A DNA stretch of 64,000 bases from contig NZ_JACYXL010000003.1 in assembly GCF_014842995.1 (NCBI RefSeq), positions 186,001 to 250,000 of the forward strand. Direction: 5' to 3'. The translations under genes were made by a program, and so were the position numbers. This document shows, one piece after another, positions 1 through 64,000 of the stretch (positions are counted from its first letter, which is position 1; the number at the start of each line of letters is the position of its first letter). This DNA comes from Rhodanobacter sp. 7MK24 (lineage in GTDB: Bacteria; Pseudomonadota; Gammaproteobacteria; Xanthomonadales; Rhodanobacteraceae). Under the pieces are notes generated by a model, which was given only the letters and a program-made list of their open reading frames with translations, made no database searches and had not been told where the DNA came from.

Positions 1-430
1 CGTACAGTTCTCCTTCCTCGGCGAATTCGCAATCCAGCCCCTCGTCGCGCACCAGTTCGCCGAGGAGTTGGCGCGAGCGCTGCAGGATCATCGAACGCGC
101 CACGGTCGCGCGATGGAAATCGGTCCAGTTGCAGTGCCGTGCGAAACCCAGCAACCAGCGCAGACGCGGGCCGTCGAAACGCGGATTGAGGTACAGCGGT
201 GCATCGGCGCGCAGCATCGAACGCAAGGCAATGCCCAGCGTTCCCGGCATCGCCAGCGGCGCGGCATGGCTGGGCGTGATCGTGCCGCAATTGCCATGCG
301 AAGCGCCGCAACCCGGCGTGCCCTGTTCCAGCACCCGTACGGCCACGCCCTTGCGCAACAAGTGCAAGGCGCTGGCGAGGCCGATCACCCCGCCGCCGAG
401 TATCAGTACATCCCCACGAGTCGCATTCAT
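1..430 (-). CDS. D-amino-acid dehydrogenase-like FAD oxidoreductase (N-terminal part, runs off window)
   Basis: Reading the minus strand from an ATG at 430 gives MNATRGDVLILGGGVIGLAS and stays open to base 1, so only about 143 residues are present. The GGGVIGLASALHLL stretch (residues 12-25) is a Rossmann dinucleotide-binding loop, and an acidic residue ending the second strand (VRVLEQG) fits FAD binding. The following GASHGNCGTITPSHAAPLAMPG stretch is typical of DadA/glycine-oxidase family amino-acid dehydrogenases, which oxidatively deaminate D-amino acids and pass electrons to the respiratory chain. It is transcribed away from the exported protein that begins at 522. Substrate cannot be assigned without the C-terminal half. 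Confidence 0.85.
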   Translation of the reverse strand, partial: MNATRGDVLILGGGVIGLASALHLLRKGVAVRVLEQGTPGCGASHGNCGTITPSHAAPLAMPGTLGIALRSMLRADAPLYLNPRFDGPRLRWLLGFARHCNWTDFHRATVARSMILQRSRQLLGELVRDEGLDCEFAEEGELY

Positions 431-521
431 CCGCCGATTGTAACCATCTGCTGCGACGCGTCATGCACGCGCTTCGCAGTGCATGCACCATGCGAGTCGC
501 CTACTCATTCAAGGCGTCGCC

Positions 522-1853
522 ATGCTGGCCCATTCCGCCGTTCGTGCAGGCCTTGTCGCCGCGCTGCTGGTTTGTTCCAGCGCCGCCGCACAATCGTTCG
601 ATCCGTCCGCGCTCAAACTGCTGCAGGCGATGGGGCGCGAACCCACCACGCTGGCCCGCTACCAGTACCTCATCCACGAGGAGCCTTCGCTGCGATCCAG
701 CGACCAGGTGCTCGCATTGCAGTTCATGTCCTTCTCGCAGGACGAACTCGGGCTCTACGATCAGGCCGTCTTCAGTTTTCCGCTGAAGGACGACCTGCCT
801 GAAGATCTCAAGCTGCCAACGTCAGCCGATTGGAAGTCGGCCGATGCCGTCGACACCATCGTCGCGCTTGCAGCACAGCGACACCTCGTGATGGTCAACG
901 AGGCGCACCACGACGCGCATACCCGCCAGCTCACTCTCGAATTGCTACCACGGTTGCGCGCCCTGGGCTTCACCTATTTCGCCGCCGAAGCGCTGGGCAC
1001 GGACGATCCCGACTTGGCCAAGCGCGGCTATCCCACTCGCAAGAGCGGCACGGAATACCTGCGCGATCCGCTGTACGGCGACATCGTGCGCGAGGCGATC
1101 CGGCTGGGCTTCACCCTCGTTCCCTACGACAACGGGCTCAACGGGCAGGCGCGCGAGAACGCGCAAGCCCAGACCTTGTACCAAACGGTGTTTGCGAAGG
1201 ATCCCAAGGCGCGCTTGTTCGTGCATGCCGGCTACGCGCACATCGACAAGGCTACAGGGCGTCTCGGCGACCTGCAGCCCATGGCATTGCGGCTCCAGGC
1301 GCTGACCGGCCAGGTGCCGCTGTCCATCGACCAGACCGACTTCCTTGAAACCGGACTGGATACGTCGGACGCCTACCATCAGCTCGAACACACGTTTCCA
1401 TCGGAAAAGCCCGAGGTCCTGCTAAACCGTCAGACCGGCCAGCCATGGAGCGCGCGACCGACGGCTTATGACGTCAACGTGATCCTGCCTCCCAGCCTCA
1501 CCCTCGACGCCTTCGGCAAGTACAAGTACGGGTATCGGATCAACGGCGAAGGCGCCCCGTTGCCACAAGTGATGGATCACAATGAAATGCAGCGGGCGAG
1601 CTGGCTTTCGCTGGACGGCAAGCGACGCCCACACTCCATCGGTGCAGAACTGTGCCGGGGCACAATCCCTTGCCTCGTCAGTGCGCACTACTTCGGCGAA
1701 CCGAACGACGCCATCGCCGCCGACCGGTACGCCATCATGGGTTTCAACGAATCCACCGAGCTTTACCTGCGTCCTGGCCGCTACCGGTTGCGCGCCAGCG
1801 ACAGCGACGGTCATACCCTGTCGGAAAGCAGCATCGACATAGCGTCGCAATAG
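522..1853 (+). CDS. Exported EreA/ChaN-like (Tiki superfamily) protein
   Basis: This 443-residue protein starts with a Sec signal peptide (hydrophobic AGLVAALLVCSSAAAQS, cleavage after AAA). An in-frame ATG exists at 483, but the one at 522 gives a normal signal peptide. The core motif MVNEAHHDAHTRQLTLELL (about residue 125) followed by FTYFAAEAL resembles the His/Glu active-site region of the erythromycin-esterase/ChaN/Tiki superfamily, whose members include esterases, haem-binding proteins and metallopeptidase-like proteins. A second conserved block, LFVHAGYAHIDK, fits the distal part of that fold. The C-terminal 150 residues look like a separate beta-rich region. It lies just upstream of the blaI operator and may be read with or independently of that operon. 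The biochemical function is unknown. Confidence 0.6.
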   Translation: MLAHSAVRAGLVAALLVCSSAAAQSFDPSALKLLQAMGREPTTLARYQYLIHEEPSLRSSDQVLALQFMSFSQDELGLYDQAVFSFPLKDDLPEDLKLPTSADWKSADAVDTIVALAAQRHLVMVNEAHHDAHTRQLTLELLPRLRALGFTYFAAEALGTDDPDLAKRGYPTRKSGTEYLRDPLYGDIVREAIRLGFTLVPYDNGLNGQARENAQAQTLYQTVFAKDPKARLFVHAGYAHIDKATGRLGDLQPMALRLQALTGQVPLSIDQTDFLETGLDTSDAYHQLEHTFPSEKPEVLLNRQTGQPWSARPTAYDVNVILPPSLTLDAFGKYKYGYRINGEGAPLPQVMDHNEMQRASWLSLDGKRRPHSIGAELCRGTIPCLVSAHYFGEPNDAIAADRYAIMGFNESTELYLRPGRYRLRASDSDGHTLSESSIDIASQ

Positions 1854-1870
1854 GCTCTTGCGCCAAATGA

Positions 1871-1908
1871 ATTACGAGCGTAGTCTAAATGAGAACTACA
1901 CTCGTAAT
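1871..1908 (+). promoter_or_regulatory. Candidate BlaI operator (inverted repeat)
   Basis: Arms ATTACGAG (1871-1878) and CTCGTAAT (1901-1908) are perfect inverted copies. Inside them GTAGT (1880-1884) and ACTAC (1895-1899) pair again, so 13 of 14 arm positions match. The dyad sits 17 bp before the blaI start codon. BlaI/MecI repressors bind such dyads at their own promoters, so autoregulation is the natural reading. Confidence 0.65.
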
Positions 1909-1925
1909 TTTTCTGCGGCGCGCTC

Positions 1926-2312
1926 ATGAGCAATCTCACCCCAACGATCAGCGAAGCCGAAAGCCACGTAATGGAGGTGCTGTGGCGCCGTGCACCACAG
2001 AGCTCGGAAGACATCGTCGCCGCGGTACAACAGGCCAGCGACTGGCACGAAAAGACCATACGCACCCTGCTCGGCCGCCTGGTGGCCAAGGGTGCAGTGA
2101 ATGCAGAGAAAGACGGCCGTCGCTACCTGTACTCACCGGCACTGGCCCGCAAACAGTGGCAGTCACAGGAAAGCCACAGCCTGCTCGACCGCGTGTTCGG
2201 AGGCCGGCTCAGCCCGCTGCTGGCGCATTTCAGCGAACACGAAAAGCTGGGCGCGAAGGACATCGCGGAACTGCGCAAACTGCTCGATGCCATCGAGAAG
2301 AAGGGGCACTGA
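1926..2312 (+). CDS. blaI: BlaI/MecI-family transcriptional repressor
   Basis: The 128-residue protein has the BlaI layout. An N-terminal winged helix begins ISEAESHVMEVLWRRAPQSS, a recognition helix contains KTIRTLLGRLVAKGAV, and the wing is KDGRRYLYSPAL; a short C-terminal dimerisation region follows (LLDRVFGGRLSPLLAHF ... LRKLLDAIEKK). BlaI proteins repress their own operon and are inactivated by proteolysis triggered by a partner M56 (BlaR1) sensor. That partner begins 1 bp after this stop codon, and a strong dyad lies just upstream. In Xanthomonadales such pairs often occur without a beta-lactamase; none is seen here, so the inducing signal is open. Confidence 0.92.
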   Translation: MSNLTPTISEAESHVMEVLWRRAPQSSEDIVAAVQQASDWHEKTIRTLLGRLVAKGAVNAEKDGRRYLYSPALARKQWQSQESHSLLDRVFGGRLSPLLAHFSEHEKLGAKDIAELRKLLDAIEKKGH

Positions 2313-2313
2313 A

Positions 2314-3531
2314 ATGGGCCCCATGCTGCTGCGCAACCTGCTGTTCGTGACCGCGGCGCTGGTGCTGGTCCTGCTGGGTCGCCGCCCTGCTCGGCGCGCC
2401 TTCGGCGCCAGCCCCGCCTTTGGCCTCTGGTTGTTGCCGGTGCTGGCGATGCTGCTGCCATGCCTGCCCGAACTACCCGCGCACTGGGTGGCACTCCCGG
2501 CCTTCCGCGTGCTGCCCGATGCCATCGCGTCGGGCGCCATCGACCCGCAAGTCGTCGCATCCTCGTCGTGGCCACACTGGTTGTGGCTGGCCGGTACGAT
2601 CGCAATGATGCTGCGGCTGATCGAGCATCACCTCCGATTGCGCCGCCAATGCCACCCGTTGCCGGCAGCGACGGCCGAGCTCTTGCAGAGTGAGCTGGAT
2701 AGCATCGACCCGCGCCGACTGCGCCTGCATCCGGCCGGCCCCGCCCTGCTATGGGCACCGCGCAGCCTGCTGCTGTTGCCGGCGGACTTCCTCGAACGCT
2801 TCGACGCCGACGAACGCCGTATCGTGCTGCGTCACGAGCTCGCCCACCTGCGTCGTGGTGACGCGCTGTGGAACCTCATCGCCGAGCTGATGTTCGCATT
2901 GTTGTGGTTCCACCCGCTGGCGTGGCTGGCGCGTTCGCGCTTCCGGCCCGACCAGGAGCTGGCCTGCGACGAACGTGTGCTGCGCGATGCGCCGAACGAC
3001 GAAGCTGGCTACGCCCGCACCTTGCTGCACAGCGTCGGCCTGTCGCCCGTGCCGGTGCTGAACTCCTGGCTGACCCAATCGCAACTGAAGGAGCGACTCA
3101 CCATGATCCAGCGTCATCGTCCCGGCGACCTGCGCCGGCGTGCGGGTTTTGTCACGCTTGCCGCGTTGCTGGCGGGCTGCGTATTCATGGCCCAAGCAGC
3201 CGCGGACAACCGTGGAAACCAGAATGCCGAAGCGGATCTCACCTACAACGCGAACATTACGCCTCACTATCCAGAGTCGGCGATCAAAAACAAAGAGCAG
3301 GGCACGGTGGTCCTGGTGATCCTGGTCGACAAAAACGGCAGCCCACGCAAGATCACCATCGATCCCGTAAGCGATGCTTCATCTGCACTTGGCAGGGCAG
3401 CCATGGAGGCCGCAGAACGATGGCACTTCAGCCCGCAGATGGAGGACGGCAAACCAGTCGATGGCTATGCGCGCGTCCCCGTCACGTTCAACCTCGAACC
3501 GCTTCCTGAAAAGACCGCCCAACGAAGCTGA
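2314..3531 (+). CDS. M56 (BlaR1-type) membrane metallopeptidase fused to a TonB C-terminal domain
   Basis: The ATG at 2314 directly follows the blaI stop and gives 405 residues. N-terminal hydrophobic segments (residues 5-20, 34-50, 90-103) precede a cytoplasmic zinc-protease domain with HELAH at 174-178 and a downstream Glu in QELACDE (about 214-220), the BlaR1/MecR1 hallmark. A further membrane segment (about 277-296) leads to residues 311-400, which form a TonB C-terminal domain (NITPHYPESAIKNKEQGTVV ... RWHFSP). It therefore lacks the penicillin-binding sensor of classical BlaR1 and carries an energy-transducer-like domain in its place. The protease probably inactivates BlaI. What the TonB domain contacts is unknown. 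Confidence 0.9.
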   Translation: MGPMLLRNLLFVTAALVLVLLGRRPARRAFGASPAFGLWLLPVLAMLLPCLPELPAHWVALPAFRVLPDAIASGAIDPQVVASSSWPHWLWLAGTIAMMLRLIEHHLRLRRQCHPLPAATAELLQSELDSIDPRRLRLHPAGPALLWAPRSLLLLPADFLERFDADERRIVLRHELAHLRRGDALWNLIAELMFALLWFHPLAWLARSRFRPDQELACDERVLRDAPNDEAGYARTLLHSVGLSPVPVLNSWLTQSQLKERLTMIQRHRPGDLRRRAGFVTLAALLAGCVFMAQAAADNRGNQNAEADLTYNANITPHYPESAIKNKEQGTVVLVILVDKNGSPRKITIDPVSDASSALGRAAMEAAERWHFSPQMEDGKPVDGYARVPVTFNLEPLPEKTAQRS

Positions 3532-3543
3532 TAAATCAGCTTC
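3524..3543 (+). terminator. Perfect hairpin overlapping the M56-TonB stop codon
   Basis: GAAGCTGAT and ATCAGCTTC are perfect inverted copies separated by AA. The stem includes the stop codon, and a short A-rich tract and then CTTTTTGA follow. It is a plausible weak terminator or mRNA-end stabiliser for the blaI operon; there is no classical U-run directly after it. Confidence 0.35.
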
Positions 3544-3622
3544 AAAACACCCCAGAGCTTTTTGATTTGAATATGGTTTATCACCCTGATAACCTCGGCG
3601 CAGCCCACGCCGAGGTTGCCCG

Positions 3623-4177
3623 GTGAACCCGCCGTCCGTCGCCCGATCCGCAGCTTCACCCACGCGCATCGCCCGCTTCGCGTTGCTGGCCGTCGTTCTC
3701 GCCCTGCTCACCGCCTGCGCCAGTGCACCGCGACGATCCGCCTCGGCCACAGAGTCCGCCCTCGCCAACGAACCCGCGCGTGCGCCCGACGGCCAGGCCG
3801 CCGCCGCCAACGATGTGCTGTTCCGTGCGATGGCCCTGGTCGGCACGCCCTACCACTGGGGCGGCAACACGCCTGCCGGTGGCTTCGACTGCAGCGGCCT
3901 GGTCGGCTACATCTACCGCAACGCCACCGGCATGCAGTTGCCGCGTACCTCCGGCGAAATGGCCGACATGGGCGAAAAGATCAGAGGTATGACCGCCCTG
4001 GTCAGCGGCGACCTGGTGTTTTTCGGCAACCATGGCCGCATCAGCCACGTGGGCGTGTACGTGGGCAAGGGCCGCTTCGTACATGCCCCCAACAGCGGCG
4101 GCACCGTACGACTGGACGACATCGACGGGCCATATTGGCGCGACCATTTCGAGTATGGGAGGCGGGTGCTGGATTGA
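3623..4177 (+). CDS. NlpC/P60 family lipoprotein, putative cell-wall endopeptidase
   Basis: Starting at a GTG (3623), the 184-residue protein has a lipoprotein signal with lipobox LLTAC (lipidated Cys32). The NlpC/P60 papain-like domain follows. GTPYHWGGNTPAGGFDCSGL holds catalytic Cys90, SHVGVYVG holds the conserved His142, and His154 in FVHAPNSGG is a second conserved His. The family cleaves D-Glu-gamma-meso-DAP or similar bonds in peptidoglycan stem peptides; the length resembles E. coli Spr/MepS. It is probably anchored in the outer membrane facing the periplasm. It appears to be a single-gene unit ending at the bidirectional terminator at 4281-4305. Confidence 0.9.
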   Translation: MNPPSVARSAASPTRIARFALLAVVLALLTACASAPRRSASATESALANEPARAPDGQAAAANDVLFRAMALVGTPYHWGGNTPAGGFDCSGLVGYIYRNATGMQLPRTSGEMADMGEKIRGMTALVSGDLVFFGNHGRISHVGVYVGKGRFVHAPNSGGTVRLDDIDGPYWRDHFEYGRRVLD

Positions 4178-4237
4178 AGTGCTGCTGGCTGCTCGCCGGC
4201 CGACTGGGCCGAAAGCAGTCTTCCGCAGGCGCGGCCT

Positions 4238-4273
4238 CCTCACCCAAGCCCTGTCCCCGGAGGGGAGAGGGGC
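4238..4273. repeat. Palindromic repeat, family A (single copy)
   Basis: The segment ends in CCCCGGAGGGGAGAGGGG and starts with CTCACCCAAGCCCTG. It is one copy of the C/T-rich palindrome family seen also at 37131-37240, 44032-44073, 44648-44670, 60438-60476 and 60537-60573. All copies combine a CCCTCTCCC/GGGAGAGGG core with a flanking GGTGAGGG-like arm. These resemble REP-type interspersed elements. Confidence 0.6.
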
Positions 4274-4280
4274 AAACGAA

Positions 4281-4305
4281 AAAACGGCGCCCGGGGCGCC
4301 GTTTT
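4281..4305. terminator. Bidirectional rho-independent terminator between the NlpC/P60 gene and slyD
   Basis: Arms AAAACGGCGCC (4281-4291) and GGCGCCGTTTT (4295-4305) pair perfectly over 11 bp with a 3-nt loop. An A-run on one side and a T-run on the other make it usable from both strands. It lies between two convergent genes that stop at 4177 and 4328. Confidence 0.85.
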
Positions 4306-4327
4306 ACTTTGACCCTTGATCCGTCGG

Positions 4328-4813
4328 TCAGTGCGGAGCACTGCCCGGCGGATGCGCGTGGCCGTGCTGCATTTCTTCCTCGGTGGCGTCGCGCACTTCC
4401 TGGATGCTCACGTCGAAGTCCAGCGTCTTGCCGGCCATCGGGTGGTTCAGGTCGACGTCGATGGTGCTCATGCCGACCTTCTGCACGGTCACGGCACGGT
4501 GGCCGCCTTCCTTCAGGGCGAGCACGGCGGTCATGCCGGGCTTGAGGTGCTTGGCGTGCTGGAAATACTTCTTCGGCACGCGCTGGACCTGGCCATCCTG
4601 GCGCTCGCCGTAACCGTCGGCCGGTGCGATCGTCGCCTTGACCTCGTCGCCGGCAGCGTGGTCTTCCAGCGCCTTTTCCAGGCCAGCGATCAGCTGACCG
4701 TGACCGAGCAGGATCCACAACGGCTCGCCGTTGTCGTGCGAGCTTTCCACCTTTTCACCGTCCACATGCAGCGTGTAGTGCAGCGCGACGACTTTGTCCT
4801 TGCCAGCCTTCAT
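4328..4813 (-). CDS. slyD: SlyD-type FKBP peptidyl-prolyl isomerase/chaperone
   Basis: The 161-residue protein opens with KVVALHYTLHVDGEKVESS and has the FKBP signature WILLGHGQLIAGLEKAL. The insert-in-flap domain (about residues 70-125) includes APADGYGERQDGQVQRVPKKYF, and the FKBP fold resumes at VDLNHPMAGKTLDFDV. This domain order is diagnostic of SlyD, a cytoplasmic prolyl isomerase with chaperone activity. The tail is short (EEMQHGHAHPPGSAPH), with only a few histidines, unlike the long metal-binding tail of E. coli SlyD, so a strong nickel-storage role is less likely. Its mRNA probably ends at the hairpin at 4281-4305. Confidence 0.93.
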   Translation of the reverse strand: MKAGKDKVVALHYTLHVDGEKVESSHDNGEPLWILLGHGQLIAGLEKALEDHAAGDEVKATIAPADGYGERQDGQVQRVPKKYFQHAKHLKPGMTAVLALKEGGHRAVTVQKVGMSTIDVDLNHPMAGKTLDFDVSIQEVRDATEEEMQHGHAHPPGSAPH

Positions 4814-4868
4814 TGCCCGTCTCTCGAATGATGCAAAGCGCGAAGTTTATCAGGAGTGCTTTGCCAGA

Positions 4869-5130
4869 GCCTGTTCACGATCTCCCGTGGCCCGCGTTGC
4901 CTTGCCGTGGCCGCCAGGTGGTAGTGCGTGGCGCAGCGCCCCCCTGGCTGACAGATCAGGCCGCGCGCTGCCGCATGATGGCCACGGCAAGGCAACCCAA
5001 GCGGCCGGGTTTGTTTGCCCTCATGCAGGCGTCATCGCTCGGTCGCGGACGGACGTCCACTAACTCTTTACTTCCTTGGGCAGGCGCGCAAACAGCTCCC
5101 GGCACGGGCCAAGGGAGATCGTGAACAGGC
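4869..5130. mobile_element. MITE-like element with 18-bp perfect terminal inverted repeats
   Basis: GCCTGTTCACGATCTCCC (4869-4886) reappears exactly inverted at 5113-5130, and the match continues imperfectly inward for about 10 more bases (TGGCCCG). A second perfect 17-bp inverted pair sits inside, GTTGCCTTGCCGTGGCC (4896-4912) with its complement at 4980-4996. No transposase gene is present in the 262 bp. It fills most of the gap between slyD and the MFS gene. No clear target-site duplication is visible. Confidence 0.6.
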
Positions 5131-5132
5131 CC

Positions 5133-6365
5133 TCAAGACCGATGCTCGCCGAAGCCCACGCCACGCGCCTCCGGCCCCAACCACACCAGCAGGGCCAGCA
5201 CCACGGCCACTACCGCGATCCACAGCGACATCGCCCAGGCGAAATCGCCGCCGTGCTGGTGGGCCAACCATGTCTGCACGGTGGCGGTGCCGGCCGCGAG
5301 CAGGTTGCCGAGCTGATAGGCGAAGCCCGGCAAGGTGCCGCGCACCGCGTCCGGCGAGAGTTCGTTGAGGTGCGTGGGCACCACGCCCCAGGCGCCCTGC
5401 ACCATCACCTGGATCAGGAAGGCGCCGAGGCCCAACAGCCAAAGCGAACCGCCATACATCCACAACGGAATCACCGGAATCGCCAGCAGCGCGGCGATGA
5501 TCATGGCCTTGCGACGTCCCACCCGCTCCGACCACGCGCCGAAGCACAGGCCGCCCACCAGGGCACCGAGGTTGAGCAGCGCCACCAGTACGAAGGCCGT
5601 GCCCGAGCCGGTGGGCAGGTGCAGGTTCACTTCCTCGAAGGTGTGGTACATGTCCTGCGAGCCGTGGCTGAAGGCGTTGAACGCGCACATCAGCACGATC
5701 ATGTAGGCAAACAGTTTCCAGTGGCCGCGCATCGCCTGCCACACGTCCGCGCGGGCATGCTCGTGCCGCCCGGCCTGCCACACCGGCGACTCCGGCACCT
5801 TGCGCCGGATGTACAGCACCAGCACCGCCGGCAGCGCGCCCACCACGAACAGTCCGCGCCAGCCGATGGCGTCGACCAGCAGCCAGTTCGCCAGTGCAGC
5901 GAGGAAGAAGCCGCAGGGGTAGCCGCTCTGCAACAGGCCGGAAACCAGGCCGCGCGACTTCGGCGGTATCGACTCCATCGCCAGCGAGGCACCGATGCCC
6001 CATTCGCCGCCCATCGCCACACCGAACAGGAAGCGCAGCGCCAGCAGCATGGTCAGCGACGTCGAGAAGGCGGTGGCCAGCTCGAACACCGAGAACAGGA
6101 TCACGTCCACCATCAGCACCGGCCGCCGGCCGTAGCGATCCGCCAGCCGGCCGAAGACCAGGGCGCCCAGCGGGCGCGCGGCCAGCGTGAGGAACAGGCC
6201 GTAGGTCACCGCCTTGTTGTCGGTGTGGAATTCCTGCGCCACACCCACGATCACCAGCGTGAGCAGGAAGTAGTCGAATGCATCCAGCGTCCAGCCGAGA
6301 AAGCTGGCCAGCACGGTGTGGCGCTGCTCATGGTTCAGTTCGCGCAGGGACGACAGCAGCGACAT
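5133..6365 (-). CDS. MFS transporter, sugar-acid/aromatic-acid:H+ symporter type
   Basis: The ATG at 6365 (after a GGAG) gives about 410 residues; an in-frame GTG at 6374 is less well placed. The protein opens LNHEQRHTVLASFLGWTLDAFDYFLLTL, with the acidic TM1 residues typical of MHS/AAHS-type symporters. Loop 2-3 carries GRLADRYGRRPVLMVDV (MFS motif A), and GLLQSGYPCGFFLAALANWLLV marks the TM5 region. Twelve hydrophobic segments can be counted. Relatives transport sialic acid, shikimate, lactate or aromatic acids, so the substrate is open. It is a single-gene unit, downstream of nothing on its strand. It is not near enough to the GalNAc genes to be assigned as their permease. Confidence 0.8.
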   Translation of the reverse strand: MSLLSSLRELNHEQRHTVLASFLGWTLDAFDYFLLTLVIVGVAQEFHTDNKAVTYGLFLTLAARPLGALVFGRLADRYGRRPVLMVDVILFSVFELATAFSTSLTMLLALRFLFGVAMGGEWGIGASLAMESIPPKSRGLVSGLLQSGYPCGFFLAALANWLLVDAIGWRGLFVVGALPAVLVLYIRRKVPESPVWQAGRHEHARADVWQAMRGHWKLFAYMIVLMCAFNAFSHGSQDMYHTFEEVNLHLPTGSGTAFVLVALLNLGALVGGLCFGAWSERVGRRKAMIIAALLAIPVIPLWMYGGSLWLLGLGAFLIQVMVQGAWGVVPTHLNELSPDAVRGTLPGFAYQLGNLLAAGTATVQTWLAHQHGGDFAWAMSLWIAVVAVVLALLVWLGPEARGVGFGEHRS

Positions 6366-6546
6366 GGAAGGCACTCCGTGAGGCGGTGGCGCAGGCTAGC
6401 ATGCAGCAAAAATACGGCCGCCACGCTTATCGGCTACACTATGCGCCACGGCTCCCCAGCCGTTGGCGGCCTCGCCGCCCCCATTCCCTCTCAAATATCG
6501 CAACGCGGTCCTGCTTGAACGCTCCGGGTTGCACAGGAGTCGTTCC

Positions 6547-7890
6547 ATGTCTTTCGAATCGCTGGGCCTTGCGCCCGCGTTGCTGCGTGCGCTTGCCGAA
6601 CAGGGCTACGCCGAACCCACCCCGGTGCAGGCCGGAGCCATCCCCTTGGTGCTGCAAGGCCACGATCTGCTCGCTGCCGCGCAGACCGGCACCGGCAAGA
6701 CCGCGGCGTTCGCGCTGCCGCTGTTGCACAAGCTGATCGACGCGCCGGCCACCATGACGCGCCGCCCGCGCGCACTGGTGCTCACGCCTACCCGCGAGCT
6801 GGCCGCGCAGATCCTCGACAACGCGCAGGCCTATGGCAAGCACTTGCGTATCAGCGCCGCCACCATCTTCGGCGGCGTCGGCATGGGCCCGCAGATCAAC
6901 GCGCTGCGCCGCGGCGTGGACATCGTGATCGCCACGCCGGGGCGCCTCATCGACCACATGCAGCAGCGCACGATCGACCTTTCCGGCATCGAGACGCTGG
7001 TGCTGGACGAAGCCGACCGCATGCTCGACATGGGCTTCCTGCCGGCGCTGAAGCGCATCCTCGGCGCGTTGCCCAGGCAGCGGCAGACCCTGCTGTTCTC
7101 CGCCACCTTCGCACCCGAGATCAAGGCGCTGGCGATGCAGTTCATGCGCGAGCCGCGCGAGGTCACGGTGACGCCGCCGAACACCGTGGCCGCCCTGGTC
7201 AGCCATCACGTGCATCCGGTCGATGCCTCGCGCAAGCGCGACCTGCTGCTGCACGTGCTGAGCCAGGACAGCCGTCGGCAGACGCTGGTGTTCAGCCGCA
7301 CCAAGCATGGCGCCGACAAGCTGGTGACCTTCCTCAATGCCTCTGGCCTGCGCACCGCCGCGATCCACGGCAACAAGAGCCAGAACGCGCGCACCAAGGC
7401 GCTCGCCGACTTCAAGAGCAGCCGCATCACCGTGCTGGTGGCCACCGACATCGCCGCGCGCGGCATCGATATCGACCAGTTGCCGATGGTGATCAACTTC
7501 GACCTGCCGATGGTGGCCGAGGACTACGTGCACCGCATCGGCCGCACCGGTCGCGCCGGCAGCGAGGGCATGGCGGTGTCGCTGGTGAGCCACGACGAAT
7601 CCGGCCTGTTGCGCGACATCCGCAAGCTGCTCAAGGACGAGATCGCCATCGACCACGTGGCCGGCTTCGAGCCCTCCTCGCCGCTGCGCCTGGACGCTGG
7701 CGCGCCGCGTCCCAAGCAGGGCCAGCGCCAGCCGCGCGCACCGCAGCGCTCGCAGGGCTCCCAGCAGCAGCGTTCGCAAGGCTCGTCGCAGGCGCACCGC
7801 CCGCATGGGCATGCACAGAAGAGCAGCGGCGAGCACGCTGCAGGCAACCGCAAGCGCCATCGTCGGCCACATCCCGCCGCCAAGGCCTGA
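6547..7890 (+). CDS. rhlE: DEAD-box ATP-dependent RNA helicase, RhlE type
   Basis: The start is the ATG at 6547, where the conserved [19 protein letters not shown] begins; upstream in-frame codons are not helicase-like. All motifs are present: Q motif ([10 protein letters not shown]), motif I AQTGTGKT, Ia [50 protein letters not shown] and [12 protein letters not shown]. The 447-residue length and the basic, Gln/Arg/Ser/His-rich tail (from about residue 380) match RhlE, a cytoplasmic helicase acting in ribosome assembly and RNA turnover. It is convergent with the MFS gene at 8001. Confidence 0.93.
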
Positions 7891-7972
7891 CCGGCGCATT
7901 TGCAGCAGCGCTCCCTGTCCTCCCTAGTGACGACAGGCGAGCGCAGCCTCGCCAATCCGGCGAAACCAAGAC

Positions 7973-7995
7973 CGTCCCGCTTCGATTGCGGGACG
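7973..7995. terminator. Hairpin between convergent rhlE and MFS genes
   Basis: CGTCCCGC (7973-7980) and GCGGGACG (7988-7995) pair perfectly around a 7-nt loop. The position just after the minus-strand MFS stop suggests a terminator, but there is no U-run. Confidence 0.35.
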
Positions 7996-8000
7996 CGTCG

Positions 8001-9206
8001 TCACGCCACAGCGGCTTCGGGCCGCACCTTGGCGAACGGACGGAACGTCGTCGCGATCAGGAATGCACCAAGCCCGATCACGGACGAACCGATGTACAGC
8101 CCTCCATAACTGCCAAACGTGTCGACGATCAGGCCGCCGGCGACCGGCCCCGTGGCCATGCCCAGGCTGCCGGCCATCGCACAGCCGCCGATCACGGTAC
8201 CTATCATGCGCAGCGGGAAGTTTTCGCGCGCCAGCACTGAGTACAGCGGCATCACGCCCGCGTAGATGAAGCCAAACAGCGTCGCGACCGCATAGAACCC
8301 GTCGAGCGTGTTCACGAAGTAGTAGCCGAGCGCACCGAGCGCCTGCGTGAGCAGTCCCGCCACCAGCATGCGCTTCGCTCCGATACGGTCGCTCAGGAAG
8401 CCGAACACGATCCGCCCTCCCATGCCCGCGAGTCCTTCGACGCTGTAGATCGATACGGCAGCGATCAGCGGTATCCCGCAAGTCACCGCGTAGCTCACCG
8501 TATGGAAGATCGGGCCGGAGTGCGTCGCGCAGCAGCAGAAGTTGGTCAGCAGCAGGACGACAAACTGCGGCGAGCGCAGCGCATCCTTGACCGACATCGG
8601 CGCTGGTCCGCTGGCCGGCACTTCCGGTGCTCCTTCAAGCGCGGGCGCTCGGCGCACGAGTAGCGACATGGGAATCATGACAACGGCCGCCAACGCGGCA
8701 AGGATCAGCATCGACGTGCGCCAGTCGTGCCTGGACACCAGCCACGCAGCCAGCGGCGACATCGTCATCGGCGCCATGCCCATGCCGGCCGACACGAGCG
8801 ACACCGCGAGGCTGCGGTGCGTGTCGAACCAGCCGGTGACGCAGGCCATCATCGGTGCGAATACCGCGGCCGTCGCACCGCCGACGGCAACGCCGAAGAT
8901 CAGCTGAAACGCGAGCAGCGAGGGCGCACGGCTGGCCAGCGCGACGCTCGTCGGCAACAGGACGGCGCCGGTCATGACGACTACACGCGTGCCGATGCGG
9001 TCCGACAGGCTTCCCCACGCCATGCTCCCGAACGCCATCGCGATGAAGGCCAGTGTCATCGCGGCGGAGATGCCGGTCATCGACCAGCCCGTGTCGCGTG
9101 CGATGGATCGCAGGAGCACCGGCAGCGAAAACATCGCGCCGATCGCCACGCAACCCATCAGGCCGCCCGCGGCGACGATCACCCAGCGGTATCGGGAGTC
9201 ATGCAT
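8001..9206 (-). CDS. MFS transporter, monocarboxylate/oxalate-formate type
   Basis: The ATG at 9206 follows a GAGGAG Shine-Dalgarno; an upstream in-frame start at 9278 has none. The 401-residue protein has twelve hydrophobic segments. It carries WGSLSDRIGTRVVVMTG (motif A) and the second-half equivalent FGFLSDRIGAKRMLVAG. GVAVGGATAAVFAPMMACVTGWFDTHRSLAVSLVSAGMGMAP in TM4-5 is characteristic of the OxlT/monocarboxylate-transporter-like branch. A small organic acid is the likely substrate, but nothing nearby defines it. It stands alone, with a 220-bp gap to the acetyltransferase gene. Confidence 0.8.
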   Translation of the reverse strand: MHDSRYRWVIVAAGGLMGCVAIGAMFSLPVLLRSIARDTGWSMTGISAAMTLAFIAMAFGSMAWGSLSDRIGTRVVVMTGAVLLPTSVALASRAPSLLAFQLIFGVAVGGATAAVFAPMMACVTGWFDTHRSLAVSLVSAGMGMAPMTMSPLAAWLVSRHDWRTSMLILAALAAVVMIPMSLLVRRAPALEGAPEVPASGPAPMSVKDALRSPQFVVLLLTNFCCCATHSGPIFHTVSYAVTCGIPLIAAVSIYSVEGLAGMGGRIVFGFLSDRIGAKRMLVAGLLTQALGALGYYFVNTLDGFYAVATLFGFIYAGVMPLYSVLARENFPLRMIGTVIGGCAMAGSLGMATGPVAGGLIVDTFGSYGGLYIGSSVIGLGAFLIATTFRPFAKVRPEAAVA

Positions 9207-9360
9207 CTGGCGTCTCCTCTCTCGTATCGGCCACCCTCGGGAACCAGGCAACGGTGGCATGTCAGGCCGCCACTCCAATGTGGCCGCTCACCCGGTCGAC
9301 ATGGGTACGACGGATGACGCACCGGAAAATCGACATGCGCGACGCACATGCCTTTGCGCA

Positions 9361-9433
9361 GGAGCGCACCCCGTGCGCGACTGCCCTGCGCCTCGATCAA
9401 GGCAGAGGCAATCGCGCACAGGGTGCGCTCCTA
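9361..9433. repeat. Paired REP-like element (family B) overlapping the acetyltransferase stop codon
   Basis: A 25-bp arm beginning GGAGCGCACCCCGTGCGCGA (9361-9385) is repeated inverted at 9407-9431 with two mismatches and a 21-nt loop. The right arm read on the minus strand begins TAGGAGCGCACC, and its first three bases are the TAG stop of the rimJ-like gene. The head resembles GTAGGAGCG-type REP sequences of pseudomonads and xanthomonads. Confidence 0.65.
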
Positions 9434-9988
9434 CTCCACTCTGGACCGGACCAGGGCAGTAAGCACGTGGTCTTCCCACGCGCCGGCGATCTGCAAGTAG
9501 CGTTTCGCATAGCCCTCGCGCTCGAAACCCAACCGTGCCAGCAGGCGCGCGCTGCGTTCGTTGCGCGGCAAATAGTTGGCCATCACGCGATGCAGGTCCA
9601 GTTCGCCGAAGGCCCAGGCCAGGCCGGCCTGCAGGGCCTCGTGCATGAGGCCCTGCCCTTGCACGCGCGCCGCCGTGCCATAGCCGAGATGGCAGGCCTG
9701 GAACGCGCCGCGCACGACGTTGGCAAAGGTAAGTGTGGCGAGGACTTCCCGCTCGTCGCGGTCGAATACCAACAACGGATAGCCGCGATCCAGCCGCGCA
9801 TGCTCCCGCCATTCGGCGACGGCCTGCACGCATTGGCCCAGCGTGTAAAAGGCTTCCTCGCGCAGCGGCTCCCACGGCGCGAGATGCGCGCGATTCGCCA
9901 CGCGATAACGCAGCAATTCCGGCGCATCGGCCTCCTCGGCGAGGCGGATGCGCGTACGCTCCGTCAGCAATCGTGGCGAGAAGCCCAT
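9431..9988 (-). CDS. GNAT acetyltransferase, RimJ-like
   Basis: The 185-residue protein opens LLTERTRIRLAEEADAPELLRYRVANRAHLAPWEP, the usual beginning of RimJ/RimL-type acetyltransferases. The acetyl-CoA-binding segment is GYGTAARVQGQGLMHEALQ, and LDLHRVMANYLPRNERSARLLARLGFEREG is the conserved second half. RimJ acetylates the N-terminus of ribosomal protein S5; paralogues modify other proteins or antibiotics, so the exact target is uncertain. The gene starts 1 bp after the SDR stop codon (9990), indicating one operon. Its stop codon lies in a REP-like element. Confidence 0.85.
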   Translation of the reverse strand: MGFSPRLLTERTRIRLAEEADAPELLRYRVANRAHLAPWEPLREEAFYTLGQCVQAVAEWREHARLDRGYPLLVFDRDEREVLATLTFANVVRGAFQACHLGYGTAARVQGQGLMHEALQAGLAWAFGELDLHRVMANYLPRNERSARLLARLGFEREGYAKRYLQIAGAWEDHVLTALVRSRVE

Positions 9989-9989
9989 C

Positions 9990-10739
9990 TCAACGCTCCT
10001 GGTCGGTCGGTCGCATCAGTACTTCGTTGATGTTGACGTGCGCAGGACGGCCGACGCAGAACGCGATCACCTCCGCGATGTCCTGGCTTTGCAGCTGGCG
10101 CATGCTGTCGGCCCAGGCATTGAGCGCGTCCTTGGTGGCGGCGTGACCGATGTGCTCGCGCAATTCGGTGGCCACTGCGCCCGGCTCGATCACGCTGACG
10201 CGGATGTTGTCCTTGTATACCTCGCGGCGCAGCGATTCGGAGAACGCCACCACGCCGAACTTGGTGGCCGAGTAGCCGCCGGCGTTCGGGTTGGCGATGC
10301 GGCCGGCGGTGGAGGAGATATTGACGATATGGCCGTCGCGCCGCGCGCGCATGCCGGCCAGCGCCGCCTGCGTGGAAGCGATCAGGCCGAGCACGTTGAG
10401 CTCCAGCATGTGACGCCAGCGACCGAGGTCGGCTTCGGCGATCGGTTCCAGGTACATCACGCCGGCGTTGTTGACGAGGATGTCCAGACGGCCGAAGCGC
10501 TGCTCGGTCTCGTGCACGATGCGCTGCGCATCGACTTCGTCGGCGAGGTCGGCTACCAGCACCAGCGGCTCGGCGCCAAGTGCCGTCAATTCCTTTGCCA
10601 GTGCATCGAGCCGGTCGCGACGACGCGCCGCAATCGCCACCCTTGCGCCCTGCCGGGCCAGCTCCAGTGCCGTGGCCTCGCCGATGCCGGAGGAGGCGCC
10701 GGTTACCAGTGCAATGCGGTCTTTCAAACGGTTCTGCAT
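9990..10739 (-). CDS. Short-chain dehydrogenase/reductase (NADP-type SDR)
   Basis: The start at 10739 follows a GGGAGAG; the upstream ATG at 10781 is not supported. The 249 residues show the classical SDR order: TGASSGIG (dinucleotide-binding glycines), an Arg/Arg-rich end of strand 2 (AARRRDR) favouring NADP(H), NNAGV, catalytic Ser in ISSTAG, and YSATK with catalytic Tyr/Lys. It resembles the YdfG/serine-dehydrogenase-like branch (VAFSESLRREVYKDNIRVSVIEPGAVATEL). Substrate is not known. It is the first gene of a two-gene unit with the acetyltransferase and diverges from the deaD-like helicase, with 86 bp between start codons. Confidence 0.88.
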   Translation of the reverse strand: MQNRLKDRIALVTGASSGIGEATALELARQGARVAIAARRRDRLDALAKELTALGAEPLVLVADLADEVDAQRIVHETEQRFGRLDILVNNAGVMYLEPIAEADLGRWRHMLELNVLGLIASTQAALAGMRARRDGHIVNISSTAGRIANPNAGGYSATKFGVVAFSESLRREVYKDNIRVSVIEPGAVATELREHIGHAATKDALNAWADSMRQLQSQDIAEVIAFCVGRPAHVNINEVLMRPTDQER

Positions 10740-10825
10740 GGTTCTCTCCCGATGGGATGACGTGGGGACTGGTACAATCACCCATTCTCCCGCATGCCGC
10801 CGCGCATGCCACCCCGAGGTTCCCC

Positions 10826-12697
10826 ATGTCCGCCCCGTCTTCCGATTCCGCCCCGGCTGCCGCCGGCTTCGGCGCGCTCGCGCTTTCGCCCGAGGTGCAG
10901 AAAGCGCTGGCCGACGTGGGCTACGAGTCGCCCTCGCCGATCCAGGCCGCCACCATCCCGCCGTTGCTGGAGGGCCGCGACGTGCTGGGCCAGGCGCAGA
11001 CCGGCACCGGCAAGACCGCCGCGTTCGCGCTGCCGATCCTGTCGCGCATCGACCTCAAGCCCGGCAAGCCGCAGGCGCTGGTGCTGGCACCCACGCGCGA
11101 GCTGGCGATCCAGGTGGCCGAGGCGTTCCAGCGCTACGCCGCGCACCTGCCCGGCCTGCAGGTGCTGCCGATCTATGGCGGGCAGAGCTACGGCCCGCAG
11201 CTGCATGCGCTGCGCCGGGGCGTGCACGTCATCGTGGGCACGCCTGGCCGCGTGATCGATCATCTGGACAAGGGCACGCTCGACCTCTCCGAGCTGAAGT
11301 ACCTGGTGCTCGACGAAGCCGACGAGATGCTGCGCATGGGCTTCGTCGATGACGTGGAGAAAGTGCTGGAGGCAACGCCGCCGACCCGCCAGGTGGCGCT
11401 GTTCTCCGCCACCATGCCGGTGCCGATCCGCAAGATAGCGCAGCGGCACCTGAAGGAGCCGGTGGAGATCGCCATCAAGGCGGCCACCACCACCGCGGCG
11501 AACATCCGCCAGCGCTACTGGTTCGTCAGCGGCGTGCACAAGCTGGACGCGATGACGCGCATCCTCGAGGCCGAGCCGTTCGACGCGATGATCATCTTCG
11601 CGCGCACCAAGCAGGCCACCGAGGAACTGGCCGAGAAGCTGCAGGCGCGCGGCCTTGCCGCCGCCGCGATCAACGGCGACATCGCCCAGCCGCAACGCGA
11701 GCGGGTGATCCAGCAACTGAAGGACGGCAAGCTCGACATCCTGGTCGCCACCGACGTGGCCGCGCGCGGCCTGGACGTGGAACGCATCAGCCACGTGCTG
11801 AACTACGACATTCCCTACGACACCGAGAGCTACGTGCACCGCATCGGCCGCACCGGACGCGCGGGGCGCAGCGGCGATGCGATCCTGTTCGTCACGCCGC
11901 GCGAAAAGGGCATGCTGCATGCCATCGAGCGCGCCACCCGGCAGAAGATCGAGGAGATGAAGCTGCCCACGGTGGAAGCTGTGAACGACCAGCGCATCGC
12001 CAAGTTCAAGCAGCGCATCAGCGACACCCTGGCGGCTGGCGAGCTGGAATTGTTCCAGCAGGTGATCGAACAGTACGAGCAGGAACACGACATACCGGCG
12101 ATCGAGATCGCCGCCGCGCTGGCGCGCATCGCCCAGGGCGACCGCCCGCTGCTGCTGGCGCCCCCGCCGAAGCGCGAACCCGCCGCGCCACGTGAACATG
12201 GCGATCACCATGGCCGGCCTGAACGCGCGCCGCGCGAACACCAGGCGCGCGATCGTCACGAACGCGAACAGCCGCGTGCCTTCGCCGGCCATGCGCCGCG
12301 CCCACACCACACCGAGGCGGGCAAGATCACCTACCGCATCGAAGTAGGTCACGAACACGGCGTGAAGCCCGGCAACATCATCGGCGCCATCGCCAACGAG
12401 GCGGGTCTGGACAGCCAATACATCGGCCGCCTCAGCATCCGTGGCGACCACAGCCTGGTCGACCTGCCCGAAGGCATGCCGAAGGAAGTCTTCGAGCATT
12501 TGAAGAAGGTCTGGGTGGCGCGCCAGCAGTTGCAGATCCATGCGTGGGACGGCAAGGACGACGGTGCCGGCGAACAGGGCGCGCATCCCGCGCGCAGCCC
12601 AGGCGGCTTCCGCAAGCCTGGCGGCTTCAAGCCCGGTGGCCCCAAATCCGACGCACGCAAGCCACGCACGCACGGCGGCAAACCGCCGCGCAAATAA
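10826..12697 (+). CDS. deaD: DEAD-box RNA helicase, DeaD/CsdA type, with DbpA-like RNA-binding domain
   Basis: The ATG at 10826 precedes SAPSSDSAPAAAGFGALALSPEVQKALADVGY, the Q-motif region. Motifs [47 protein letters not shown] and [10 protein letters not shown] are all present. Unlike RhlE, the 623-residue chain continues with a helical dimerisation-like segment, a charged linker rich in His/Arg/Glu (about 450-500) and a DbpA-type RNA-recognition domain (YRIEVGHEHGVKPGNIIGAI ... VWVARQQLQIHAW). The tail after about residue 585 is Gly/Lys/Pro-rich. This layout is that of DeaD/CsdA, involved in 50S assembly and cold adaptation. It is a single-gene unit. Confidence 0.93.
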   Translation: MSAPSSDSAPAAAGFGALALSPEVQKALADVGYESPSPIQAATIPPLLEGRDVLGQAQTGTGKTAAFALPILSRIDLKPGKPQALVLAPTRELAIQVAEAFQRYAAHLPGLQVLPIYGGQSYGPQLHALRRGVHVIVGTPGRVIDHLDKGTLDLSELKYLVLDEADEMLRMGFVDDVEKVLEATPPTRQVALFSATMPVPIRKIAQRHLKEPVEIAIKAATTTAANIRQRYWFVSGVHKLDAMTRILEAEPFDAMIIFARTKQATEELAEKLQARGLAAAAINGDIAQPQRERVIQQLKDGKLDILVATDVAARGLDVERISHVLNYDIPYDTESYVHRIGRTGRAGRSGDAILFVTPREKGMLHAIERATRQKIEEMKLPTVEAVNDQRIAKFKQRISDTLAAGELELFQQVIEQYEQEHDIPAIEIAAALARIAQGDRPLLLAPPPKREPAAPREHGDHHGRPERAPREHQARDRHEREQPRAFAGHAPRPHHTEAGKITYRIEVGHEHGVKPGNIIGAIANEAGLDSQYIGRLSIRGDHSLVDLPEGMPKEVFEHLKKVWVARQQLQIHAWDGKDDGAGEQGAHPARSPGGFRKPGGFKPGGPKSDARKPRTHGGKPPRK

Positions 12698-12834
12698 GAC
12701 TCTGCTCCCTCCTCCGCTGATGACGGGAGGAGAACACCAGTGTTCGCGGGCGGCAACGCAGCGTTCCGGTCGTGCCTGCTGCAAATGCGGCCGCAGCCCT
12801 TACTCTGGGGTGATCCCCCACGAGGCGACCCGCC

Positions 12835-13620
12835 ATGCCTGCCCTGCCCAGCCTGTACGTCTCCCACGGCTCGCCGATGACCGCGCTGCAGCCCGGCGCC
12901 ACCGGCGAGCGGCTGGCAGAGCTGGCGCGTGCCCTGCCGCGCCCCAAGGCCATCGTGATCGCCAGCGCGCATTGGCTGGCGCATTCGCCGCTGGTCGGCG
13001 GCGCCCTGCAGTCGGAAACGATCCACGATTTCCACGGCTTTCCGCCCGAGCTGTACCAGCTGCGCTACCCGGCGCCGGGCGCGCCCGCGCTCGCCACACA
13101 GGTGGTCGAGCTGCTTGACCAGGCCGGCCTTGCACCCAGCCTCGATCCGCAGCGCGGACTGGACCACGGCGCGTGGGTGCCACTGCGCCTGCTCTATCCA
13201 GCCGCCGACATCCCGGTGGTGCCGGTTTCCGTCCAGCCCGGACAAGCAGGTCCGGCGCACCAGTACGCGCTGGGCCGCGCGCTGGCGCCGCTGCGCGAAC
13301 AAGGCGTGCTGCTGATCGGCTCAGGCAGCATCACCCACAACCTGCATGACCTGCGCAGCGGCTATAGCGCGGAGCGCGAGGCACCGTACGTGCGTCCGTT
13401 CATCGGCTGGATCGAACAGAAACTCGCGGCGGGCGATGTCGATGCCCTGCTCGACTACCGTCGCCAGGCGCCGTTCGCCCGGCATGCACATCCGACCGAC
13501 GAGCATCTTCTGCCGCTGTTCTTCGCACTCGGCGCAGCGGGCGAGGGTACCCGTGCGCAACGCATCGATGCGGGCATCGACCTGGGCTTTCTGGCGATGG
13601 ATATCTATCGCTTCGATTGA
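12835..13620 (+). CDS. Class III extradiol dioxygenase, YgiD/4,5-DOPA dioxygenase family
   Basis: The 261-residue protein begins LPSLYVSHGSPM, with metal-ligand candidate His11. SAHWLAHSP holds His46, and GSGSITHNLHDL later supplies another conserved His. LDHGAWVPLRLLYPAADIPVVPVSVQP is a family signature. YgiD-type enzymes open the ring of DOPA-like catechols; many bacterial members have unknown natural substrates. It lies about 140 bp after deaD in the same direction, without a strong terminator between, but is probably transcribed separately. Confidence 0.9.
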   Translation: MPALPSLYVSHGSPMTALQPGATGERLAELARALPRPKAIVIASAHWLAHSPLVGGALQSETIHDFHGFPPELYQLRYPAPGAPALATQVVELLDQAGLAPSLDPQRGLDHGAWVPLRLLYPAADIPVVPVSVQPGQAGPAHQYALGRALAPLREQGVLLIGSGSITHNLHDLRSGYSAEREAPYVRPFIGWIEQKLAAGDVDALLDYRRQAPFARHAHPTDEHLLPLFFALGAAGEGTRAQRIDAGIDLGFLAMDIYRFD

Positions 13621-13709
13621 CCACTACGGCGTGCATGCCAAGGGGCGCGACACGCAAACAGGAAGCCGCTGCGCTGGCAGGAACCAAGCCGGACGGCGTT
13701 CCCGGTTGC

Positions 13710-14112
13710 ATGATCGTGGCGGATGGCTTCCTGCTTCACGGCCGCAAGTTCACGATGCCCACATTGGTCAACGAGGTCGACCTTGGGCCTTGCCGCAAAC
13801 CACGCACGCGAGTTTCAAGCCTGCTTCGCGGCCTGTATGGCAGAGGAGCTCAAGGGTCAGGTGTTCGACGGCAAGCACGATTGCGCCAAGCCTATGGTGA
13901 TGAAGATTGTCGCCGGCCTGCCTGCGTTGTGCCGCGGAATCGATAGCAATCACGCCTACGCGATGGATGTGCAGGCCACAGCAGGCACGGATAGCGACAG
14001 CCCATACCCGGACCCCGGTTGCGTGGCATTTGTCACACGCGTCGCCATTGACGGCCATACAGACGACAGGACGCTCTACGCGCCGAACAGCTCCATCGCA
14101 TCCTCGCACTGA
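13710..14112 (+). pseudogene. Possible frameshifted orphan gene
   Basis: From an ATG at 13710 the frame reads MIVADGFLLHGRKFTMPTLV and breaks into low-quality sequence after EVDLG. One extra base in the GGG near 13790 would join it to the next frame, which continues LAANHAREFQACFAACMAEE and stays open to 14112. The joined product would be about 133 residues with several cysteines (FQACFAACM, HDCAKP, LCRG, DPGC). No family is recognised. It may be a decayed gene, a sequencing error or chance coding-like composition. The region lies between two convergent units and otherwise holds nothing recognisable. Confidence 0.3.
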
Positions 14113-14130
14113 GCGTCGCATACCCGGCCG

Positions 14131-14475
14131 TCATTTCACGACGATGGTTCCGGTCATGAACGGATGCACCGTGCAGTAGTACACGTAGGTGCCTGGCTTG
14201 CCAAAGGTAGCCACGTAGCTGTCGTTGCTGTCCAGCGCCTTCGACGGCGCGAATTGGCCGTTTGCGCTCACTACAGTGTGCGGCTCCTCGTCGCGGTTGA
14301 TCCACACCACCTTGGCGCCCACCGGCACGGTGAGCGTCTTCGGCGTGAACATGAAATTGCGAATTTCGATCTGATTCGACTTCTCCGCAGGCACACGACT
14401 GCTCGCTGCAGCGTGCGGCGGCGTCCAGGCCGCCAAGGTCGACAGCAAACATGCCGCGCAGGCAAGACGGTTCAT
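14131..14475 (-). CDS. Periplasmic cupredoxin (plastocyanin/amicyanin-like)
   Basis: The 114-residue protein has a signal peptide (ACAACLLSTLAAWTPPHAAA) and a single cupredoxin domain. The type 1 copper ligands are His66 in EEPHTVV, Cys101, His104 and Met107 in YYCTVHPFM. The sequence IEIRNFMFTPKTLTVPVGAKVVWINRD is typical of amicyanin/plastocyanin-like electron carriers. Its ATG overlaps the TGA of the upstream phosphoesterase (ATGA), so the two are translationally coupled. Together they diverge from an ECF sigma factor, which may control them. An electron-transfer or copper-related envelope role is likely; the redox partner is unknown. Confidence 0.9.
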   Translation of the reverse strand: MNRLACAACLLSTLAAWTPPHAAASSRVPAEKSNQIEIRNFMFTPKTLTVPVGAKVVWINRDEEPHTVVSANGQFAPSKALDSNDSYVATFGKPGTYVYYCTVHPFMTGTIVVK

Positions 14476-15419
14476 GCCATCACCCCCTCGGTGATAGCCA
14501 ACGCATCCTTGCCCTGCACGTGGCGCACGCTGCGGATCCCCAGGTAACTGTGCAGCCGATCCGGCACCACGGTCTTCAGCGGCCCCGGCGCCGGCCCCAC
14601 GCCGGGTGCCGGCTGCGGATAAGCCGTCGAGCGCGCCGTGTAGAACGTGATGTTGCCTTCCACCTTCTGCTGGATCTGGTGGATGTGGCCGTTGAGCACG
14701 CTGACCGAACCGAAGCGGCGCAGATAGCCCATCGCCTCCACGCTGTCGTCGGTGCCCCAGCCCCACGCCGGATACAGCGCCCACATCGGCATGTGCGCAA
14801 ACACCAGCACCGGGGTTTCGGCGGAAAGCGGCGCCAGGTCCTTCTTCAGCCACGCGAGCTGCTCGTTACCCAGGAAACCCAGGCCGCCGGCCTTGAGGGC
14901 GAGCACGTTGATCAGACCCACGAAGTGCACGCCACGATGATCGAAGCTGTACCAGCCACCGGGCTGCTGCCGCTCGCCAAAGCGCCGGAAGAATTCGGCG
15001 CCGTTGTCGCCGATCACGTCGTGCTCGCCCGGCACGTAGAACGCCTTGCCCTTGCCGGCGCGCGATTCCTGCATCAGCCCGGCCAGCGTGTCGAACTGAT
15101 CCGGCCGCGAGAGGTGGGTCAAATCGCCGGTATGCAGCAGGAAATCCGGACGCACCGGCAATGCGTCGACCTGGGCGAGCGCGCCGCGCAGCGTCGAGGC
15201 CGGGTCCGGGTTCGGCGCGAAATGGAAGCCGATGTGCGAATCGCTGATCTGGGCGAAGCTGAAGGTGGCATCTTTCGCCTCGGTGCCCGCGTCGAGGCCC
15301 AGGACGCGCGCGTGCAGCACGCCGCCCTTCATCATCAGCAGGGTGCCGGCTCCGGCCCAGGCCATGCACTTGAGGAATCCGCGGCGGTCCGGGTTCTCGT
15401 TGTCGCGCTGGTTTGTCAT
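14472..15419 (-). CDS. Tat-exported calcineurin-like metallophosphoesterase
   Basis: The 315-residue protein starts with a twin-arginine signal (DRRGFLKCMAWAGAGTLLMM). The metal-binding motifs of the calcineurin-like superfamily follow: QISDSHIGFH, LLHTGDLTHL, VPGEHDVIGD (His-for-Asn variant of GNHD), VFAHMPMW and LNGHIHQI. GEHD-type members include phosphodiesterases acting on nucleotides or lipids. The substrate cannot be read from the sequence. Its stop overlaps the start of the cupredoxin gene. The start codon is 122 bp from the divergent sigma-factor start, and the space between contains an ECF-like promoter in the sigma direction. Confidence 0.88.
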   Translation of the reverse strand: MTNQRDNENPDRRGFLKCMAWAGAGTLLMMKGGVLHARVLGLDAGTEAKDATFSFAQISDSHIGFHFAPNPDPASTLRGALAQVDALPVRPDFLLHTGDLTHLSRPDQFDTLAGLMQESRAGKGKAFYVPGEHDVIGDNGAEFFRRFGERQQPGGWYSFDHRGVHFVGLINVLALKAGGLGFLGNEQLAWLKKDLAPLSAETPVLVFAHMPMWALYPAWGWGTDDSVEAMGYLRRFGSVSVLNGHIHQIQQKVEGNITFYTARSTAYPQPAPGVGPAPGPLKTVVPDRLHSYLGIRSVRHVQGKDALAITEGVMA

Positions 15420-15506
15420 GTACGTTCACTCCATGGCGGGTGCGGAAGGCGCCCTTCGCCATGCAATACCGTGCGTCCCGGCGCCCTATTCCGGTTTTTT
15501 CGGGCC

Positions 15507-15536
15507 GGGAATAAAGTCGCCGCCAACGCGGTAATT
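15507..15536 (+). promoter_or_regulatory. Candidate ECF-type promoter upstream of the sigma-factor gene
   Basis: GGGAATAA (15507-15514) and CGGTAATT (15529-15536) lie just before the sigma-factor start. GGAA-type -35 and CGT/CGG-type -10 elements are common for ECF sigma autoregulation. Spacing is slightly short and no second copy was confirmed upstream of the divergent operon. Confidence 0.35.
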
Positions 15537-15541
15537 CCTTT

Positions 15542-16114
15542 ATGCCCATCGAAGCGCCAGCCGCACCTCCCCCCCTGCAGCCCGCCATCGGCGCGCGCTT
15601 CGAAGCCGTGGTGCTGCCGTGGCTGGATGCCGCGTGGAACCTCGCGCGCTGGCTGACTCGCGACGACGCCGACGCGCAGGACGTGGTGCAGGAGGCGATG
15701 CTGCGCGCGCTGCGCTATTTCGACAGCTTCCGCGGTGGCGATGCGCGCGTGTGGCTGCTGGCCATCGTACGCAACACCTACTTCACGCTCTGCACGAAGG
15801 CGCTGCCCGGGCATCTGCTGGAACCCATCGACGAGGACGTGCATCCACTGGTCGACGAACAGGCCTCGCCCGAGGCACTGACCCTGCTCGCGGTCGATAT
15901 CGGCTCGCTGCGACAGGCGCTGGAGCGGTTGCCGGCGCCATGGCGCGAAGTCATCGTCCTGCGCGAGCTGGAAGAATGTTCCTACAAGGAAATCGCCAGC
16001 ATCACCGGCCAGAAAATCGGCACCGTGATGTCCCGGCTCGCCCGCGCCCGCGAGCGATTGAAACTCGAATTGTCCGGTCGATCCGGGGAGGCGCGCCGTC
16101 ATGATCTGCGCTGA
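15542..16114 (+). CDS. ECF-family RNA polymerase sigma factor
   Basis: The 190-residue protein has region 2 (NLARWLTRDDADAQDVVQEAMLRALRYFDSFRGGDARVWLLAIVRN, about residues 32-78) and region 4 (LPAPWREVIVLRELEECSYKEIASITGQKIGTVMSRLARARERLK, about 128-172) separated by a short linker, the ECF layout. It overlaps the following gene by 14 bp, and that gene encodes a zinc-finger anti-sigma factor. The pair is divergent from a Tat phosphoesterase-cupredoxin operon, a plausible target. Relatives of this kind respond to oxidative, metal or envelope stress; the signal here is unknown. Confidence 0.92.
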   Translation: MPIEAPAAPPPLQPAIGARFEAVVLPWLDAAWNLARWLTRDDADAQDVVQEAMLRALRYFDSFRGGDARVWLLAIVRNTYFTLCTKALPGHLLEPIDEDVHPLVDEQASPEALTLLAVDIGSLRQALERLPAPWREVIVLRELEECSYKEIASITGQKIGTVMSRLARARERLKLELSGRSGEARRHDLR

Positions 16115-16892
16115 TGCCCGACAGCTGCTGCACGCCTACCTGGATGACGAACTCGACGTCGCCCAGAGCGCGGCGATGGCCACCCATCTGCAGGGTTGCG
16201 CCACCTGCGCCGCCGGCTTTCGCGAACACCAGCGGCTGCGTCACGCGTTGGCGCAACCGGACCTGTACCGGCACGCTCCGGCGGCACTGCGCGAACGCTG
16301 GACGCCGCGGCGCGAACCCGCTGACGCCGTCGCGCCCGCGGCACCCTACCGATCGCGGCGTGGACCGATCGTCTGGGCACTGGCGGCAGGCTTTGCCGGC
16401 GCGCTGCTGCTGGCTACGCCCTTGTTCTATGCCTTGCAGCAGCACGGCGCGGCCGGCGATATGCTGGCCGACGAGGCAGTCTCCAGCCACCTGCGCGCGT
16501 TGCAGCCGCAGCATCTGATGGACGTTGTATCGACCGATCAGCACACGGTGAAACCGTGGTTCGATGGCAAGCTGGATTTCTCGCCGCGCGTGGTGGACCT
16601 GGCCGGCGCGGGCTTTCCGCTGGTGGGCGGCCGCCTCGATGCCCTGGGCGGGCGCAGCGTGGCCGCGCTGGTGTATCGCCGACACCTGCACCTGATCAGC
16701 GTGTACGAGTGGCCGGCCGCCGCGCTTGCGGCCAGCGCCGCCTTGAGCGAATCACAGCAGCATGGCTACACCGTGCTGCGCTGGACCGAGGGCGGCATGC
16801 AGTACGTTGTGGTCTCCGACGTCGATCCAGCCGCCCTGCACGAATTCACGCAGAAGTTGCGCCAGGCATCGGACGGCGGCGACTTGCGCTAG
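16101..16892 (+). CDS. Membrane-bound anti-sigma factor with HxxxCxxC zinc finger
   Basis: The 263-residue protein begins with an anti-sigma zinc-finger domain. MICADARQLLHAYLDDELD precedes His29, Cys33 and Cys36 in ATHLQGCATC, the ZAS signature. One membrane segment (about residues 88-110, GPIVWALAAGFAGALLLATPLFY) separates it from a periplasmic part of about 150 residues that likely senses the signal. The gene overlaps the sigma gene by 14 bp, the usual arrangement for coupled synthesis. Its last 4 bp overlap the end of the convergent YkgJ-type gene. Confidence 0.9.
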   Translation: MICADARQLLHAYLDDELDVAQSAAMATHLQGCATCAAGFREHQRLRHALAQPDLYRHAPAALRERWTPRREPADAVAPAAPYRSRRGPIVWALAAGFAGALLLATPLFYALQQHGAAGDMLADEAVSSHLRALQPQHLMDVVSTDQHTVKPWFDGKLDFSPRVVDLAGAGFPLVGGRLDALGGRSVAALVYRRHLHLISVYEWPAAALAASAALSESQQHGYTVLRWTEGGMQYVVVSDVDPAALHEFTQKLRQASDGGDLR

Positions 16893-17275
16893 ACGTTTTC
16901 TGGCGGTGCGGGAAGAGCCGCATCCGAAAAATCGATCCAGTCCTCCGGCGTCAGCGGCGTCAGGCCGTGGGCGATGCGGCCTTTGTCGCACTGCGGACTG
17001 TGCCGACCGAACTCCCACGACGGCTCCACTTCACGGCACACCGAAGGCTTGATCGGGTGGATGCCGCAGTGCGCGGCCACACCGATCTCGCCCACCAGCG
17101 CCACGCAACGCGGCGTCTTCGACTGCGTGCCGCGCATCACGACGCGATGCGGATCGAGTTTCTCGGTCAGCTCGACGGGGACGGTCCCGCCCAGCGACGG
17201 GTCGGTCTCGGCCCAGTGGAAGGCGATGCGGAAATAGGCGCAGCAGGCGCCGCAGCTCAGGCAGGGATGGTTCAT
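16889..17275 (-). CDS. YkgJ-family cysteine-cluster protein
   Basis: The 128-residue protein begins MNHPCLSCGACCAYFRIAFHW. The conserved cysteines continue in TPRCVAL, AHCGIHPIKPSVCREVEPSW and SPQCDKG. These CxxCGxCC and CxIxxxxPxxCR blocks define the YkgJ (UPF0153-like) family, thought to bind zinc or an iron-sulfur cluster; no reaction is established. It is convergent with the anti-sigma gene (4-bp overlap) and lies 72 bp from the GH35 stop in the opposite transcriptional sense of succession, so it could receive read-through from the GH35 operon. Confidence 0.85.
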   Translation of the reverse strand: MNHPCLSCGACCAYFRIAFHWAETDPSLGGTVPVELTEKLDPHRVVMRGTQSKTPRCVALVGEIGVAAHCGIHPIKPSVCREVEPSWEFGRHSPQCDKGRIAHGLTPLTPEDWIDFSDAALPAPPENV

Positions 17276-17347
17276 GCGGATGCAACGGAACGCGCCCCGA
17301 GGCGCGCAGGCTGCGGATTCTATTGCAGGGCGCCCTGATAGTGGTCG

Positions 17348-19213
17348 CTACTGCAAGCCTGCGGCGCTGCGGATCGCCGCCGCCTCGGTGCGATGCATGT
17401 CGAGCACCAGCACTTCGTTGTCGCCGGTGCGCAGCCATGGCGCAGGGCAATACAGGCGCTGCTGCGGACCAAGGTTCCAGTAACGGCCCAGCAGGTGGCC
17501 GTTGACCCACAGATAGCCCTTGGCCCAGTCCGCCATGTCGAGATAGCAGTCGCCTGGCTGCGCGAGCGACAGCGCGCCCTTGAAAAAGATGCCGGGGCGC
17601 GCTGGCTTGCCCTGCAGCGGTTTCAGCGCGGCCAGCCACGCATCGTCCAGCGGCAGGCCCACCGCCTCCCAGCCTTCCAGCGGCTTGCCGTCGAGTTGCA
17701 CGTCGCCGACCAGGCCCTTGCGGTCCGCCATGGCGTGGCCGAAGTTCACGTGGCCGAAGCTGTCGACAAGGATTTCCAACGGTGCCTCGTCCTGCCTCGC
17801 CGGCAGCTGCACCTTGTTGTCCGCGCGCAGCTTGGGATGCTTCACGCGCGAGACGTAATCCACGTAACGGCCGCCGTGGAACACCGTGGCGTAGTCGCGC
17901 GCGCCGTCCAGGATCAGCTCGCCGCCGCCCTTCAAGCCGTGGCGATACAGCACCATGCCGTGGTCCTGCGCGAACAGCAGTTCGTTGGGCTGCGGCCGCT
18001 GTACATGCCGGGCAGCCGGCAGGTTGTCCCACAACGAAGCGTACGGCTGCGGTGTGACGGCGGCGAAGCTCGCCATCGGCGGCACCGCCGGCAACGCGGG
18101 AGGCTGCTGCTTCGTGTGCGCGGCGATCAGCTTGCGGAAGGCGTGATAGTCCGCGGTGGGTGCGCCATGTTCGTCGATGGGCGAGCCGTAGTCGTAGCTG
18201 GTGATGACCGGCTGGAAGTTCGAATAATCGTTGTCCGCATTGGCGCCCGCGCCGAAGCCGAAGTTGGTGCCGCCGTGCACCACGTACATGTTGAACGAGC
18301 GGCCTTGGGCCAACAACTTGGCCAGCGTGCCGGCGAAATCGCCGCGCGCGAATTCCTTGTCGCCCCAGTGGGTGATCCAGCCGGGATAGCCTTCGCCCAT
18401 CCATACCGGCAGCTCGCCCGCGATGGCCTGCGCACCCGCGAAATCGGTGTCGCCGTCGATGCCCAGTGCGGCGCCGGGCAGGTAGGTCTTCGCTTCGCGC
18501 ACCTGGGCCAGCCCGTCGGAGATCGAGAACGGCCCGTGCACGCCGTTTTCCTGCCATAGCGTGCGAACCGTTTCGAGATAAGCGAGGTCGCGGCCGAACG
18601 AGGCGTACTCGTTTTCCACCTGCACCATCAGGATCGGACCGCCGTTCTCCGCCAGCAGCGGCTTCACCACCGGTGCCACGGTGGCGATGTAGCGGCGCAC
18701 CGCGGCCATGTAGTCGGCGTCGTCCTTGTCGCGCACGCGGATGTGCGGATGGCGCAGCAGGTACGGCGGCAAGCCGCCAAAGTCCCATTCGCCGCAGACG
18801 TAGGGACCGGGACGCAGGTACACCCACATGCCCTCTTCCTGGCAGAGGCGGATGAACTTCGCGAAATCGCGGTTGCCGGTGTGCAGATCGAACACGCCGG
18901 GTTCCGATTCCATCGCGTTCCACATCAGGTAGACCGCGATGGTGTTGAGTCCCATCGCCTTCGCCATCTGGATGCGCTGGCGCCAGTACTCGACGGGGAT
19001 GCGGATCGGATGCATCTCGCCGCTCATGATCTGGAACGGCTTGCCGTCGAGCAGGAAATGCTGTGCGGAAAGCCCGAAGCGGTGCGGCTTGCCATCCGGC
19101 CTGACGCCGGGTATGGCCGTAGCCGCAGCGGCATTCGCCTTGTCGATGCGCCAACCGGCTCCAAGAGCCAATGGAGTCAGCATACTCAGGCGCAGGAAGG
19201 TTCGACGTTGCAT
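17348..19213 (-). CDS. GH35 beta-galactosidase, Tat-exported (copy 1)
   Basis: The ATG at 19213 follows GAGGAG; the longer start at 19240 lacks this. The 621-residue protein has a twin-arginine signal (RRTFLRLSMLTPLALGAG). The GH35 barrel begins at GKPFQIMSGEMHPIRIP. Acid/base Glu202 lies in QVENEYASFG, and the nucleophile candidate is Glu274 in WMGEGYPGW. C-terminal jelly-roll domains end with GYLWVNGHLLGRYWNLGPQQ, a GH35 hallmark. Retaining exo-beta-galactosidase activity on beta-1,3/1,4/1,6-linked galactose is expected in the periplasm. It follows the DUF4861-like gene by 23 bp and is closely similar to the second GH35 at 25294. Confidence 0.93.
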   Translation of the reverse strand: MQRRTFLRLSMLTPLALGAGWRIDKANAAAATAIPGVRPDGKPHRFGLSAQHFLLDGKPFQIMSGEMHPIRIPVEYWRQRIQMAKAMGLNTIAVYLMWNAMESEPGVFDLHTGNRDFAKFIRLCQEEGMWVYLRPGPYVCGEWDFGGLPPYLLRHPHIRVRDKDDADYMAAVRRYIATVAPVVKPLLAENGGPILMVQVENEYASFGRDLAYLETVRTLWQENGVHGPFSISDGLAQVREAKTYLPGAALGIDGDTDFAGAQAIAGELPVWMGEGYPGWITHWGDKEFARGDFAGTLAKLLAQGRSFNMYVVHGGTNFGFGAGANADNDYSNFQPVITSYDYGSPIDEHGAPTADYHAFRKLIAAHTKQQPPALPAVPPMASFAAVTPQPYASLWDNLPAARHVQRPQPNELLFAQDHGMVLYRHGLKGGGELILDGARDYATVFHGGRYVDYVSRVKHPKLRADNKVQLPARQDEAPLEILVDSFGHVNFGHAMADRKGLVGDVQLDGKPLEGWEAVGLPLDDAWLAALKPLQGKPARPGIFFKGALSLAQPGDCYLDMADWAKGYLWVNGHLLGRYWNLGPQQRLYCPAPWLRTGDNEVLVLDMHRTEAAAIRSAAGLQ

Positions 19214-19236
19214 GGCGTACTCCTCGGTGGATTTCG

Positions 19237-20445
19237 TCATTGGCGATCGCGCAGCCAGTGCACCTGCAAGGGATTCGACCAGCGCATCGAATAATCATAC
19301 AAATATGACTGCCATGCGCGAAAGTCCGGCATGTCGCCCTGCGACCAGCCCGAGCCGGAAGCGAAGCGAATGACGCTGTCATCGTTGACGTCGAACAATG
19401 CCCATGACGCATCGCGCGTGCTTGCGTAGCGCGCCGTTTCGCCCGGCGCCAGCAACAGTGCCGTGGCGATGCGGCCGGCGCTGGCTTTCTGCGGCGTATC
19501 CCACACGGCGATCCGGGTGGCACCGTCGTGCACGACATCGGCCCCGGCATGCACCGCCACGCCCGCGGCCACGATGGCGCGCGACGCGCCTTCGATGCGG
19601 TACGTCACCAACTGCCGGTTGAGATGCGAGCCGGCATCCAGCGTGACGACCTTGTGTTGATGCAGCAGCGCGTTGCCCACGTGCCATGGCGGATAGTCCA
19701 CCTCGAAGCGCAGCCGCACCGGCCCCGGCGCCGTGATGCGTACCTGCGAAGCGTTGCGCGAAGCCACCGGCGCACCGTCCAGCCAGCCCGCGGTGCCGCC
19801 GTCGCCCGGTGTATGCCCCACGTCGTAGCTGTCCAGGCCATCGCCGTGGTCGATGTGGTACGACATCGAGGGGTCGTTCAGGCGCTGTCCTTCGGCGTCG
19901 CGCTTGTACCAGGCATCCACCACGTGCCGCGGCGGCCGCTTCGACCACACGTCGATGCCCGGAAACACCTGTCCGGCCTTTTCCAGTGCGGTGCCGTAGA
20001 TGCGATACGCCACCTGCTCGTTTTCCCACGCGAAGTCGTCGTCGCGCTCGGGCACGAGGCGCGCGTACAGCGGGTTCGCGGGTTCCGGCATCGACGCAGG
20101 CGCGGGAAGGATTTCCAGTTGCTCGGTCGCCTTCGGCGCGATGTCCAACTGCACCAGCAATTGATCCGGCGTCTTGCCGCCGTCGCTGGCATACGCCTGC
20201 GCGGGCAACCAGTCGACGCTGCCCGCCACGCGCACGGCCAGCGCGCGCGTGCGCCACTGCGGCCGGCGTTGCAGCACGTCGGCCATCGGCAGCGTCAGCA
20301 CCTCGCCGTGCCTGGCCAGCGCTAGCGGGTTGCGCACTGTCAGCTCCAGCGGCGCTGAAGCCACCGGCGCGGCAGCAGCCGCAACCATCCCCAAGGCCGT
20401 CAACGACGCCAAGCCCCATCTGATGCCGCGTGTCGCTGCCGTCAT
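19237..20445 (-). CDS. DUF4861-like exported protein
   Basis: The start at 20445 gives 402 residues with a signal peptide ending VASA; an upstream in-frame start at 20532 would place it after the operator dyad. The body matches what I recall of DUF4861: FAWENEQVAYRIYG, DVWSKRPPRHVVDAWY, SYHIDHGDGLDSYDVGHTPGDGG and a long beta-sheet-rich second half. DUF4861 genes commonly sit in polysaccharide loci next to GH88/GH105 enzymes, as here, and may be uronate-linked lyases or hydrolases, but no reaction is certain. It is first in an operon with GH35 and diverges from the GH105 operon. Confidence 0.65.
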   Translation of the reverse strand: MTAATRGIRWGLASLTALGMVAAAAAPVASAPLELTVRNPLALARHGEVLTLPMADVLQRRPQWRTRALAVRVAGSVDWLPAQAYASDGGKTPDQLLVQLDIAPKATEQLEILPAPASMPEPANPLYARLVPERDDDFAWENEQVAYRIYGTALEKAGQVFPGIDVWSKRPPRHVVDAWYKRDAEGQRLNDPSMSYHIDHGDGLDSYDVGHTPGDGGTAGWLDGAPVASRNASQVRITAPGPVRLRFEVDYPPWHVGNALLHQHKVVTLDAGSHLNRQLVTYRIEGASRAIVAAGVAVHAGADVVHDGATRIAVWDTPQKASAGRIATALLLAPGETARYASTRDASWALFDVNDDSVIRFASGSGWSQGDMPDFRAWQSYLYDYSMRWSNPLQVHWLRDRQ

Positions 20446-20474
20446 GTCTGCTTTGCCCGACAGAAAGAATTCGA

Positions 20475-20506
20475 AAGTTTCAAAAGTTATTGAAACTTTT
20501 TGAAAC
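20475..20506. promoter_or_regulatory. Three-half-site operator between divergent glycan operons
   Basis: AAGTTTCAA (20475-20483) and TTGAAACTT (20490-20498) are perfect inverted copies with a 6-bp spacer. A further TTGAAAC direct copy lies at 20500-20506. The AT-rich block is conspicuous in GC-rich surroundings and sits between the DUF4861-GH35 and GH105-lyase-GH95 operons, so one regulator could control both. No cognate regulator gene is adjacent. Confidence 0.65.
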
Positions 20507-20559
20507 TCTAGCCTAAGCTCGGTTCCGGTCACAACACGCCAGCCCGCGCCGGAACCGAC

Positions 20560-21735
20560 ATGCCCGCTGCACGCCTCGCCCCGCCCCCGTTCTCATCGCG
20601 CCTGCTGCTGTGCGTGCTCAGTCTGCTGGCTGCCACGCTGCTGGCCCTGCCACGCCCGGCGCACGCCGACGACCCCAGGGCCGGCGACGCGCCGGCCGCC
20701 CCCGGCCCGCGCGCGCAGCTCTCCGGCGCGATGCGTGCAGCCGACATCCGAAGCGCCGCAGCCAAGGTCGCCGCGTGGCAATACGCGCGGGTGAAGGATG
20801 ACGACAGCCTGGACTGGACCTTCGCTCCGCTCTACCTCGGCTTTCTCAGCGCCAGCGATCAGTTGCATGACCCGCGTTACGCAGGCTACGTGCGCAGCGT
20901 GGGCGAACACACGCATTGGGGTCTCGGCCCGCGCGTGCACCACGCCGACGACCAGGCGGTGGCGCAGGCCTGGCTGGCGCTTTACGCGCGCATGCCCGAC
21001 CCCGCGATGCTCGCGCCGCTGCGCGAACGCTACGACATGCAGATGCGCACAGCCGACGACGCCCAGCATCCGCTGTGGTGGTGGTGCGATGCGCTGTTCA
21101 TGGCGCCGGCAACCTGGGCCGGTCTCGCCGACGCCACGCACGACAAGACGTACCTCGACTACATGGATCGCCAGTGGTGGATCACCAGCGCGCTGCTGTA
21201 CGACCCGGTGGAACACCTCTACAGCCGCGACGCTTCCTACCTGCACAAGCACGAGCGCAACGGCAGCAAGCTGTTCTGGAGCCGTGGCAACGGCTGGGTG
21301 ATGGCCGGCCTGGCGCGCGTGCTGACGCTGATGCCGGCCGACTATCCGCAGCGTCCGCGCTACGTGCAGCAGTTCCGCGAGATGGCCGCACGGTTGGCGC
21401 AACTGCAGGGCCGCGATGGCCTTTGGCGCGCTGGCCTGCTCGATGCGGCGGACTACCCGCGCCCCGAAACCTCCGGCTCCGCCTTCATCGTCTACGCACT
21501 GGCGTGGGGCGTGCACCACGGCGTGCTGGACGAAGCCGGCTATCGTCCAGTGATAGCGCGCGGCTGGCGCGGGCTGGTCGACGAGATCTACGCCGATGGC
21601 CGCCTCGGCGATATCCAGCCCATCGGTGCCGCGCCGGGCGACTACCCGCCCGGCGCCAGCTACGTGTACGGCGTGGGTGCCTTCCTGCTTGCAGCCGGCG
21701 AAGTCGATGCGCTGAGCAAGGAGACATCGCGATGA
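20560..21735 (+). CDS. GH105/GH88-like unsaturated glycuronyl hydrolase
   Basis: The 391-residue protein has a signal peptide (LLLCVLSLLAATLLALPRPAHA) and an alpha/alpha-barrel resembling YteR/GH105. Key blocks are WTFAPLYLGFL, HHADDQAVAQAWL with Asp130, and HPLWWWCDALFMAP with Asp177, the usual catalytic-acid position in GH105. LFWSRGNGWVMAGLARVL and PETSGSAFIVYALAWG also match. These enzymes release the 4,5-unsaturated uronic acid left by polysaccharide lyases, which fits the lyase-like gene that follows with a 4-bp overlap. It is probably periplasmic. The parent glycan (pectin side chain, ulvan-like or glucuronan-type) cannot be read from this gene alone. Confidence 0.88.
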   Translation: MPAARLAPPPFSSRLLLCVLSLLAATLLALPRPAHADDPRAGDAPAAPGPRAQLSGAMRAADIRSAAAKVAAWQYARVKDDDSLDWTFAPLYLGFLSASDQLHDPRYAGYVRSVGEHTHWGLGPRVHHADDQAVAQAWLALYARMPDPAMLAPLRERYDMQMRTADDAQHPLWWWCDALFMAPATWAGLADATHDKTYLDYMDRQWWITSALLYDPVEHLYSRDASYLHKHERNGSKLFWSRGNGWVMAGLARVLTLMPADYPQRPRYVQQFREMAARLAQLQGRDGLWRAGLLDAADYPRPETSGSAFIVYALAWGVHHGVLDEAGYRPVIARGWRGLVDEIYADGRLGDIQPIGAAPGDYPPGASYVYGVGAFLLAAGEVDALSKETSR

Positions 21736-22793
21736 ACACGCGCCACCTCATTCCCGTCGCCCTGCTCACTCTCACCTGCGCCGCAGCCCACGCCGGCGAT
21801 GCGCCCCGCTGGTGGTGCCCGCTGACCGCACCATCGCCCGCGCATGCGAACGATGCCGTGGTAACCGACGCGCTCGCGCACCTGGATGCCCAGCCACACC
21901 CCATGGCCCACGTGCACACGCAGGGCCTGTTGCCGCACCAGGGCATCCACGACGCCAGCGACGAAGCCGAACGCGACTGGCCGCTGGCATTGCGCGCCGC
22001 GGTGGCATGGCGACTGAGCGGCAAGCCCGAGCTGCTGCAACAGACGGCGCGCTACCTCGACGCCTGGGCCAACACCTACCAGCCCGACTTCAACCCCATC
22101 GACGAGACCAACCTCGCCAATCTGTTCCAGGCCTACGCACTCACCCGCGACGCGTTGCCTGCTGCCACCCGCAACGCAATGGCCACACTGATACACCGTA
22201 TTGCCGAGGGCTACCTCGCCCGCCTGCAGGCCAAGGCCGGCTCCACCTACATCAACGACATCAACAACTGGCAGAGTCATCGCATCAAGCTGCTTGCCGT
22301 CAGTGCCGCCGCGCTGAGCGATCCGCCACTGATCGCCGCAGCGCGCGAGCGGCTGCTTCTCCAGGTGGCCGCCAACATTCGCCCCGATGGCAGGACGGTG
22401 GACTTCGCACAACGTGACGCCCTGCACTACGTCACCTACGACCTGGAACCCCTGGTGCAGGCCGCACTGGCACTCTCGCCCTATGGCAAGGACAACCTGC
22501 TCGAGGCCCGTTCCTCCACCGGCAGCTCCATCGCCGCCGCGCTGGATTGGCTGGAACCCTATGCCGAGGGCCGGCGCGCACATCAGGAATTCGTACATAC
22601 CAGCGAGCCTTTCGACATCGAGCGGCAAAAGGCCGGACTGAAGGGCTACGGCGGCACCTGGGATCCGCGCAACAGCGCCGCGCTGTATGCGCAGGCGGCG
22701 GTGCTGCTGCCGAAGTACCGGGCGCTGTCTGGACAACTGGGCAGTGCACCACCCGTGTTGCAAGCCTGCGCGCTGTCCCCGGAGCGCAAGTGA
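21732..22793 (+). CDS. Alginate-lyase-superfamily exported protein (PL5/PL38-like alpha/alpha toroid)
   Basis: The ATG at 21732 overlaps the upstream TGA and yields 353 residues with a clear signal peptide (HLIPVALLTLTCAAAHA). The rest is an alpha-helical toroid with WCPLTAP near the mature N-terminus, AVAWRLSGKPELLQQTARYLDAWANTYQPDFNPIDETNLANLFQAYALTRD, and NDINNWQSHRIKLLAVSAAAL. The Asn-Asn-Trp-x-x-His block sits where alginate lyases have NNH/N catalytic residues. DALHYVTYDLEPLVQAAL is also alginate-lyase-like. It likely cleaves a uronic-acid-containing polymer to feed the preceding GH105 enzyme. Family placement is tentative. Confidence 0.7.
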   Translation: MNTRHLIPVALLTLTCAAAHAGDAPRWWCPLTAPSPAHANDAVVTDALAHLDAQPHPMAHVHTQGLLPHQGIHDASDEAERDWPLALRAAVAWRLSGKPELLQQTARYLDAWANTYQPDFNPIDETNLANLFQAYALTRDALPAATRNAMATLIHRIAEGYLARLQAKAGSTYINDINNWQSHRIKLLAVSAAALSDPPLIAAARERLLLQVAANIRPDGRTVDFAQRDALHYVTYDLEPLVQAALALSPYGKDNLLEARSSTGSSIAAALDWLEPYAEGRRAHQEFVHTSEPFDIERQKAGLKGYGGTWDPRNSAALYAQAAVLLPKYRALSGQLGSAPPVLQACALSPERK

Positions 22794-25132
22794 TGAAGCG
22801 CACTGTGCTTGCCACGCTCGCATTCGCCACCGGTCTGGTCATATCCGTGTGCCATGCCGCCGACGCCACCACCGCATGGCACGACCAGCGCTTCAACGCG
22901 GACGTCGGCGGCGTGGTGAGCCGCTCCGACATCGTGCTGAAGCACGCGAACCTGCGCGCCGACGAGGCGATGCCGCTGGGCAACGGGCGCCTTGGCCTCG
23001 CCGTCTGGTCGCAAGACGGCCTGACCCTGCAGCTCAATCGCGCGGACACCTTGCCGGGGCGCCTGTCGCCGGGCCAGGTGGTGTTCGCTGGCCTCAAGCC
23101 CTTGGCCAAAGCATCCGACTATGCGGGCCGGCTCGCCCTCCACGATGGCGAGTTCCGCGAGAGCGGCGCAGGCATGCAGGCCATGGTCTACGTGCAACCC
23201 GACACCGACGTTGCCGTGGTCGAAGTGCATGGCGCCGATCCAAATGTGCGGCAGTCGGTGTTGCTGCACCTATGGCAACCGCGCAAGCCACAGGCCATGG
23301 CGCAACAAGGCGTGGCCGTGCTTGCCGAAACGTGGAAGGACGACAGCGAGGCGGGTGCGTCCGGACAAACCTTCGGGTCGCTGGCCGCGATCACGGCGCA
23401 TGCCCGCGACGTGCATGCGCAGGTGCAAGGGCCACAGACGGTGGAACTGTCGTTCAAGCCAGAGATGGATGGCTCGTTCCGCGTGCTGGTCGCCGCGCCG
23501 GAGTGGGAAGGCGGTGATGCCCTACGGCGTGCGCAGCCGTTGCTCGCCAACGCCGGCAGGATTCCCGACGCCGCGCATCGCGACTGGTGGAACGCATTCT
23601 GGCTGCGCGCCGGTCTGATGAAACTCGGCTCGGCCGACGGCAGCGCAGAGTACATAGAGAACCTGCGCGCCATCGATCTTTACGCCACCGCCGCCGAAAG
23701 CCGCGGCCCACTGCCCGGCTCGCAGGCCGGCATCGCCGACCTGTTTGCCTCCACGCGCGACCAGCATCGTTGGGCACCCTCCGCCTACTGGCACTGGAAC
23801 CTGCGCATGCAGGTTGCCGCCAACCTCGGCGCTGGCCTGTACGAGTTGAACGCGCCGTACTTCAACCTCTACCGCAGCAACCTCGCCAACATCGAGGCGT
23901 GGACGCGCGCACAGATGGATGGCCGCCCCGGTGCCTGCGTGCCGGAGACCATGCGCTTCAACGGTCGCGGCTACGAGAACGAAAGCTGGATGGGCGGGCC
24001 AGGCATCAACTGCAGCGCCAAGTCGCTGCCGTATTACAACGCACGCACGCTGAGCACCGGCGCCGAAGTCTCGCTGTGGATCTGGCAGCAATACCTCGCC
24101 ACGCAGGATCGCACCTTTCTCGCCGCCAACTATCCGGTGATGGCCGCCTCTGCGCGCTTCCTGCTCGCCTACGCCAGACCCGGCGTGGACGGCCTGCGGC
24201 ACACCTTCCCCTCCAACGCGCACGAAACGCAATGGGACGTGCACGACCCCACCACCGACATCGCGGCGATGAAGGCGGTGTTCCCCGTCATCATCGAGGC
24301 GGCGCAGACCCTGCACACCGATGCCGCGCTGGTCGCCGAGTTGCGGGGGGCGTTGCCAAAGATCCCCGCGTTCCCGCTGCAGAAATCCGGCGACGGCAGC
24401 GTGATCGGTCCGTCATACGACGCCGGCGCGGAAATCCAGAACACGGAGAACATCGGCCTCGAACCCGTCTGGCCCTATGCACTGATCGACGAGGACGGCC
24501 CGCAGCATGCACTTGGCGTGCACACCTACCTGCAGCGCCCGAACAAGTTCGAGAACGACTGGAGCTACGACCCGCTGCAGGCTGCGCGCCTCGGCCTCGC
24601 CGATGAGGTGAAAACCGCCCTGCTCACGCTCACCGGCAAATACCAGCAATACCCCTCCGGCTTCGCCAAATTCACCGGCGGCGAGTTCTACGTCGAACAG
24701 ATCGGCGTGGTCGCCGCCACGCTGCAGGACGCGCTGGTGCAAGACCACGACGGCCTGATCCGCATCGCGCCTGCATGGCCGAAAGGCTGGAACGCCGACG
24801 CCACGGTGTACATCAAGCAGAGCAGTAAGGTCGACCTGCAGATACGCGATGGCGTGCCTGGCACGGTAGTGATCGAGGCGGGAGCCGATGGACGCATGAC
24901 GGTGCGCAATCCGTGGCCAGGAAAATCGATCGAAGCCGTCGAGTCAGGTAGCGGCAAGCGCGTTGCCGGCGCAGACAAGCAGAACGTGCTGAGTTTCGAT
25001 GCCCAGGCCGGCAACGCTTATCTGATCCAGCGTGTCGATCAGCCGAGCGCGAATCTTCCGTATGCAGCCATCAACGGCAGCGCGGCCAGCGAACCGAAAA
25101 CGTTGGGCACGAGGCATATCGGCTTGCCGTAA
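22793..25132 (+). CDS. GH95-like exo-glycosidase (alpha-L-fucosidase / alpha-L-galactosidase type)
   Basis: The ATG at 22793 shares its first base with the stop of the lyase-like gene. The 779-residue protein has a signal peptide (ATLAFATGLVISVCHA). It opens with the GH95 pattern ADEAMPLGNGRLGLAVW, then a beta-sandwich. The (alpha/alpha)6 barrel follows: YWHWNLRMQVAANLGAG, CVPETMRFNGRG, SLWIWQQYLATQDRTFLAANYPVMAASARFLL and the C-terminal QYPSGFAKFTGGEFYVEQIGVVAATLQDALVQ. GH95 enzymes are inverting alpha-1,2-L-fucosidases or L-galactosidases. Sequence around the active site is divergent, so specificity is not certain. It ends the three-gene coupled operon. Confidence 0.8.
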   Translation: MKRTVLATLAFATGLVISVCHAADATTAWHDQRFNADVGGVVSRSDIVLKHANLRADEAMPLGNGRLGLAVWSQDGLTLQLNRADTLPGRLSPGQVVFAGLKPLAKASDYAGRLALHDGEFRESGAGMQAMVYVQPDTDVAVVEVHGADPNVRQSVLLHLWQPRKPQAMAQQGVAVLAETWKDDSEAGASGQTFGSLAAITAHARDVHAQVQGPQTVELSFKPEMDGSFRVLVAAPEWEGGDALRRAQPLLANAGRIPDAAHRDWWNAFWLRAGLMKLGSADGSAEYIENLRAIDLYATAAESRGPLPGSQAGIADLFASTRDQHRWAPSAYWHWNLRMQVAANLGAGLYELNAPYFNLYRSNLANIEAWTRAQMDGRPGACVPETMRFNGRGYENESWMGGPGINCSAKSLPYYNARTLSTGAEVSLWIWQQYLATQDRTFLAANYPVMAASARFLLAYARPGVDGLRHTFPSNAHETQWDVHDPTTDIAAMKAVFPVIIEAAQTLHTDAALVAELRGALPKIPAFPLQKSGDGSVIGPSYDAGAEIQNTENIGLEPVWPYALIDEDGPQHALGVHTYLQRPNKFENDWSYDPLQAARLGLADEVKTALLTLTGKYQQYPSGFAKFTGGEFYVEQIGVVAATLQDALVQDHDGLIRIAPAWPKGWNADATVYIKQSSKVDLQIRDGVPGTVVIEAGADGRMTVRNPWPGKSIEAVESGSGKRVAGADKQNVLSFDAQAGNAYLIQRVDQPSANLPYAAINGSAASEPKTLGTRHIGLP

Positions 25133-25150
25133 GGCCTCGGCTACCCAGAT

Positions 25151-25178
25151 CGTCATTCCGGCCTGCGCCGGAATGACG
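25151..25178. repeat. Palindromic repeat (family C), probable bidirectional terminator
   Basis: CGTCATTCCGGC (25151-25162) pairs perfectly with GCCGGAATGACG (25167-25178) over 12 bp with loop CTGC. A partial further copy (GCGTCGGGATGACG) lies near 25250. Such GTCATTCC-type palindromes are common intergenic repeats; here it separates the convergent GH95 and GH35 genes. Confidence 0.7.
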
Positions 25179-25293
25179 AACAAAGCACGATGGCGGCATG
25201 CGTTCTACGTGGACATCGGAGTTCGAAATTATTCCGGACAGCGGTGGGCCTGCGTCGGGATGACGAGTGAAAGAGCCGGCCTCGACACATACC

Positions 25294-27162
25294 TCAACCG
25301 TGCAAGCTGGTGACCCCGCCAATAGGCACACCGCTCGTGCGGTGAAAATCCAGTACGAGGATTTCGTTGACGCCCTTGCGCCACCACGGCGCGGGGCAAT
25401 ACAGCCGCTGCTGCGGGCCCAGGTTCCAGTAGCGCCCGAGCAGGTGGCCGTTGACCCACAGGTAGCCCTTGCGCCACGCGCTCATGTCCACGTACGCATC
25501 GGCTTCGACGTCGCGCGTCACTTCAGCGCGGAAGAACAGGCCCGGCCGATCGGGTGCCGACGGCGATGGCGCGTTGCGCACGCGCTGCAGCAACGCATCG
25601 TCCACCGGCAGGCTGTACACGTCCCAGTCCAGCAGCGTCTGGCCGTCCAGTTGCGCGCCGCCGACCAAGCCCTTGCGGTCGTTGTATATCTGCGCATTGC
25701 CGATGTGGCCGAAACTGTCGATCAGCAGGTCGAGCACGCGCTCCTGCCCGTCCAGCGTGAACTTGCCCGTGGTGTGCAGGCGGGGATCGACGACGCGCGA
25801 GACGTAGTCCACATAGTTGCCGTCGGTGAACACCGTGGCGTAGTCGTGCACGCCGGTGAGCTGCAGTTGCCGGCCGCGCACGCGCTTGCGGTAGAGCACC
25901 ATGCCCTGATTCTGCGCGAACAGTTCCTCGTTGGAGCGCGGCGCGTGCACCTTCTGCGGTGCCGGGAGAAGATCCCACAACGAGGCCACCGGCTTCGCCA
26001 CCACCGGATCGAAACCCGCGATGGGTGGCGTCGCCGGCACTTCTGGCAGGCTATGCGATGAGTGTTGCGCGAGCAAGGCGCGGAAGCGGTGATAGGCCGG
26101 CGCGGGTGCACCGTGTTCGTTGATCGGCGAGCCGTAGTCGTAGCTCGTGGTCACCGACAGGAAACCGCTGCCGTCCGCGCGCGAAATGCCGCTGGAGGTG
26201 AGGCCGAAGTTGGTGCCGCCGTGCACCACGTAGAGATTGAACGAACGTCCGGCAGCCACCAGTTGCTTCAGCGTCGGCTCGAAATCGTCCTTCGGGAAAT
26301 CCTTCTCGCCCCAGGAGGAAATCCAGCCGGGATAGCCCTCGCCCATCCATACCGGATGATCGCCGGCGATCGCCTGTGCCGCCTCGAAATCGGTATCGCC
26401 ATCCAGACCGAGTGCGACGCCCGGCAGGTAGGTATGTGTGGACTGGATCTGGCTGAGTCCGTCGGAAATCGAGAACGGGCCTTCGATGCCACGCTCCAGC
26501 CACAGCTGGCGCAGCACTTCGAGGTAACCGAGGTCGCGCCCATACGAGGCATATTCGTTCTCGATCTGCAGCATCAGGATCGGGCCGCCGTTCGCCACCA
26601 GCAGCGGCGCGATGCGCGGTGCGACATGATCGAAGTAGCGGCGCACCGCCGTCATGTAGCGCGCGTCGTCCTTGGTGCGCACGACGATGCTCGGGTCGCG
26701 CAGCAGGTACGACGGCAGTCCGCCGAAGTCCCATTCGCCGGCGATGAAGGGACCGGGGCGCAGGTACACCCACATGCCCTCCTCCGCGCACAGGCGGATG
26801 AAGCGCGCGAAGTCGCGCCCGCCGGTGGCCATGTCGAACACACCGGGCTCGGATTCGTAGGCGTTCCACATCAAGTACAAGCTGACGGTGTTGAGGCCCA
26901 TCGCCTTCGCCATGCGGATGCGCTGCCGCCAGTACACGGGCGGGATGCGGATCGGGTGCATCTCGCCACTCTTGATCTGGAACGGCTTGCCGTCGAGCAG
27001 GAACTGCCGCTTGCCGAAGCTGAAGCGGTGCGGCTTGCCGTCGTTCGGCCGCGGCGCGTGGCCGTCTTGCGCGGGTAGTGCGTCGGCACGCAGGCGAAAG
27101 TCCGCGGCGAGCGTGCCGGCCACGCCGAGCGCACCGAGTTTGAGAAAGTGTCTGCGTTGCAT
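25294..27162 (-). CDS. GH35 beta-galactosidase, Tat-exported (copy 2)
   Basis: The 622-residue protein starts with a twin-arginine signal (RRHFLKLGALGVAGTLAA). It is closely related to the GH35 at 17348: the same FLLDGKPFQIKSGEMHPIRIP, acid/base Glu203 in QIENEYASYG, nucleophile candidate Glu275 in WMGEGYPGW, and the C-terminal GYLWVNGHLLGRYWNLGPQQRLYCPAPW. The differences are spread along the length, so this is an old duplication or separate acquisition rather than a recent copy. It likely differs in linkage preference from copy 1. It follows the GH2 gene by 30 bp and is probably in one transcript with it. Confidence 0.93.
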   Translation of the reverse strand: MQRRHFLKLGALGVAGTLAADFRLRADALPAQDGHAPRPNDGKPHRFSFGKRQFLLDGKPFQIKSGEMHPIRIPPVYWRQRIRMAKAMGLNTVSLYLMWNAYESEPGVFDMATGGRDFARFIRLCAEEGMWVYLRPGPFIAGEWDFGGLPSYLLRDPSIVVRTKDDARYMTAVRRYFDHVAPRIAPLLVANGGPILMLQIENEYASYGRDLGYLEVLRQLWLERGIEGPFSISDGLSQIQSTHTYLPGVALGLDGDTDFEAAQAIAGDHPVWMGEGYPGWISSWGEKDFPKDDFEPTLKQLVAAGRSFNLYVVHGGTNFGLTSSGISRADGSGFLSVTTSYDYGSPINEHGAPAPAYHRFRALLAQHSSHSLPEVPATPPIAGFDPVVAKPVASLWDLLPAPQKVHAPRSNEELFAQNQGMVLYRKRVRGRQLQLTGVHDYATVFTDGNYVDYVSRVVDPRLHTTGKFTLDGQERVLDLLIDSFGHIGNAQIYNDRKGLVGGAQLDGQTLLDWDVYSLPVDDALLQRVRNAPSPSAPDRPGLFFRAEVTRDVEADAYVDMSAWRKGYLWVNGHLLGRYWNLGPQQRLYCPAPWWRKGVNEILVLDFHRTSGVPIGGVTSLHG

Positions 27163-27192
27163 CGGTTCTCTCCTGTTGCCAAGCTCTGAGGC

Positions 27193-29673
27193 TTATCCCG
27201 GTTTCCGGGGACGCAATTCGAATTCCGCCGCAGCCAGCGATGGTGCCTTGGCGCGCAGCCGGATCATTCCGCTCGCTTTGCGCGAACGCAGCAGCACCGA
27301 AGCGATGCCTGCCTCGGCCATGCGCGGGTTGTCACCGATCAGTTCAGCCGGGCCATCCACCTCGAAGGCAACGAGCTGCGTGGCGTCCGGCACCGTGGTG
27401 CCGTGTGCGTCGACGACCGTGGCATGCACGAACACGAGGTCACTGCCATCCGCGGCAAGATCCATGCCTTGCAGATCCACATCCATGGCCAACGCGACGG
27501 CTTCGCCCGGCGTCTTGCGCACCTGGCTCGCCACGACATGCCCGCCTATGTACGCAACCGCCTTCAGTTCGCCCGCTTCAAAGGGCACATCCTTGAAGGT
27601 GAACGGCGGATGCGCCAGCGCCCTGGCGTTGCCGCCGCCGTAGATAGGCTGGTTCACGTTGCTGGCGCGCTCGTCGCGCGGCGCGCCGGACTGGTGTTGC
27701 CAGTAATTGAGGTCGAAACCGCTGCCGTCGCCAAAGGGAACGTCCGGGCCGCTGTCCGGTTTCCGCCGCTGCACCTCGCGTCCGTTGACCAGCAACGCCA
27801 CTTCGTCGGCATTGGAGAACACCACCACGTCATGCGGGGATTTGGCCGTCCAGTAATTGGCGATGAAAACCACGGGGCCGCTTTCGAAGCGCGGATCACG
27901 CAACTCTGGCGAACGCTGGCTCCTGAAGAACTGGTAGAGGAACTTGGGCAGACGGAACAGGTCCATCGCGCCGCAGGTGGCGACCTGCGTGGACATGCCG
28001 CGGTTGTTGTCGATGGCCTCCCACGCACACTGGCCCCAGGTCCACGGCAGCTGCAGTTGCTGGTTGAGCGCCGTCTGGTAATTCCACGCCTGCACCAGCA
28101 TCAGGTATTCGCCGCTGCCGCGGTCGTAACGGCTGTAGGCGCCGAACTGGTTGTCGCCATATTCGCGATGCAGGCTCATCGCACCGTGTGCGCGGCTGGG
28201 GCGGCTGTGCGTTGCATCGTCCCAGCCGCTGTAGGGCACGTCGTAACTGCGGATCAGTGCGTCGTCGTGGCCTTCGGCATCGCCGCAGGTCAGCATCTGG
28301 CTGCCCGGGTATTCCTGGCGTGCCACGTCGACCATGTGCCGGAAAAAATCGTCGTGGCCGTAGGTCTCGTTGAGTGTGACCTCCCACAGCACGGCGCAGG
28401 CGTGGTTGCGGTCGCGACGAATCGTGTCGCGCAGGTTCTGCTCCACCGCGGCACGGAACACCGCGTCGTCGGTGAAGTGCTGCCAGCCGGGAATACACTC
28501 GATCACCATCATGCCCAGCGCGTCGCAGGCATCGAGGAACGCGGGCGACTGCGGGTAGTGCGACAGACGGATCAGGTCGAAGCCGGCCGCCTTCAGCTTC
28601 TTTGCATCGCGGTACTGCGCCCGGTCGGACAATGCATTGCCGACGTATGGGTAGGCCTGGTGGCGGTTTGCGCCGCACGGCACGCGATGCTTGCCGTTGA
28701 GGAAGAAGCCGCGGCGCGGGTCGGTTTCCAGCCAGCGAATGCCGATGCACTGGCGCGCTTCATCGACCACCTTGCTGTCACGCAGCAGGCGTACCGTGAG
28801 CCGATGCAGGCTGGGCGACTCCGGCGACCACAACGCGGGCGAATCGACTTCGAGTTGTTGCCGCACCGTCGCGCTTTGCTCTGTATTGCAGGATTGGCGG
28901 CCGGTTTCCGCCCGCGCCACCAGTCGGCCATCCGCATCATGCAGCGTCGCATGCACCACGAACGCGGCGACATCGTCGCCGTCGTTGCGCACATGCGTCG
29001 ACACATCGAGCACGGCTCGCCTCGCCGAAGCCTGCATGCATCGCGCGAAGACACCGCCACCTGCGACGCTGTCGGCCAGCACCGGATCGGTGATGTGCAG
29101 GGCATCACCGACGCGCAGCGCGACGTTGCGGTACATGCCGCTGAAGTAGCAGAAATCGAGTTGCTCCGGCGACTTGCCGGGTGGCACGTCGGGGTTGTAG
29201 CGGTTGTCCAGCCGTATCGCGATCACCGCTTTGCCGCGCGCGCGCAGGTCGTCCGAAAGGTCCACGCCGAACGGCAGGTAGCCGCCCGCGTGCCGCAATC
29301 GGTGCACGCCGTTCACCCACACGTCGGCGACCTGCATGGCGGCTTCGCTCAGGAACCACACCTTGCGCCCGCGCAGATCCTCATCGAGGCGCAGCCGTTT
29401 GCGGTACCAGCAGAAGCCCTGGTAGCTGCGGGAAACGTTGCAAGGCTCCAACCGCCCCCAGTGCGGCAGGTTCACCCGCTCCCAGCCCGCGTCATCGAAA
29501 CCGGCGGCGGTTGCCGCTGGTTCGTCACCCAGCTTGAAGTGCCAGTCGTCGTTCCAGTCCAGTGCATGCCCGGCTCCCTGCCCTTGCAGCGAAGCCGCGC
29601 CAGCGCGCGCAAGCAGCGGGCTCGCCAGGGTGGCCAGCACCAGTTTGTTGAAGCTGCGGCGCGACAGTTTCAT
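27193..29673 (-). CDS. GH2 family beta-galactosidase-like enzyme, Tat-exported
   Basis: The start at 29673 gives 826 residues with a twin-arginine signal (LSRRSFNKLVLATLASPLLA). A sugar-binding sandwich domain (LDWNDDWHFKLGD ... GYLPFGVDLSDDLR), an immunoglobulin-like domain and the barrel (RGFFLNGKHRVPCGANRHQAYPYVG) follow in GH2 order. The acid/base is Glu436 in WEVTLNE, and the nucleophile candidate is Glu504 in LHREYGDNQFG. A C-terminal DUF4982-like region follows. Retaining beta-galactosidase or beta-glucuronidase activity is possible; the NE...REYG pattern fits the Bacteroidota-type beta-galactosidases. It is upstream of GH35 copy 2 in the same operon. Confidence 0.88.
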   Translation of the reverse strand: MKLSRRSFNKLVLATLASPLLARAGAASLQGQGAGHALDWNDDWHFKLGDEPAATAAGFDDAGWERVNLPHWGRLEPCNVSRSYQGFCWYRKRLRLDEDLRGRKVWFLSEAAMQVADVWVNGVHRLRHAGGYLPFGVDLSDDLRARGKAVIAIRLDNRYNPDVPPGKSPEQLDFCYFSGMYRNVALRVGDALHITDPVLADSVAGGGVFARCMQASARRAVLDVSTHVRNDGDDVAAFVVHATLHDADGRLVARAETGRQSCNTEQSATVRQQLEVDSPALWSPESPSLHRLTVRLLRDSKVVDEARQCIGIRWLETDPRRGFFLNGKHRVPCGANRHQAYPYVGNALSDRAQYRDAKKLKAAGFDLIRLSHYPQSPAFLDACDALGMMVIECIPGWQHFTDDAVFRAAVEQNLRDTIRRDRNHACAVLWEVTLNETYGHDDFFRHMVDVARQEYPGSQMLTCGDAEGHDDALIRSYDVPYSGWDDATHSRPSRAHGAMSLHREYGDNQFGAYSRYDRGSGEYLMLVQAWNYQTALNQQLQLPWTWGQCAWEAIDNNRGMSTQVATCGAMDLFRLPKFLYQFFRSQRSPELRDPRFESGPVVFIANYWTAKSPHDVVVFSNADEVALLVNGREVQRRKPDSGPDVPFGDGSGFDLNYWQHQSGAPRDERASNVNQPIYGGGNARALAHPPFTFKDVPFEAGELKAVAYIGGHVVASQVRKTPGEAVALAMDVDLQGMDLAADGSDLVFVHATVVDAHGTTVPDATQLVAFEVDGPAELIGDNPRMAEAGIASVLLRSRKASGMIRLRAKAPSLAAAEFELRPRKPG

Positions 29674-29846
29674 GTATTCAAACCCTTCCCGTCGCACGCA
29701 GACCGCTCAAGCCATCAATAGGTGAATTGCCGACGAAAGAGAGAGGGTTCATATGCGAATTTCCGGCGGTTTGTTGCAGTTATCCGGCCAGACGGTGTGA
29801 ACGCGAGGTCGGCCATACCGGTCATCCATTCGGCACATCGTTCTTG

Positions 29847-31466
29847 TCATGGATCGTCGGCGAGCTGGATGCCGCCCGCCCGCAAGCGGGCGCGCAACGC
29901 ATCCAGCTGGTCGCCATAGCATGCTGCCCGGGCAGTATCGGAGCGCATGCCCTGCCGAATCTGCACTGCGCTCGGCAAACTCTGCACGGCGCGGCGCGTC
30001 TTGTGGAACGCAAGGCAGGCAGGGTCGAAAGGCAGGTCGCAGAAATCCAGCAGTCGACGGATGGTGGCATCCGGCTCGGCCACCAGCGTCTCGTATTCGA
30101 GATCCATCACACGATCCGGATACTTCTGGATCCAGAAGCGCGTCAGCCGCATGAAATCGATGTAATAGTCGGCAGCGTCAGCCAAGTCGCAGGCAAAGCC
30201 ATACATGGAACCAAGGCACTGCCGGTAGCAGGCCAGACAGGTTTCCACCGGATCGCGTCGGACCACGATGACGCGTGCCCCCGGCAGCATGGACAGAGCG
30301 GTACCCGCGAACAGCCAGTTGGCCAGGCTCTTGTCCGTGAATCGTGGTTTCGTCTCGCGCCAGCGGGAAGTCAGCGTGAGGTATTCGTGTCCCAGCCGAG
30401 ACCAGTCCTGCGCGCCGGCATCCGGTATCCAGCTTGGAAACAGCGAGCGTCGGCGCCGTGTCTCGGCTTCCAGAACCTGCGCCATGCTCTTTATTTCGTT
30501 GGCACCTTCCACGTCCGGGTGTGAGGCGAGGATCTGCTCGACCAGCGACGACCCCGAACGCGGCATGCTGGCAACGAAGATGGCCTCGCGGCCGAATTCG
30601 GTGTCTGACGGGGACGGAATCGTTCCCTGGAAAGCCCCGAGCACAGCTTGCGCGCGTTCATGCGCGGCAGCAGGGTTCCAGCGCACCCGCTTGCGCCCCA
30701 GTTCGTTTGCGGCCCGGAATGCATCGAATGCCCGGATGTAATCGCCGCGCATTTCAAGCAGCTTGGCCTGCACAAACCAGAGTCGCTCCTGCTCGTCGGC
30801 CGGTCGCCCCGGGCGCTCCAACGCACGTGCGAGCAGCTCGAAATCGCCGGGCTCGAAGCAATCGGTATTCAGGTACGAAAGTCCGAACCAGCCCTCGGCA
30901 TTGCCTGGATCACGGCGCAACACCTCGCGGAACTCCTTCACGGCCTCGTCGAGCTGACCGAAGTTCGTCCAGACCCTGGCAAGGGACAACCTGGCCAGCA
31001 GATGATCCGGACTGAGTGCCAGCGCCTTTTGCAGCGCAGTCGCCGCCTCCTGCGTGTAGCTCTGCCGGGCAAGCGCCTCGCCCAGGTCATACCACGCATC
31101 CGCGAAGGTCGGGGCCAACTTGCAGGCCAGGCGGAATTGTTCGATCGCCTCGTCGCCACGATCCAGTTCGGTCAGCGAAACCCCAAGCCCGATCCGCAAC
31201 ATCGGATCCTCGGGCCAGGTCCGGGTGGTCCTGAGGAAACATTCGACGGCGCCGGCGTGATTGCCCAGGCGCTGGCTGGCGACCGCCATCATCTTGAGCG
31301 CCGTGGGATTGTCAGGCGCGAGCGCCAGCACGCTGGTCAACGCATGCGCCGCATTCGCAAATCGCCGCTGATTGAACTCGGTCGTGGCCTGCCTGAAGAG
31401 ACGGGCCGCCGTCGGAGATGACAGTCGTGGATCAGCGGCGACACCGGGATCGGGAGTTGGGGTCAT
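29847..31466 (-). CDS. TPR-repeat protein with C-terminal sulfotransferase domain
   Basis: The 539-residue protein has no signal peptide. Residues 20-240 form about six tetratricopeptide repeats (for example NAAHALTSVLALAPDNPTALKMMAVASQRLGNHAGAVECFLR). Residues 290-520 form a sulfotransferase domain with the 5'-phosphosulfate-binding loop FVASMPRSGSSLVEQIL and a 3'-phosphate-binding block RVIVVRRDPVETCLACYRQ. The family moves a sulfo group from PAPS to an unknown acceptor. In Xanthomonadales and sphingomonads such genes often adjoin Oar-like TonB receptors, as here. Whether it modifies the receptor, a glycan or a lipid is unknown. A second sulfotransferase gene begins at 63826. Confidence 0.88.
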   Translation of the reverse strand: MTPTPDPGVAADPRLSSPTAARLFRQATTEFNQRRFANAAHALTSVLALAPDNPTALKMMAVASQRLGNHAGAVECFLRTTRTWPEDPMLRIGLGVSLTELDRGDEAIEQFRLACKLAPTFADAWYDLGEALARQSYTQEAATALQKALALSPDHLLARLSLARVWTNFGQLDEAVKEFREVLRRDPGNAEGWFGLSYLNTDCFEPGDFELLARALERPGRPADEQERLWFVQAKLLEMRGDYIRAFDAFRAANELGRKRVRWNPAAAHERAQAVLGAFQGTIPSPSDTEFGREAIFVASMPRSGSSLVEQILASHPDVEGANEIKSMAQVLEAETRRRRSLFPSWIPDAGAQDWSRLGHEYLTLTSRWRETKPRFTDKSLANWLFAGTALSMLPGARVIVVRRDPVETCLACYRQCLGSMYGFACDLADAADYYIDFMRLTRFWIQKYPDRVMDLEYETLVAEPDATIRRLLDFCDLPFDPACLAFHKTRRAVQSLPSAVQIRQGMRSDTARAACYGDQLDALRARLRAGGIQLADDP

Positions 31467-31564
31467 GCAGGATCACGCGATGTGGTGGAATCGGAGACGA
31501 TGCAGACAGGCGACCTGCCGGCATCACCCTGACTGTAAATCCCTGACCAAGGACATGGATTGGA

Positions 31565-31590
31565 CTGCACAGGCCGTCATGCCTGTGCAG
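31565..31590 (-). terminator. Hairpin after TonB receptor 1
   Basis: CTGCACAGGC (31565-31574) and GCCTGTGCAG (31581-31590) pair perfectly over 10 bp with a 6-nt loop, 31 bp past the receptor stop. The minus-strand read lacks a U-run, so it may terminate weakly or protect the mRNA end. Confidence 0.45.
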
Positions 31591-31621
31591 CTTTCGAGTC
31601 GCGCTGCCTGCAACGTGCCCA

Positions 31622-34600
31622 CTAGTTGAACCGGTAACGCAGTATCAGCGATGTGGTCCGGGGCGCGGTCAAGGTGTAAGCCATGTAGTTGACGCTTTGC
31701 ACCGCCTGCGTCTGGCTGATCATCTGGCCCGTATCGAAGGTCTGATTGCGGTCATTGATGCCCTGGTGGTCGGTGAGGTTCTGGACCTGCAGATTCAGGC
31801 TGAGCTTGTTCTGGTTGCCGATCTTCCAGTCATAGCCCACGCTGAACCCAAGCGTCCACATCCATGGCAAGCGCATCGAACCACGGCTGTTGGGCACACC
31901 GTCACAGAAGTAGGTATTCGGACCAACGTTGTAGTTCGCAGGAGATGAAGCATCCGGATAACTACCCAGGCAACTGATGGGGGCACCCGAATTCATGCGC
32001 AGGATCGAACCAACATGCAGCCCCTTCAGTCCGTTCTGGAAGTAGTACGCACCCGAAGCGACGAAGGTATTGCGGACGTCATCGGACAGGTTGCCATCCC
32101 CGGCAACCTGGATCTCCGGGTAGTAGAACGCGTATGTCTGCCCGATGTAGCCTGGATCGCGGTGCGACAGATCGAGCAGGCCATCGGTATTGCCGAAGGA
32201 CCTCGCAAACGTGTAGCTGAGATCGAGGTAATAATGCGCAGTCGACGTGGGCTGATGGGTAAGGCCGAGCGTCATGCGGTAATACTTGTGCAGCGGCGGC
32301 TTGATGCCGAGCACGGACGCCGGGATGTCCAACTCCTGCAATCCGCCATTGCCGGCAAAATCACGAATCAGCACCTGGTGGTTGCCGGGATTCACTTCAT
32401 AGCATTGGTGAACCTCGTTGCTCGCAACGTAGTTGGGATATCCATGCGATTGGGCGTATGCCGTAATGGCATCCTCCTCGCAGGTATCCTCGACCAAGCG
32501 CTTCAGATCCGTGAAGCCAAGCACACCCAGCCCGCTCCAGCCATCGGAAAAGGTTTTTTGCGCGTACAAATTTGCAGCGTACTGGTACGGCGCATGGATG
32601 TTCTTCGCACCGATCTGATCTGGCGTGGCCGGCAGTCCGTTGTTCATCAGGAACGTCGGGCCAATTTGCGTCAACCCGGTGGGTGCGTTGTTGCCGTCAC
32701 GCCCGGTGTAGGTATAGAAATTCTCGTACTGCAGTTGCGCCATGCCTATACCGGCATTGAAATTTGCCGGCATGGCGATCGAATACCGTCCAAGGTTCGC
32801 ACCCACCTTGAATGAGCTGTCGCCATCCACGTCCCAGGACACGCCCAGGCGGGGCGTGAAGATGGGCAGGGTCATGACCGGGTCGCCGAGGCCATCGGTG
32901 TAGGTGTTGCTGTCCCACCTGACGCCGCCATACAGCACCACGTTGGTCGACGCCTGCCAGGTATCCTCCACATAGGCGGATTTCCGGTGGCTCCGCACGG
33001 CGAACCACTCGTTGTCGAAATACTGCTCGACATAGTTGCCGTTGGTACTCGACACCGTGGATCCATTGGCCAGCACGGCACCCGGCTGGTCGTAATACAT
33101 GTAGTTGCCGTCGGGCTGGGTTCCCCACTGCCCGGACTGGAAGTCACGGTAATACTCGGCACCGAACTTGATCTTGTTCTCCCCCACCCACCAGTCGAAA
33201 TCAGCCTTGTAGCCGTGCTCGGTCACCATGCTCGGGGAATAGACGAAGAACTGGCTGGTCGGCCCGATGACCGTGGTGACCTGGGTCAGGGGATTGGTCG
33301 AGGAAACGTAGGGCGCGCTGATGCCGCTGTTGCTCGAGGATGGCGTCACGCTGCCTTGCTGGGAATTGCCCACCATCAGATGCATGCTGAAGTTGTCGCT
33401 GATGTCCCACTGGTAATCGCCGATCAGCAGATGGGACCAGTTCTCCGGATGCGACCATCCTGTTGAAGCGCCGATCGACGAGGGGACATAGGGCGTGTTG
33501 AGGGTGTAGTTGGTCGAGAACGAGCTTCCCGAGTCGTGGATGGCCAGCACATCCAGGGTCTGGTTGTTGGTGATGTTCCACGTCAGGTTGAGAAGCTGAT
33601 TGTCATCGCGATTGCTGCTGGTCGAGGCTGAATATCCACCGTATGTAGTGCTTGTAGCGGGAATGGTCTGGCCAAGTTCCGCAAACACGAACAACTTGTC
33701 CTTGATGATCGGGCCCGATGCCCATTCGTACTGGGTGGTCGACGGCGCATAGTGATCCGCCGTGGTGCGGTAGCTGTAGTAATCGCCTATCGAATTGAAC
33801 GTGTTGTGACCGATTGGCATCAACAGGGCAGACGTAGGGGGCGTGAAATACATCGAATAGCCGGCCCGGAAGGTGTTGTCGCCCTGGCGCACGGTGGAGG
33901 CAAGGATGCCACCCGTCGTGTTCGACCAGGATGCATCAAAGTTGCCGTCTATCGTATTCGTGCTGCCGATGGCCTCGGCCGGTATGTTGAAGCTGCCGAT
34001 GTTGGTACTGTTGTTCGTCGCATCGAATCCGTTGACGTAAAAACGGTTTTCGGCCGATGTCGCGCCGTTCATCTCGATGCTTCCGGTGGTTTGCGAATCG
34101 TATGTGGTGTTCGAGTTGAGCAACGCAATGCTTTCCGCGCTTCGTCCCGTGGGCAAATCATTGACCAGGTCCATGCTGTAGTGACTGATGAGCTGCGACG
34201 TGCTCACGTCGATCGGACTGATGTCGAATTTCTGCTTCTCAGGCGCTTCGGTTGCGCTGACTTGCACTGCTCCGAGGTTCGTGGCCGACTTTTCTCCGCC
34301 GACCGGTGCAGTTGCGGACGAAGCCACCGAGGCGGGCGACATCATGCCCGCACGCACGACCACGGTAGCCCTTCCGACCACGGCCCCGCTTTTGAGCAAC
34401 TCAACGCTGTACGAGCCGGGATTCAGCGCATTGATCATGAATTGACCGTTGGCGCCCGGTGCCACAGTGCGCTGCACACCCGTCGTCGCGGATTGGATAT
34501 GGATGGTTTCGCCTGCCGCTGCCTGCCCGTATATGCCACCGGTCACGGATTGTGCAGAGGCGACTCCCGAGGCTCCAAGTGCAAGCATCACAGCAAGCGT

Positions 34601-34657
34601 CAGTGAAACGCGCTCGCCTGTTCCCTGTCGACCCGATGTCTTCATTGCCTTGCGCAT
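31622..34657 (-). CDS. Oar-like TonB-dependent receptor 1
   Basis: The ATG at 34657 lies 7 nt after a near-perfect AAGGAGGT, so longer upstream starts are rejected. The 1011-residue protein has a signal peptide (LTLAVMLALGASGVASA). A carboxypeptidase-regulatory-like domain (GGIYGQAAAGETIHIQSATTGVQRTVAPGANGQFMINAL, about 35-110) precedes a plug-like region with DVSTSQLISHYSMDLVNDLPTGRSAESIALL. A large beta-barrel rich in aromatic/Asn strands ends in TTSLILRYRFN. This Oar/OmpA-like layout imports or binds large oligomers; here oligosaccharides from the surrounding locus are likely. No partner SusD exists, as is usual outside Bacteroidota. Confidence 0.9.
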   Translation of the reverse strand: MRKAMKTSGRQGTGERVSLTLAVMLALGASGVASAQSVTGGIYGQAAAGETIHIQSATTGVQRTVAPGANGQFMINALNPGSYSVELLKSGAVVGRATVVVRAGMMSPASVASSATAPVGGEKSATNLGAVQVSATEAPEKQKFDISPIDVSTSQLISHYSMDLVNDLPTGRSAESIALLNSNTTYDSQTTGSIEMNGATSAENRFYVNGFDATNNSTNIGSFNIPAEAIGSTNTIDGNFDASWSNTTGGILASTVRQGDNTFRAGYSMYFTPPTSALLMPIGHNTFNSIGDYYSYRTTADHYAPSTTQYEWASGPIIKDKLFVFAELGQTIPATSTTYGGYSASTSSNRDDNQLLNLTWNITNNQTLDVLAIHDSGSSFSTNYTLNTPYVPSSIGASTGWSHPENWSHLLIGDYQWDISDNFSMHLMVGNSQQGSVTPSSSNSGISAPYVSSTNPLTQVTTVIGPTSQFFVYSPSMVTEHGYKADFDWWVGENKIKFGAEYYRDFQSGQWGTQPDGNYMYYDQPGAVLANGSTVSSTNGNYVEQYFDNEWFAVRSHRKSAYVEDTWQASTNVVLYGGVRWDSNTYTDGLGDPVMTLPIFTPRLGVSWDVDGDSSFKVGANLGRYSIAMPANFNAGIGMAQLQYENFYTYTGRDGNNAPTGLTQIGPTFLMNNGLPATPDQIGAKNIHAPYQYAANLYAQKTFSDGWSGLGVLGFTDLKRLVEDTCEEDAITAYAQSHGYPNYVASNEVHQCYEVNPGNHQVLIRDFAGNGGLQELDIPASVLGIKPPLHKYYRMTLGLTHQPTSTAHYYLDLSYTFARSFGNTDGLLDLSHRDPGYIGQTYAFYYPEIQVAGDGNLSDDVRNTFVASGAYYFQNGLKGLHVGSILRMNSGAPISCLGSYPDASSPANYNVGPNTYFCDGVPNSRGSMRLPWMWTLGFSVGYDWKIGNQNKLSLNLQVQNLTDHQGINDRNQTFDTGQMISQTQAVQSVNYMAYTLTAPRTTSLILRYRFN

Positions 34658-34664
34658 GCTCATC

Positions 34665-34672
34665 ACCTCCTT
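34665..34672 (-). promoter_or_regulatory. Strong Shine-Dalgarno that fixes the TonB receptor 1 start
   Basis: On the minus strand AAGGAGGT lies 7 nt before the ATG at 34657. It is an almost complete anti-16S match and overrules several upstream in-frame start codons reaching to 34798. Confidence 0.85.
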
Positions 34673-35154
34673 CAAAGAAAAGTCGAAAAGCGCCGATTGC
34701 TCCCACTGCCAGAAAAGAAACATGGGCATCAGCACGGGCATCAGGACAACTTCCGCAAGCGGGTGAACCTGCTTGCTATCTCGATCAAGCGCCAGCACCT
34801 CACCCGACTACCGCCATAGACGGAGGTAGCGTCTTTGGTGACGTGCTCAACGTGCGCGTTTGCCAAGCGCATGCCCGGGTTCTCGCATCCAGTGGGCTGG
34901 CGAGATCAGACACAGCCTGGTTCCGCAGATTCAGGGGCACGCTTTGCTTTGCGAGTGGCATCTCACTCGACGTGGACGACTCTCTCGGACAGACAGCCTT
35001 CACAGCTCCCCAGAGGAACATCTGAAATTGCCACGACACCCTCCCCTACCGCGCATCCGACGGCCCAGTGGCCTGATCGGCAACTATCGGATCGATTGGA
35101 TGTTGCGGTCACTCCACTCAAGTGACCGCAAGCCACGAATGAAAATGTAAGCAT
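34673..35154 (-). other. Long 5' leader of TonB receptor 1 (no gene)
   Basis: From the candidate promoter at 35155-35183 to the receptor ATG is about 490 nt. No convincing coding frame with a start signal was found in it on either strand. It begins with an 11-bp hairpin (35103-35131). The rest shows no motif I recognise. Confidence 0.4.
35103..35131 (-). promoter_or_regulatory. 11-bp hairpin or dyad at the head of the leader
   Basis: TTGCGGTCACT (35103-35113) and AGTGACCGCAA (35121-35131) are perfect inverted copies with a 7-nt loop. It would be transcribed directly after the candidate start site, so it could be a 5' stabilising stem or a second operator. Confidence 0.5.
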
Positions 35155-35183
35155 AAAATACTACATATACTTACGTTTTGTAA
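35155..35183 (-). promoter_or_regulatory. Candidate sigma-70 promoter for TonB receptor 1
   Basis: On the minus strand TTACAA (plus 35178-35183) is followed after exactly 17 bp by TATTTT (plus 35155-35160). The region is strongly AT-rich compared with its surroundings and overlaps an operator-like dyad. Confidence 0.55.
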
Positions 35184-35188
35184 CGTAA
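35171..35188. promoter_or_regulatory. Operator-like palindrome overlapping the -35 box
   Basis: TTACGTT (35171-35177) and AACGTAA (35182-35188) are perfect inverted copies with a 4-bp spacer. Its overlap with the -35 element is the classic position for repression by a LacI/GntR-like protein. It differs from the TTGAAAC dyad at 20475-20506. Confidence 0.55.
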
Positions 35189-35294
35189 CCATGCAAGACG
35201 CTCTTGTCAATGGTTTCGTCATCTTGTGATTTCATGACATGGCTGGTCGCGAAGTACGGGGCTCGTATCGACCCCGTTCGACCCATGGCCGGTC

Positions 35295-37289
35295 TCAAGG
35301 TGCCGGGCACATCCTGTCGACATGGATCGGCAGGCCTAGTGCAATCGCGTGATCGCGCGCACCAGCCGCCTGCTGCACCGCCAGCGCCGCAGCCGGCAGC
35401 GTTATCAGATGAGTGAAGTTGGGCGACCACACTTTGGTGGGGCCGGCGTTGTGCGGTTTCCCTGCGTCATCCGTCCAGTTGCCGGTAATGCGCAGGTGGC
35501 CGCTCCACGAGGCCCACGCACTTATCCAGGCGCCCAGCACCACGTTGCGTTCCACGTCGAAATACGTACTGTGCTCGTCGAGATAGATGCCGTTGCCTTC
35601 GCCGCTGTGGCGCATATCGGTGACGTTGCGAACCACGCACGAGGTACCTGGCGTCGATTGCGCCTGCGTGTAGATCGCGCCGCCGTCGGCCAGCTGCAGC
35701 ATCACGCGTTCGATGCGGTTGGCCACGATGTGGATGGACGACTGCACCGGCGCCTCGCCTTCGTAATCCCAGCCCCAGCCCACCGAGATGCCGCTGTACG
35801 GCAGGTCGCTGATGGTGTTGTGCGCGATGACGAGGCCGTTGACGAAGCCGGCCATGATCGCCACGTTGTCGCGGTAGGCCAGCGCCACATGGTCGATGTG
35901 GTTGTCGGCGATCACGATGTCGGAGGTCTTGCTGGCCGGGTCGACGGGGTGCCCCTCTGTATCGCCCGCGAACACGCCGCCACCGCCGATGTCGGTGAAG
36001 CGGGAGTTCGTCACCGCCGCGCCGTGCGTGTCGCCCGCCAGGGCGATGCCTGCCGCCGCAAGATGCTGGAAGCTGTCGCGATCGAACACGATGTCGCGGC
36101 CGGCCTCCACGGCCACCGCGCTGCCGATGCGCGTCATGCCCTCGCCATTGTCGGGCAGCGCAGCGCGGCTGTTTCCGTCGACCAGATAGCCCGCCTGCAG
36201 CGGCACATAGCCATCGGCGGATGCCGGCTTGCGCCATTCAGTGCCGACGAAGGTGATGCCGCTGAACATCAGGTCGTGCACCGGCGCCTTGAGGGTCCCG
36301 TTCAATACCAGCAGCTGTTCGAGCACGGGCAGCTCGATGGACGGCGCATGCGCGGCTTCAGCGGGCAGCGGCCGATAGCGCAGCACGTGGTGCGCCGTAT
36401 CCACCGTATAGCCACCGGGGGCGGACGGATCGCCGGCAAGGTTTTCGAACCAGTCCACGCCGGCGTAGTACTTGCCCACGGGGCTGGCCACCGACCAACC
36501 GTTCTTGGCCGAGTCCAGCGTGGCGTTGTGCCAGCACGGCTGCGCCAGGTCGACACGGCCCTGTCCCAGCGCAACCACGCTGCAGCGGAAATCGCGCCAG
36601 CGCTCGTGCATCACCGCCAGCGAGCCCACCTGCAGGCTGTGCAGGATCGCCGGCGGCACGTTCGACAAGCCCTTCGCATCCACCACGCAATGCGGGCAGG
36701 CTTCGGTGCGCGACGGCCAGCGGCGCTGGCCGTCAATGTAGATGCTCGACGGCGCTGCGTCAGACGGCAGAGTAAAGCTCCACAACACTCCATCACGCGC
36801 ACCCTGCACCAGCCGGCTGCCGGACAGCAGCGGATGTGCGCCCGGCGCGGCCTGCCAGTGCACCGGATGGCCGTCTGCGCCGCTGTCCGAGGCATCGAAT
36901 TGCAAGGGCTGTTGCAGGCGATAGGTGCCGTCCTGCAATTGAACGGTGATGTCATTGCGGCCTTGGGCACGCAACGTGCGTACCCGCGCCTGCGCGGACT
37001 GCAGCGTGCAAGGTGATGACGCATCGCAGGTGCCGTTGGCCGTCCCCCCAGGCGCGACGTGCAGGGTTTGCGCATGGGATGCGAGCGGCAACAACAACAA
37101 CGCAGCAAACGCAAGTCCGTGACGCAAAGCCCCTCTCCCCTCGGGAGAGGGGTTGGGAATGAGGGTTCGGGTACACCGCTGCGCCTCGCTTCGACCGAAC
37201 CCTCTCCCGGCTGTTGCCACCCTCTCCCGGAGGGAGAGGGATTCACTCGGCGACGTTTGCGTAAACGACATGAACTCATCCAAATGCAT
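35295..37289 (-). CDS. Right-handed parallel beta-helix glycosidase-like protein (GH141-like)
   Basis: The mature part begins QTLHVAPGGTANGTCDASSPCTLQSAQARVR. DGTYRLQQPLQFDASDSGADGHPVHWQAAPGA then resembles GH141/GH120-type beta-helix enzymes, and repeated beta-helix coils run from about residue 340 to 620 (for example DIVIADNHIDHVALAYRDNVAIMAG). GH141 includes alpha-L-fucosidases and xylanases; specificity here is unknown. The reading frame opens at an ATG at 37289, but the first 50 codons are palindromic repeat sequence, and the signal peptide (HGLAFAALLLLPLASHA) lies after them. The true start may be a TTG near 37125. It follows GH89 copy 1 by 27 bp. Confidence 0.7.
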   Translation of the reverse strand: MHLDEFMSFTQTSPSESLSLRERVATAGRGFGRSEAQRCTRTLIPNPSPEGRGALRHGLAFAALLLLPLASHAQTLHVAPGGTANGTCDASSPCTLQSAQARVRTLRAQGRNDITVQLQDGTYRLQQPLQFDASDSGADGHPVHWQAAPGAHPLLSGSRLVQGARDGVLWSFTLPSDAAPSSIYIDGQRRWPSRTEACPHCVVDAKGLSNVPPAILHSLQVGSLAVMHERWRDFRCSVVALGQGRVDLAQPCWHNATLDSAKNGWSVASPVGKYYAGVDWFENLAGDPSAPGGYTVDTAHHVLRYRPLPAEAAHAPSIELPVLEQLLVLNGTLKAPVHDLMFSGITFVGTEWRKPASADGYVPLQAGYLVDGNSRAALPDNGEGMTRIGSAVAVEAGRDIVFDRDSFQHLAAAGIALAGDTHGAAVTNSRFTDIGGGGVFAGDTEGHPVDPASKTSDIVIADNHIDHVALAYRDNVAIMAGFVNGLVIAHNTISDLPYSGISVGWGWDYEGEAPVQSSIHIVANRIERVMLQLADGGAIYTQAQSTPGTSCVVRNVTDMRHSGEGNGIYLDEHSTYFDVERNVVLGAWISAWASWSGHLRITGNWTDDAGKPHNAGPTKVWSPNFTHLITLPAAALAVQQAAGARDHAIALGLPIHVDRMCPAP
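37131..37240. repeat. Inverted pair of family A palindromes at the 5' end of the beta-helix gene
   Basis: One copy (37131-37170) reads CCCCTCTCCCC TC GGGAGAGGGG followed by TTGGGAATGAGGG. The other (37199-37240) is in opposite orientation and ends CCTCTCCCGGAGGGAGAGGG. The open frame of the beta-helix gene runs through both. Confidence 0.65.
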
Positions 37290-37316
37290 GGAACATTACC
37301 TCTTTCGTTGGCAGTC

Positions 37317-39530
37317 TCACGGCTTGCATAGCCCCAGCCGCTGCGTCACTTCGGTCGCCAGCTGCCACGGGTCGCCCTGCGGCGTGGCCGGCTCCTCCTC
37401 ATGCGAGACCGCCCACGCATGCTCCATCGCGTACCAGTCGATCTTTTCCGGCGGCTTGCCCGTGGCCAGCGACTGCTCGAGCGAAGCGAAGAAACGCCGC
37501 CAGCGCGGCTCGTACAAACCGCTCACCAGGCCGGACAGTTCGCGGTTGGCGTAGTCGTGCAGGCCACCCATGTCGGCGCCTTCGCGTTCGCCCCACACGG
37601 TGATGATCGCGCGCTGGTCGTAAACGAACTGCGCCGCTTCGGCCTCGTTGCCCGCCTCCGCGCGTGCCGGCGCGAGCCAGTTGCCGAGCAGGAAGTCCGG
37701 ATCGCTGGCGAGCAGGCGGTCAAGCAAGGCCATGTCGCCCAGCCATTCGGTATCGAGTGCATGCAGACGGGCGGCATCCTTCGCAGCGTAGGCCGCCTCG
37801 ATCTGCGGCAGCAGCACGCGGGCACGGTTGGCCAGTGTCTGTCGCGCCACGTCCACCACGTCGTGGTGGTAGGCGCTGGTGTCGCGCAGCGCCGGTGCCA
37901 CCTGCAGCAGTTCGCAGATGGCCTGCGCGAAATGTCCGGCGTCGTAGCGCATCGCCCTGGGCGACCAGCTCGCCGCCGTGGACACGTCCTGCGAGGGACG
38001 CGCCTCGAACAGGCTGTCCTGCGGCTCCGAGTCGCCGTCGGATGGCATTGCGTAGGCGGTTTCGGCGAGGATGCGCCACGCGGCTTCGGCATGCGCGTCG
38101 GCGCCGCCGTAGCGGCTATCGGCATACATCTTGAACCATGATGATTCTTCGTACCATTCGGAGCCATCGCTCGGTGGATGCGACCATGCCAGCGCGGTGA
38201 ACAGCGCGAACGCCGCCGGATCGATGCCGCTGGCCTCGGGCATCCAGGCGATACCGCGCAGCTTGCTGCCGGGCTTGCTTTGCCACGCGGCGAAGCGTCT
38301 GAACCACACGTCCGCATTCGCGCCCAGCGTGGTATGGCCGCCGAAGTTGGGGATGCTGCCGAAGGCGTACGGCGCGCCGTGCCAGTCCTTCTCGCGGTCC
38401 AGCCCGTCGTAGCGATCCGACAGACCGTCGACGATCAACAGACGTTGACGGTCTACCGCATCAATCACCGCCGGCAATGGGTTGTGCTGCCAGCCCAGCA
38501 TTACCCAGCGTGCGCCCGGATGCGCGGCCTGCAGCGCGGCCATCACGCCGCGCGCGGCATCCGCCACCGGCACGTTGCCGGCGCGGCCGCCTTCGTGCAG
38601 CAGATCCATCTTGTACATCGAGCTGTCGCCGAACAGCGCACGCTGCTGGCGGTAGAAATCCGCCGCAACCTTCGCGTAGAGCGGATCGCGCGGGTCGAGC
38701 CAGTCGGGGCGTGTGAAGCCCACCCACCTGCCCTGCGGCACCACGTTTGCGCCTGGATGCTTCGCCACGAAGTCCGGCGGCACGGTGCCGAACCAGCCGG
38801 GGAACACCGGCGTGATGCCCAGCTCGCGCAGGCGCGCCACGATCTTCTGTGCAAGCGCCACGCGACGTGCGTACTGTTGCGGCGACAGCGGCGCGTCGAA
38901 GCCGGACATGTTCTGCAGCAGCCACCACGGCTGGTGCGCGGTGGCGGGGATCCACGCGCGCATCGCCGCATCGCTGTAGCCGAAATCCTGGAAGGTGCGG
39001 CGATACACTTCCTCCGTGCCAATCGGCATGAACACTTCGTCGATGCCATGCAAGGCGAGCAGATCGATCTTGTGCTCCCACGCCGGCCAAGCCAGGTAGG
39101 CATTCGAATAGCCATCGTCGGTGTCGTTGAGCGCATAACGGTCTGGCACCACGGCGCGATGCTCGATGGGCGACGCCGGCGCGGGCAGCGTGGCCGGCAA
39201 GCGCGCAAGGCTGTCACCCGGCCAACCGATGTCGACGTGCGCTGCCTGCTGCAAATAGGTTTCCACGCCGGTGAGGATGACTGCTGGTGAGGTACCCGCT
39301 ACCACGATATGGCCCGGCGTGCCGCGGACCTCGAAGCGATCCGCGCCTTGGCCACGATCCAGCGCAACCAGGGCGAACTGCGCCTGTTGCTTCGGCAGCA
39401 AGCGCAGCAGGGCCGCGCGTGCAGGCGCGATGTCAAAGGCAGGCTTTGCCGGCTCGCCTGCGAAGGCGACAGGCATGCCGGTACCGACCAGCAGCAGGCA
39501 CACCAGCCATCGTTGCAGTGCTCGTTTCAT
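37317..39530 (-). CDS. GH89 alpha-N-acetylglucosaminidase (copy 1)
   Basis: The ATG at 39530 overlaps the TGA of the GH1 gene (ATGA), and the frame upstream of it is only a shadow of GH1. The 737-residue protein has a signal peptide (WLVCLLLVGTGMPVAFA). The three NAGLU-type regions follow: an N-terminal domain (RGTPGHIVVAGTSPAVILTGVETYL), a barrel (LAWPAWEHKIDLLALHGIDEVFMPIGTEEV, YKMDLLHEGGRAG, GIAWMPEASGID) and a C-terminal helical domain. The Glu residues in LLHEGG and WMPEASG occupy plausible catalytic positions. GH89 removes terminal alpha-linked GlcNAc, as found on mucin core caps and heparan-type chains. It is likely periplasmic. Confidence 0.88.
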   Translation of the reverse strand: MKRALQRWLVCLLLVGTGMPVAFAGEPAKPAFDIAPARAALLRLLPKQQAQFALVALDRGQGADRFEVRGTPGHIVVAGTSPAVILTGVETYLQQAAHVDIGWPGDSLARLPATLPAPASPIEHRAVVPDRYALNDTDDGYSNAYLAWPAWEHKIDLLALHGIDEVFMPIGTEEVYRRTFQDFGYSDAAMRAWIPATAHQPWWLLQNMSGFDAPLSPQQYARRVALAQKIVARLRELGITPVFPGWFGTVPPDFVAKHPGANVVPQGRWVGFTRPDWLDPRDPLYAKVAADFYRQQRALFGDSSMYKMDLLHEGGRAGNVPVADAARGVMAALQAAHPGARWVMLGWQHNPLPAVIDAVDRQRLLIVDGLSDRYDGLDREKDWHGAPYAFGSIPNFGGHTTLGANADVWFRRFAAWQSKPGSKLRGIAWMPEASGIDPAAFALFTALAWSHPPSDGSEWYEESSWFKMYADSRYGGADAHAEAAWRILAETAYAMPSDGDSEPQDSLFEARPSQDVSTAASWSPRAMRYDAGHFAQAICELLQVAPALRDTSAYHHDVVDVARQTLANRARVLLPQIEAAYAAKDAARLHALDTEWLGDMALLDRLLASDPDFLLGNWLAPARAEAGNEAEAAQFVYDQRAIITVWGEREGADMGGLHDYANRELSGLVSGLYEPRWRRFFASLEQSLATGKPPEKIDWYAMEHAWAVSHEEEPATPQGDPWQLATEVTQRLGLCKP

Positions 39531-40996
39531 ATCGCATTGCCCGCAATCACGCCGCGGTAGAACCGCGAACTGAGTTTCGGCGTGCGCTTCTGCGTGGCGA
39601 AATCGACATACGTGATGCCGAAGCGTTCGGAAAAGCCACGGCTCCACTCGAAGTTGTCCAGCAGGCTCCACAGGAAATAGCCGCGCACCGGCGCGCCGTC
39701 CGCGATCCCGCGCTGCAGCTCGGCTAGGTATTGCTGCAGGAACATCACGCGATCGGTGTCCAGCACGCGCCCCTGAGAGTCCGGCGCTGCCGTGCTGGAG
39801 GTGCCGTTCTCGGTGATGTAGATGTCGCCAATGCCCAGCGCCTCCGCCATCAGCTTCGGCCCCCAGTAAATGGCACCCGGCGCGAACTGGATCCAGCTGC
39901 TCTGCATGTTCGGATAGGACGAGGGGAACGGCACGGCCTCGTAGCCGCGCTCGTTGTCGGCCGCGATGTAGTAATCGCCGGTGTAGATGTTGAGGCCCTG
40001 GAAATCGGTCTTGCTGCCGATGATGCGCATCTCGTCGGCGGTGAACTTCGGCGCGTCCGCGCCTAGCGTCTTGAGATACTGGTCGGTGTAGCGCCCCGTA
40101 TGCATGGCGGTGAGGTAGCCGGCGTTCTCCTCCACCGCGGCCTTGCGCGCGGCGGCCACGTGCTCGGGCGCGTCGAAGGCCGGCATGGCTGCATTGATGC
40201 CTTCGGCCGAACCCACCCTGGTCTTCGCGTTGGTGGCCGCGCGTATCGCCTGCACGGCCAGACCATGGCCCAGCAAGGCGTAGTGCCGCGCCTGCTCCAG
40301 GGCCTGCCCTTTCAGCCCCAGTCCCGGCGCCATCGACGTGCTGCCGTAACCGTTGCCGATGAAGGTGCTGATCTCGTTCATGGTCATGAAGTGCCGCACG
40401 CGACCATCGAGCTGGCCGGCCATGTAGCCGGCGTAATCGGCGAACGCCTTGGCGGTGTCGCGGTTCTGCCAGCCGCCCTTGCGCTGCAACGCCTCGGGCA
40501 GGTCCCAGTGGTACAGCGTGCAATACGGCTCGATGCCGGCCGCGTGCAGCGCATCGACGAGGCGCTTGCAGTAATCCACGCCTTTGGCATTCGGCTTGCC
40601 CGTGCCCTCGGGAAAGATGCGCGGCCAGGCCACCGAAAACCGGTACGCACCCACGCCCAACCCGCGCATCAGGGCGATGTCCTCGGGGTAACGGTGGTAG
40701 CTGTCGTCGGCCACGTCGGCGGTGTCGCCATGCACGATCCTGCCCGGCGTGTGCGCGTACACGTCCCAGATCGACTCGCCGCGTCCATCCGCCTTGACCG
40801 CGCCTTCCACCTGGTAGGCCGCGGTGGCGGTGCCCCACACGAAGCCCTTGGGGAAAGCACGTTTCGCTGCGCTGCCTTGCGCGCCCGAGGCGGCGGCGGT
40901 TGCCGCGCTTGCTTTCGCCGCCAGCGGAACGGCACAAGCCGCCACGAGGCCGCCCAGGGCCTTGGTGAATTGCCGGCGTGTCAGGATGGGATTCAT
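39527..40996 (-). CDS. GH1 beta-glycosidase, Tat-exported
   Basis: The 489-residue protein has a twin-arginine signal (TRRQFTKALGGLVAACAVPLAAKASA). The GH1 barrel starts FPKGFVWGTATAAYQVEGA. Acid/base Glu208 lies in FMTMNEIST and nucleophile Glu396 in IYITENGTS; YFLWSLLDNFEWSRGFSERFGITYVDF closes the domain. Retaining beta-glucosidase or beta-galactosidase/fucosidase activity is expected; GH1 proteins are usually cytoplasmic, so Tat export is notable and fits periplasmic trimming. It is 16 bp from the upstream phosphoesterase gene and overlaps GH89 copy 1 by 4 bp, placing all three in one transcript. Confidence 0.93.
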   Translation of the reverse strand: MNPILTRRQFTKALGGLVAACAVPLAAKASAATAAASGAQGSAAKRAFPKGFVWGTATAAYQVEGAVKADGRGESIWDVYAHTPGRIVHGDTADVADDSYHRYPEDIALMRGLGVGAYRFSVAWPRIFPEGTGKPNAKGVDYCKRLVDALHAAGIEPYCTLYHWDLPEALQRKGGWQNRDTAKAFADYAGYMAGQLDGRVRHFMTMNEISTFIGNGYGSTSMAPGLGLKGQALEQARHYALLGHGLAVQAIRAATNAKTRVGSAEGINAAMPAFDAPEHVAAARKAAVEENAGYLTAMHTGRYTDQYLKTLGADAPKFTADEMRIIGSKTDFQGLNIYTGDYYIAADNERGYEAVPFPSSYPNMQSSWIQFAPGAIYWGPKLMAEALGIGDIYITENGTSSTAAPDSQGRVLDTDRVMFLQQYLAELQRGIADGAPVRGYFLWSLLDNFEWSRGFSERFGITYVDFATQKRTPKLSSRFYRGVIAGNAI

Positions 40997-41012
40997 GTGT
41001 GGGCCTCAGTGT

Positions 41013-42233
41013 TTATTTGGTCTTGCGCGCCAGCGTGAACGCGTCGATCAACTTGCCGTTGCTGTCGGTCACCCTGACCTTCAGCGCGGTGTCGGTGGCC
41101 TCCACCCATGCCACCTGGTCCTGCCCAACGACAAGGATGGGGAAGTCGTTGCCCTGCTCGCCTGGCTTGATGTGCTTGAAATAGTGCAGGTGACCGGCAA
41201 TGAACAGGTCGACGTGCGCCTGGTTGGCCAGTTGCGTCCACTTCGCGTTGTCGCCGCCAGTCCAGCCCCAGTCCGGCTGGTGGCCGAGCACCACGGTGAA
41301 CGGCGCGCTGCGTGTGCGTGCTTCGGCCAGCGCCGCGCCGAAGCGGACCAGCCCTTCGTGGCGGTAGTCGCGCAGGTCGTTGAGGCCGGCGTAGACGTTG
41401 GTGTCGTCGGGCTTGTCCTCGCCGGTGTCCACCGCGATCAGGTGCAGTGGGCCGTCGTCGCGGACGTAGTCGTAGCGGCCGTTCTGTGCGTGCAGGTACG
41501 GACCCAGCTCACGCGCGAACGAGCCGCGGTATTCGTGGTTGCCGTGCACGTAGAGCAGCGGCGTGCTGCCGCCGAGATCCTCCGCGGTGGGCGAAAGGAA
41601 CACGTCCTTGAGCTGCTGTTCGCTCGCCGCCCAGTTCACCGTGTCACCCAGGTGCGCCACGAAGTCCTCGGGCGTCTTGCGGATCTCGCCGAGCAGGGTG
41701 TGGATGCGCGAGACCTTCTCGTGCGTGTCGGTGATCACCGCGAAGCGCGCACTGGCATGCGACGGATCGAGCGTGGTGAAGTGCAGCGTCTCACCCTGCA
41801 CGGTGTTGCCGCGCTCGGGCCAGTAGGGCTTGACCGCCACCACGCGACGCGAGGCCACCTGGTACTGGTAGCTGTGGCCCGGTTCGAGGCCGGCTATCAC
41901 CACGCGATGAAATGCGCCGACATCAAGCAGACCGTCGTGTGCGGCCACCGCGGTATGGTCCAGCGCGTGCTCCCCATAGCGCACGCTGCCGTCGGCGTCG
42001 CTGTCGGTCATCCACTCCACCACCACCGACGAGCCGGAGACGTCGAGCAGCAATGGCGGCATGGTGATCGCCGGCGTGCTGTTCCACACCTTGTAGGGCG
42101 CATCCGCCTCGTCATCGTGTGAGAGCTGGGCCTGCTTCGTGACGGCCAGTGCGGGCAAAACCAGCAACAGGCCGGCCAGGACGAAGCCGATGCCTGCCCG
42201 GCGGAATGGTCTCGGCGAACGTGCATGGGGCAT
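41013..42233 (-). CDS. Purple-acid-phosphatase-like metallophosphoesterase with fibronectin-like N-domain
   Basis: The 406-residue protein has a signal peptide (GIGFVLAGLLLVLPALA). An N-terminal fibronectin-type domain (SSVVVEWMTDSDADGSVRYGEHALDHT ... LEPGHSYQYQV, about 60-130) precedes the phosphoesterase core: FAVITDTHEK, VAHLGDTVNW, VHGNHEYRGS, VLGHQPDWGW and IAGHLHYFKH. This resembles purple acid phosphatases or periplasmic phosphodiesterases. Within a glycan locus it could remove phosphate or phosphodiester groups from the substrate, but that is inference. It is 6 bp downstream of the GH29 gene. Confidence 0.85.
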   Translation of the reverse strand: MPHARSPRPFRRAGIGFVLAGLLLVLPALAVTKQAQLSHDDEADAPYKVWNSTPAITMPPLLLDVSGSSVVVEWMTDSDADGSVRYGEHALDHTAVAAHDGLLDVGAFHRVVIAGLEPGHSYQYQVASRRVVAVKPYWPERGNTVQGETLHFTTLDPSHASARFAVITDTHEKVSRIHTLLGEIRKTPEDFVAHLGDTVNWAASEQQLKDVFLSPTAEDLGGSTPLLYVHGNHEYRGSFARELGPYLHAQNGRYDYVRDDGPLHLIAVDTGEDKPDDTNVYAGLNDLRDYRHEGLVRFGAALAEARTRSAPFTVVLGHQPDWGWTGGDNAKWTQLANQAHVDLFIAGHLHYFKHIKPGEQGNDFPILVVGQDQVAWVEATDTALKVRVTDSNGKLIDAFTLARKTK

Positions 42234-42239
42234 CGATCT

Positions 42240-43991
42240 TCATCCTCCGTGTTGCGGCGTGGATGGATTCGTGAGCGGCGCAAGCTCCACCGCCTCGATG
42301 GCCGCCGGCAGCTTGTCGCCCTTGTGGAAGGGCGCCACCGGGGTCAGCTCGACCTGCATCGCATACGGGAAAGCATGCAGGTCGCGGCTCACACGCAGGC
42401 TGGCGGTGCCCTTGCCTGCCGGCAGCGCCAGCGTGCGGGGATGGCCGTCCACCCAGACATCCAATTGCGCCGGCGCATGCGCGTCGCGGTAATGCACGGT
42501 CAGCACGTAATCGCCCGCACCGGCCTGCGCATGCCAGCGCAACTTGTAGAGGGTGGATGGATCGTCGTAGCCGTAGCCGTTGTAGTTGAGGAAATGTTCG
42601 GCCTGCGCGGCCGCAAGATCCACGCGCCCATCCGCGCCCGGCGTCACGGTATCGGGCCGCACATGCAGGGCACCAGCCAGCGGAATCGCCACCACCGGCA
42701 TGTAGCCCGCCTCGGCCAGGCCGTTCACTTTCACGCTCGCATCCGCCGCATCGACCGCGACGCTACCAACGCTCGCCTGCGTATCGCCCAGCACGTGCCC
42801 TTGCCCGAAACGGGTATCGACCACGCCGGGCAGATGCAGCACACCATCCACCGGCGGCTTCTCCACGAACAGGTACAACGTGTCGGCGCCCAGCGTGGCG
42901 TAGCCGAAATCCAGCTTCTTGAACGGCGAGGCATGCGTGCCGTAGACCGCCTCGCCGCGCGGCTTGAGCCACGCGCCGATGCCGCGCAGCACGTCGGCCT
43001 CGTAAGGCACCACCGAGCCATCGCCCTCCGGGCCGATGTTGAGGATGTAGTTGCCACCGCCGCTGACCACGCGCACCAGCCGCGCGATGTTCTCGCGCAC
43101 CTTGCCCGGCAGGTCGTCGCGCACCTGCCAGGAGCGGTAACCCCAGGTTTCCGGGAATATCGACGCCGGTGATTGCCAGGGCTTTTCCATGCCCTCGCCC
43201 GGCTCGCTGTTGTCGCCCATCACGCTGAAGTCGCCCTGATGGTTCCAGACGCGGCCGGACACCATGGTCTGCGGCTGCAGCACGTGCACGGTGCGCGCGA
43301 AGCGCGCGCTCTGCGCCGGCGTGGGCCTGCCCATGTCGAACCACACTTCGCTGATCGGGCCGTAATGGCTCATCAGCTCGCGGATCTGCGCCACGTTGAA
43401 GTCGGCCTGCGCGGGCGTGATCGGGTTGTCGTTGTCAGGCAGGTACTGGCCGTGCATCCAGTGCCAGTCGATGGTGGAGTAGTAGACGCCGAACGGCATG
43501 TGCGCCCGCGTGCAGGCATCGGCCAGCTCCTTCACCACGTCGCGCTTGTACGGCGTGGCATCGACGATGTCGTAGTCGTCCTGCGCGGTGTGGAACATCG
43601 CGAAGCCGTCGTGGTGCTTGGCGGTGATCACGATGAACTTCATGCCCGCCGCCTTGGCCAGCGCGACGATGGCGTCCGGGTCGAACTTCTCCGGATCGAA
43701 ACGCTTGGCCAGCGCCTCGTACTGGGCTATCGGCACCGGTGCGAAGGACTGGATCTGCTCGCTGTAGCCATTCGTGATCTTGCGGCCATCCCATACGCCG
43801 CCCAGTTCCGAGTACAGGCCGAAGTGGATGAACAGGCCGAACTTGCGCGCCTGCCAGGCTTGCACGGTGGCGGCGCTGGGACGTGGGCCGGGCAGCGGCA
43901 GTGGCTGGTCGCTGAGGGTGGTGGCGACCGTGGTCATCGGGAGCAGACAGGTCAGCGCCAGTGTCAGCGTCGTTCGCATGATGGTTTTCAT
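42240..43991 (-). CDS. GH29 alpha-L-fucosidase
   Basis: The 583-residue protein has a signal peptide (LTLALTCLLPMTTVATT) and a GH29 barrel: WQARKFGLFIHFGLYS, FIVITAKHHDGFAMF, DVVKELADACTRAHMPFGVYYSTIDWH. The nucleophile candidate is Asp219 in SEVWFDMG. The sequence NYILNIGPEGDGSV closes the catalytic domain, and beta-sandwich domains follow to the C-terminus. It retains configuration and removes alpha-linked L-fucose. A good AAGGAG lies before the ATG at 43991. It heads the GH29 - phosphoesterase - GH1 - GH89 - beta-helix transcript, with a repeat-rich gap upstream that would isolate it from GH79. Confidence 0.93.
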   Translation of the reverse strand: MKTIMRTTLTLALTCLLPMTTVATTLSDQPLPLPGPRPSAATVQAWQARKFGLFIHFGLYSELGGVWDGRKITNGYSEQIQSFAPVPIAQYEALAKRFDPEKFDPDAIVALAKAAGMKFIVITAKHHDGFAMFHTAQDDYDIVDATPYKRDVVKELADACTRAHMPFGVYYSTIDWHWMHGQYLPDNDNPITPAQADFNVAQIRELMSHYGPISEVWFDMGRPTPAQSARFARTVHVLQPQTMVSGRVWNHQGDFSVMGDNSEPGEGMEKPWQSPASIFPETWGYRSWQVRDDLPGKVRENIARLVRVVSGGGNYILNIGPEGDGSVVPYEADVLRGIGAWLKPRGEAVYGTHASPFKKLDFGYATLGADTLYLFVEKPPVDGVLHLPGVVDTRFGQGHVLGDTQASVGSVAVDAADASVKVNGLAEAGYMPVVAIPLAGALHVRPDTVTPGADGRVDLAAAQAEHFLNYNGYGYDDPSTLYKLRWHAQAGAGDYVLTVHYRDAHAPAQLDVWVDGHPRTLALPAGKGTASLRVSRDLHAFPYAMQVELTPVAPFHKGDKLPAAIEAVELAPLTNPSTPQHGG

Positions 43992-44031
43992 CGGTCACTC
44001 CTTGAATTTTCTTCCGTCGCAATCGACGGGG

Positions 44032-44073
44032 CCCTTGCCTCCCGTCCGAGGAGAGGGACGGAGTGAGGGTTGG
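44032..44073. repeat. Family A palindromic repeat (diverged copy)
   Basis: CCCTTGCCTCCCGTCC followed by GAGGAGAGGGACGGAGTGAGGG matches the family A pattern with several changes. It marks one edge of the repeat block between GH29 and GH79. Confidence 0.5.
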
Positions 44074-44150
44074 TTGCTCGCGACAACCTTTCACTTCCGC
44101 GGCCTGGCTCGCCTGCGGCGGCCTTTCGATCGCCTGCCGACGCTCGAGCC

Positions 44151-44178
44151 ACCTTTCTTTGCTGGCCCAAAGAAAGGT
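44151..44178. repeat. 11-bp hairpin of the 44-kb repeat block
   Basis: ACCTTTCTTTG (44151-44161) and CAAAGAAAGGT (44168-44178) pair perfectly with a 6-nt loop. The right arm is followed by a repeat of CCCAAAGAAA. It is similar in design to the hairpin at 44555-44588. Confidence 0.6.
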
Positions 44179-44397
44179 GACCCAAAGAAATGGCCTTGCT
44201 TAATCCGCCGGAATTACAAGCGGGCTGTTTCGAGGATGCTGGAACTACATCCCGCGACACGCCCATTGCCACCGCCATGCCGCGTCGTATCTGGGAGCTG
44301 AGGAACCGAATCTCGCGGCATCCCGCCTTTTCGCTTTGCTTCTGCGCTTTGCTTCTGCGCGCAGGAGCGCGCTGCTCTTCGGGGCCCCTATGCGACG

Positions 44398-44499
44398 GTG
44401 AGGCGTGGACGATCAGGCTGCGCAGCGGGCATCGCCATGGACGGCGATGCCTTTTCGACCGGACAGAATGCCCGGCCGAAAAGCCCGGCCACGCCTCAC
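44398..44499. ncRNA. Candidate structured RNA or palindromic element
   Basis: An 11-bp closing stem, GTGAGGCGTGG (44398-44408) with CCACGCCTCAC (44489-44499), encloses two hairpins. The first is GGCATCGCC/GGCGATGCC (44428-44436 with 44443-44451). The second is CTTTTCG-CCGG/CCGG-CGAAAAG (44451-44462 with 44472-44483). The multibranch fold is far more ordered than expected for intergenic DNA. No promoter is evident. Transcription is not shown, so it may be a cruciform repeat only. Confidence 0.4.
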
Positions 44500-44554
44500 G
44501 CACTCGGAGGGCAGGATGCCCGGAGAGCGCCGCATCGGGGTGGCCTCTCTTTTG

Positions 44555-44588
44555 GTTACTTTTCTCTGGCCACGCAGAGAAAAGTAAC
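44555..44588. terminator. 13-bp hairpin of the 44-kb repeat block
   Basis: GTTACTTTTCTCT (44555-44567) and AGAGAAAAGTAAC (44576-44588) pair perfectly with an 8-nt loop. It lies downstream of the GH79 stop (44773) on the minus strand and could terminate that transcript. Confidence 0.5.
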
Positions 44589-44647
44589 TCGGGTCGCGGC
44601 AGCGGCTCGAAACCGCTTCGTCGCTTGCGAGAAAACAGAAACAAAAA

Positions 44648-44670
44648 CCCCTCTCCCCCAACCCCTCTCC
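44648..44670. repeat. Family A half-copy
   Basis: CCCCTCTCCCCCAACCCCTCTCC repeats the family A arm twice in direct orientation (only key bases given). It marks the other edge of the repeat block. Confidence 0.45.
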
Positions 44671-44772
44671 TCGCTCCCCAAAGCTGGCGCCATCCATGGC
44701 GCCTCTCCGCATGCCCGCAAGCGGTAGAGGGGAGACAAGACCCGGTCTTGCGCAACCGAGCCACGGCGGTCA

Positions 44773-46224
44773 TCACGCCCAGCGCACCCAGGCAGCGCTG
44801 GCTTTGGGCACCGCGATGCGGCACGCACCGCCAGCATCCGCCGACACATGGCCATCCGCCGCAAAACTCACGTCGCGTCGGCTGTCCAGTGCAGGCGCGC
44901 GCAGGCGCATCAATTCGCCCTTCGCGCCATGCGGCAAACCACTCAACGCTACCGAGGCATCGCGCTGCGCGTCCTTGTTGATCATCGCGACCAGCACCGC
45001 ATCGCCCTGCTTCGCGGCGTAGGCCGTGAGGTTGGCGCCACCGGCATCGAGCTGGCCGGGCAGCATCTGCGCACCGGCGAAGCGCTGCGCCAGCGTGATG
45101 CCATGGAACAGCGGTCGCTGCTGGTAGCCCAGAGCGCGGCTGCCCGCGATGGCCGAGTAGCGCGAGGCCTGCGCATCACGCTGCGCCACGATGTCGCCGC
45201 CCGTGGGCGCCTTCGCCACGCGCCCCAGCGAGGTTTCCACCGAGAGCAGCGTACCGCCGTGGAAGTGCATGCCGGCCACGCCGCGCTGCGCCAGTGCCAA
45301 CATGAAATCCGCTCCCCACAGCGCGGAAGCGAACACGTTGCTGGTGCCGTCGCGGCCTCCGTTGTAGTACGAGTTGCCTTCGGAGATGCGGAACGGCAAC
45401 GCGTACTGGTCCGCCACGCGCATGATCTGCTCGACCTCACCGAAGAAACCGGGATCGCCGGCAAGCATGTCCGGGATCGAACCGTTCTCCGCCGCCTCGC
45501 GATAGTAGTGCCGGCTGAGGAAGACGTTCTCCCTGGCGTGGCGCTTCGCGTACTCGATCACCCAGTCGGTGTTCGCGCCGGTGTCCGGCCCGGCGATGGG
45601 CAGACCAGCAGCGTGCAGCACCTTGGCATAAGGTACCCACGCCGCATCGAACTCGGCGTAGTCGTGCTCGTAGTTGTTCGCCTCGTTGCCGATCTGGATC
45701 GACAGCAGTTGATCGCCCACGAGATGTTGCACGGTCTGCGCCAGGTCCAGCGCCATCTCCGGCGAACCAATGCGCAGGTTCACGCCGAACACCAGTTTCC
45801 AGCCGGTGGCGCGCACGAAGCCGGCCAGAGCTTCCAGGCCCTCGGGCTTGAGCACATGCGGCTGCAGCAGTTTGCCGTGTCTGCGCGGGACATAGGTCGG
45901 CATCTTGCCCTTGTAGCCGCCCCACACAGTGTCGTCGCTGGTGTTGCCGCCGATGCGCAGCACGCCGTGCGGGTTCATCTCGCGGAACAGGCGCACCAGG
46001 CCGTGGTTGTCCGCTGCGAAGAAGGTGGGATCGGAAAGTTCCAGCGTCTCGTAGCTGAGGCTGGCGAGGCTGGTGTCGACGCGCCGCCCCGAGCCAGTCA
46101 TGTCCAACGCGAAGCTCGCCTGCGCCGCGGATCCCTCAGCCCCCCAGACCAGGCCATCGCAGGCGGCGGCCAGCGGCAGCAGCGCGGCGGCCTTGAGCAG
46201 GTTGCGGCGTGACTTGTTCACCAT
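44773..46224 (-). CDS. GH79-like beta-glucuronidase, Tat-exported
   Basis: The ATG at 46224 is 10 nt after GAGGAG; a GTG at 46233 is too close to it. The 483-residue protein has a twin-arginine signal (KSRRNLLKAAALLPLAAACDG). The barrel shows VLRIGGNTSDDTVW, acid/base Glu181 in IQIGNEANNY, and nucleophile Glu282 in FRISEGNSYYNGG. A C-terminal beta-sandwich follows (NLTAYAAKQGDAVLVAMINKD). This is the GH79 pattern (beta-glucuronidase, 4-O-methyl-glucuronidase, heparanase). Arabinogalactan-protein or glycosaminoglycan-like uronates are possible targets. It has its own upstream region with a dyad at 46260-46276. Confidence 0.85.
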   Translation of the reverse strand: MVNKSRRNLLKAAALLPLAAACDGLVWGAEGSAAQASFALDMTGSGRRVDTSLASLSYETLELSDPTFFAADNHGLVRLFREMNPHGVLRIGGNTSDDTVWGGYKGKMPTYVPRRHGKLLQPHVLKPEGLEALAGFVRATGWKLVFGVNLRIGSPEMALDLAQTVQHLVGDQLLSIQIGNEANNYEHDYAEFDAAWVPYAKVLHAAGLPIAGPDTGANTDWVIEYAKRHARENVFLSRHYYREAAENGSIPDMLAGDPGFFGEVEQIMRVADQYALPFRISEGNSYYNGGRDGTSNVFASALWGADFMLALAQRGVAGMHFHGGTLLSVETSLGRVAKAPTGGDIVAQRDAQASRYSAIAGSRALGYQQRPLFHGITLAQRFAGAQMLPGQLDAGGANLTAYAAKQGDAVLVAMINKDAQRDASVALSGLPHGAKGELMRLRAPALDSRRDVSFAADGHVSADAGGACRIAVPKASAAWVRWA

Positions 46225-46259
46225 GATCTGCACACTCCTCAGTTTTTTTGCGATCGCGC

Positions 46260-46276
46260 TTGATCGCGTGGATCAA
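46260..46276. promoter_or_regulatory. Operator-like dyad upstream of GH79
   Basis: TTGATC and GATCAA are perfect inverted copies with a 5-bp spacer (GCGTG). A further CTTGATCGCG copy lies at 46321-46330. The position, 36 bp before the GH79 start, fits a repressor site. Confidence 0.4.
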
Positions 46277-46383
46277 ACAACGACCATCCGTGGCGCACTT
46301 CTCGAATCGTTGAGATCATCCTTGATCGCGAAGCTTGAATGGACGGCCATCCTTGGCCGCACTCTCAATGGAAGCGGCCGCGC

Positions 46384-48603
46384 TCATGGCGCGATGCTCG
46401 CCGCCTTCGTGCCGGTGGTTCCACGCAACGCGAGATCACGCGACGAATGGCCCACTTCGACCGTATAGCGGCCGGCATCGATGCGCCAGCGATTCGCGGC
46501 AACGTCGAACACTGCAAAAAGCCGCGGATCGATCGTCGCCGACACGACCGCCTGCTCACCCGGCTTCAGATCAACCTTGTCGAAGCCGGCCAGCCGCCTG
46601 GGCGCTTCACCATCGGCAGTCGGCATGTCGACGTAGACCTGGGGTGTATCCATGCCGGCGCGCGAGCCCATGTTGCGCACCACGAAACTCACCGTCACGC
46701 GCGGCCCCGTGCTCACCTTGAGATCCGAATAGACAAAGCGCGTGTACGAGAGGCCATAGCCGAAGGGAAACAGCGGCTCGAGTTTCTGTCGGTCGAACCA
46801 CTTGTAACCGACCGCCGCTCCTTCGACGTCGTAGTCAACGGAAGCGCCTCCGGCAATGACCGGCCTCGGCAATTGCCGCTCGTCGCGCGGAAAAGTGATG
46901 GGCAAGCGACCGCTGGGATTCACGCGACCGCTCAAGACGTCTGCAATGGCCTCGCCGCCACGCGCACCCGGGTACCACGCTTCCAACACCGCCGCCACGT
47001 TCGGCAACCACGGCATGCGCACCGCGGTGCCGCTTTCCAGCACAACGACGGTATGCGGATTCGCCGCTGCCACCGCGGTGATCAGTGCATCCTGATGCCC
47101 AGGCAAAGACAAGTTTGGCAAGTCGATGCCCTCGGCCTCCCATTGCGTCGCGAACACGATGACCACATCGGCGGACTTCGCTAATGCTGTGGCGCGCGCG
47201 GGATCGTCGCCGTCGACGTAGTCGATGCGCGCCTTACGAAAACGCTGCTGCAGGGCCCGCAGCGGCGATGAAGGGTCGTACACGATCCATGGCGAGGCGC
47301 TGTCGTGCAGATCGGGATGCACCGGCTTGATCGCCGGGCCATGCACCGGCCACACCTGCGCGGAACCGCCGCCGGAAAGCACGCCCACATCGGCGTGGCC
47401 ACCGATCACGGCGATGCGTTGCACATGGGCGTCCAGCGGCAATTGCGCGGCATCGTTCTTCAGCAATACCAGTGCTTGTTCCTCGGCGTCCTGCGACACC
47501 TTGGCATCGGCCTCGAAATCCACCGGCTTCGGCGGCGGCGCATCGAACAACCCATTCGCCAGCATCGAGCGCAGGATGCGCCGCGCCATGTCCTGCAGGC
47601 GGCTCACGGGAATCGTGTGGTCGGCGATGGCGCGCATCAGCGGCGCGCCGAAATTGCCCTTGCCATTGTCATCCCCGGTGAAATCCTCGCCCGAGACCTG
47701 ATCCACCCCGGCCAGCGCGTCCGTCACGCCGTGGTCGCCGCCCCAGTCTGTCATCACCCAGCCCGGGTAGTGCCAGTCGCGCTTGAGCACGTCGTTGAGC
47801 AGGTGCGCGTTCGAACAGTCGTAGATGCCGTTGACCTTGTTGTAGCCGCACATCACCGCGCCAGGGTGGCCCTGCTCGATCGCCAGCTCGAATGCCAGCA
47901 GGTCGGACTCGCGCATCGCGCGCTCCCCGATGTCGGAACTGATCGCGAGGCGGTTCGTCTCCTGCGCATTGAGCGCGAAATGCTTGATGGTGGAGACGAC
48001 GTGCCGGGACTGGATGCCACGGATCTCCGCGCCGTCCATGGTGCCGGCCAGCAGCGGATCCTCGCCGAAGTATTCGAAGGTGCGCCCGTTGCGCGGTTCG
48101 CGCGAAAGATTGATCCCGCCGGCCAGCAGCACGTTGATGCCTTGTGCACGAGCCTCGTCCGCAATCATCCTGCCGCCGGTCTCGGCCAAACGGGGATTCC
48201 ATGTGGCGGCAAGTGCCAAGGTCGACGGCAGTGGCGTGGCATCGCCCGCATTGCCACGCACGCCGGTGGGCCAGCCGCGCGCGTCGAAACCCACCGGATA
48301 ATTGTTCGGGCCAACGCCGGCATCGTTCTGCTGCTGCGCGGGGATACCGTAGGCTGGCAGCGCCGGCACGTAACCAGCCGCGCCGATGCTGCCGGGCGGC
48401 TGCTTCGCCGTGCCGCCCATGAAGTAGCTCTGCACCAGGCCATGCAGCGCTTCCGGCGGCATCTTCTGCACGATGCGCTCTGCGCGCGCATCCGCGTCCG
48501 TGGGCTGCGCCGCCTGCGCCAGCGACGGCATGGGCAGCCACGCCAGCACAAGCGCACCAACGCCGCACCGGAGCAGCGACCGTCGCAAGTGATGCACCGT
48601 CAT
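46384..48603 (-). CDS. GH3 beta-glycosidase
   Basis: The ATG at 48603 follows GGGAG by 8 nt; the longer start at 48639 is unsupported. The 739-residue protein has a signal peptide (CGVGALVLAWLPMPSLAQA). The GH3 N-terminal barrel includes FEYFGEDPLLAG, VVSTIKHFALNAQETNR and the nucleophile Asp286 in WVMTDWGGD. The C-terminal alpha/beta sandwich (ALVLLKNDAAQLPLD ... VVIVFATQWEAEGIDLPNLSLPGHQDALI) and a fibronectin-III-like domain complete a standard three-domain GH3. It likely removes beta-linked glucose, xylose or GlcNAc; GH3 specificity cannot be read from motifs. It follows GH89 copy 2 by 116 bp. Confidence 0.93.
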   Translation of the reverse strand: MTVHHLRRSLLRCGVGALVLAWLPMPSLAQAAQPTDADARAERIVQKMPPEALHGLVQSYFMGGTAKQPPGSIGAAGYVPALPAYGIPAQQQNDAGVGPNNYPVGFDARGWPTGVRGNAGDATPLPSTLALAATWNPRLAETGGRMIADEARAQGINVLLAGGINLSREPRNGRTFEYFGEDPLLAGTMDGAEIRGIQSRHVVSTIKHFALNAQETNRLAISSDIGERAMRESDLLAFELAIEQGHPGAVMCGYNKVNGIYDCSNAHLLNDVLKRDWHYPGWVMTDWGGDHGVTDALAGVDQVSGEDFTGDDNGKGNFGAPLMRAIADHTIPVSRLQDMARRILRSMLANGLFDAPPPKPVDFEADAKVSQDAEEQALVLLKNDAAQLPLDAHVQRIAVIGGHADVGVLSGGGSAQVWPVHGPAIKPVHPDLHDSASPWIVYDPSSPLRALQQRFRKARIDYVDGDDPARATALAKSADVVIVFATQWEAEGIDLPNLSLPGHQDALITAVAAANPHTVVVLESGTAVRMPWLPNVAAVLEAWYPGARGGEAIADVLSGRVNPSGRLPITFPRDERQLPRPVIAGGASVDYDVEGAAVGYKWFDRQKLEPLFPFGYGLSYTRFVYSDLKVSTGPRVTVSFVVRNMGSRAGMDTPQVYVDMPTADGEAPRRLAGFDKVDLKPGEQAVVSATIDPRLFAVFDVAANRWRIDAGRYTVEVGHSSRDLALRGTTGTKAASIAP

Positions 48604-48719
48604 GCAGGCGCTCCCATGCCGGCTCGGCACCTGCGCCATGAAAGGTGCCAGCGTGGCCGTGCTCGCGTGAAGGGGGAATACAGGCTCGACATGCCGCGCA
48701 CACTCCGCATCAGGGAAGC

Positions 48720-51050
48720 CTATTCCGGCGTCTTATCGCGCAAATGGGCGAGGATATTTCCGGCAGCCTCCATGGGGTCCGGGAAGGGTTGCGGCTGATC
48801 CACGGCAGCCGAACGCACCCACTGCTTTTCCCACGCCCGGATGTCGTTGTGTGCTCCGGCAAGGTTTTCGAAGTACATGCGCCAGCGCGGTATGTAATAG
48901 CCGCCGATCAGACCCGACCACATCCTGCTCGAATAGTCGTCGATTTCCCCATTGCGGCCCCAGAGCGTGATGAGCATCTTTGCATCCCGCTCGTCATGGT
49001 CCTTTTCCGACGGGGTCGCCCCATAGGCCCTTGCCGAATCGGCCCAGTTCTTCAACTGCAGATTCGGATGGGAGGCGAGCAGCCTGTCGAGATCCCCGAG
49101 TATCGCGAACGCCCTGTCCGCGGAGGCTCTTCCACGGGAAAAATCATGCGCCTCGTAAAGTTTCGTCGCCTGCTTGATCAGCTGGTCGGCGCGGATTCCT
49201 GCCGCCATGGCAACGACTTCGATGGCATCGTCCCGATAGAGGGGATTTGCCTTCAATCGGCCTGACGCGGCCAGAAAATGCTCCGCCGCCTCGATCACCT
49301 TCTCATCCGGTCTGATGCTGGACCGACTGCTGCCAGGCTCGAGCTGCCAGATGAAACGCGGGTGGTCGACGAACGACCCGTAGCTGCTTTCGATCAGCAG
49401 GTGCCATGCCTTCGCGATGTCGTCGTCCTGGGCTCCGTAGCGCGCGAACGAGTAATTAGCGATCCAGGCATCGAGGTCGATCGGGCCCGACTGCCAGAAC
49501 GTGTCCGAAATCAGCTCATAGATCGCTTCGTTGTTTTCGATGCCCTCGGGCGCCATGCCCAATCCAACGAGATTGCCGCGATTCTTCGATGCAAGCGCAT
49601 CGCTGCCCGCATGAGCGTAGAAGTCGAGAACACCTGTGAACGCGGTCTTGCCTCCCATGTTCGGGATATAGCCGCCGATCCATTGCTTTCCCCAGAACCC
49701 GTCGTAGACATCGCGATCCATGCCGTTGCGCCAGAAGTTGGCGTTGTAATCCATGGCCTCGTCGAGGATGAGCATTTTGTCGTCGGGGACCTCGCTCAGG
49801 AGCGAGCGCAGCGAATCCTTCGTCCACACATCGCGCATGTAGCCGAACATCCAGCCTTGCATCACCCAGACCGCGTCGGGATCGCCATCGCGGATCGAAC
49901 GGTAGATAGCTGCGCCGTAGCGCTTGAGCAGTGCATCCTTCGCAGCTTCCGTGCTGGCCGGTATATGCATTTCATTGAAGCTGTCCGAAAGAAAGAACCG
50001 GACCTTGCCGAATTCGGCTTCCCATTCCTTGATGGTCAACGATCCTATCTTGGAAAAGAGCGGGGAATCGGGCGGGAGAATGTGGTTCCGGTACTGCTTT
50101 GAAAACCCCGCCCATGCCATCGAGGACAGCTTTATCCCGGGATGCAGGCGCTCCAACTGCGTCGGAACAAAGCCAGCGAACCCTTGCGCGACCGGATACA
50201 TCCCCAGCGCCCGTTCGCGGTCCAATATCTTGTGTTCCAGAGCAATCTGGCTCTCGTTCCAATCGGGAGCCAATGGGCCGTCGAGCCCGGCTATGTTTCC
50301 CATCCGCTCCCAGGGAAGGTACGCCGGCCCCGTGTAATAGGCATCGATTTCCTTCTGCGTCAATCCCAGCTTCTTCCAGACCCGCTCGCCGATGGCCTCG
50401 GTAGCGACGAGCGACAGCGGCATGTTGACCCCATGCAAGGCCATCCAGTCGATTTCCCGCTGCCAGCGATCCCAGGTCCAGTAGGGCATCGTGTAACCAT
50501 AGGTCACGACGTTGAGATAGTAGCGATAGCGATACGGCGAGCTCTCGCGCTCGAGTGCTGCGTCCGGCCAGCCATGCGCGAGGTCGAGTCGATTCCCTGA
50601 CCAGCTCGCGATGCCGAGATGATTGCGCTTGATGTACTGGTAGAACCCGCTGCATAACGCCACGGCGGATGACCCGTGCACCGTGAGGCGGCCTTTGGTC
50701 GCCTCATATTCGAAGACGTCGTTCTGATCCGCGCTCTTGATCAGGTCAAGCTGCACATTCCGCAATGCCTCCTGCCCGAACTCCCGCGCGATGACACCTT
50801 GCGCCTCGAGCACTGCTGCATCCTGTGCCGGAGCGAGTTTGGCTGCCGCACGAGGAACGTGATCGTCATTCCCTGCGGCTTCCCATGCGCGCGTAGGCGG
50901 CACGAAACCAAAGAACAGTGCACAGGCCAAGGCCAACGCCGGTGCCAAAGCGACGCCGGCAAAGCGATGCAGCATTGCAGATCGCGGATGTGTCGGCTGC
51001 TCATCACCTCCTCGCCCAGTCAGCAAATACCTTCGCTTTGGCTTGAGCAT
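48720..51050 (-). CDS. GH89 alpha-N-acetylglucosaminidase (copy 2)
   Basis: From the ATG at 51050 the product has 776 residues; an internal ATG at 50975 gives a cleaner signal peptide (FAGVALAPALALACALFFGFV), so the start is uncertain. The NAGLU order is complete: VFEYEATKGRLTVHGSSAVALCSGFYQYIK, YYLNVVTYGYTMPYWTWDRWQREIDWMALHGVNMPL, FFLSDSFNEMHIP (candidate acid/base Glu), GLGMAPEGIENN (candidate nucleophile Glu) and the helical C-domain. It is closer to the canonical NAGLU pattern than copy 1. It sits 12 bp after the GH36-like gene. Its base composition is slightly less GC-rich than its neighbours. Confidence 0.92.
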   Translation of the reverse strand: MLKPKRRYLLTGRGGDEQPTHPRSAMLHRFAGVALAPALALACALFFGFVPPTRAWEAAGNDDHVPRAAAKLAPAQDAAVLEAQGVIAREFGQEALRNVQLDLIKSADQNDVFEYEATKGRLTVHGSSAVALCSGFYQYIKRNHLGIASWSGNRLDLAHGWPDAALERESSPYRYRYYLNVVTYGYTMPYWTWDRWQREIDWMALHGVNMPLSLVATEAIGERVWKKLGLTQKEIDAYYTGPAYLPWERMGNIAGLDGPLAPDWNESQIALEHKILDRERALGMYPVAQGFAGFVPTQLERLHPGIKLSSMAWAGFSKQYRNHILPPDSPLFSKIGSLTIKEWEAEFGKVRFFLSDSFNEMHIPASTEAAKDALLKRYGAAIYRSIRDGDPDAVWVMQGWMFGYMRDVWTKDSLRSLLSEVPDDKMLILDEAMDYNANFWRNGMDRDVYDGFWGKQWIGGYIPNMGGKTAFTGVLDFYAHAGSDALASKNRGNLVGLGMAPEGIENNEAIYELISDTFWQSGPIDLDAWIANYSFARYGAQDDDIAKAWHLLIESSYGSFVDHPRFIWQLEPGSSRSSIRPDEKVIEAAEHFLAASGRLKANPLYRDDAIEVVAMAAGIRADQLIKQATKLYEAHDFSRGRASADRAFAILGDLDRLLASHPNLQLKNWADSARAYGATPSEKDHDERDAKMLITLWGRNGEIDDYSSRMWSGLIGGYYIPRWRMYFENLAGAHNDIRAWEKQWVRSAAVDQPQPFPDPMEAAGNILAHLRDKTPE

Positions 51051-51062
51051 GGCTGGCGCCCT

Positions 51063-53126
51063 TCAATCCACGGATGCCGGCGTCAGTTCCAGCGTCAGCA
51101 CCTCGAAGGGCGCCAGCGTGATCGTGCTTGCATGGTCGGCGTCCAGCGTCTTCGGCACGTCAGTGCCGCCGTTCTTCCACACGTCGTGCACGCTGAAGCG
51201 GCGCGCCACGCCCGGCGGCAGCTGCAACTGGCGCTGCAGGTCGACCACCGCGATCTGCGGCTTGTCGTCGGGATTGCGGAAGGTGACGATGGCCTTCTTC
51301 GGCGACCACGCGGCCCAGCCGTAGACGTCCAGGCGCCCCGGATCGCCGCCGATCCAGTGGTTATCGCGCAGCACGTCGGCGTTGGCGCGCGACCACTTCG
51401 CGCCGTCGGCCAGCGTGTCCCAGTCCTGCGGCGTGAGCAGCGAGGGCGTGATGTACATCTCCTGCAGCTCGGTGCCGGTGGCGAAGTAGGAACGCACCTC
51501 GTTGGCGAAGTCGTGGCCCGGGTCGGTGTTGAGGCGCGGGTTCTTCTGCGCGTAGATGATGCCGTGGAGCATCAGCGAGTCGATCGGGAACAGCGGGCCC
51601 TTCAGCACAATGTTCTGGTAGGTCTGCTGGTCGCGGTAGGTGATCCATTGCTCGCGCATCGTGCCCACGCCGGTGTACCAGTCGTCCTCGCCGTCGCGCC
51701 AGATGGTGTCGGCGTAGCGCAGCCAGAACGGCGAGGCCCAGGTGCCGGTGGTGAGGTTGATGAAGGTGTTCGGCTTGTCCTTGCGGATGTCGCTGATCAG
51801 CTGGATCGCCGCGGCGAAATCGCTGTCGAAGCGGCTGCCGGGGAACACGCTGCTGACGTTGCCGGTGCCGTCGAACTTGAACTGGTTGATGCCCTGCTTG
51901 TCGATCATGTCCATCACGACCTGATGGAAGCGCGGGTAGTAGGTTGGCCCGGACAGCGCGAGGCCGTCGTCGATGATCTCGTAGCCGGCTGCCTTGCCGT
52001 TCTTGATGCGTTCGTCGTGCGGCTTGCCGTAGCCGCCCCACGGCGACAGCCAGATGCCCGGCGCGGCGCCGTACTTCGCGGCGGCGTCGCGCAGCGGCAC
52101 GAAGCCGTGCGGGAAATCCTTGCTGAAGTTCCAGGCGCCGCTGCGGTCGTCCCAGCCGTCGTCGAACAGGAAGGAGTCGAGCTTCACGCCGCGCTTCACG
52201 GCGAGTTCCTGGCCGAAGGTATTGATGCGATCCAGCGCCTCCGCCTCGGTGTACGGCGTGAAGTAGCCGATGTCGTACCAGGAGTTGTAGTGCAGGAAGG
52301 TGCGGTACGGGTGCGCGCGCTCGCGCTCGACGTAACTGTTGAAGTCGCGTCGTAGCTGGCCGTCGCGCACCACGCCGACCACCGCGGAGTAATCCACCGT
52401 CTTGCCCTTCTCCAGCGGCAGCGTGCGCGACAGCGTGAGCTTCGCCAGGTTGTGGTACGCCGTGCTGTCGGACAGCGGGTTTTCGAAGCCGAGGTAAACG
52501 TCACCGTCGACCACCGGCGAGCCGTTCACCGTGCCCACCACTTCAGGCGCTTCCACCTTCGACTGCAGCAGCGACACCTTGGCGATCTTCTCGTCCTGCT
52601 TCAGCGCGGTGATGCTCACCTCCTCGCGCAGGTAGGGCGAGCCGTCACGCTGTACGAGTTTCCAGTCCACGCGGAAACGGCCGCCCGCATCGCCGAAGCT
52701 GGCCTCCACCGCCTTGCCGGGAATGCGCGAGGAATAGCGCGAAGCCTGCACGTCCACCGGCAGCGCCACCACACGCGGCGCCGACAGCAGATCCATGTCG
52801 GAAGCCTTGATCGTGCTTCCGTCGGCCATTGCCAGCGCGAACGGCGCGGGTACCGCGAACGTGCGGTTGTGCACGCGGTCGGTCACCGTCAAGTCGACGA
52901 GATGCTTGCCATCCAGCTTCCAGTTCGCCTCGATCGCGGCATTGCCGAAGCTCTCCGCGCCCTGCCGGTCGGCAAACGCTGCAGCACCGGGTTCGAGCAC
53001 CCGCTTGCCGGTGGCGACGCTGTCCTCGGCGTGTGCCGCGCCGAAACCTGTCAGCACGGCCAGCAGGCAGGAAGCCAGCACGCTCATGCGCGACGAACGA
53101 AGGGAATGCGGATGCGATGCTGCCAT
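51063..53126 (-). CDS. Clan GH-D-like alpha-galactosidase / alpha-N-acetylgalactosaminidase candidate
   Basis: The 687-residue protein (ATG at 53126 after GAGAGG) has a signal peptide (VLASCLLAVLTGFGAAHA). An N-terminal beta-sandwich precedes a barrel with FLHYNSWYDIGYFTPYTEAEALDRI, SFLFDDGWDD (about 319-327), PGIWLSPWGGYG and the nucleophile candidate Asp419 in QFKFDGTGN. These are GH36/GH27-type blocks; related bacterial proteins are sometimes labelled enterotoxin in databases. Given the adjacent GalNAc-catabolic genes, release of alpha-linked GalNAc is an attractive inference, but family placement is not certain. It follows TonB receptor 2 after a strong terminator. Confidence 0.65.
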   Translation of the reverse strand: MAASHPHSLRSSRMSVLASCLLAVLTGFGAAHAEDSVATGKRVLEPGAAAFADRQGAESFGNAAIEANWKLDGKHLVDLTVTDRVHNRTFAVPAPFALAMADGSTIKASDMDLLSAPRVVALPVDVQASRYSSRIPGKAVEASFGDAGGRFRVDWKLVQRDGSPYLREEVSITALKQDEKIAKVSLLQSKVEAPEVVGTVNGSPVVDGDVYLGFENPLSDSTAYHNLAKLTLSRTLPLEKGKTVDYSAVVGVVRDGQLRRDFNSYVERERAHPYRTFLHYNSWYDIGYFTPYTEAEALDRINTFGQELAVKRGVKLDSFLFDDGWDDRSGAWNFSKDFPHGFVPLRDAAAKYGAAPGIWLSPWGGYGKPHDERIKNGKAAGYEIIDDGLALSGPTYYPRFHQVVMDMIDKQGINQFKFDGTGNVSSVFPGSRFDSDFAAAIQLISDIRKDKPNTFINLTTGTWASPFWLRYADTIWRDGEDDWYTGVGTMREQWITYRDQQTYQNIVLKGPLFPIDSLMLHGIIYAQKNPRLNTDPGHDFANEVRSYFATGTELQEMYITPSLLTPQDWDTLADGAKWSRANADVLRDNHWIGGDPGRLDVYGWAAWSPKKAIVTFRNPDDKPQIAVVDLQRQLQLPPGVARRFSVHDVWKNGGTDVPKTLDADHASTITLAPFEVLTLELTPASVD

Positions 53127-53152
53127 GGTTGCCTCTCGTGTTGGTCCATTGC

Positions 53153-53189
53153 CATCGACCGGGCCTTTGCGTGGAGAAACCGGTCGATG
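53153..53189. promoter_or_regulatory. Inverted repeat upstream of the GH36-like gene
   Basis: CATCGACCGG (53153-53162) and CCGGTCGATG (53180-53189) are perfect inverted copies with a 17-nt spacer. It lies between the receptor terminator and the GH36-like start codon, and could be an operator or leader stem. Confidence 0.35.
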
Positions 53190-53203
53190 CGGCTCGAAGT
53201 AAA

Positions 53204-53230
53204 GCGCCGCCCGGTGTTGCCGGGCGGCGC
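53204..53230 (-). terminator. Rho-independent terminator of TonB receptor 2
   Basis: GCGCCGCCCGG (53204-53214) and CCGGGCGGCGC (53220-53230) pair over 11 bp with a 5-nt loop. On the minus strand it is followed by TTTACTT. It starts 18 bp past the receptor stop. Confidence 0.8.
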
Positions 53231-53248
53231 GGGTTGTTGCAAGCGGGC

Positions 53249-56200
53249 TCAGTAGTCGTAGGTGACGCCGAACCGCACGTACCGTGGCTGCTGCAGCACG
53301 AGTGGCGTGCCGTAGAGCGCGCTGTACGTGGTAGAGCTGCTCGTATTCAGCTCTGGCGACAAGTTGAGCGGCGCCTGACCGTTGAACACGTTGAACACGT
53401 CCACGCTGAAGGAGAGCTTGTGGTCGGCGAACGCCGGGCGATAGTGGACACCCAGGTCAAGCTGCTTCACCCAGGGCAAACGTCCCTGCGCTCCCGGAGG
53501 CGACGGCTGGCCGTTGCACCAGTGGTAGAGCGAACCGTAGCCAACCGGATCGCTGCCATTGGGGCCGTAGTAACCGAGGCAGTACTTCGGTCCACCCGAG
53601 GTCAGGTTGAGGTTGGCCGACACCAGCCACTCCGGCGTGACCGCGTAGTAACCGTAGGCCTTGATCACGTTGGTGTGGTCGTTGCCCTGCGGGCCGTTGG
53701 CATACACCATGAGCGGCGGAAAATCCCAGTCCACGTTCTGCGTGCCGCCGATGGCCTTGATGTCGGACTGCCCCTCGCCTTCGCTGTTGCCATAGCTGCG
53801 CGAGAAGGTGTAATCGATCTTGGCGTACCACTTGCCGTCGAACGGATGCTCCAGGAAGGTGTCCAGGCCGTAGTAGCGGCGCACGGCATGCGGGAAGCCC
53901 ATGTCGGCATTGGACATCGTCACGCTGTGGAAAGCTCCGGTCGGATCCTGCACTGCGAAGGTGTTGGCCTCACCCGGATTGATGTAGTAGCAGGTGGCGT
54001 TGTTGACGTCGGTGATGCCTTCCGTCGCCGCCTTGGCGACCACAGCCGCCGCATCGCAGTAATCGTCGATGATGTGGCGCAGGATGCGGCGGGTGAGCTT
54101 GGCGCCATAGACCCAGCTCGGACCGGCGGTCTTCTGGAAGCCCAGCATGAACTCGTCCTGGTCCATGGCCTTGAGGCTGGTCACCGTCATGGTGCGCGGG
54201 TCGGGTGTCTGGCCATAGGCGCCGTCCGCCGAGACGGGTACCGAGACCTGGGTCAGACCGGTCGGCGTGCCGCTGGACGAAATGCCGCTGTACGTGAAGT
54301 ACTGCTGCGTGGAGACGTAACCATTGGCAGGATCGCCCGGGGCGATCGGCGAGCCGAGGTAGTAGCGGCCAGCGTTGCCGAACACCTTGAAGGAGCTGTC
54401 GCCGAACACGTCCCAGCTGAAGCCCAGGCGCGGCGCCCATTGCGGCTTGGTCTGCCGCATATAGGCCAGCGCGCTGGCATTGGTGTTGGTGAAACCGTCG
54501 TCGCGCAGGCCGATGGAGAACAGCAGCCTATCGTTGAACTGCCACTGGTCCTCTATGTATTCGGCACGCTCGGTGGAGAACAGGTTGCCGCCCTGGTTGA
54601 AGATGTTCTTGGAGACGTAATAACCGCTCGAGCCGTTGGGATAATTGCTCAGCGCGCCCACCCCGAGTGCGGGAACCAGCGGTTGATTCGGCGTGTTGGT
54701 GTAACCGTAGCCCCAGTAGTAGCCCGGGCCGGAGGTCAGCTCGTCCTGATCCCTGGCCGCCGTGCGCAGATTGTCGATACCCGCCGTGATCGTGTGATCA
54801 CCTAGGGCATAGGTCAGCGCGACACGCAGGTTGGTCGTCACGAAGTTCTGACCAGGGTTGGTGATATCGCTGACGTTCTGGTTGTTGGTGATCGGGTTGC
54901 CACCGTTCAGCGCCGGATTCTCGTACGTGTAGCCGGCGATATACGTCTCGCTCGGATCGTAGGCGGGATTCTCGCTGTAGCTTCGCGTCTTCATGCTGCC
55001 GTACATGGCAGTGAGGGTCAGCTTGTCCGTGATGTAGCCGGTGTACTTCGCCAGCCACAGGTCGCCACCGTGCTTGGTGTTGTTGGCGTAAGACTTGAAG
55101 CTCGTATCGGTGAGATTGTTGTAGTCGTAGTTGTAGACGGTGCCGGAGTCTTCGCTCTTTTCCGAGGCGCCCGTCAGCTCCAGCAGGTTGCTGTCGGTGA
55201 TGTTCCAGTTGACCTTGGCATACCACTTGGGCAGCTTGTCCTTGTAATGCGAGTCGGTACCGGCCTCGACGCTATTGACCGTATTGCCCTGCGTGTTGGT
55301 CATCTCGGCCGAGGCGAAGAAGAACAGCTTGTCCTTGATGATCGGGCCGCCGACGTAGAGGTCGTACACCGAGGACCAGTAGTCGTTCTTGCTGTTGGGC
55401 TGGTACAGGCGACCGGCCACCGGCGAAGGCGGCAGGCCGTTCGCGTAATCGACGTTGTTCTGGCTCCCGACCATCGACGACGGTTCGTAGAGGAACTGTC
55501 CACCGAAATGCCAGTCGTTGGTGCCGCTCTTGCCGATCATGTTGAGCACGCCACCGTCGCTGCGGCCGTACTGCGCGCTGTAGCCGCCGGTATAGACCTC
55601 CTCCTGATCGATGGAGCCGTACGGCAGGGTAATGCCGCCTTCGGCAATATTCGGATCGGTGGTGTTGAAGCCGTTGAGGTAGTACGCGTTCTCCGTGGAT
55701 GATGAACCGCCGAAGCTGATCAGCGGCTCGCCCGTGGTGCTCGCCGCCCCGCCCGCACCGAGGTTGGCTGCCGGTGCCAGCAGCGCGACCGCCTCCGCGG
55801 TATGACCCAGCGGCAGCTTGGCCAACTGGTCGGCGGTGAGAACCGTGCGCGAGTCCACCGAGCTGACATCGATCGGCGGCAGGGCATTGGCCGAAACGCT
55901 CACCCCCGACAGCTGCTTTGCGTTGGTCGCACTGGCTGCGGCAGCCTCCTCACTGAAGGAGACTTCCGAGCCCACGCCCACCTTCAGCAATACGTTGGCG
56001 CGCTGCTGGATGGTCTTGCCATCAAGCATCAGGCTCACCGTGTACGTGCCGATGGGCAACTGATTGGCGTTGTACCGGCCCTGGCTGTCGACGCCGACGG
56101 TACGGGTCAAGCCGGAGCCATTGCTGACCATCACGCTCTCGCCAGCCTGCACCGGCACATGGCCGAAAATGCTGCTGGTGGTCGACTGGCCGTGCGCGGC

Positions 56201-56275
56201 CATGGATGCCAGAAGCAGACCCAGTGCCGATGCCAAACTGGTCTGTCGTAGCAAAACGCTTCTGCCGGATTTCAT
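53249..56275 (-). CDS. Oar-like TonB-dependent receptor 2
   Basis: The ATG at 56275 follows GAGGGG by 6 nt. The 1008-residue protein has a signal peptide (ASALGLLLASMAAHGQ). An N-terminal regulatory-like domain includes SSIFGHVPVQAGESVMVSNGSGLTRTVGVDSQGRYNANQLPIGTYTVSLM. The plug region includes DVSSVDSRTVLTADQLAKLPLGHTAEAVALLAP and the NAYYLNGFNTTDPNIAEGG block shared with Oar proteins. The long barrel ends in YVRFGVTYDY. It is related to receptor 1 in architecture but diverged in sequence, suggesting a different ligand. Its place directly after the sugar kinases and before the GH36-like and GH89 genes points to uptake of GalNAc/GlcNAc-containing oligosaccharides. Confidence 0.9.
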   Translation of the reverse strand: MKSGRSVLLRQTSLASALGLLLASMAAHGQSTTSSIFGHVPVQAGESVMVSNGSGLTRTVGVDSQGRYNANQLPIGTYTVSLMLDGKTIQQRANVLLKVGVGSEVSFSEEAAAASATNAKQLSGVSVSANALPPIDVSSVDSRTVLTADQLAKLPLGHTAEAVALLAPAANLGAGGAASTTGEPLISFGGSSSTENAYYLNGFNTTDPNIAEGGITLPYGSIDQEEVYTGGYSAQYGRSDGGVLNMIGKSGTNDWHFGGQFLYEPSSMVGSQNNVDYANGLPPSPVAGRLYQPNSKNDYWSSVYDLYVGGPIIKDKLFFFASAEMTNTQGNTVNSVEAGTDSHYKDKLPKWYAKVNWNITDSNLLELTGASEKSEDSGTVYNYDYNNLTDTSFKSYANNTKHGGDLWLAKYTGYITDKLTLTAMYGSMKTRSYSENPAYDPSETYIAGYTYENPALNGGNPITNNQNVSDITNPGQNFVTTNLRVALTYALGDHTITAGIDNLRTAARDQDELTSGPGYYWGYGYTNTPNQPLVPALGVGALSNYPNGSSGYYVSKNIFNQGGNLFSTERAEYIEDQWQFNDRLLFSIGLRDDGFTNTNASALAYMRQTKPQWAPRLGFSWDVFGDSSFKVFGNAGRYYLGSPIAPGDPANGYVSTQQYFTYSGISSSGTPTGLTQVSVPVSADGAYGQTPDPRTMTVTSLKAMDQDEFMLGFQKTAGPSWVYGAKLTRRILRHIIDDYCDAAAVVAKAATEGITDVNNATCYYINPGEANTFAVQDPTGAFHSVTMSNADMGFPHAVRRYYGLDTFLEHPFDGKWYAKIDYTFSRSYGNSEGEGQSDIKAIGGTQNVDWDFPPLMVYANGPQGNDHTNVIKAYGYYAVTPEWLVSANLNLTSGGPKYCLGYYGPNGSDPVGYGSLYHWCNGQPSPPGAQGRLPWVKQLDLGVHYRPAFADHKLSFSVDVFNVFNGQAPLNLSPELNTSSSTTYSALYGTPLVLQQPRYVRFGVTYDY

Positions 56276-56401
56276 GATTGCCCCTCTCATAGGATCGCCT
56301 TACATGTGGATAGTCGCGAGCCGCTGCACTCCCCGCGCTCGCTAACTGTTCAAACGCCGATGGCTCATCCTCATCGGCAAGCTGGCTGGCTCCGTCTATG
56401 C

Positions 56402-57334
56402 TCAGCGTGTCCATTCCCTCACTTGGATCCGGCCGAGCAATGCCTCGACCTGATCCGGACGTACGTAACCCGTTTCCACATCCATAGCGTTGGCGGCACC
56501 GCAGGCCACCGCGAGGCGCAGCGCCTCGCGCAAGGGCTCGCCGCGCGCAAGCGCCACCGCCATGCCGGCCAGGAAGCAATCGCCCGAACCGACGGTGTTG
56601 CGCACCTGCTCCAGCTCCACCGCGGCATGCCACGCACCGCTGTCGTCCATGCCCACGGCGCCCAGCGCGCCAAGGCTCAATACCGGCATCGCCACGCCAC
56701 GCGCATGGAGTTCGCGCAGCGCGACAACCGCAGCGTCGACGCTGTCGATGGCGCGGCCGAACAAGGCCTCGGCTTCGTCGCGGTTCGGCTTCAACAGGAA
56801 GGGCCGCGCCGCCACCGCCTGCTTCAATACTTCGCCGCTGGCGTCGATCAGGCAGCGCTTGCCGGCGGCGCGTACCTGCTGCGCCAGTTCGGCATAGGTG
56901 CCAGCGGCCAGGCCACGCGGCAGGCTGCCGGAGATCACCACCAGATCGCTTTCTTCCAGCGCACGACGGAAGGCACGCTGCAAGGCCGCGTTGTCGCGCT
57001 CGCCCAGCTCCGGCCCCTGCCCCAGCACTTCGGTGATCTGCCCGTGCGCGTCCTGCAATGCGATGCAATGGCGCAACGGCGCGTCGATCTCCACGCCGTG
57101 GAACAGCACCCCACGTTCGCTCATGCGGCGTGCGGTGAGATTGCGGTGCGCGGCGTCGATCAAGCCGATCAGCTGCACGGGCTCGCGCAATGCGGCGACG
57201 GTCTGCGCTACGTGCAAGCCCTTGCCGCCCGGCAGCACCTGCTCGTGCACCGTGCGATTGACTTCGCCGACGCGCAGTTCGCTCACCTGCATCAGGTGGT
57301 CGATGGCGGTGTTGATGCCGAGTACGGCAATCAC
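56402..57334 (-). CDS. PfkB-family phosphofructo/tagatose-6-phosphate kinase
   Basis: The 310-residue protein has the LacC/FruK arrangement. IAVLGINTAIDHLMQV at the start, LPGGKGLHVAQTVAAL (substrate-binding glycines), VVISGSLPRGL, FLLKPNRDEAEALFG and NTVGSGDCFLAGMAVAL (anion hole and catalytic Asp) are all present. Next to AgaS and a class I aldolase, phosphorylation of tagatose-6-phosphate to the 1,6-bisphosphate is the expected job, though 1-phosphofructokinase activity cannot be excluded by sequence. It overlaps the upstream kinase gene by 4 bp (ATGA). Confidence 0.88.
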   Translation of the reverse strand: MIAVLGINTAIDHLMQVSELRVGEVNRTVHEQVLPGGKGLHVAQTVAALREPVQLIGLIDAAHRNLTARRMSERGVLFHGVEIDAPLRHCIALQDAHGQITEVLGQGPELGERDNAALQRAFRRALEESDLVVISGSLPRGLAAGTYAELAQQVRAAGKRCLIDASGEVLKQAVAARPFLLKPNRDEAEALFGRAIDSVDAAVVALRELHARGVAMPVLSLGALGAVGMDDSGAWHAAVELEQVRNTVGSGDCFLAGMAVALARGEPLREALRLAVACGAANAMDVETGYVRPDQVEALLGRIQVREWTR

Positions 57335-58257
57335 GGCGCGGACTCCAGCAGAGCTTCCAGCTCGCCCGCATCGGCCTGTCGCGCCGTGCCGCCCACGCCA
57401 CGCGTGGAAAGCGCGCCACAGGCGTTACCCCAGCGCATGGCGTCAACCAGCGGACGACCGCACAGCCACGCGTGCAGGAAGCCGGCATCGAAGGAATCGC
57501 CGGCACCGGTGCTGTCCACCGCACTCACTTTGAATGCCGGCGATTCGAGCAGGTCGCCCGCGTGACCCAGCGTGGCGCAACCGTATCGACCGAGCTTCAC
57601 CACGATGCGGGTGCGACCATTGTCCAGCGCACGCAAGCCATCAAGCGGCGAAACGCAGCCGCTGATACCTGCAAGCTCCTTGTCATTGGGCAGGAACAGA
57701 TCGACCTCGGCGAGCAGGCCTAGCCATTCGTTGCCCCAGCGCTGTTCGGGATCGAAGCCCGGGTCGAGCGAAGTGCTCAATCCCTGCGCACGTGCGCGCG
57801 CGAACAAGGCCTTCAGATCCGGCCGCAGCGCACCCTGCAGGTAATACGACGATACGTGCAGGTGATCGGCGCCTGCCAGCAGTGCATCTTCGATGTCATC
57901 GGCGCGCAACGCGCCAATGGCGCCGGCGAAGGTCACCAGCGCGCGATCGCTGTGCGTGGAAAACGATGCGGTGATGCCGGTGCGCAGCGCGGGATCGCGT
58001 TGCACCGCAGTCACGTCGATGCCGGCGTTCTGCAGCGCCGACACGCAGAAATCGCCCCAGCCGTCCGCCCCCGTCCTGCCGGCGAAGGTGACCTTGCCGC
58101 CCAACCGCGCCAGCCCCATCGCGCAGATCATCGAGGAGCTGCCCGGCACGACCTGCGCGTCCTCGGCCAGTACTTCGTGCCCAGGCGCAGGAAACGACTG
58201 GCAGTCCCGGAACACCAGGTCGACATTGAGTTCGCCGGCGACGAGGATGCGCTTCAC
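57331..58257 (-). CDS. PfkB-family sugar kinase (candidate GalNAc kinase)
   Basis: The 308-residue protein opens ILVAGELNVDLVFRDCQSFPAPGHEVLAED, a ribokinase-like start. VVPGSSSMICAMGLARLGGKVTFAGRTGADGWGD follows, and the catalytic block SAVDSTGAGDSFDAGFLHAWL ends the fold. It is distinct from the FruK-type kinase encoded next to it. Since sugars enter without a visible PTS, a free amino sugar or hexose must be phosphorylated; this enzyme is the only spare kinase in the operon and so is the candidate GalNAc (or GlcNAc/galactose) kinase. That assignment is by context. Its ATG overlaps the AgaS stop and its own stop overlaps the next start. Confidence 0.82.
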   Translation of the reverse strand: MKRILVAGELNVDLVFRDCQSFPAPGHEVLAEDAQVVPGSSSMICAMGLARLGGKVTFAGRTGADGWGDFCVSALQNAGIDVTAVQRDPALRTGITASFSTHSDRALVTFAGAIGALRADDIEDALLAGADHLHVSSYYLQGALRPDLKALFARARAQGLSTSLDPGFDPEQRWGNEWLGLLAEVDLFLPNDKELAGISGCVSPLDGLRALDNGRTRIVVKLGRYGCATLGHAGDLLESPAFKVSAVDSTGAGDSFDAGFLHAWLCGRPLVDAMRWGNACGALSTRGVGGTARQADAGELEALLESAP

Positions 58258-59465
58258 GCATTGCCTCCCGCGTGCAACGCGAAGGCTTCGACCACGCGGG
58301 TGAGCACGCCTTGCGAGGGCGTGTCCGGCTTGCCGCCCAGCGCCAGGCAGCGGAAGAACGCCAGCACCTGCCCCACGGCCACGTCGGCGAGCAGCGGCAG
58401 CGCGTCGTCGCTGGCCTGCAGGCCCTGCAGATCCACCACCACGTCCTGCGCACCGATCACGTCGTCGGCAATGCCCTCGCCAACCAGCACGCGCACCGTG
58501 CCCAGCTGCTTGCGGGTGAGTTCGCGCAGCAAGTCGTATTCATAGGCCCGCACCGCCGGATCGGGCGAGAGATAAGCCACCACGAGGGTGTTCCCGTCGA
58601 GGCTGGACATCGGACCGTGGCGCAGGCCGAGGAAAGTTTCGGCCATCGTGATGACCTTGCCGCCGGTCATTTCCAGCATCTTCAGTGCGGCCTCGCGCGC
58701 GGCGCCCAGCGCGCCGCCACTGCCGAGGTACACGGCCTGCTCGAAGTTGCGATGGGCGACGGCCGCCAGCGCAGCGGACTGGTGATCGAACACGTGCTGC
58801 ACGCAATCGGCGAGGCGTTTCACGCCGTCCTGCCATTCGGCGGTATCGGCGCGACCGCCCAGGGCGCTGCCGGACAACACCAGGTTGGTGAAGCTGCTGG
58901 TCATCACCAGACTGCGGTCATTGGTACGCTCGTCCAGCACCAGCGTCGTGTAATGCGGCGAACTCTCATACTGCGTGGCGAGCTTGCCGTTGGCGTTGCA
59001 GGTGATGGCGAGATGGCTCCAGTCCGGCGCGTGCGCCAGCAACTGGTCCACCACGGCGGAGCTTTCCGGGCTGTCGCCCGAGCGTGCGATCGAGATCAGC
59101 AGGCCACCGCCCGGCGGCAGCGCCCTGCGATGCGTGAGCAGGGTGCCTGCGGGAATCGCCAGCACCGGCACGCCCAGCGTCTGCTGCAGATCCGGAGCTA
59201 TGCATTCGCCGGCATAGATCGAACTGCCCGAACCAGTCAGCACGACGTGCGCAGGGCGCGGCGTCAGCGCGGCCTGCAATTGCGCGCGTATCGAGGGCTC
59301 GCGCAACAGCAACGCCGTGGCTTGCCAGGTCGCCGGTTGCTGCAGGATTTCGCGCAGGGTATCGGCATAGCCGCGCTCGCGCTGCATCGCCGGAGCAGCA
59401 GCCTTCAATGCGGCAAAACTGTCGATTTCTTTCGTTTTGGTTTCGAGTATTGACATTTGACTCAT
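58254..59465 (-). CDS. agaS: AgaS: galactosamine-6-phosphate deaminase/isomerase (double SIS domain)
   Basis: About 403 residues from the ATG at 59465; alternatives at 59486 and 59456 are in frame and none has a strong Shine-Dalgarno. The first SIS domain has VVLTGSGSSIYAGECIAPDL and LLISIARSGDSPESSAVVDQLL. The middle has ITCNANGKLATQYES and SLVMTSSFTNLVLS. The second SIS domain has AVYLGSGGALGAAREAALKMLEMTGGKVITMAETFLGLRHGP. This pattern closely follows E. coli AgaS, which converts GalN-6-phosphate to tagatose-6-phosphate and ammonia in the cytoplasm. It heads a three-gene coupled operon with two kinases and diverges from the aldolase gene. Confidence 0.92.
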   Translation of the reverse strand: MSQMSILETKTKEIDSFAALKAAAPAMQRERGYADTLREILQQPATWQATALLLREPSIRAQLQAALTPRPAHVVLTGSGSSIYAGECIAPDLQQTLGVPVLAIPAGTLLTHRRALPPGGGLLISIARSGDSPESSAVVDQLLAHAPDWSHLAITCNANGKLATQYESSPHYTTLVLDERTNDRSLVMTSSFTNLVLSGSALGGRADTAEWQDGVKRLADCVQHVFDHQSAALAAVAHRNFEQAVYLGSGGALGAAREAALKMLEMTGGKVITMAETFLGLRHGPMSSLDGNTLVVAYLSPDPAVRAYEYDLLRELTRKQLGTVRVLVGEGIADDVIGAQDVVVDLQGLQASDDALPLLADVAVGQVLAFFRCLALGGKPDTPSQGVLTRVVEAFALHAGGNA

Positions 59466-59478
59466 TTCGTCCGAATGT
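59425..59478 (+). promoter_or_regulatory. Candidate AgaR box and -35 element for the divergent aga operons
   Basis: CTTTCGTTTTGGTTTCG within 59429-59446 resembles the repeated CTTTC/GTTTC pattern bound by AgaR in enterics. TTGACA (59450-59455) directly follows and is spaced 17 bp from GAATGT (59473-59478), a poor -10. CATTTCG (59463-59469) and CGAAATG (59509-59515) also form a widely spaced dyad. The box would lie inside the first codons of agaS. Confidence 0.4.
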
Positions 59479-59512
59479 GAAGCCATTCGTCCACCAGCCC
59501 AGCGTATTCGAA

Positions 59513-60430
59513 ATGAATCAGAACTTACAAGTCCCTTCGCAAGCTTCCGAAAAGTTTTCGAAATTGCCGCTCTCGCATGGCAAGCGCACGCGCCTGTGGC
59601 GCCTTCTGTACGGCTCCGGCCCGAAGAACGGCAGCCTGCTGGTGCTGCCGCTGGACCAGGGCCTCGAGCACGGCCCTACCGATTTCTTTCCCCACCCGCC
59701 CGCCGTGGATCCCAGCTACCAATTCGAGATGGCCGCGGCGGGCGGCTTTTCTGCCATCGCGCTGGGCATCGGCCTGGCCGAGAAGTACATGACCGAGTAC
59801 TGCGGCCGCGTGCCGCTGATCCTCAAGCTCAACGGCAAGACCAACATCCCCAGCGACGCCGAGGCCACCTCGCCGCTGTTCGCCTCGGTGGAGGACGCCG
59901 TGCGCCTGGGCGCCGAGGCGGTGGGCTACACCATGTACGTGGGCTCGCCGCGCCAGGGTGACGAGTTCCACCAGTTCGAGAAGGTACGCCAGGATTGCGA
60001 ACGCTACGGCATGCCGCTGGTGGTGTGGTCGTACCCGCGCGGCAGCGCGGTCAATGCCAAGGGCGGCACCAATACGCTGTACGCGCAGGACTACGCTGCG
60101 CGCGTGGCGCTGGAAATGGGCGCCGACCTCGTGAAGCTGCACGAGCCGAACGACAGCGTGGCCAACGTGCCGGCGCCCTACGACAAGTTGCAGGAAGATT
60201 CCGCTGCCCGTTGCGCCCGCGTGGTGCGTTCGGCCGGCCGCACCATGGTGCTGTTCTCCGGCGGCGAGAAGAACGACGACGATGCGGCGGTGCTGCGCAA
60301 GGTGGAGCACTACATGCAGAGCGGCGCCACCGGCGTGATGTTCGGCCGCAACATGTGGCTGCGCCCGTTCGATCAGGCGGTTGCCCTGGTTCGCCAGGTG
60401 CACGGCATCATGGCAAAGTACCCGCGCTGA
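59513..60430 (+). CDS. Class I (DhnA-type) aldolase, candidate tagatose-1,6-bisphosphate aldolase
   Basis: The ATG at 59513 gives 305 residues, without a signal peptide. The fold is the DhnA/FbaB-type class I aldolase: VLPLDQGLEHGPTDFFPHPP, ILKLNGKTNIPSD, VGSPRQGDEFHQFEKVRQDCERYGMPLVVWSYPRG, DLVKLHEPND with the Schiff-base Lys candidate, and GVMFGRNMWLRPFDQAVAL. Cleavage of tagatose- or fructose-1,6-bisphosphate to triose phosphates would complete the pathway that starts with AgaS and the FruK-like kinase. It is divergent from agaS and precedes the amidohydrolase and regulator genes. Confidence 0.88.
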   Translation: MNQNLQVPSQASEKFSKLPLSHGKRTRLWRLLYGSGPKNGSLLVLPLDQGLEHGPTDFFPHPPAVDPSYQFEMAAAGGFSAIALGIGLAEKYMTEYCGRVPLILKLNGKTNIPSDAEATSPLFASVEDAVRLGAEAVGYTMYVGSPRQGDEFHQFEKVRQDCERYGMPLVVWSYPRGSAVNAKGGTNTLYAQDYAARVALEMGADLVKLHEPNDSVANVPAPYDKLQEDSAARCARVVRSAGRTMVLFSGGEKNDDDAAVLRKVEHYMQSGATGVMFGRNMWLRPFDQAVALVRQVHGIMAKYPR

Positions 60431-60437
60431 CGCCTGC

Positions 60438-60573
60438 CCCCCCTCTCCCCCGGGGGAGAGGGCTGGGGTGAGGGGCCAATCTTGCGGCACGCTTCCAACG
60501 AAGCAGTTCGCACTAGCATCCTCGTCGCAAGCACCCGCCCCTCACCTCAATCCTCTCCCCGAGGGGAGAGGGA
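60438..60573. repeat. Inverted pair of family A palindromes between the aldolase and amidohydrolase genes
   Basis: Copy one (60438-60476) reads CCCTCTCCCCCGGGGGAGAG then GGCTGGGGTGAGGGG. Copy two (60537-60573) is inverted and reads CCCCTCACCTCAATCC then TCTCCCCGAGGGGAGAGGGAG. The GGGAG end of copy two lies 8 nt before the amidohydrolase ATG and appears to serve as its Shine-Dalgarno. Confidence 0.7.
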
Positions 60574-60581
60574 GAAAAACG

Positions 60582-61799
60582 ATGACCCACCAGAAAGCCT
60601 GCCTCTGCTGCGCCCCGCCCACCGGCGCCGGCACCGTGCGCATCGAGAACAGCAGCAAGAACCCGCTGCAGACCGCGCGCGACGACAGCAAGGGCGAGTT
60701 GCGCCTGAAGGATTTCAAGCCGCGCAGCATGCTGCGCGTGCCACAGACGCGCATCGAGCGCCCGCGCTTCCCGGTGATCGACGTGCACGCGCACCTGACC
60801 TGGTCGAAGAACGTACGCAGCGGCGTCTCGGTAGGCGATGAAATCACCGTGTTCACCACGCCGGAAGAACTGCTGCCGGTGATGGACCGCAAGGGCGTGC
60901 GCACGCTGGTGAACCTCACCGGTGGTGTCGGCAAGGGCCTGGAGGAAAGCATCCGTTTGTTCGACCAGGCTGCCCCGGGGCGCTTCCTCACCCTCACTGA
61001 ACCCTCGTTCGCGCTGTTCCCCGAGGCGGACTATCCGCAACGCCAGGCCGACGCCATCGCGCACGCGCACCGCATCGGCGCCCGCGGCCTGAAGCTGCTG
61101 AAGACGCTGGGCCTGTACCTGCGCGAACGCATCGACGAAGGCCCGCTGGTGGGCGTGGACGACCGCCGCTTCGACCCGATGTGGGAAACCTGCGCCGCGT
61201 ATGACATGCCGGTGTTCCTGCACGTCTCCGACCCCGAGGCCTTCTTCCTCCCCACGGACGGCGAGAACGAGCGCTACGAGGAACTGGCCAACCACCCGGA
61301 CTGGTCGTTCTACGGTCCCGAGTTCCCCAGCCACCAGGAACTGATCGCCGCGCGCGACCGCATGATCGCGCGCCACCCGAAAACCACTTTCGTGCTGCTG
61401 CACGTGGGCAACAACGCCGAAAACCTCGCCGCCGTCGAGTCCTGCCTGGAGCGTTTCCCCAATACTCTGGTGGACATCAGCGCGCGCATCGGCGAACTGG
61501 GGCGCCAGCCGCGCATCGCGCAGCGCTTCTTCGACCGCTACCAGGATCGCATCCTGTTCGGTACCGACGCGGTGCCCTCGCCCTGGGGCGACGATGTGCC
61601 GCAGCAGCTGTTCGGCGACGCGCTGTACGAGATCTACTACCGTTTCCTCGAAACCGAGGACGAATACTTCGATTACGCCCCCGCTGACGTGCCCCCGCAG
61701 GGGCGCTGGTCGATCTACGGCTTGAAGCTGCCGGACACCGTGCTGCGCAAGGTCTATCATGACAACGCCGCCCGACTCCTGCATATTGCTGCCGAATGA
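60582..61799 (+). CDS. Amidohydrolase-superfamily (Amidohydro_2-type) enzyme
   Basis: The ATG at 60582 gives 405 residues. After a 60-residue N-terminal extension with a CLCC cluster, the metal-binding HxH is His69/His71 in VIDVHAHL. PVFLHVSDPEAFF, TTFVLLHVGNNAENL and ILFGTDAVPSPWGDD supply the later ligands of an Amidohydro_2 barrel. Relatives are decarboxylases, lactonases and deacylases. No NagA/AgaA-type deacetylase is seen in the window, so this protein is a context-based candidate for removing the acetyl group of GalNAc-6-phosphate, or it may act on another released moiety. Its stop overlaps the regulator start (ATGA). Confidence 0.75.
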   Translation: MTHQKACLCCAPPTGAGTVRIENSSKNPLQTARDDSKGELRLKDFKPRSMLRVPQTRIERPRFPVIDVHAHLTWSKNVRSGVSVGDEITVFTTPEELLPVMDRKGVRTLVNLTGGVGKGLEESIRLFDQAAPGRFLTLTEPSFALFPEADYPQRQADAIAHAHRIGARGLKLLKTLGLYLRERIDEGPLVGVDDRRFDPMWETCAAYDMPVFLHVSDPEAFFLPTDGENERYEELANHPDWSFYGPEFPSHQELIAARDRMIARHPKTTFVLLHVGNNAENLAAVESCLERFPNTLVDISARIGELGRQPRIAQRFFDRYQDRILFGTDAVPSPWGDDVPQQLFGDALYEIYYRFLETEDEYFDYAPADVPPQGRWSIYGLKLPDTVLRKVYHDNAARLLHIAAE

Positions 61800-62611
61800 G
61801 CAAAGCCCAGACCACCAGACCCGCCGCCAAACCCCGCCATCGCCTGCTGCTCGGCGAGCGCCGCCGCCTGATCGTTGAGCACGTGGAAGAGCAAGGCCGC
61901 GCCACGGTGGAGGAGCTGGCGAAGAAGTTCCACACCTCCGCCGTCACCATCCGCGCCGACCTCGAAGCCCTGGCGAATGCCTCGGCCATCGTGCGCTCGC
62001 ATGGCGGCGCGCTGCCGGTAGTGCCGGTCAGCAGCGACATCCCGCTCAACATCAAGGAAACCCGCCACCACGCGCAGAAGCTGCGCATCGGCCAGGCGGC
62101 GGCGGCGATGATCCGCGACGGCGAGACCATCATCCTCGACTCCGGCTCCACCACGGTGGAGATCGCGCGGCAGATCCGCCAGCGCCGCTTCGAATCGCTC
62201 ACCGTCATCACCAATGCGCTGAACATCGCGCTGGAGCTGTCTGGCCAGCCGTCGATACGCGTGATGATGCTGGGCGGCCTGCTGCGCCAGACCTCCTATT
62301 CGCTGGTCGGCCCCGACGCGGAGCATGCACTGGCCAAGCTTTCCGCCGACCGCCTGTTCCTCGGCGTGGACGGCCTCGATCCCGAGGTGGGCGTGACCAC
62401 GCCCGATCCGCTGGAATCCGCGCTCAACGCCTTGATGATACGCGTGGCGCGGCAGACCGTGGCCGTGTGCGACTCCAGCAAACTGGGCCAGCGCAGCCTG
62501 TCGGTGATCGCGCCGGTGCGCCTCGTGCACAAGGTGCTCAGTGACGCCGGTGCGCCGGCGGAAGTCGTCGAAGCGCTGCGCAACGCCGGGGTGCAGGTCG
62601 AACTGGTCTGA
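61796..62611 (+). CDS. agaR: DeoR-family regulator, AgaR-like
   Basis: The 271-residue protein has a DeoR winged helix (RRRLIVEHVEEQGRATVEELAKKFHTSAVTIRADLEALANASAIVRSHGGALP, about 20-75). The sugar-phosphate-sensing domain follows (IILDSGSTTVEIARQIR, LTVITNALNIALELS, VMMLGGLLRQTSYSLVGPDAEHAL, DRLFLGVDGLDPEVGVTTPD). The last block is close to AgaR of GalNAc pathways. It is coupled to the amidohydrolase by a 4-bp overlap. It likely represses the divergent agaS and aldolase operons, with a GalN- or tagatose-phosphate as inducer. Confidence 0.85.
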   Translation: MSKAQTTRPAAKPRHRLLLGERRRLIVEHVEEQGRATVEELAKKFHTSAVTIRADLEALANASAIVRSHGGALPVVPVSSDIPLNIKETRHHAQKLRIGQAAAAMIRDGETIILDSGSTTVEIARQIRQRRFESLTVITNALNIALELSGQPSIRVMMLGGLLRQTSYSLVGPDAEHALAKLSADRLFLGVDGLDPEVGVTTPDPLESALNALMIRVARQTVAVCDSSKLGQRSLSVIAPVRLVHKVLSDAGAPAEVVEALRNAGVQVELV

Positions 62612-62749
62612 GCCTCGTCGGAAGGTCCTGGGCGAAAGTCCCGCCATCCATCGCGGCACCTGCTTCCGTACTGCGGTCTATTGTCTGGAAGAACCAGCCT
62701 GATTAGGCTCGACGCCTTGTGCTCGCGCAGCTTCGCAAGAGGATGGGTG

Positions 62750-63619
62750 ATGGACGCAACATCCGGTGTGGGTAGCGGGCGCACGGCGGCGCCCGCATGG
62801 CTGGCGGCATGCCTGGCCGCAGGTGCCGGCAACCAGATCGCGCGCGGCATGGGCCCCGGCCGCGTATTGCTGGCGCTGGTGATGATTGCGCTGGGCTTGC
62901 GCGGATTGCTGTTCGGCGACTTCGCCGGCATCTGGCAACGCATCCCGATCGCGCATCTTCCGGCACACGATTTCTTCGTCTACCTCGCGGCGCTGGTCGA
63001 GCTCGCGACAGGTGCCGGCATGCTGGTTCCGCGCGTTGCGAAGGCGGCGGCCGGCCTGTTGTCGGTGTTCGCGCTGCTGTGGATGGTGCTGCTGAAATTC
63101 CCTGCTGTCATCTATGCGCCTGCGATGGAGGCGACCTGGCTGGGTGCGGGCGAGATCGCGGCGATCCTTGCCGGCGCGTGGATCGTCTTCGCCTCGCTGG
63201 CGAAGCCCGACGGGCACTTCTTCGCGGGCCGCCGCGGCATCCGCAACGCGCGGCTGCTCTTCGTACTGGCCCTGCCGACCATCGGCCTCTCGCACTACTT
63301 CTACGCCGACATCACTGCGGGCTTCGTTCCCGCGTGGCTGCCGTGGAGGCATGGCTGGGCCTACCTGACCGGCGCAGGCAGCCTGGCCACGGCACTGGCC
63401 ATCCTGTTCGCGGCATGGCCGCGCCTGGCGGCCGTGCTGGAAGCGGCCATGCTGGGCGTCATCACCTTGCTGGTCTGGCTGCCACCGTTGCTCGCACATG
63501 CACACGACACGGATGCGTGGTCGGCCTTCCTGATGTCCGGCGCCATCGCCGCAGGCGCGGCGGCCGTCGCGGATTCCTATCGCGGCATCGGCTGGACGGC
63601 ACGGGGCCCGCACCACTGA
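62750..63619 (+). CDS. DoxX-like integral membrane protein
   Basis: The ATG at 62750 follows AGAGG; an in-frame start at 62681 is less likely. The 289-residue protein contains seven or eight hydrophobic segments, beginning RVLLALVMIALGLRGLLFGDFAGIWQRIP and including FFVYLAALVELATGAGMLVP, WLGAGEIAAILAGAWIVF and LLFVLALPTIGLSHYFYADITAGFVPAWLPWRHGWAYLTGAGSLA. The second half resembles DoxX/SURF4-type four-helix proteins. No function is known. It is downstream of agaR by 138 bp and may not belong to that operon. Confidence 0.7.
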   Translation: MDATSGVGSGRTAAPAWLAACLAAGAGNQIARGMGPGRVLLALVMIALGLRGLLFGDFAGIWQRIPIAHLPAHDFFVYLAALVELATGAGMLVPRVAKAAAGLLSVFALLWMVLLKFPAVIYAPAMEATWLGAGEIAAILAGAWIVFASLAKPDGHFFAGRRGIRNARLLFVLALPTIGLSHYFYADITAGFVPAWLPWRHGWAYLTGAGSLATALAILFAAWPRLAAVLEAAMLGVITLLVWLPPLLAHAHDTDAWSAFLMSGAIAAGAAAVADSYRGIGWTARGPHH

Positions 63620-63825
63620 ATCGCGCGCCCCAGGCGCAGGCCCGGGCCACGCAAACCGGCCCGTCATTCCGCTCCGAGTCGGCATGATGGGCAAAAGCCG
63701 GGAGCGTGCTTGGTGCCATTCCTCTGTTTTGGGGATATCCGGACTCGCCGATACCGGCTAACGTGGCGCCGGACACTTTCGTCGCGGCCCATAGGCGGTC
63801 GCTTCGCCCAACGGCAAGAGGCTCC

Positions 63826-64000
63826 ATGTTCCAGCGCATCCATTTCATCTCGGGCCTGCCACGATCGGGTTCCACCCTGTTGTCCGCCCTGCTGTGCCAG
63901 AACCCGCGCTTCCAGGCCGGCATGAGCGGCCCGCTGGCCGGCCTGTTCGGCGCCCTGCTCGGCGAAATGAGCGCCCGCAACGAGTTCTCCGTTTTCATCG
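63826..64000 (+). CDS. Sulfotransferase family protein (N-terminal part, runs off window)
   Basis: An ATG at 63826 opens a frame to the window end: MFQRIHFISGLPRSGSTLLS then ALLCQNPRFQAGMSGPLAGLFGALLGEM. GLPRSGSTLL is the 5'-phosphosulfate-binding loop of PAPS-dependent sulfotransferases. It lacks the TPR region of the gene at 29847, so it is a shorter, separate type. It begins 207 bp after the DoxX-like gene. The acceptor is unknown, and the C-terminal half is outside the window. Confidence 0.85.
   Translation, partial: MFQRIHFISGLPRSGSTLLSALLCQNPRFQAGMSGPLAGLFGALLGEMSARNEFSVFI

Follow-up and report, generated by a model that had tools for sequence, protein, structure and literature searches.

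According to an excerpt of PMC2996990, the Shewanella-type Aga pathway comprises a TonB-type receptor, AgaP, AgaK, AgaA-II and AgaS, and operates with a permease and a kinase, not a PTS. The Bacteroides thetaiotaomicron PUL BT4240-50 holds a beta-1,3-galactosidase, an alpha-GalNAcase and a GalNAc kinase in one locus (PMC11992087, excerpt). In E. coli, NagA is able to replace AgaA (PMC12118421, excerpt).

The locus discussed here was analysed in a 64,000-nucleotide window of the Rhodanobacter sp. 7MK24 genome (Table 1). The inventory of the original prediction was borne out. Both Oar-like TonB receptors match PF25183 in Pfam, and the two GH89, GH29, GH3 and GH1 proteins were recovered in Pfam, NCBIfam and PDB searches. 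GH79 is recognizable from PDB entries 5g0m and 3vny (E about 5e-60), and the beta-helix enzyme is a homologue of BT_1002 (5mqp, E 3e-33), which we take to be labelled GH141. The phosphoesterase is purple-acid-phosphatase-like, and the AgaS-family protein, two PfkB kinases, the DhnA-type class I aldolase, the PF04909 amidohydrolase (AmH) and the AgaR-like DeoR regulator are all present. As also predicted, no SusD family or sulfatase family match was found among the island proteins scanned; Oar-like receptors are found instead of a SusC/SusD pair. The left edge, placed at 31,622, had to be moved: the gene set runs further left, to about 17.3 kb, through genes for a TPR-sulfotransferase, GH2, two GH35, a GH95-like protein, a PF05426 protein, GH88 and DUF4861. 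The strands were corrected for the aldolase, AmH and AgaR genes, which lie on the plus strand and diverge from AgaS. By inspection, GH89b starts at about 39,530 and not at the ORF start 40,937, and the true start of AgaS may lie inside its ORF. The N-terminus of GH1 appears twin-arginine-like by eye.

Table 1. Genes of the island and its leftward extension (window coordinates)
Feature	Coordinates	Strand	Evidence
AgaR-like DeoR regulator	61796..62611	+	NF040755 257 bits (cut-off 260), PF00455; 4-base overlap with AmH
AmH, proposed GalNAc(-6-P) deacetylase	60582..61799	+	PF04909 E 6e-26; amidohydrolase-2 fold
DhnA-type class I aldolase, proposed tagatose/fructose bisphosphate aldolase	59513..60430	+	PF01791; PDB 1ojx E 5e-49; start set by sequence inspection
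AgaS-family, proposed GalN-6-P deaminase/isomerase	58254..59486	-	TIGR02815 265.6 bits; PDB 3odp E 2e-52
PfkB2, ribokinase-like, proposed GalNAc kinase	57331..58257	-	PF00294
PfkB1, hexose/tagatose-6-phosphate kinase type	56402..57334	-	TIGR03168 277 bits (cut-off 216.4)
TBDR1, Oar-like TonB receptor	53249..56290	-	PF25183, PF07715
GH36-like, proposed exported alpha-GalNAc/GalN-releasing glycosidase	51063..53126	-	AF2 model, Foldseek, invariant residues
GH89a	48720..51050	-	NAGLU domains
GH3	46384..48639	-	PF00933, PF01915
GH79 beta-glucuronidase type	44773..46233	-	PDB 5g0m E 4.5e-60; no Pfam match at 0.001
GH29 alpha-L-fucosidase type	42240..43991	-	PF01120 E 2.6e-71; PDB matches
Purple acid phosphatase-like phosphoesterase	41013..42233	-	PF00149, PF16656
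GH1 beta-glucosidase type	39527..40996	-	TIGR03356 506.6 bits (cut-off 478.5)
GH89b	37317..39530	-	NAGLU domains; start by inspection
GH141-like beta-helix enzyme	35295..37289	-	PDB 5mqp BT_1002 E 3.1e-33
TBDR2, Oar-like TonB receptor	31622..34798	-	PF25183
TPR-sulfotransferase	29847..31466	-	PF13469 and TPR
GH2	27193..29697	-	PF02836 and others
GH35a	25294..27162	-	PF01301
GH95-like protein	22793..25132	+	PF22124 E 9e-12
PF05426 alginate-lyase-family protein	21732..22793	+	E 2.4e-28; PDB 8bdq only E 0.003
GH88	20560..21735	+	PF07470
DUF4861 protein	19237..20532	-	PF16153
GH35b	17348..19240	-	PF01301, synteny

The 31-kb set proved not to be one conserved unit on comparison of 48 named loci, in which a core recurs and a cassette is variable. 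The core consists of AgaR, AmH and the class I aldolase and, divergently, AgaS, two PfkB kinases, often a TonB receptor, the GH36-like gene and often GH35. Conservation of gene order in relatives thus holds for this core, which keeps the same order across Rhodanobacteraceae, but not for the GH89/GH79/GH29/GH141/GH1 cassette. In the 48 loci, which have AgaS close to a GH36-like gene (flanks of at most 10 kb, many ended by contig ends), GH35 is near in 33, GH79 in 8, GH29 in 6, GH141 in 4, GH1 in 3 and GH3 in one. In 80 named loci, relatives of GH35b lie near a GH36-like gene in 46, GH3 occurs in one, and GH89a was the best match in none. GH88 or DUF4861 is in reach at only one of the 80, that of Rhodanobacter sp. 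PCA2, where GH79, GH29 and GH141 are followed by GH88, DUF4861 and GH35.

AgaS is a clear homologue (also PDB 3c3j, E 6e-50), with a TIGR02815 score below the cut-off of 529.2. PfkB1 exceeds the TIGR03168 cut-off and scores 151.9 for LacC, below 409.55; the aldolase reaches 222 bits for NF006704 (cut-off 277) and is of DhnA type, under the equivalog cut-offs. None of the 22 NCBIfam matches of PfkB2 reaches its own cut-off. This kinase is present in 68 of 197 family genomes, all 68 of them AmH-positive, and is missing from both AgaS genomes without AmH. Sulfoglycolysis also involves a DeoR regulator, a PfkB kinase and a class I aldolase, but is disfavoured as a reading, given that such loci hold AgaS and, in relatives, AgaZ and NagA-type genes.

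The chief new finding is a natural NagA-for-AmH swap. AgaS was found in 71 of the 197 sampled Rhodanobacteraceae genomes and AmH in 70 (after removal of six weak partial matches), both together in 69. The two AgaS genomes that lack AmH, G172 and G179, carry a NagA-type deacetylase (TIGR00221 above cut-off), a ROK kinase and AgaZ beside AgaS, followed by a GH36-like gene. An aga-locus NagA-type gene is present in three of the 197 genomes, the third being G131, where NagA-type, GH35, AgaZ, ROK and AgaS genes stand in a row and neither AmH nor PfkB2 is matched; G131 is 87% complete, and absence calls are therefore weaker there. Among AgaS genomes (the 71 and G131), AmH and the NagA-type gene are divided 69 to 3 with zero overlap (Fisher 1.7e-5, kinship ignored). 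There is one NagA copy in seven of seven AmH genomes tested, and there are two each in G172 and G179. All ten genomes tested have a TIGR00221 match, which in G131 is solely the aga-locus copy. In the island genome, there is no AgaA/NagA-type deacetylase in the cluster, and the only NagA match is on another contig (C22), so that the route is complete only if AmH or this unlinked NagA deacetylates. Since several genes change together in G172 and G179, the pairing of AmH with NagA rests on elimination, and the two loci, 81-89% identical in protein, may represent one event. The distribution nevertheless suggests that AmH may be a non-NagA GalNAc(-6-phosphate) deacetylase and PfkB2 a GalNAc kinase.

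The AmH model (pLDDT only 78) has the amidohydrolase-2 fold, and residues of metal-ligand type (H69, H71, H214, H265, H274, D329) are invariant in 27 sequences. Its PDB fold neighbours are decarboxylases, hydratases, a lactonase-type hydrolase, dihydroorotases, allantoinases and uncharacterised amidohydrolases, with no sugar deacetylase among the 50 matches listed. In 13 fetched loci of an Acidobacteriota AmH clade (clade A), a PfkB2-like kinase is near in 12, AgaS in 11, AgaR in 8, AgaZ in 7, a GH36-like gene in 5 and GH35 in 2; the AgaS matches of loci L143-L145 are only 31-33% identical. At E 0.001, a NagA query (from genome G000) gave no match in any of the 40 fetched AmH loci. Other AmH relatives look exported by eye; none of 24 has PfkB2 nearby, which means that the AmH family is not restricted to phosphorylated sugars. 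Of 18 fetched loci from this group, 6 have AgaS close by. The N-termini of the Rhodanobacteraceae AmH rows, judged by eye, show no clear signal sequence. In a midpoint-rooted tree of 75 rows, the Rhodanobacteraceae clade nests among the exported-looking forms from Acidobacteriota, with clade A branching outside them. That AmH was recruited into the aga module twice, independently, need not be assumed, as a single clade of both cytosolic groups was not rejected (p-AU 0.225; A_L071 omitted). All 51 cytosolic rows retain D298 and S300; among the 24 exported-looking ones, D298 is kept in four and S300 in none.

The GH36-like label found no backing in single-sequence searches (no Pfam match at E 0.001, no PDB match at E 0.1), weak backing from a 42-sequence profile (6lcj, E 8e-4) and good backing from the fold. 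The AF2 model (pLDDT 91) has a GH36-type fold: the best Foldseek E-value belongs to FpGalactosaminidase (8x1b, 6.5e-25), the best 25 rows are galactosaminidase or alpha-galactosidase entries, and GH97 comes next. D322, D323, W363, K417 and D419 are invariant in the 42 sequences. They include the DD and K-x-D nucleophile motif (D322, D323, K417, D419; matched by motif and spacing), both parts of which belong to a shared active-site patch (PMC11762096). Below threshold, Melibiase (PF02065) matches 3 of the 42 members (best E 0.021) and Melibiase_C 5 (best E 0.0063). Judging from record titles, relatives extend from Proteobacteria to Acidobacteria, Gemmatimonadetes, Verrucomicrobiota and Lentisphaerae. 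A strict link of the enzyme to GalNAc is weakened by the lack of AgaS in 19 of 88 GH36-like genomes; AgaS occurs without the GH36-like gene in 2 of 71.

The island yielded no inner-membrane importer: the proteins scanned matched no permease family. The window has MFS genes at 5.1 and 8.0 kb. A shared AgaR operator joining the core and the glycosidase genes gained no real support from the searches. In the divergent region between AgaS and the aldolase, a box resembling TTTCATTTCGAATAC is mostly conserved across 41 aligned sequences; with up to three mismatches this box has two matches, in the aga region and at 1880, against 0.31 expected. A direct-repeat operator scan of the window returned no sites; being blank even at the aga region, it was without power. 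AAAACGAAAG, with at most one mismatch, has three matches (the aga region, 23976 and 35170-35179), and as many were obtained in 6 of 100 shuffles. The site at 35170-35179, between GH141 and TBDR2 and upstream of the latter, is a lead, no more, for regulation of TBDR2.

Taken together, the island probably serves glycan scavenging and is organized around a conserved GalNAc core, with AmH as deacetylase, PfkB2 as kinase and the GH36-like protein as glycosidase. We infer the following substrates, enzymatic steps and export of glycosidases. Oligosaccharides would enter via the Oar-like TonB receptors and be trimmed by exported glycosidases, GH35 taking off beta-Gal and the GH36-like enzyme freeing alpha-linked GalNAc (or GalN). 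Some inner-membrane carrier would move the freed sugar inward, where PfkB2 would phosphorylate GalNAc and AmH, from another Pfam family than NagA, would deacetylate it, either before or after the kinase step. AgaS would then yield tagatose-6-phosphate, which PfkB1 and the class I aldolase would convert to triose phosphates, with AgaR as the likely repressor. Of the predicted path from glycan to triose phosphates, the GalNAc-type catabolic core coupled to glycosidases thus stands, but AgaA/NagA is missing from the cluster and no importer was found there. Mucin or AGP as the island's substrate is a guess.

The GalNAc core could also be a mere neighbour of a cassette directed at a plant or fungal heteropolysaccharide, such as arabinogalactan protein or a fungal wall rich in glucuronic acid and fucose, a possible reading that we hold doubtful. 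The GH79, GH29, GH141-like, GH95-like, GH2, GH35, GH88 and PF05426 proteins, all found here, would suit uronate- and fucose-rich glycans, most core loci showed no cassette genes nearby, and no well-supported common operator was found. The two GH89 proteins do not fit as well, since such a pair suits alpha-GlcNAc glycans. Moreover, the cassette genes run in the same direction as the core with mostly short spacing, interrupted by two gaps of 781 and 496 bases, and core and cassette parts recur together in Rhodanobacter DHB23, DHG33 and PCA2 and in Fulvimonas R45.

Other readings concern AmH. GalNAc might be catabolized with the unlinked NagA deacetylating GalNAc-6-P and AmH employed elsewhere, in lactone opening or other acyl removal. 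The C22 gene, the general presence of TIGR00221 matches, the ability of E. coli nagA to cover agaA (PMC12118421, excerpt) and the likeness of the AmH fold to ACMSD, LigJ and a 2-pyrone-4,6-dicarboxylate hydrolase speak for this. It is nonetheless unlikely, given that G172 and G179 keep their first NagA yet add a second in an aga locus without AmH, and that AmH tracks AgaS in 69 of 71 genomes and 11 of 13 clade A loci. Quite improbable, in our view, is a galactosamine route without a cytosolic GalNAc-6-P step, in which deacetylation precedes the release of GalN or is carried out extracellularly by AmH relatives, and the GH36-like enzyme acts on GalN like the Flavonifractor galactosaminidase. 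That enzyme is the best fold match by E-value, exported-looking AmH relatives do exist, some with AgaS nearby, and the absence of AgaA has been used as a mark of GalN use (PMC5583593, excerpt). However, the NagA-type and ROK-type genes of three relatives that lack AmH and PfkB2 point to an acetylated sugar, and the Rhodanobacteraceae AmH N-termini show no clear export signal by eye.

With AmH as a second, non-NagA class of GalNAc(-6-phosphate) deacetylase, a PfkB-type GalNAc kinase and a Pfam-invisible GH36-like enzyme releasing alpha-GalNAc or GalN, Rhodanobacteraceae and Acidobacteriota would share a route in which both committed enzymes are non-textbook; we give this wider proposal an even chance. 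If it is true, calling GalNAc use by a NagA-type AgaA (as in an excerpt of PMC5583593) misreads many members of both groups, the PF04909 family gains a deacetylase, and the GH36-like family a testable substrate.

Like the Shewanella-type pathway, the locus combines an outer-membrane receptor and AgaS in a proteobacterial GalNAc set; unlike there, AmH seems to stand in for AgaA and PfkB2 for AgaK, glycosidase genes accompany the set, and AgaP was not found. AmH shares with NagA/AgaA the amidohydrolase superfamily and, presumably, the pathway slot, but is an Amidohydro_2 protein, in contrast to Amidohydro_1 for GalNAc-6-P deacetylase (PMC1431709, excerpt). Like FpGalactosaminidase (GH36, Flavonifractor plautii), the GH36-like protein has DD and K-x-D of the shared patch, but identity is 13% and the TM-score 0.42-0.44 (about 0.6 for canonical alpha-galactosidases), W317 lacks a counterpart at the same spacing, and patch B (Y464, C513, D532) is unmatched. 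As in BT4240-50, galactosidase, alpha-GalNAcase and GalNAc kinase roles, predicted in our case, share a locus. The Bacteroides PUL fills them with GH2, GH109 and an APH-family kinase acting at O1, and has a SusD-like protein (PMC11992087, excerpt), whereas the Rhodanobacter locus has GH35, the GH36-like protein, a PfkB kinase, AgaS and Oar-like receptors.

Family and PDB searches recovered every gene of the original prediction at roughly the expected position, in a 4.15 Mb genome in which the window is part of contig C31. The aldolase, the PF04909 amidohydrolase (AmH, the proposed GalNAc(-6-phosphate) deacetylase) and AgaR lie on the + strand, divergently from AgaS. The glycosidase set extends leftward to 17.3 kb, with a TPR-sulfotransferase, GH2, GH35, a GH95-like enzyme, a PF05426 protein, GH88, DUF4861 and a second GH35. 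The expected absence of sulfatases was borne out, with no match among the scanned island proteins, although the TPR-sulfotransferase adjoins TBDR2, one of the two Oar-like TonB receptors. No importer was found within the island; MFS genes are located at 5.1 and 8.0 kb of the window. Elsewhere in the window, a BlaR1-type M56 peptidase is fused to a TonB C-terminal domain. Just past the window end, an ORF of 3268 aa with a long signal-like N-terminus is possibly a large surface protein.

Coordinates of features in the window, or in the fetched locus L002 where indicated
Feature	Position	Strand
M56 peptidase-TonB fusion	2314-3531	
Operator candidate at DUF4861/GH88	20473-20507	
TPR-sulfotransferase	29847-31466	
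Operator lead upstream of TBDR2	35170-35179	
AmH	60582..61799	+
AmH N-terminus with cysteine cluster	60582-60640	
3268-aa ORF	L002:3856-13662	+

Synteny was compared in named loci for the best 80 of 269 relatives of the GH36-like gene, the closest named ones being from Rhodanobacter sp. DHG33 (95% identity) and DHB23 (93%). AgaS is within reach in 48 of these 80 loci, absences being soft, with many loci cut by contig ends or the flank limit of 10 kb per side. Among the 48, PfkB2 is found in 45, PfkB1 in 44, the aldolase in 40, AmH in 39, AgaR in 36, GH35 in 33 and a TBDR1/TBDR2-like receptor in 26, whereas the cassette is represented by the phosphoesterase in 10, GH89 in 9, GH79 in 8, GH29 in 6, GH141 in 4, GH1 in 3 and GH3 in 1; the paralogues GH35a/b, GH89a/b and TBDR1/2 cross-match in these counts. 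By best-match assignment, GH35b is present in 46 of the 80 loci, GH89b in 9, GH3 in 1 (L027) and GH89a in none. In view of these neighbour counts, the core gene order is conserved and the cassette is variable. Of the single linked island originally predicted, relatives thus keep the order of the core, but GH89, GH79, GH29, GH141, GH1 and GH3 are seen in few AgaS loci. Some Gemmatimonadetes loci of the same 80, like those of Paraburkholderia and Trinickia, have GH35 near the GH36-like gene, with AgaS not in reach.

GH89 and GH29 would match O-glycans of the animal type, and plant or fungal glycans rich in uronate and fucose would match GH79, GH88, the GH141-like and GH95-like enzymes and the PF05426 gene. 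The operator searches yielded one weak lead at most, AAAACGTAAG upstream of TBDR2, which differs by one mismatch from an element retained in the divergent aga region. GAAAGTTTCAAAAGTTATTGAAACTTTTTGAAACT, in the divergent start region of DUF4861/GH88, looks like a separate operator candidate, differing from the aga region.

A sample of 197 Rhodanobacteraceae genomes was queried protein by protein. The GH36-like gene is present in 88. AmH was found in 76 at E 0.001, and in 70 after removal of 6 partial matches (33-37% identity), these 70 including a fragment at a contig edge (G187) and a gene split into two pieces (G124). AgaS is present in 71 genomes (E 1e-80) and PfkB2 in 68 (E 1e-50), all 68 among the 70 with AmH. 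AgaS and AmH occur jointly in 69 genomes; only G087 (86% complete) has AmH without AgaS, and only G172 and G179 have AgaS without AmH.

In G179, a run of AgaS, AgaZ, a NagA-type (standard-family) deacetylase, a ROK kinase, a TonB receptor, GH20, GH36-like and GH35 is present (L031, L156). G172 has this run as far as GH36-like on contig C19 (L158), with AgaS just beyond the fetched stretch, and a second AgaS locus with AgaR, GH36-like and GH35, without AmH, on C23 (L157). The two genomes may share a common single transfer. An aga-locus NagA-type gene occurs in 3 of the 197 genomes, the third being G131 (87% complete, its AgaS below the 1e-80 threshold), with the order NagA-type, GH35, AgaZ, ROK, AgaS and, adjoining, an ORF judged by eye to be sugar-porter-like. 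Protein searches of the 197 genomes gave no AmH or PfkB2 match in any of the three. Among AgaS genomes, AmH and the aga-locus NagA-type gene are mutually exclusive (69 versus 3; Fisher 1.7e-5, kinship ignored). TIGR00221 detects one NagA in each of seven AmH genomes tested, two each in G172 and G179, and one in G131, which is the aga-locus copy.

Since AgaZ co-occurs with AmH and PfkB in Acidobacteriota, the aldolase exchange is a separate matter. With it set aside, the three genomes exchange AmH and PfkB2 for the NagA-type enzyme and the ROK kinase, and pairing the ROK kinase with PfkB2 leaves AmH, by elimination, as the candidate deacetylase and counterpart of the NagA-type enzyme. The NagA-type set retains GH36-like in G172 and G179 and GH35 in G179 and G131. 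This retention suggests release of the same acetylated galacto-sugar in both types of loci.

With alignment A2 at E 1e-60, AmH matches occur in 87 of 200 genomes of the acidobacterial class of locus L071 and, within the phylum of the window, in 3 of 398. Rhodanobacteraceae account for two of these 3; in the third, G515, GH1 is the sole other island gene near AmH. Forty AmH loci were fetched, 39 from chosen stretches of the class and one from G515. In a first clade of 13 (L134, which is the L071 locus, and L136-L147), a PfkB2-like kinase is near AmH in 12, AgaS in 11 (31-46% identity, L134's own excepted), AgaR in 8, AgaZ in 7, GH36-like in 5 and GH35 in 2; neither PfkB1 nor the class I aldolase is near it in any of the 13. 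L137 and L138 combine AmH, PfkB, AgaS, AgaZ, AgaR, GH36-like and GH35; a family search placed sugar porters in L137, L139 and L144. A second group of 18 (L117-L133, L135), nearer the Rhodanobacteraceae form in sequence, has PfkB2 near AmH in none and AgaS in 6, and all 15 readable N-termini look exported by eye. In L117-L120, exported-looking AmH relatives lie by AgaS; L117, L118 and L120 also have an AgaR-like gene, and none of the four shows a PfkB2 or GH36-like match. In a third group (L148-L154), AgaS is near in none of 7. Taken together, PfkB2 is near AmH for 48 of 50 cytosolic-looking and 0 of 24 exported-looking proteins (N-termini by eye, L071/L134 counted once, 5 of the 40 fetched loci giving no N-terminus). 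As PfkB2 accompanies the former and not the latter, the AmH family extends beyond GalNAc-6-P, and the members linked to the kinase and AgaS are the cytosolic ones.

All 51 cytosolic AmH rows carry D298 and S300; in the exported-looking rows, residue 298 is mostly E and residue 300 invariably G or A. The AmH N-terminus contains CLCCAPP, and a C-x-CC-(A/S)PP cluster is found in most Rhodanobacteraceae rows and missing from both acidobacterial rows of the AmH alignment; the model is predicted to be disordered there. A literature search, with most subscription journals outside it, found no description of a PF04909 GalNAc deacetylase or of this locus. OngB is another amino-sugar deacetylase of the amidohydrolase superfamily, subtype V, whose Cys/His/His site differs from the residues conserved in AmH (PMC12017989).

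No Pfam family matches the GH36-like protein at E 0.001, and a single-sequence PDB search gave nothing at E 0.1. A profile of 42 sequences weakly matches alpha-galactosidases (6lcj, E 8e-4). For the AlphaFold model (pLDDT 91), the lowest Foldseek E-value is to the Flavonifractor galactosaminidase 8x1b (6.5e-25), amid GH36-type alpha-galactosidases, but the TM-score is higher for the latter (about 0.6) than for 8x1b (0.42-0.44). All 42 sequences carry D322, D323, W363, K417 and D419. The Flavonifractor enzyme has a patch common to alpha-galactosidase, W317, D346, D347, W387, K461 and D463 (PMC11762096). Because W359 is likewise invariant, and the tryptophan preceding the aspartate pair is spaced unequally, the likeness is one of motifs and not of superposed structures. 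The motifs would fit a galacto-configured alpha-glycoside, Gal, GalNAc and GalN alike. Shared with the Flavonifractor galactosaminidase are the spacing of 41 from the aspartate pair to the tryptophan and the K-x-D motif.
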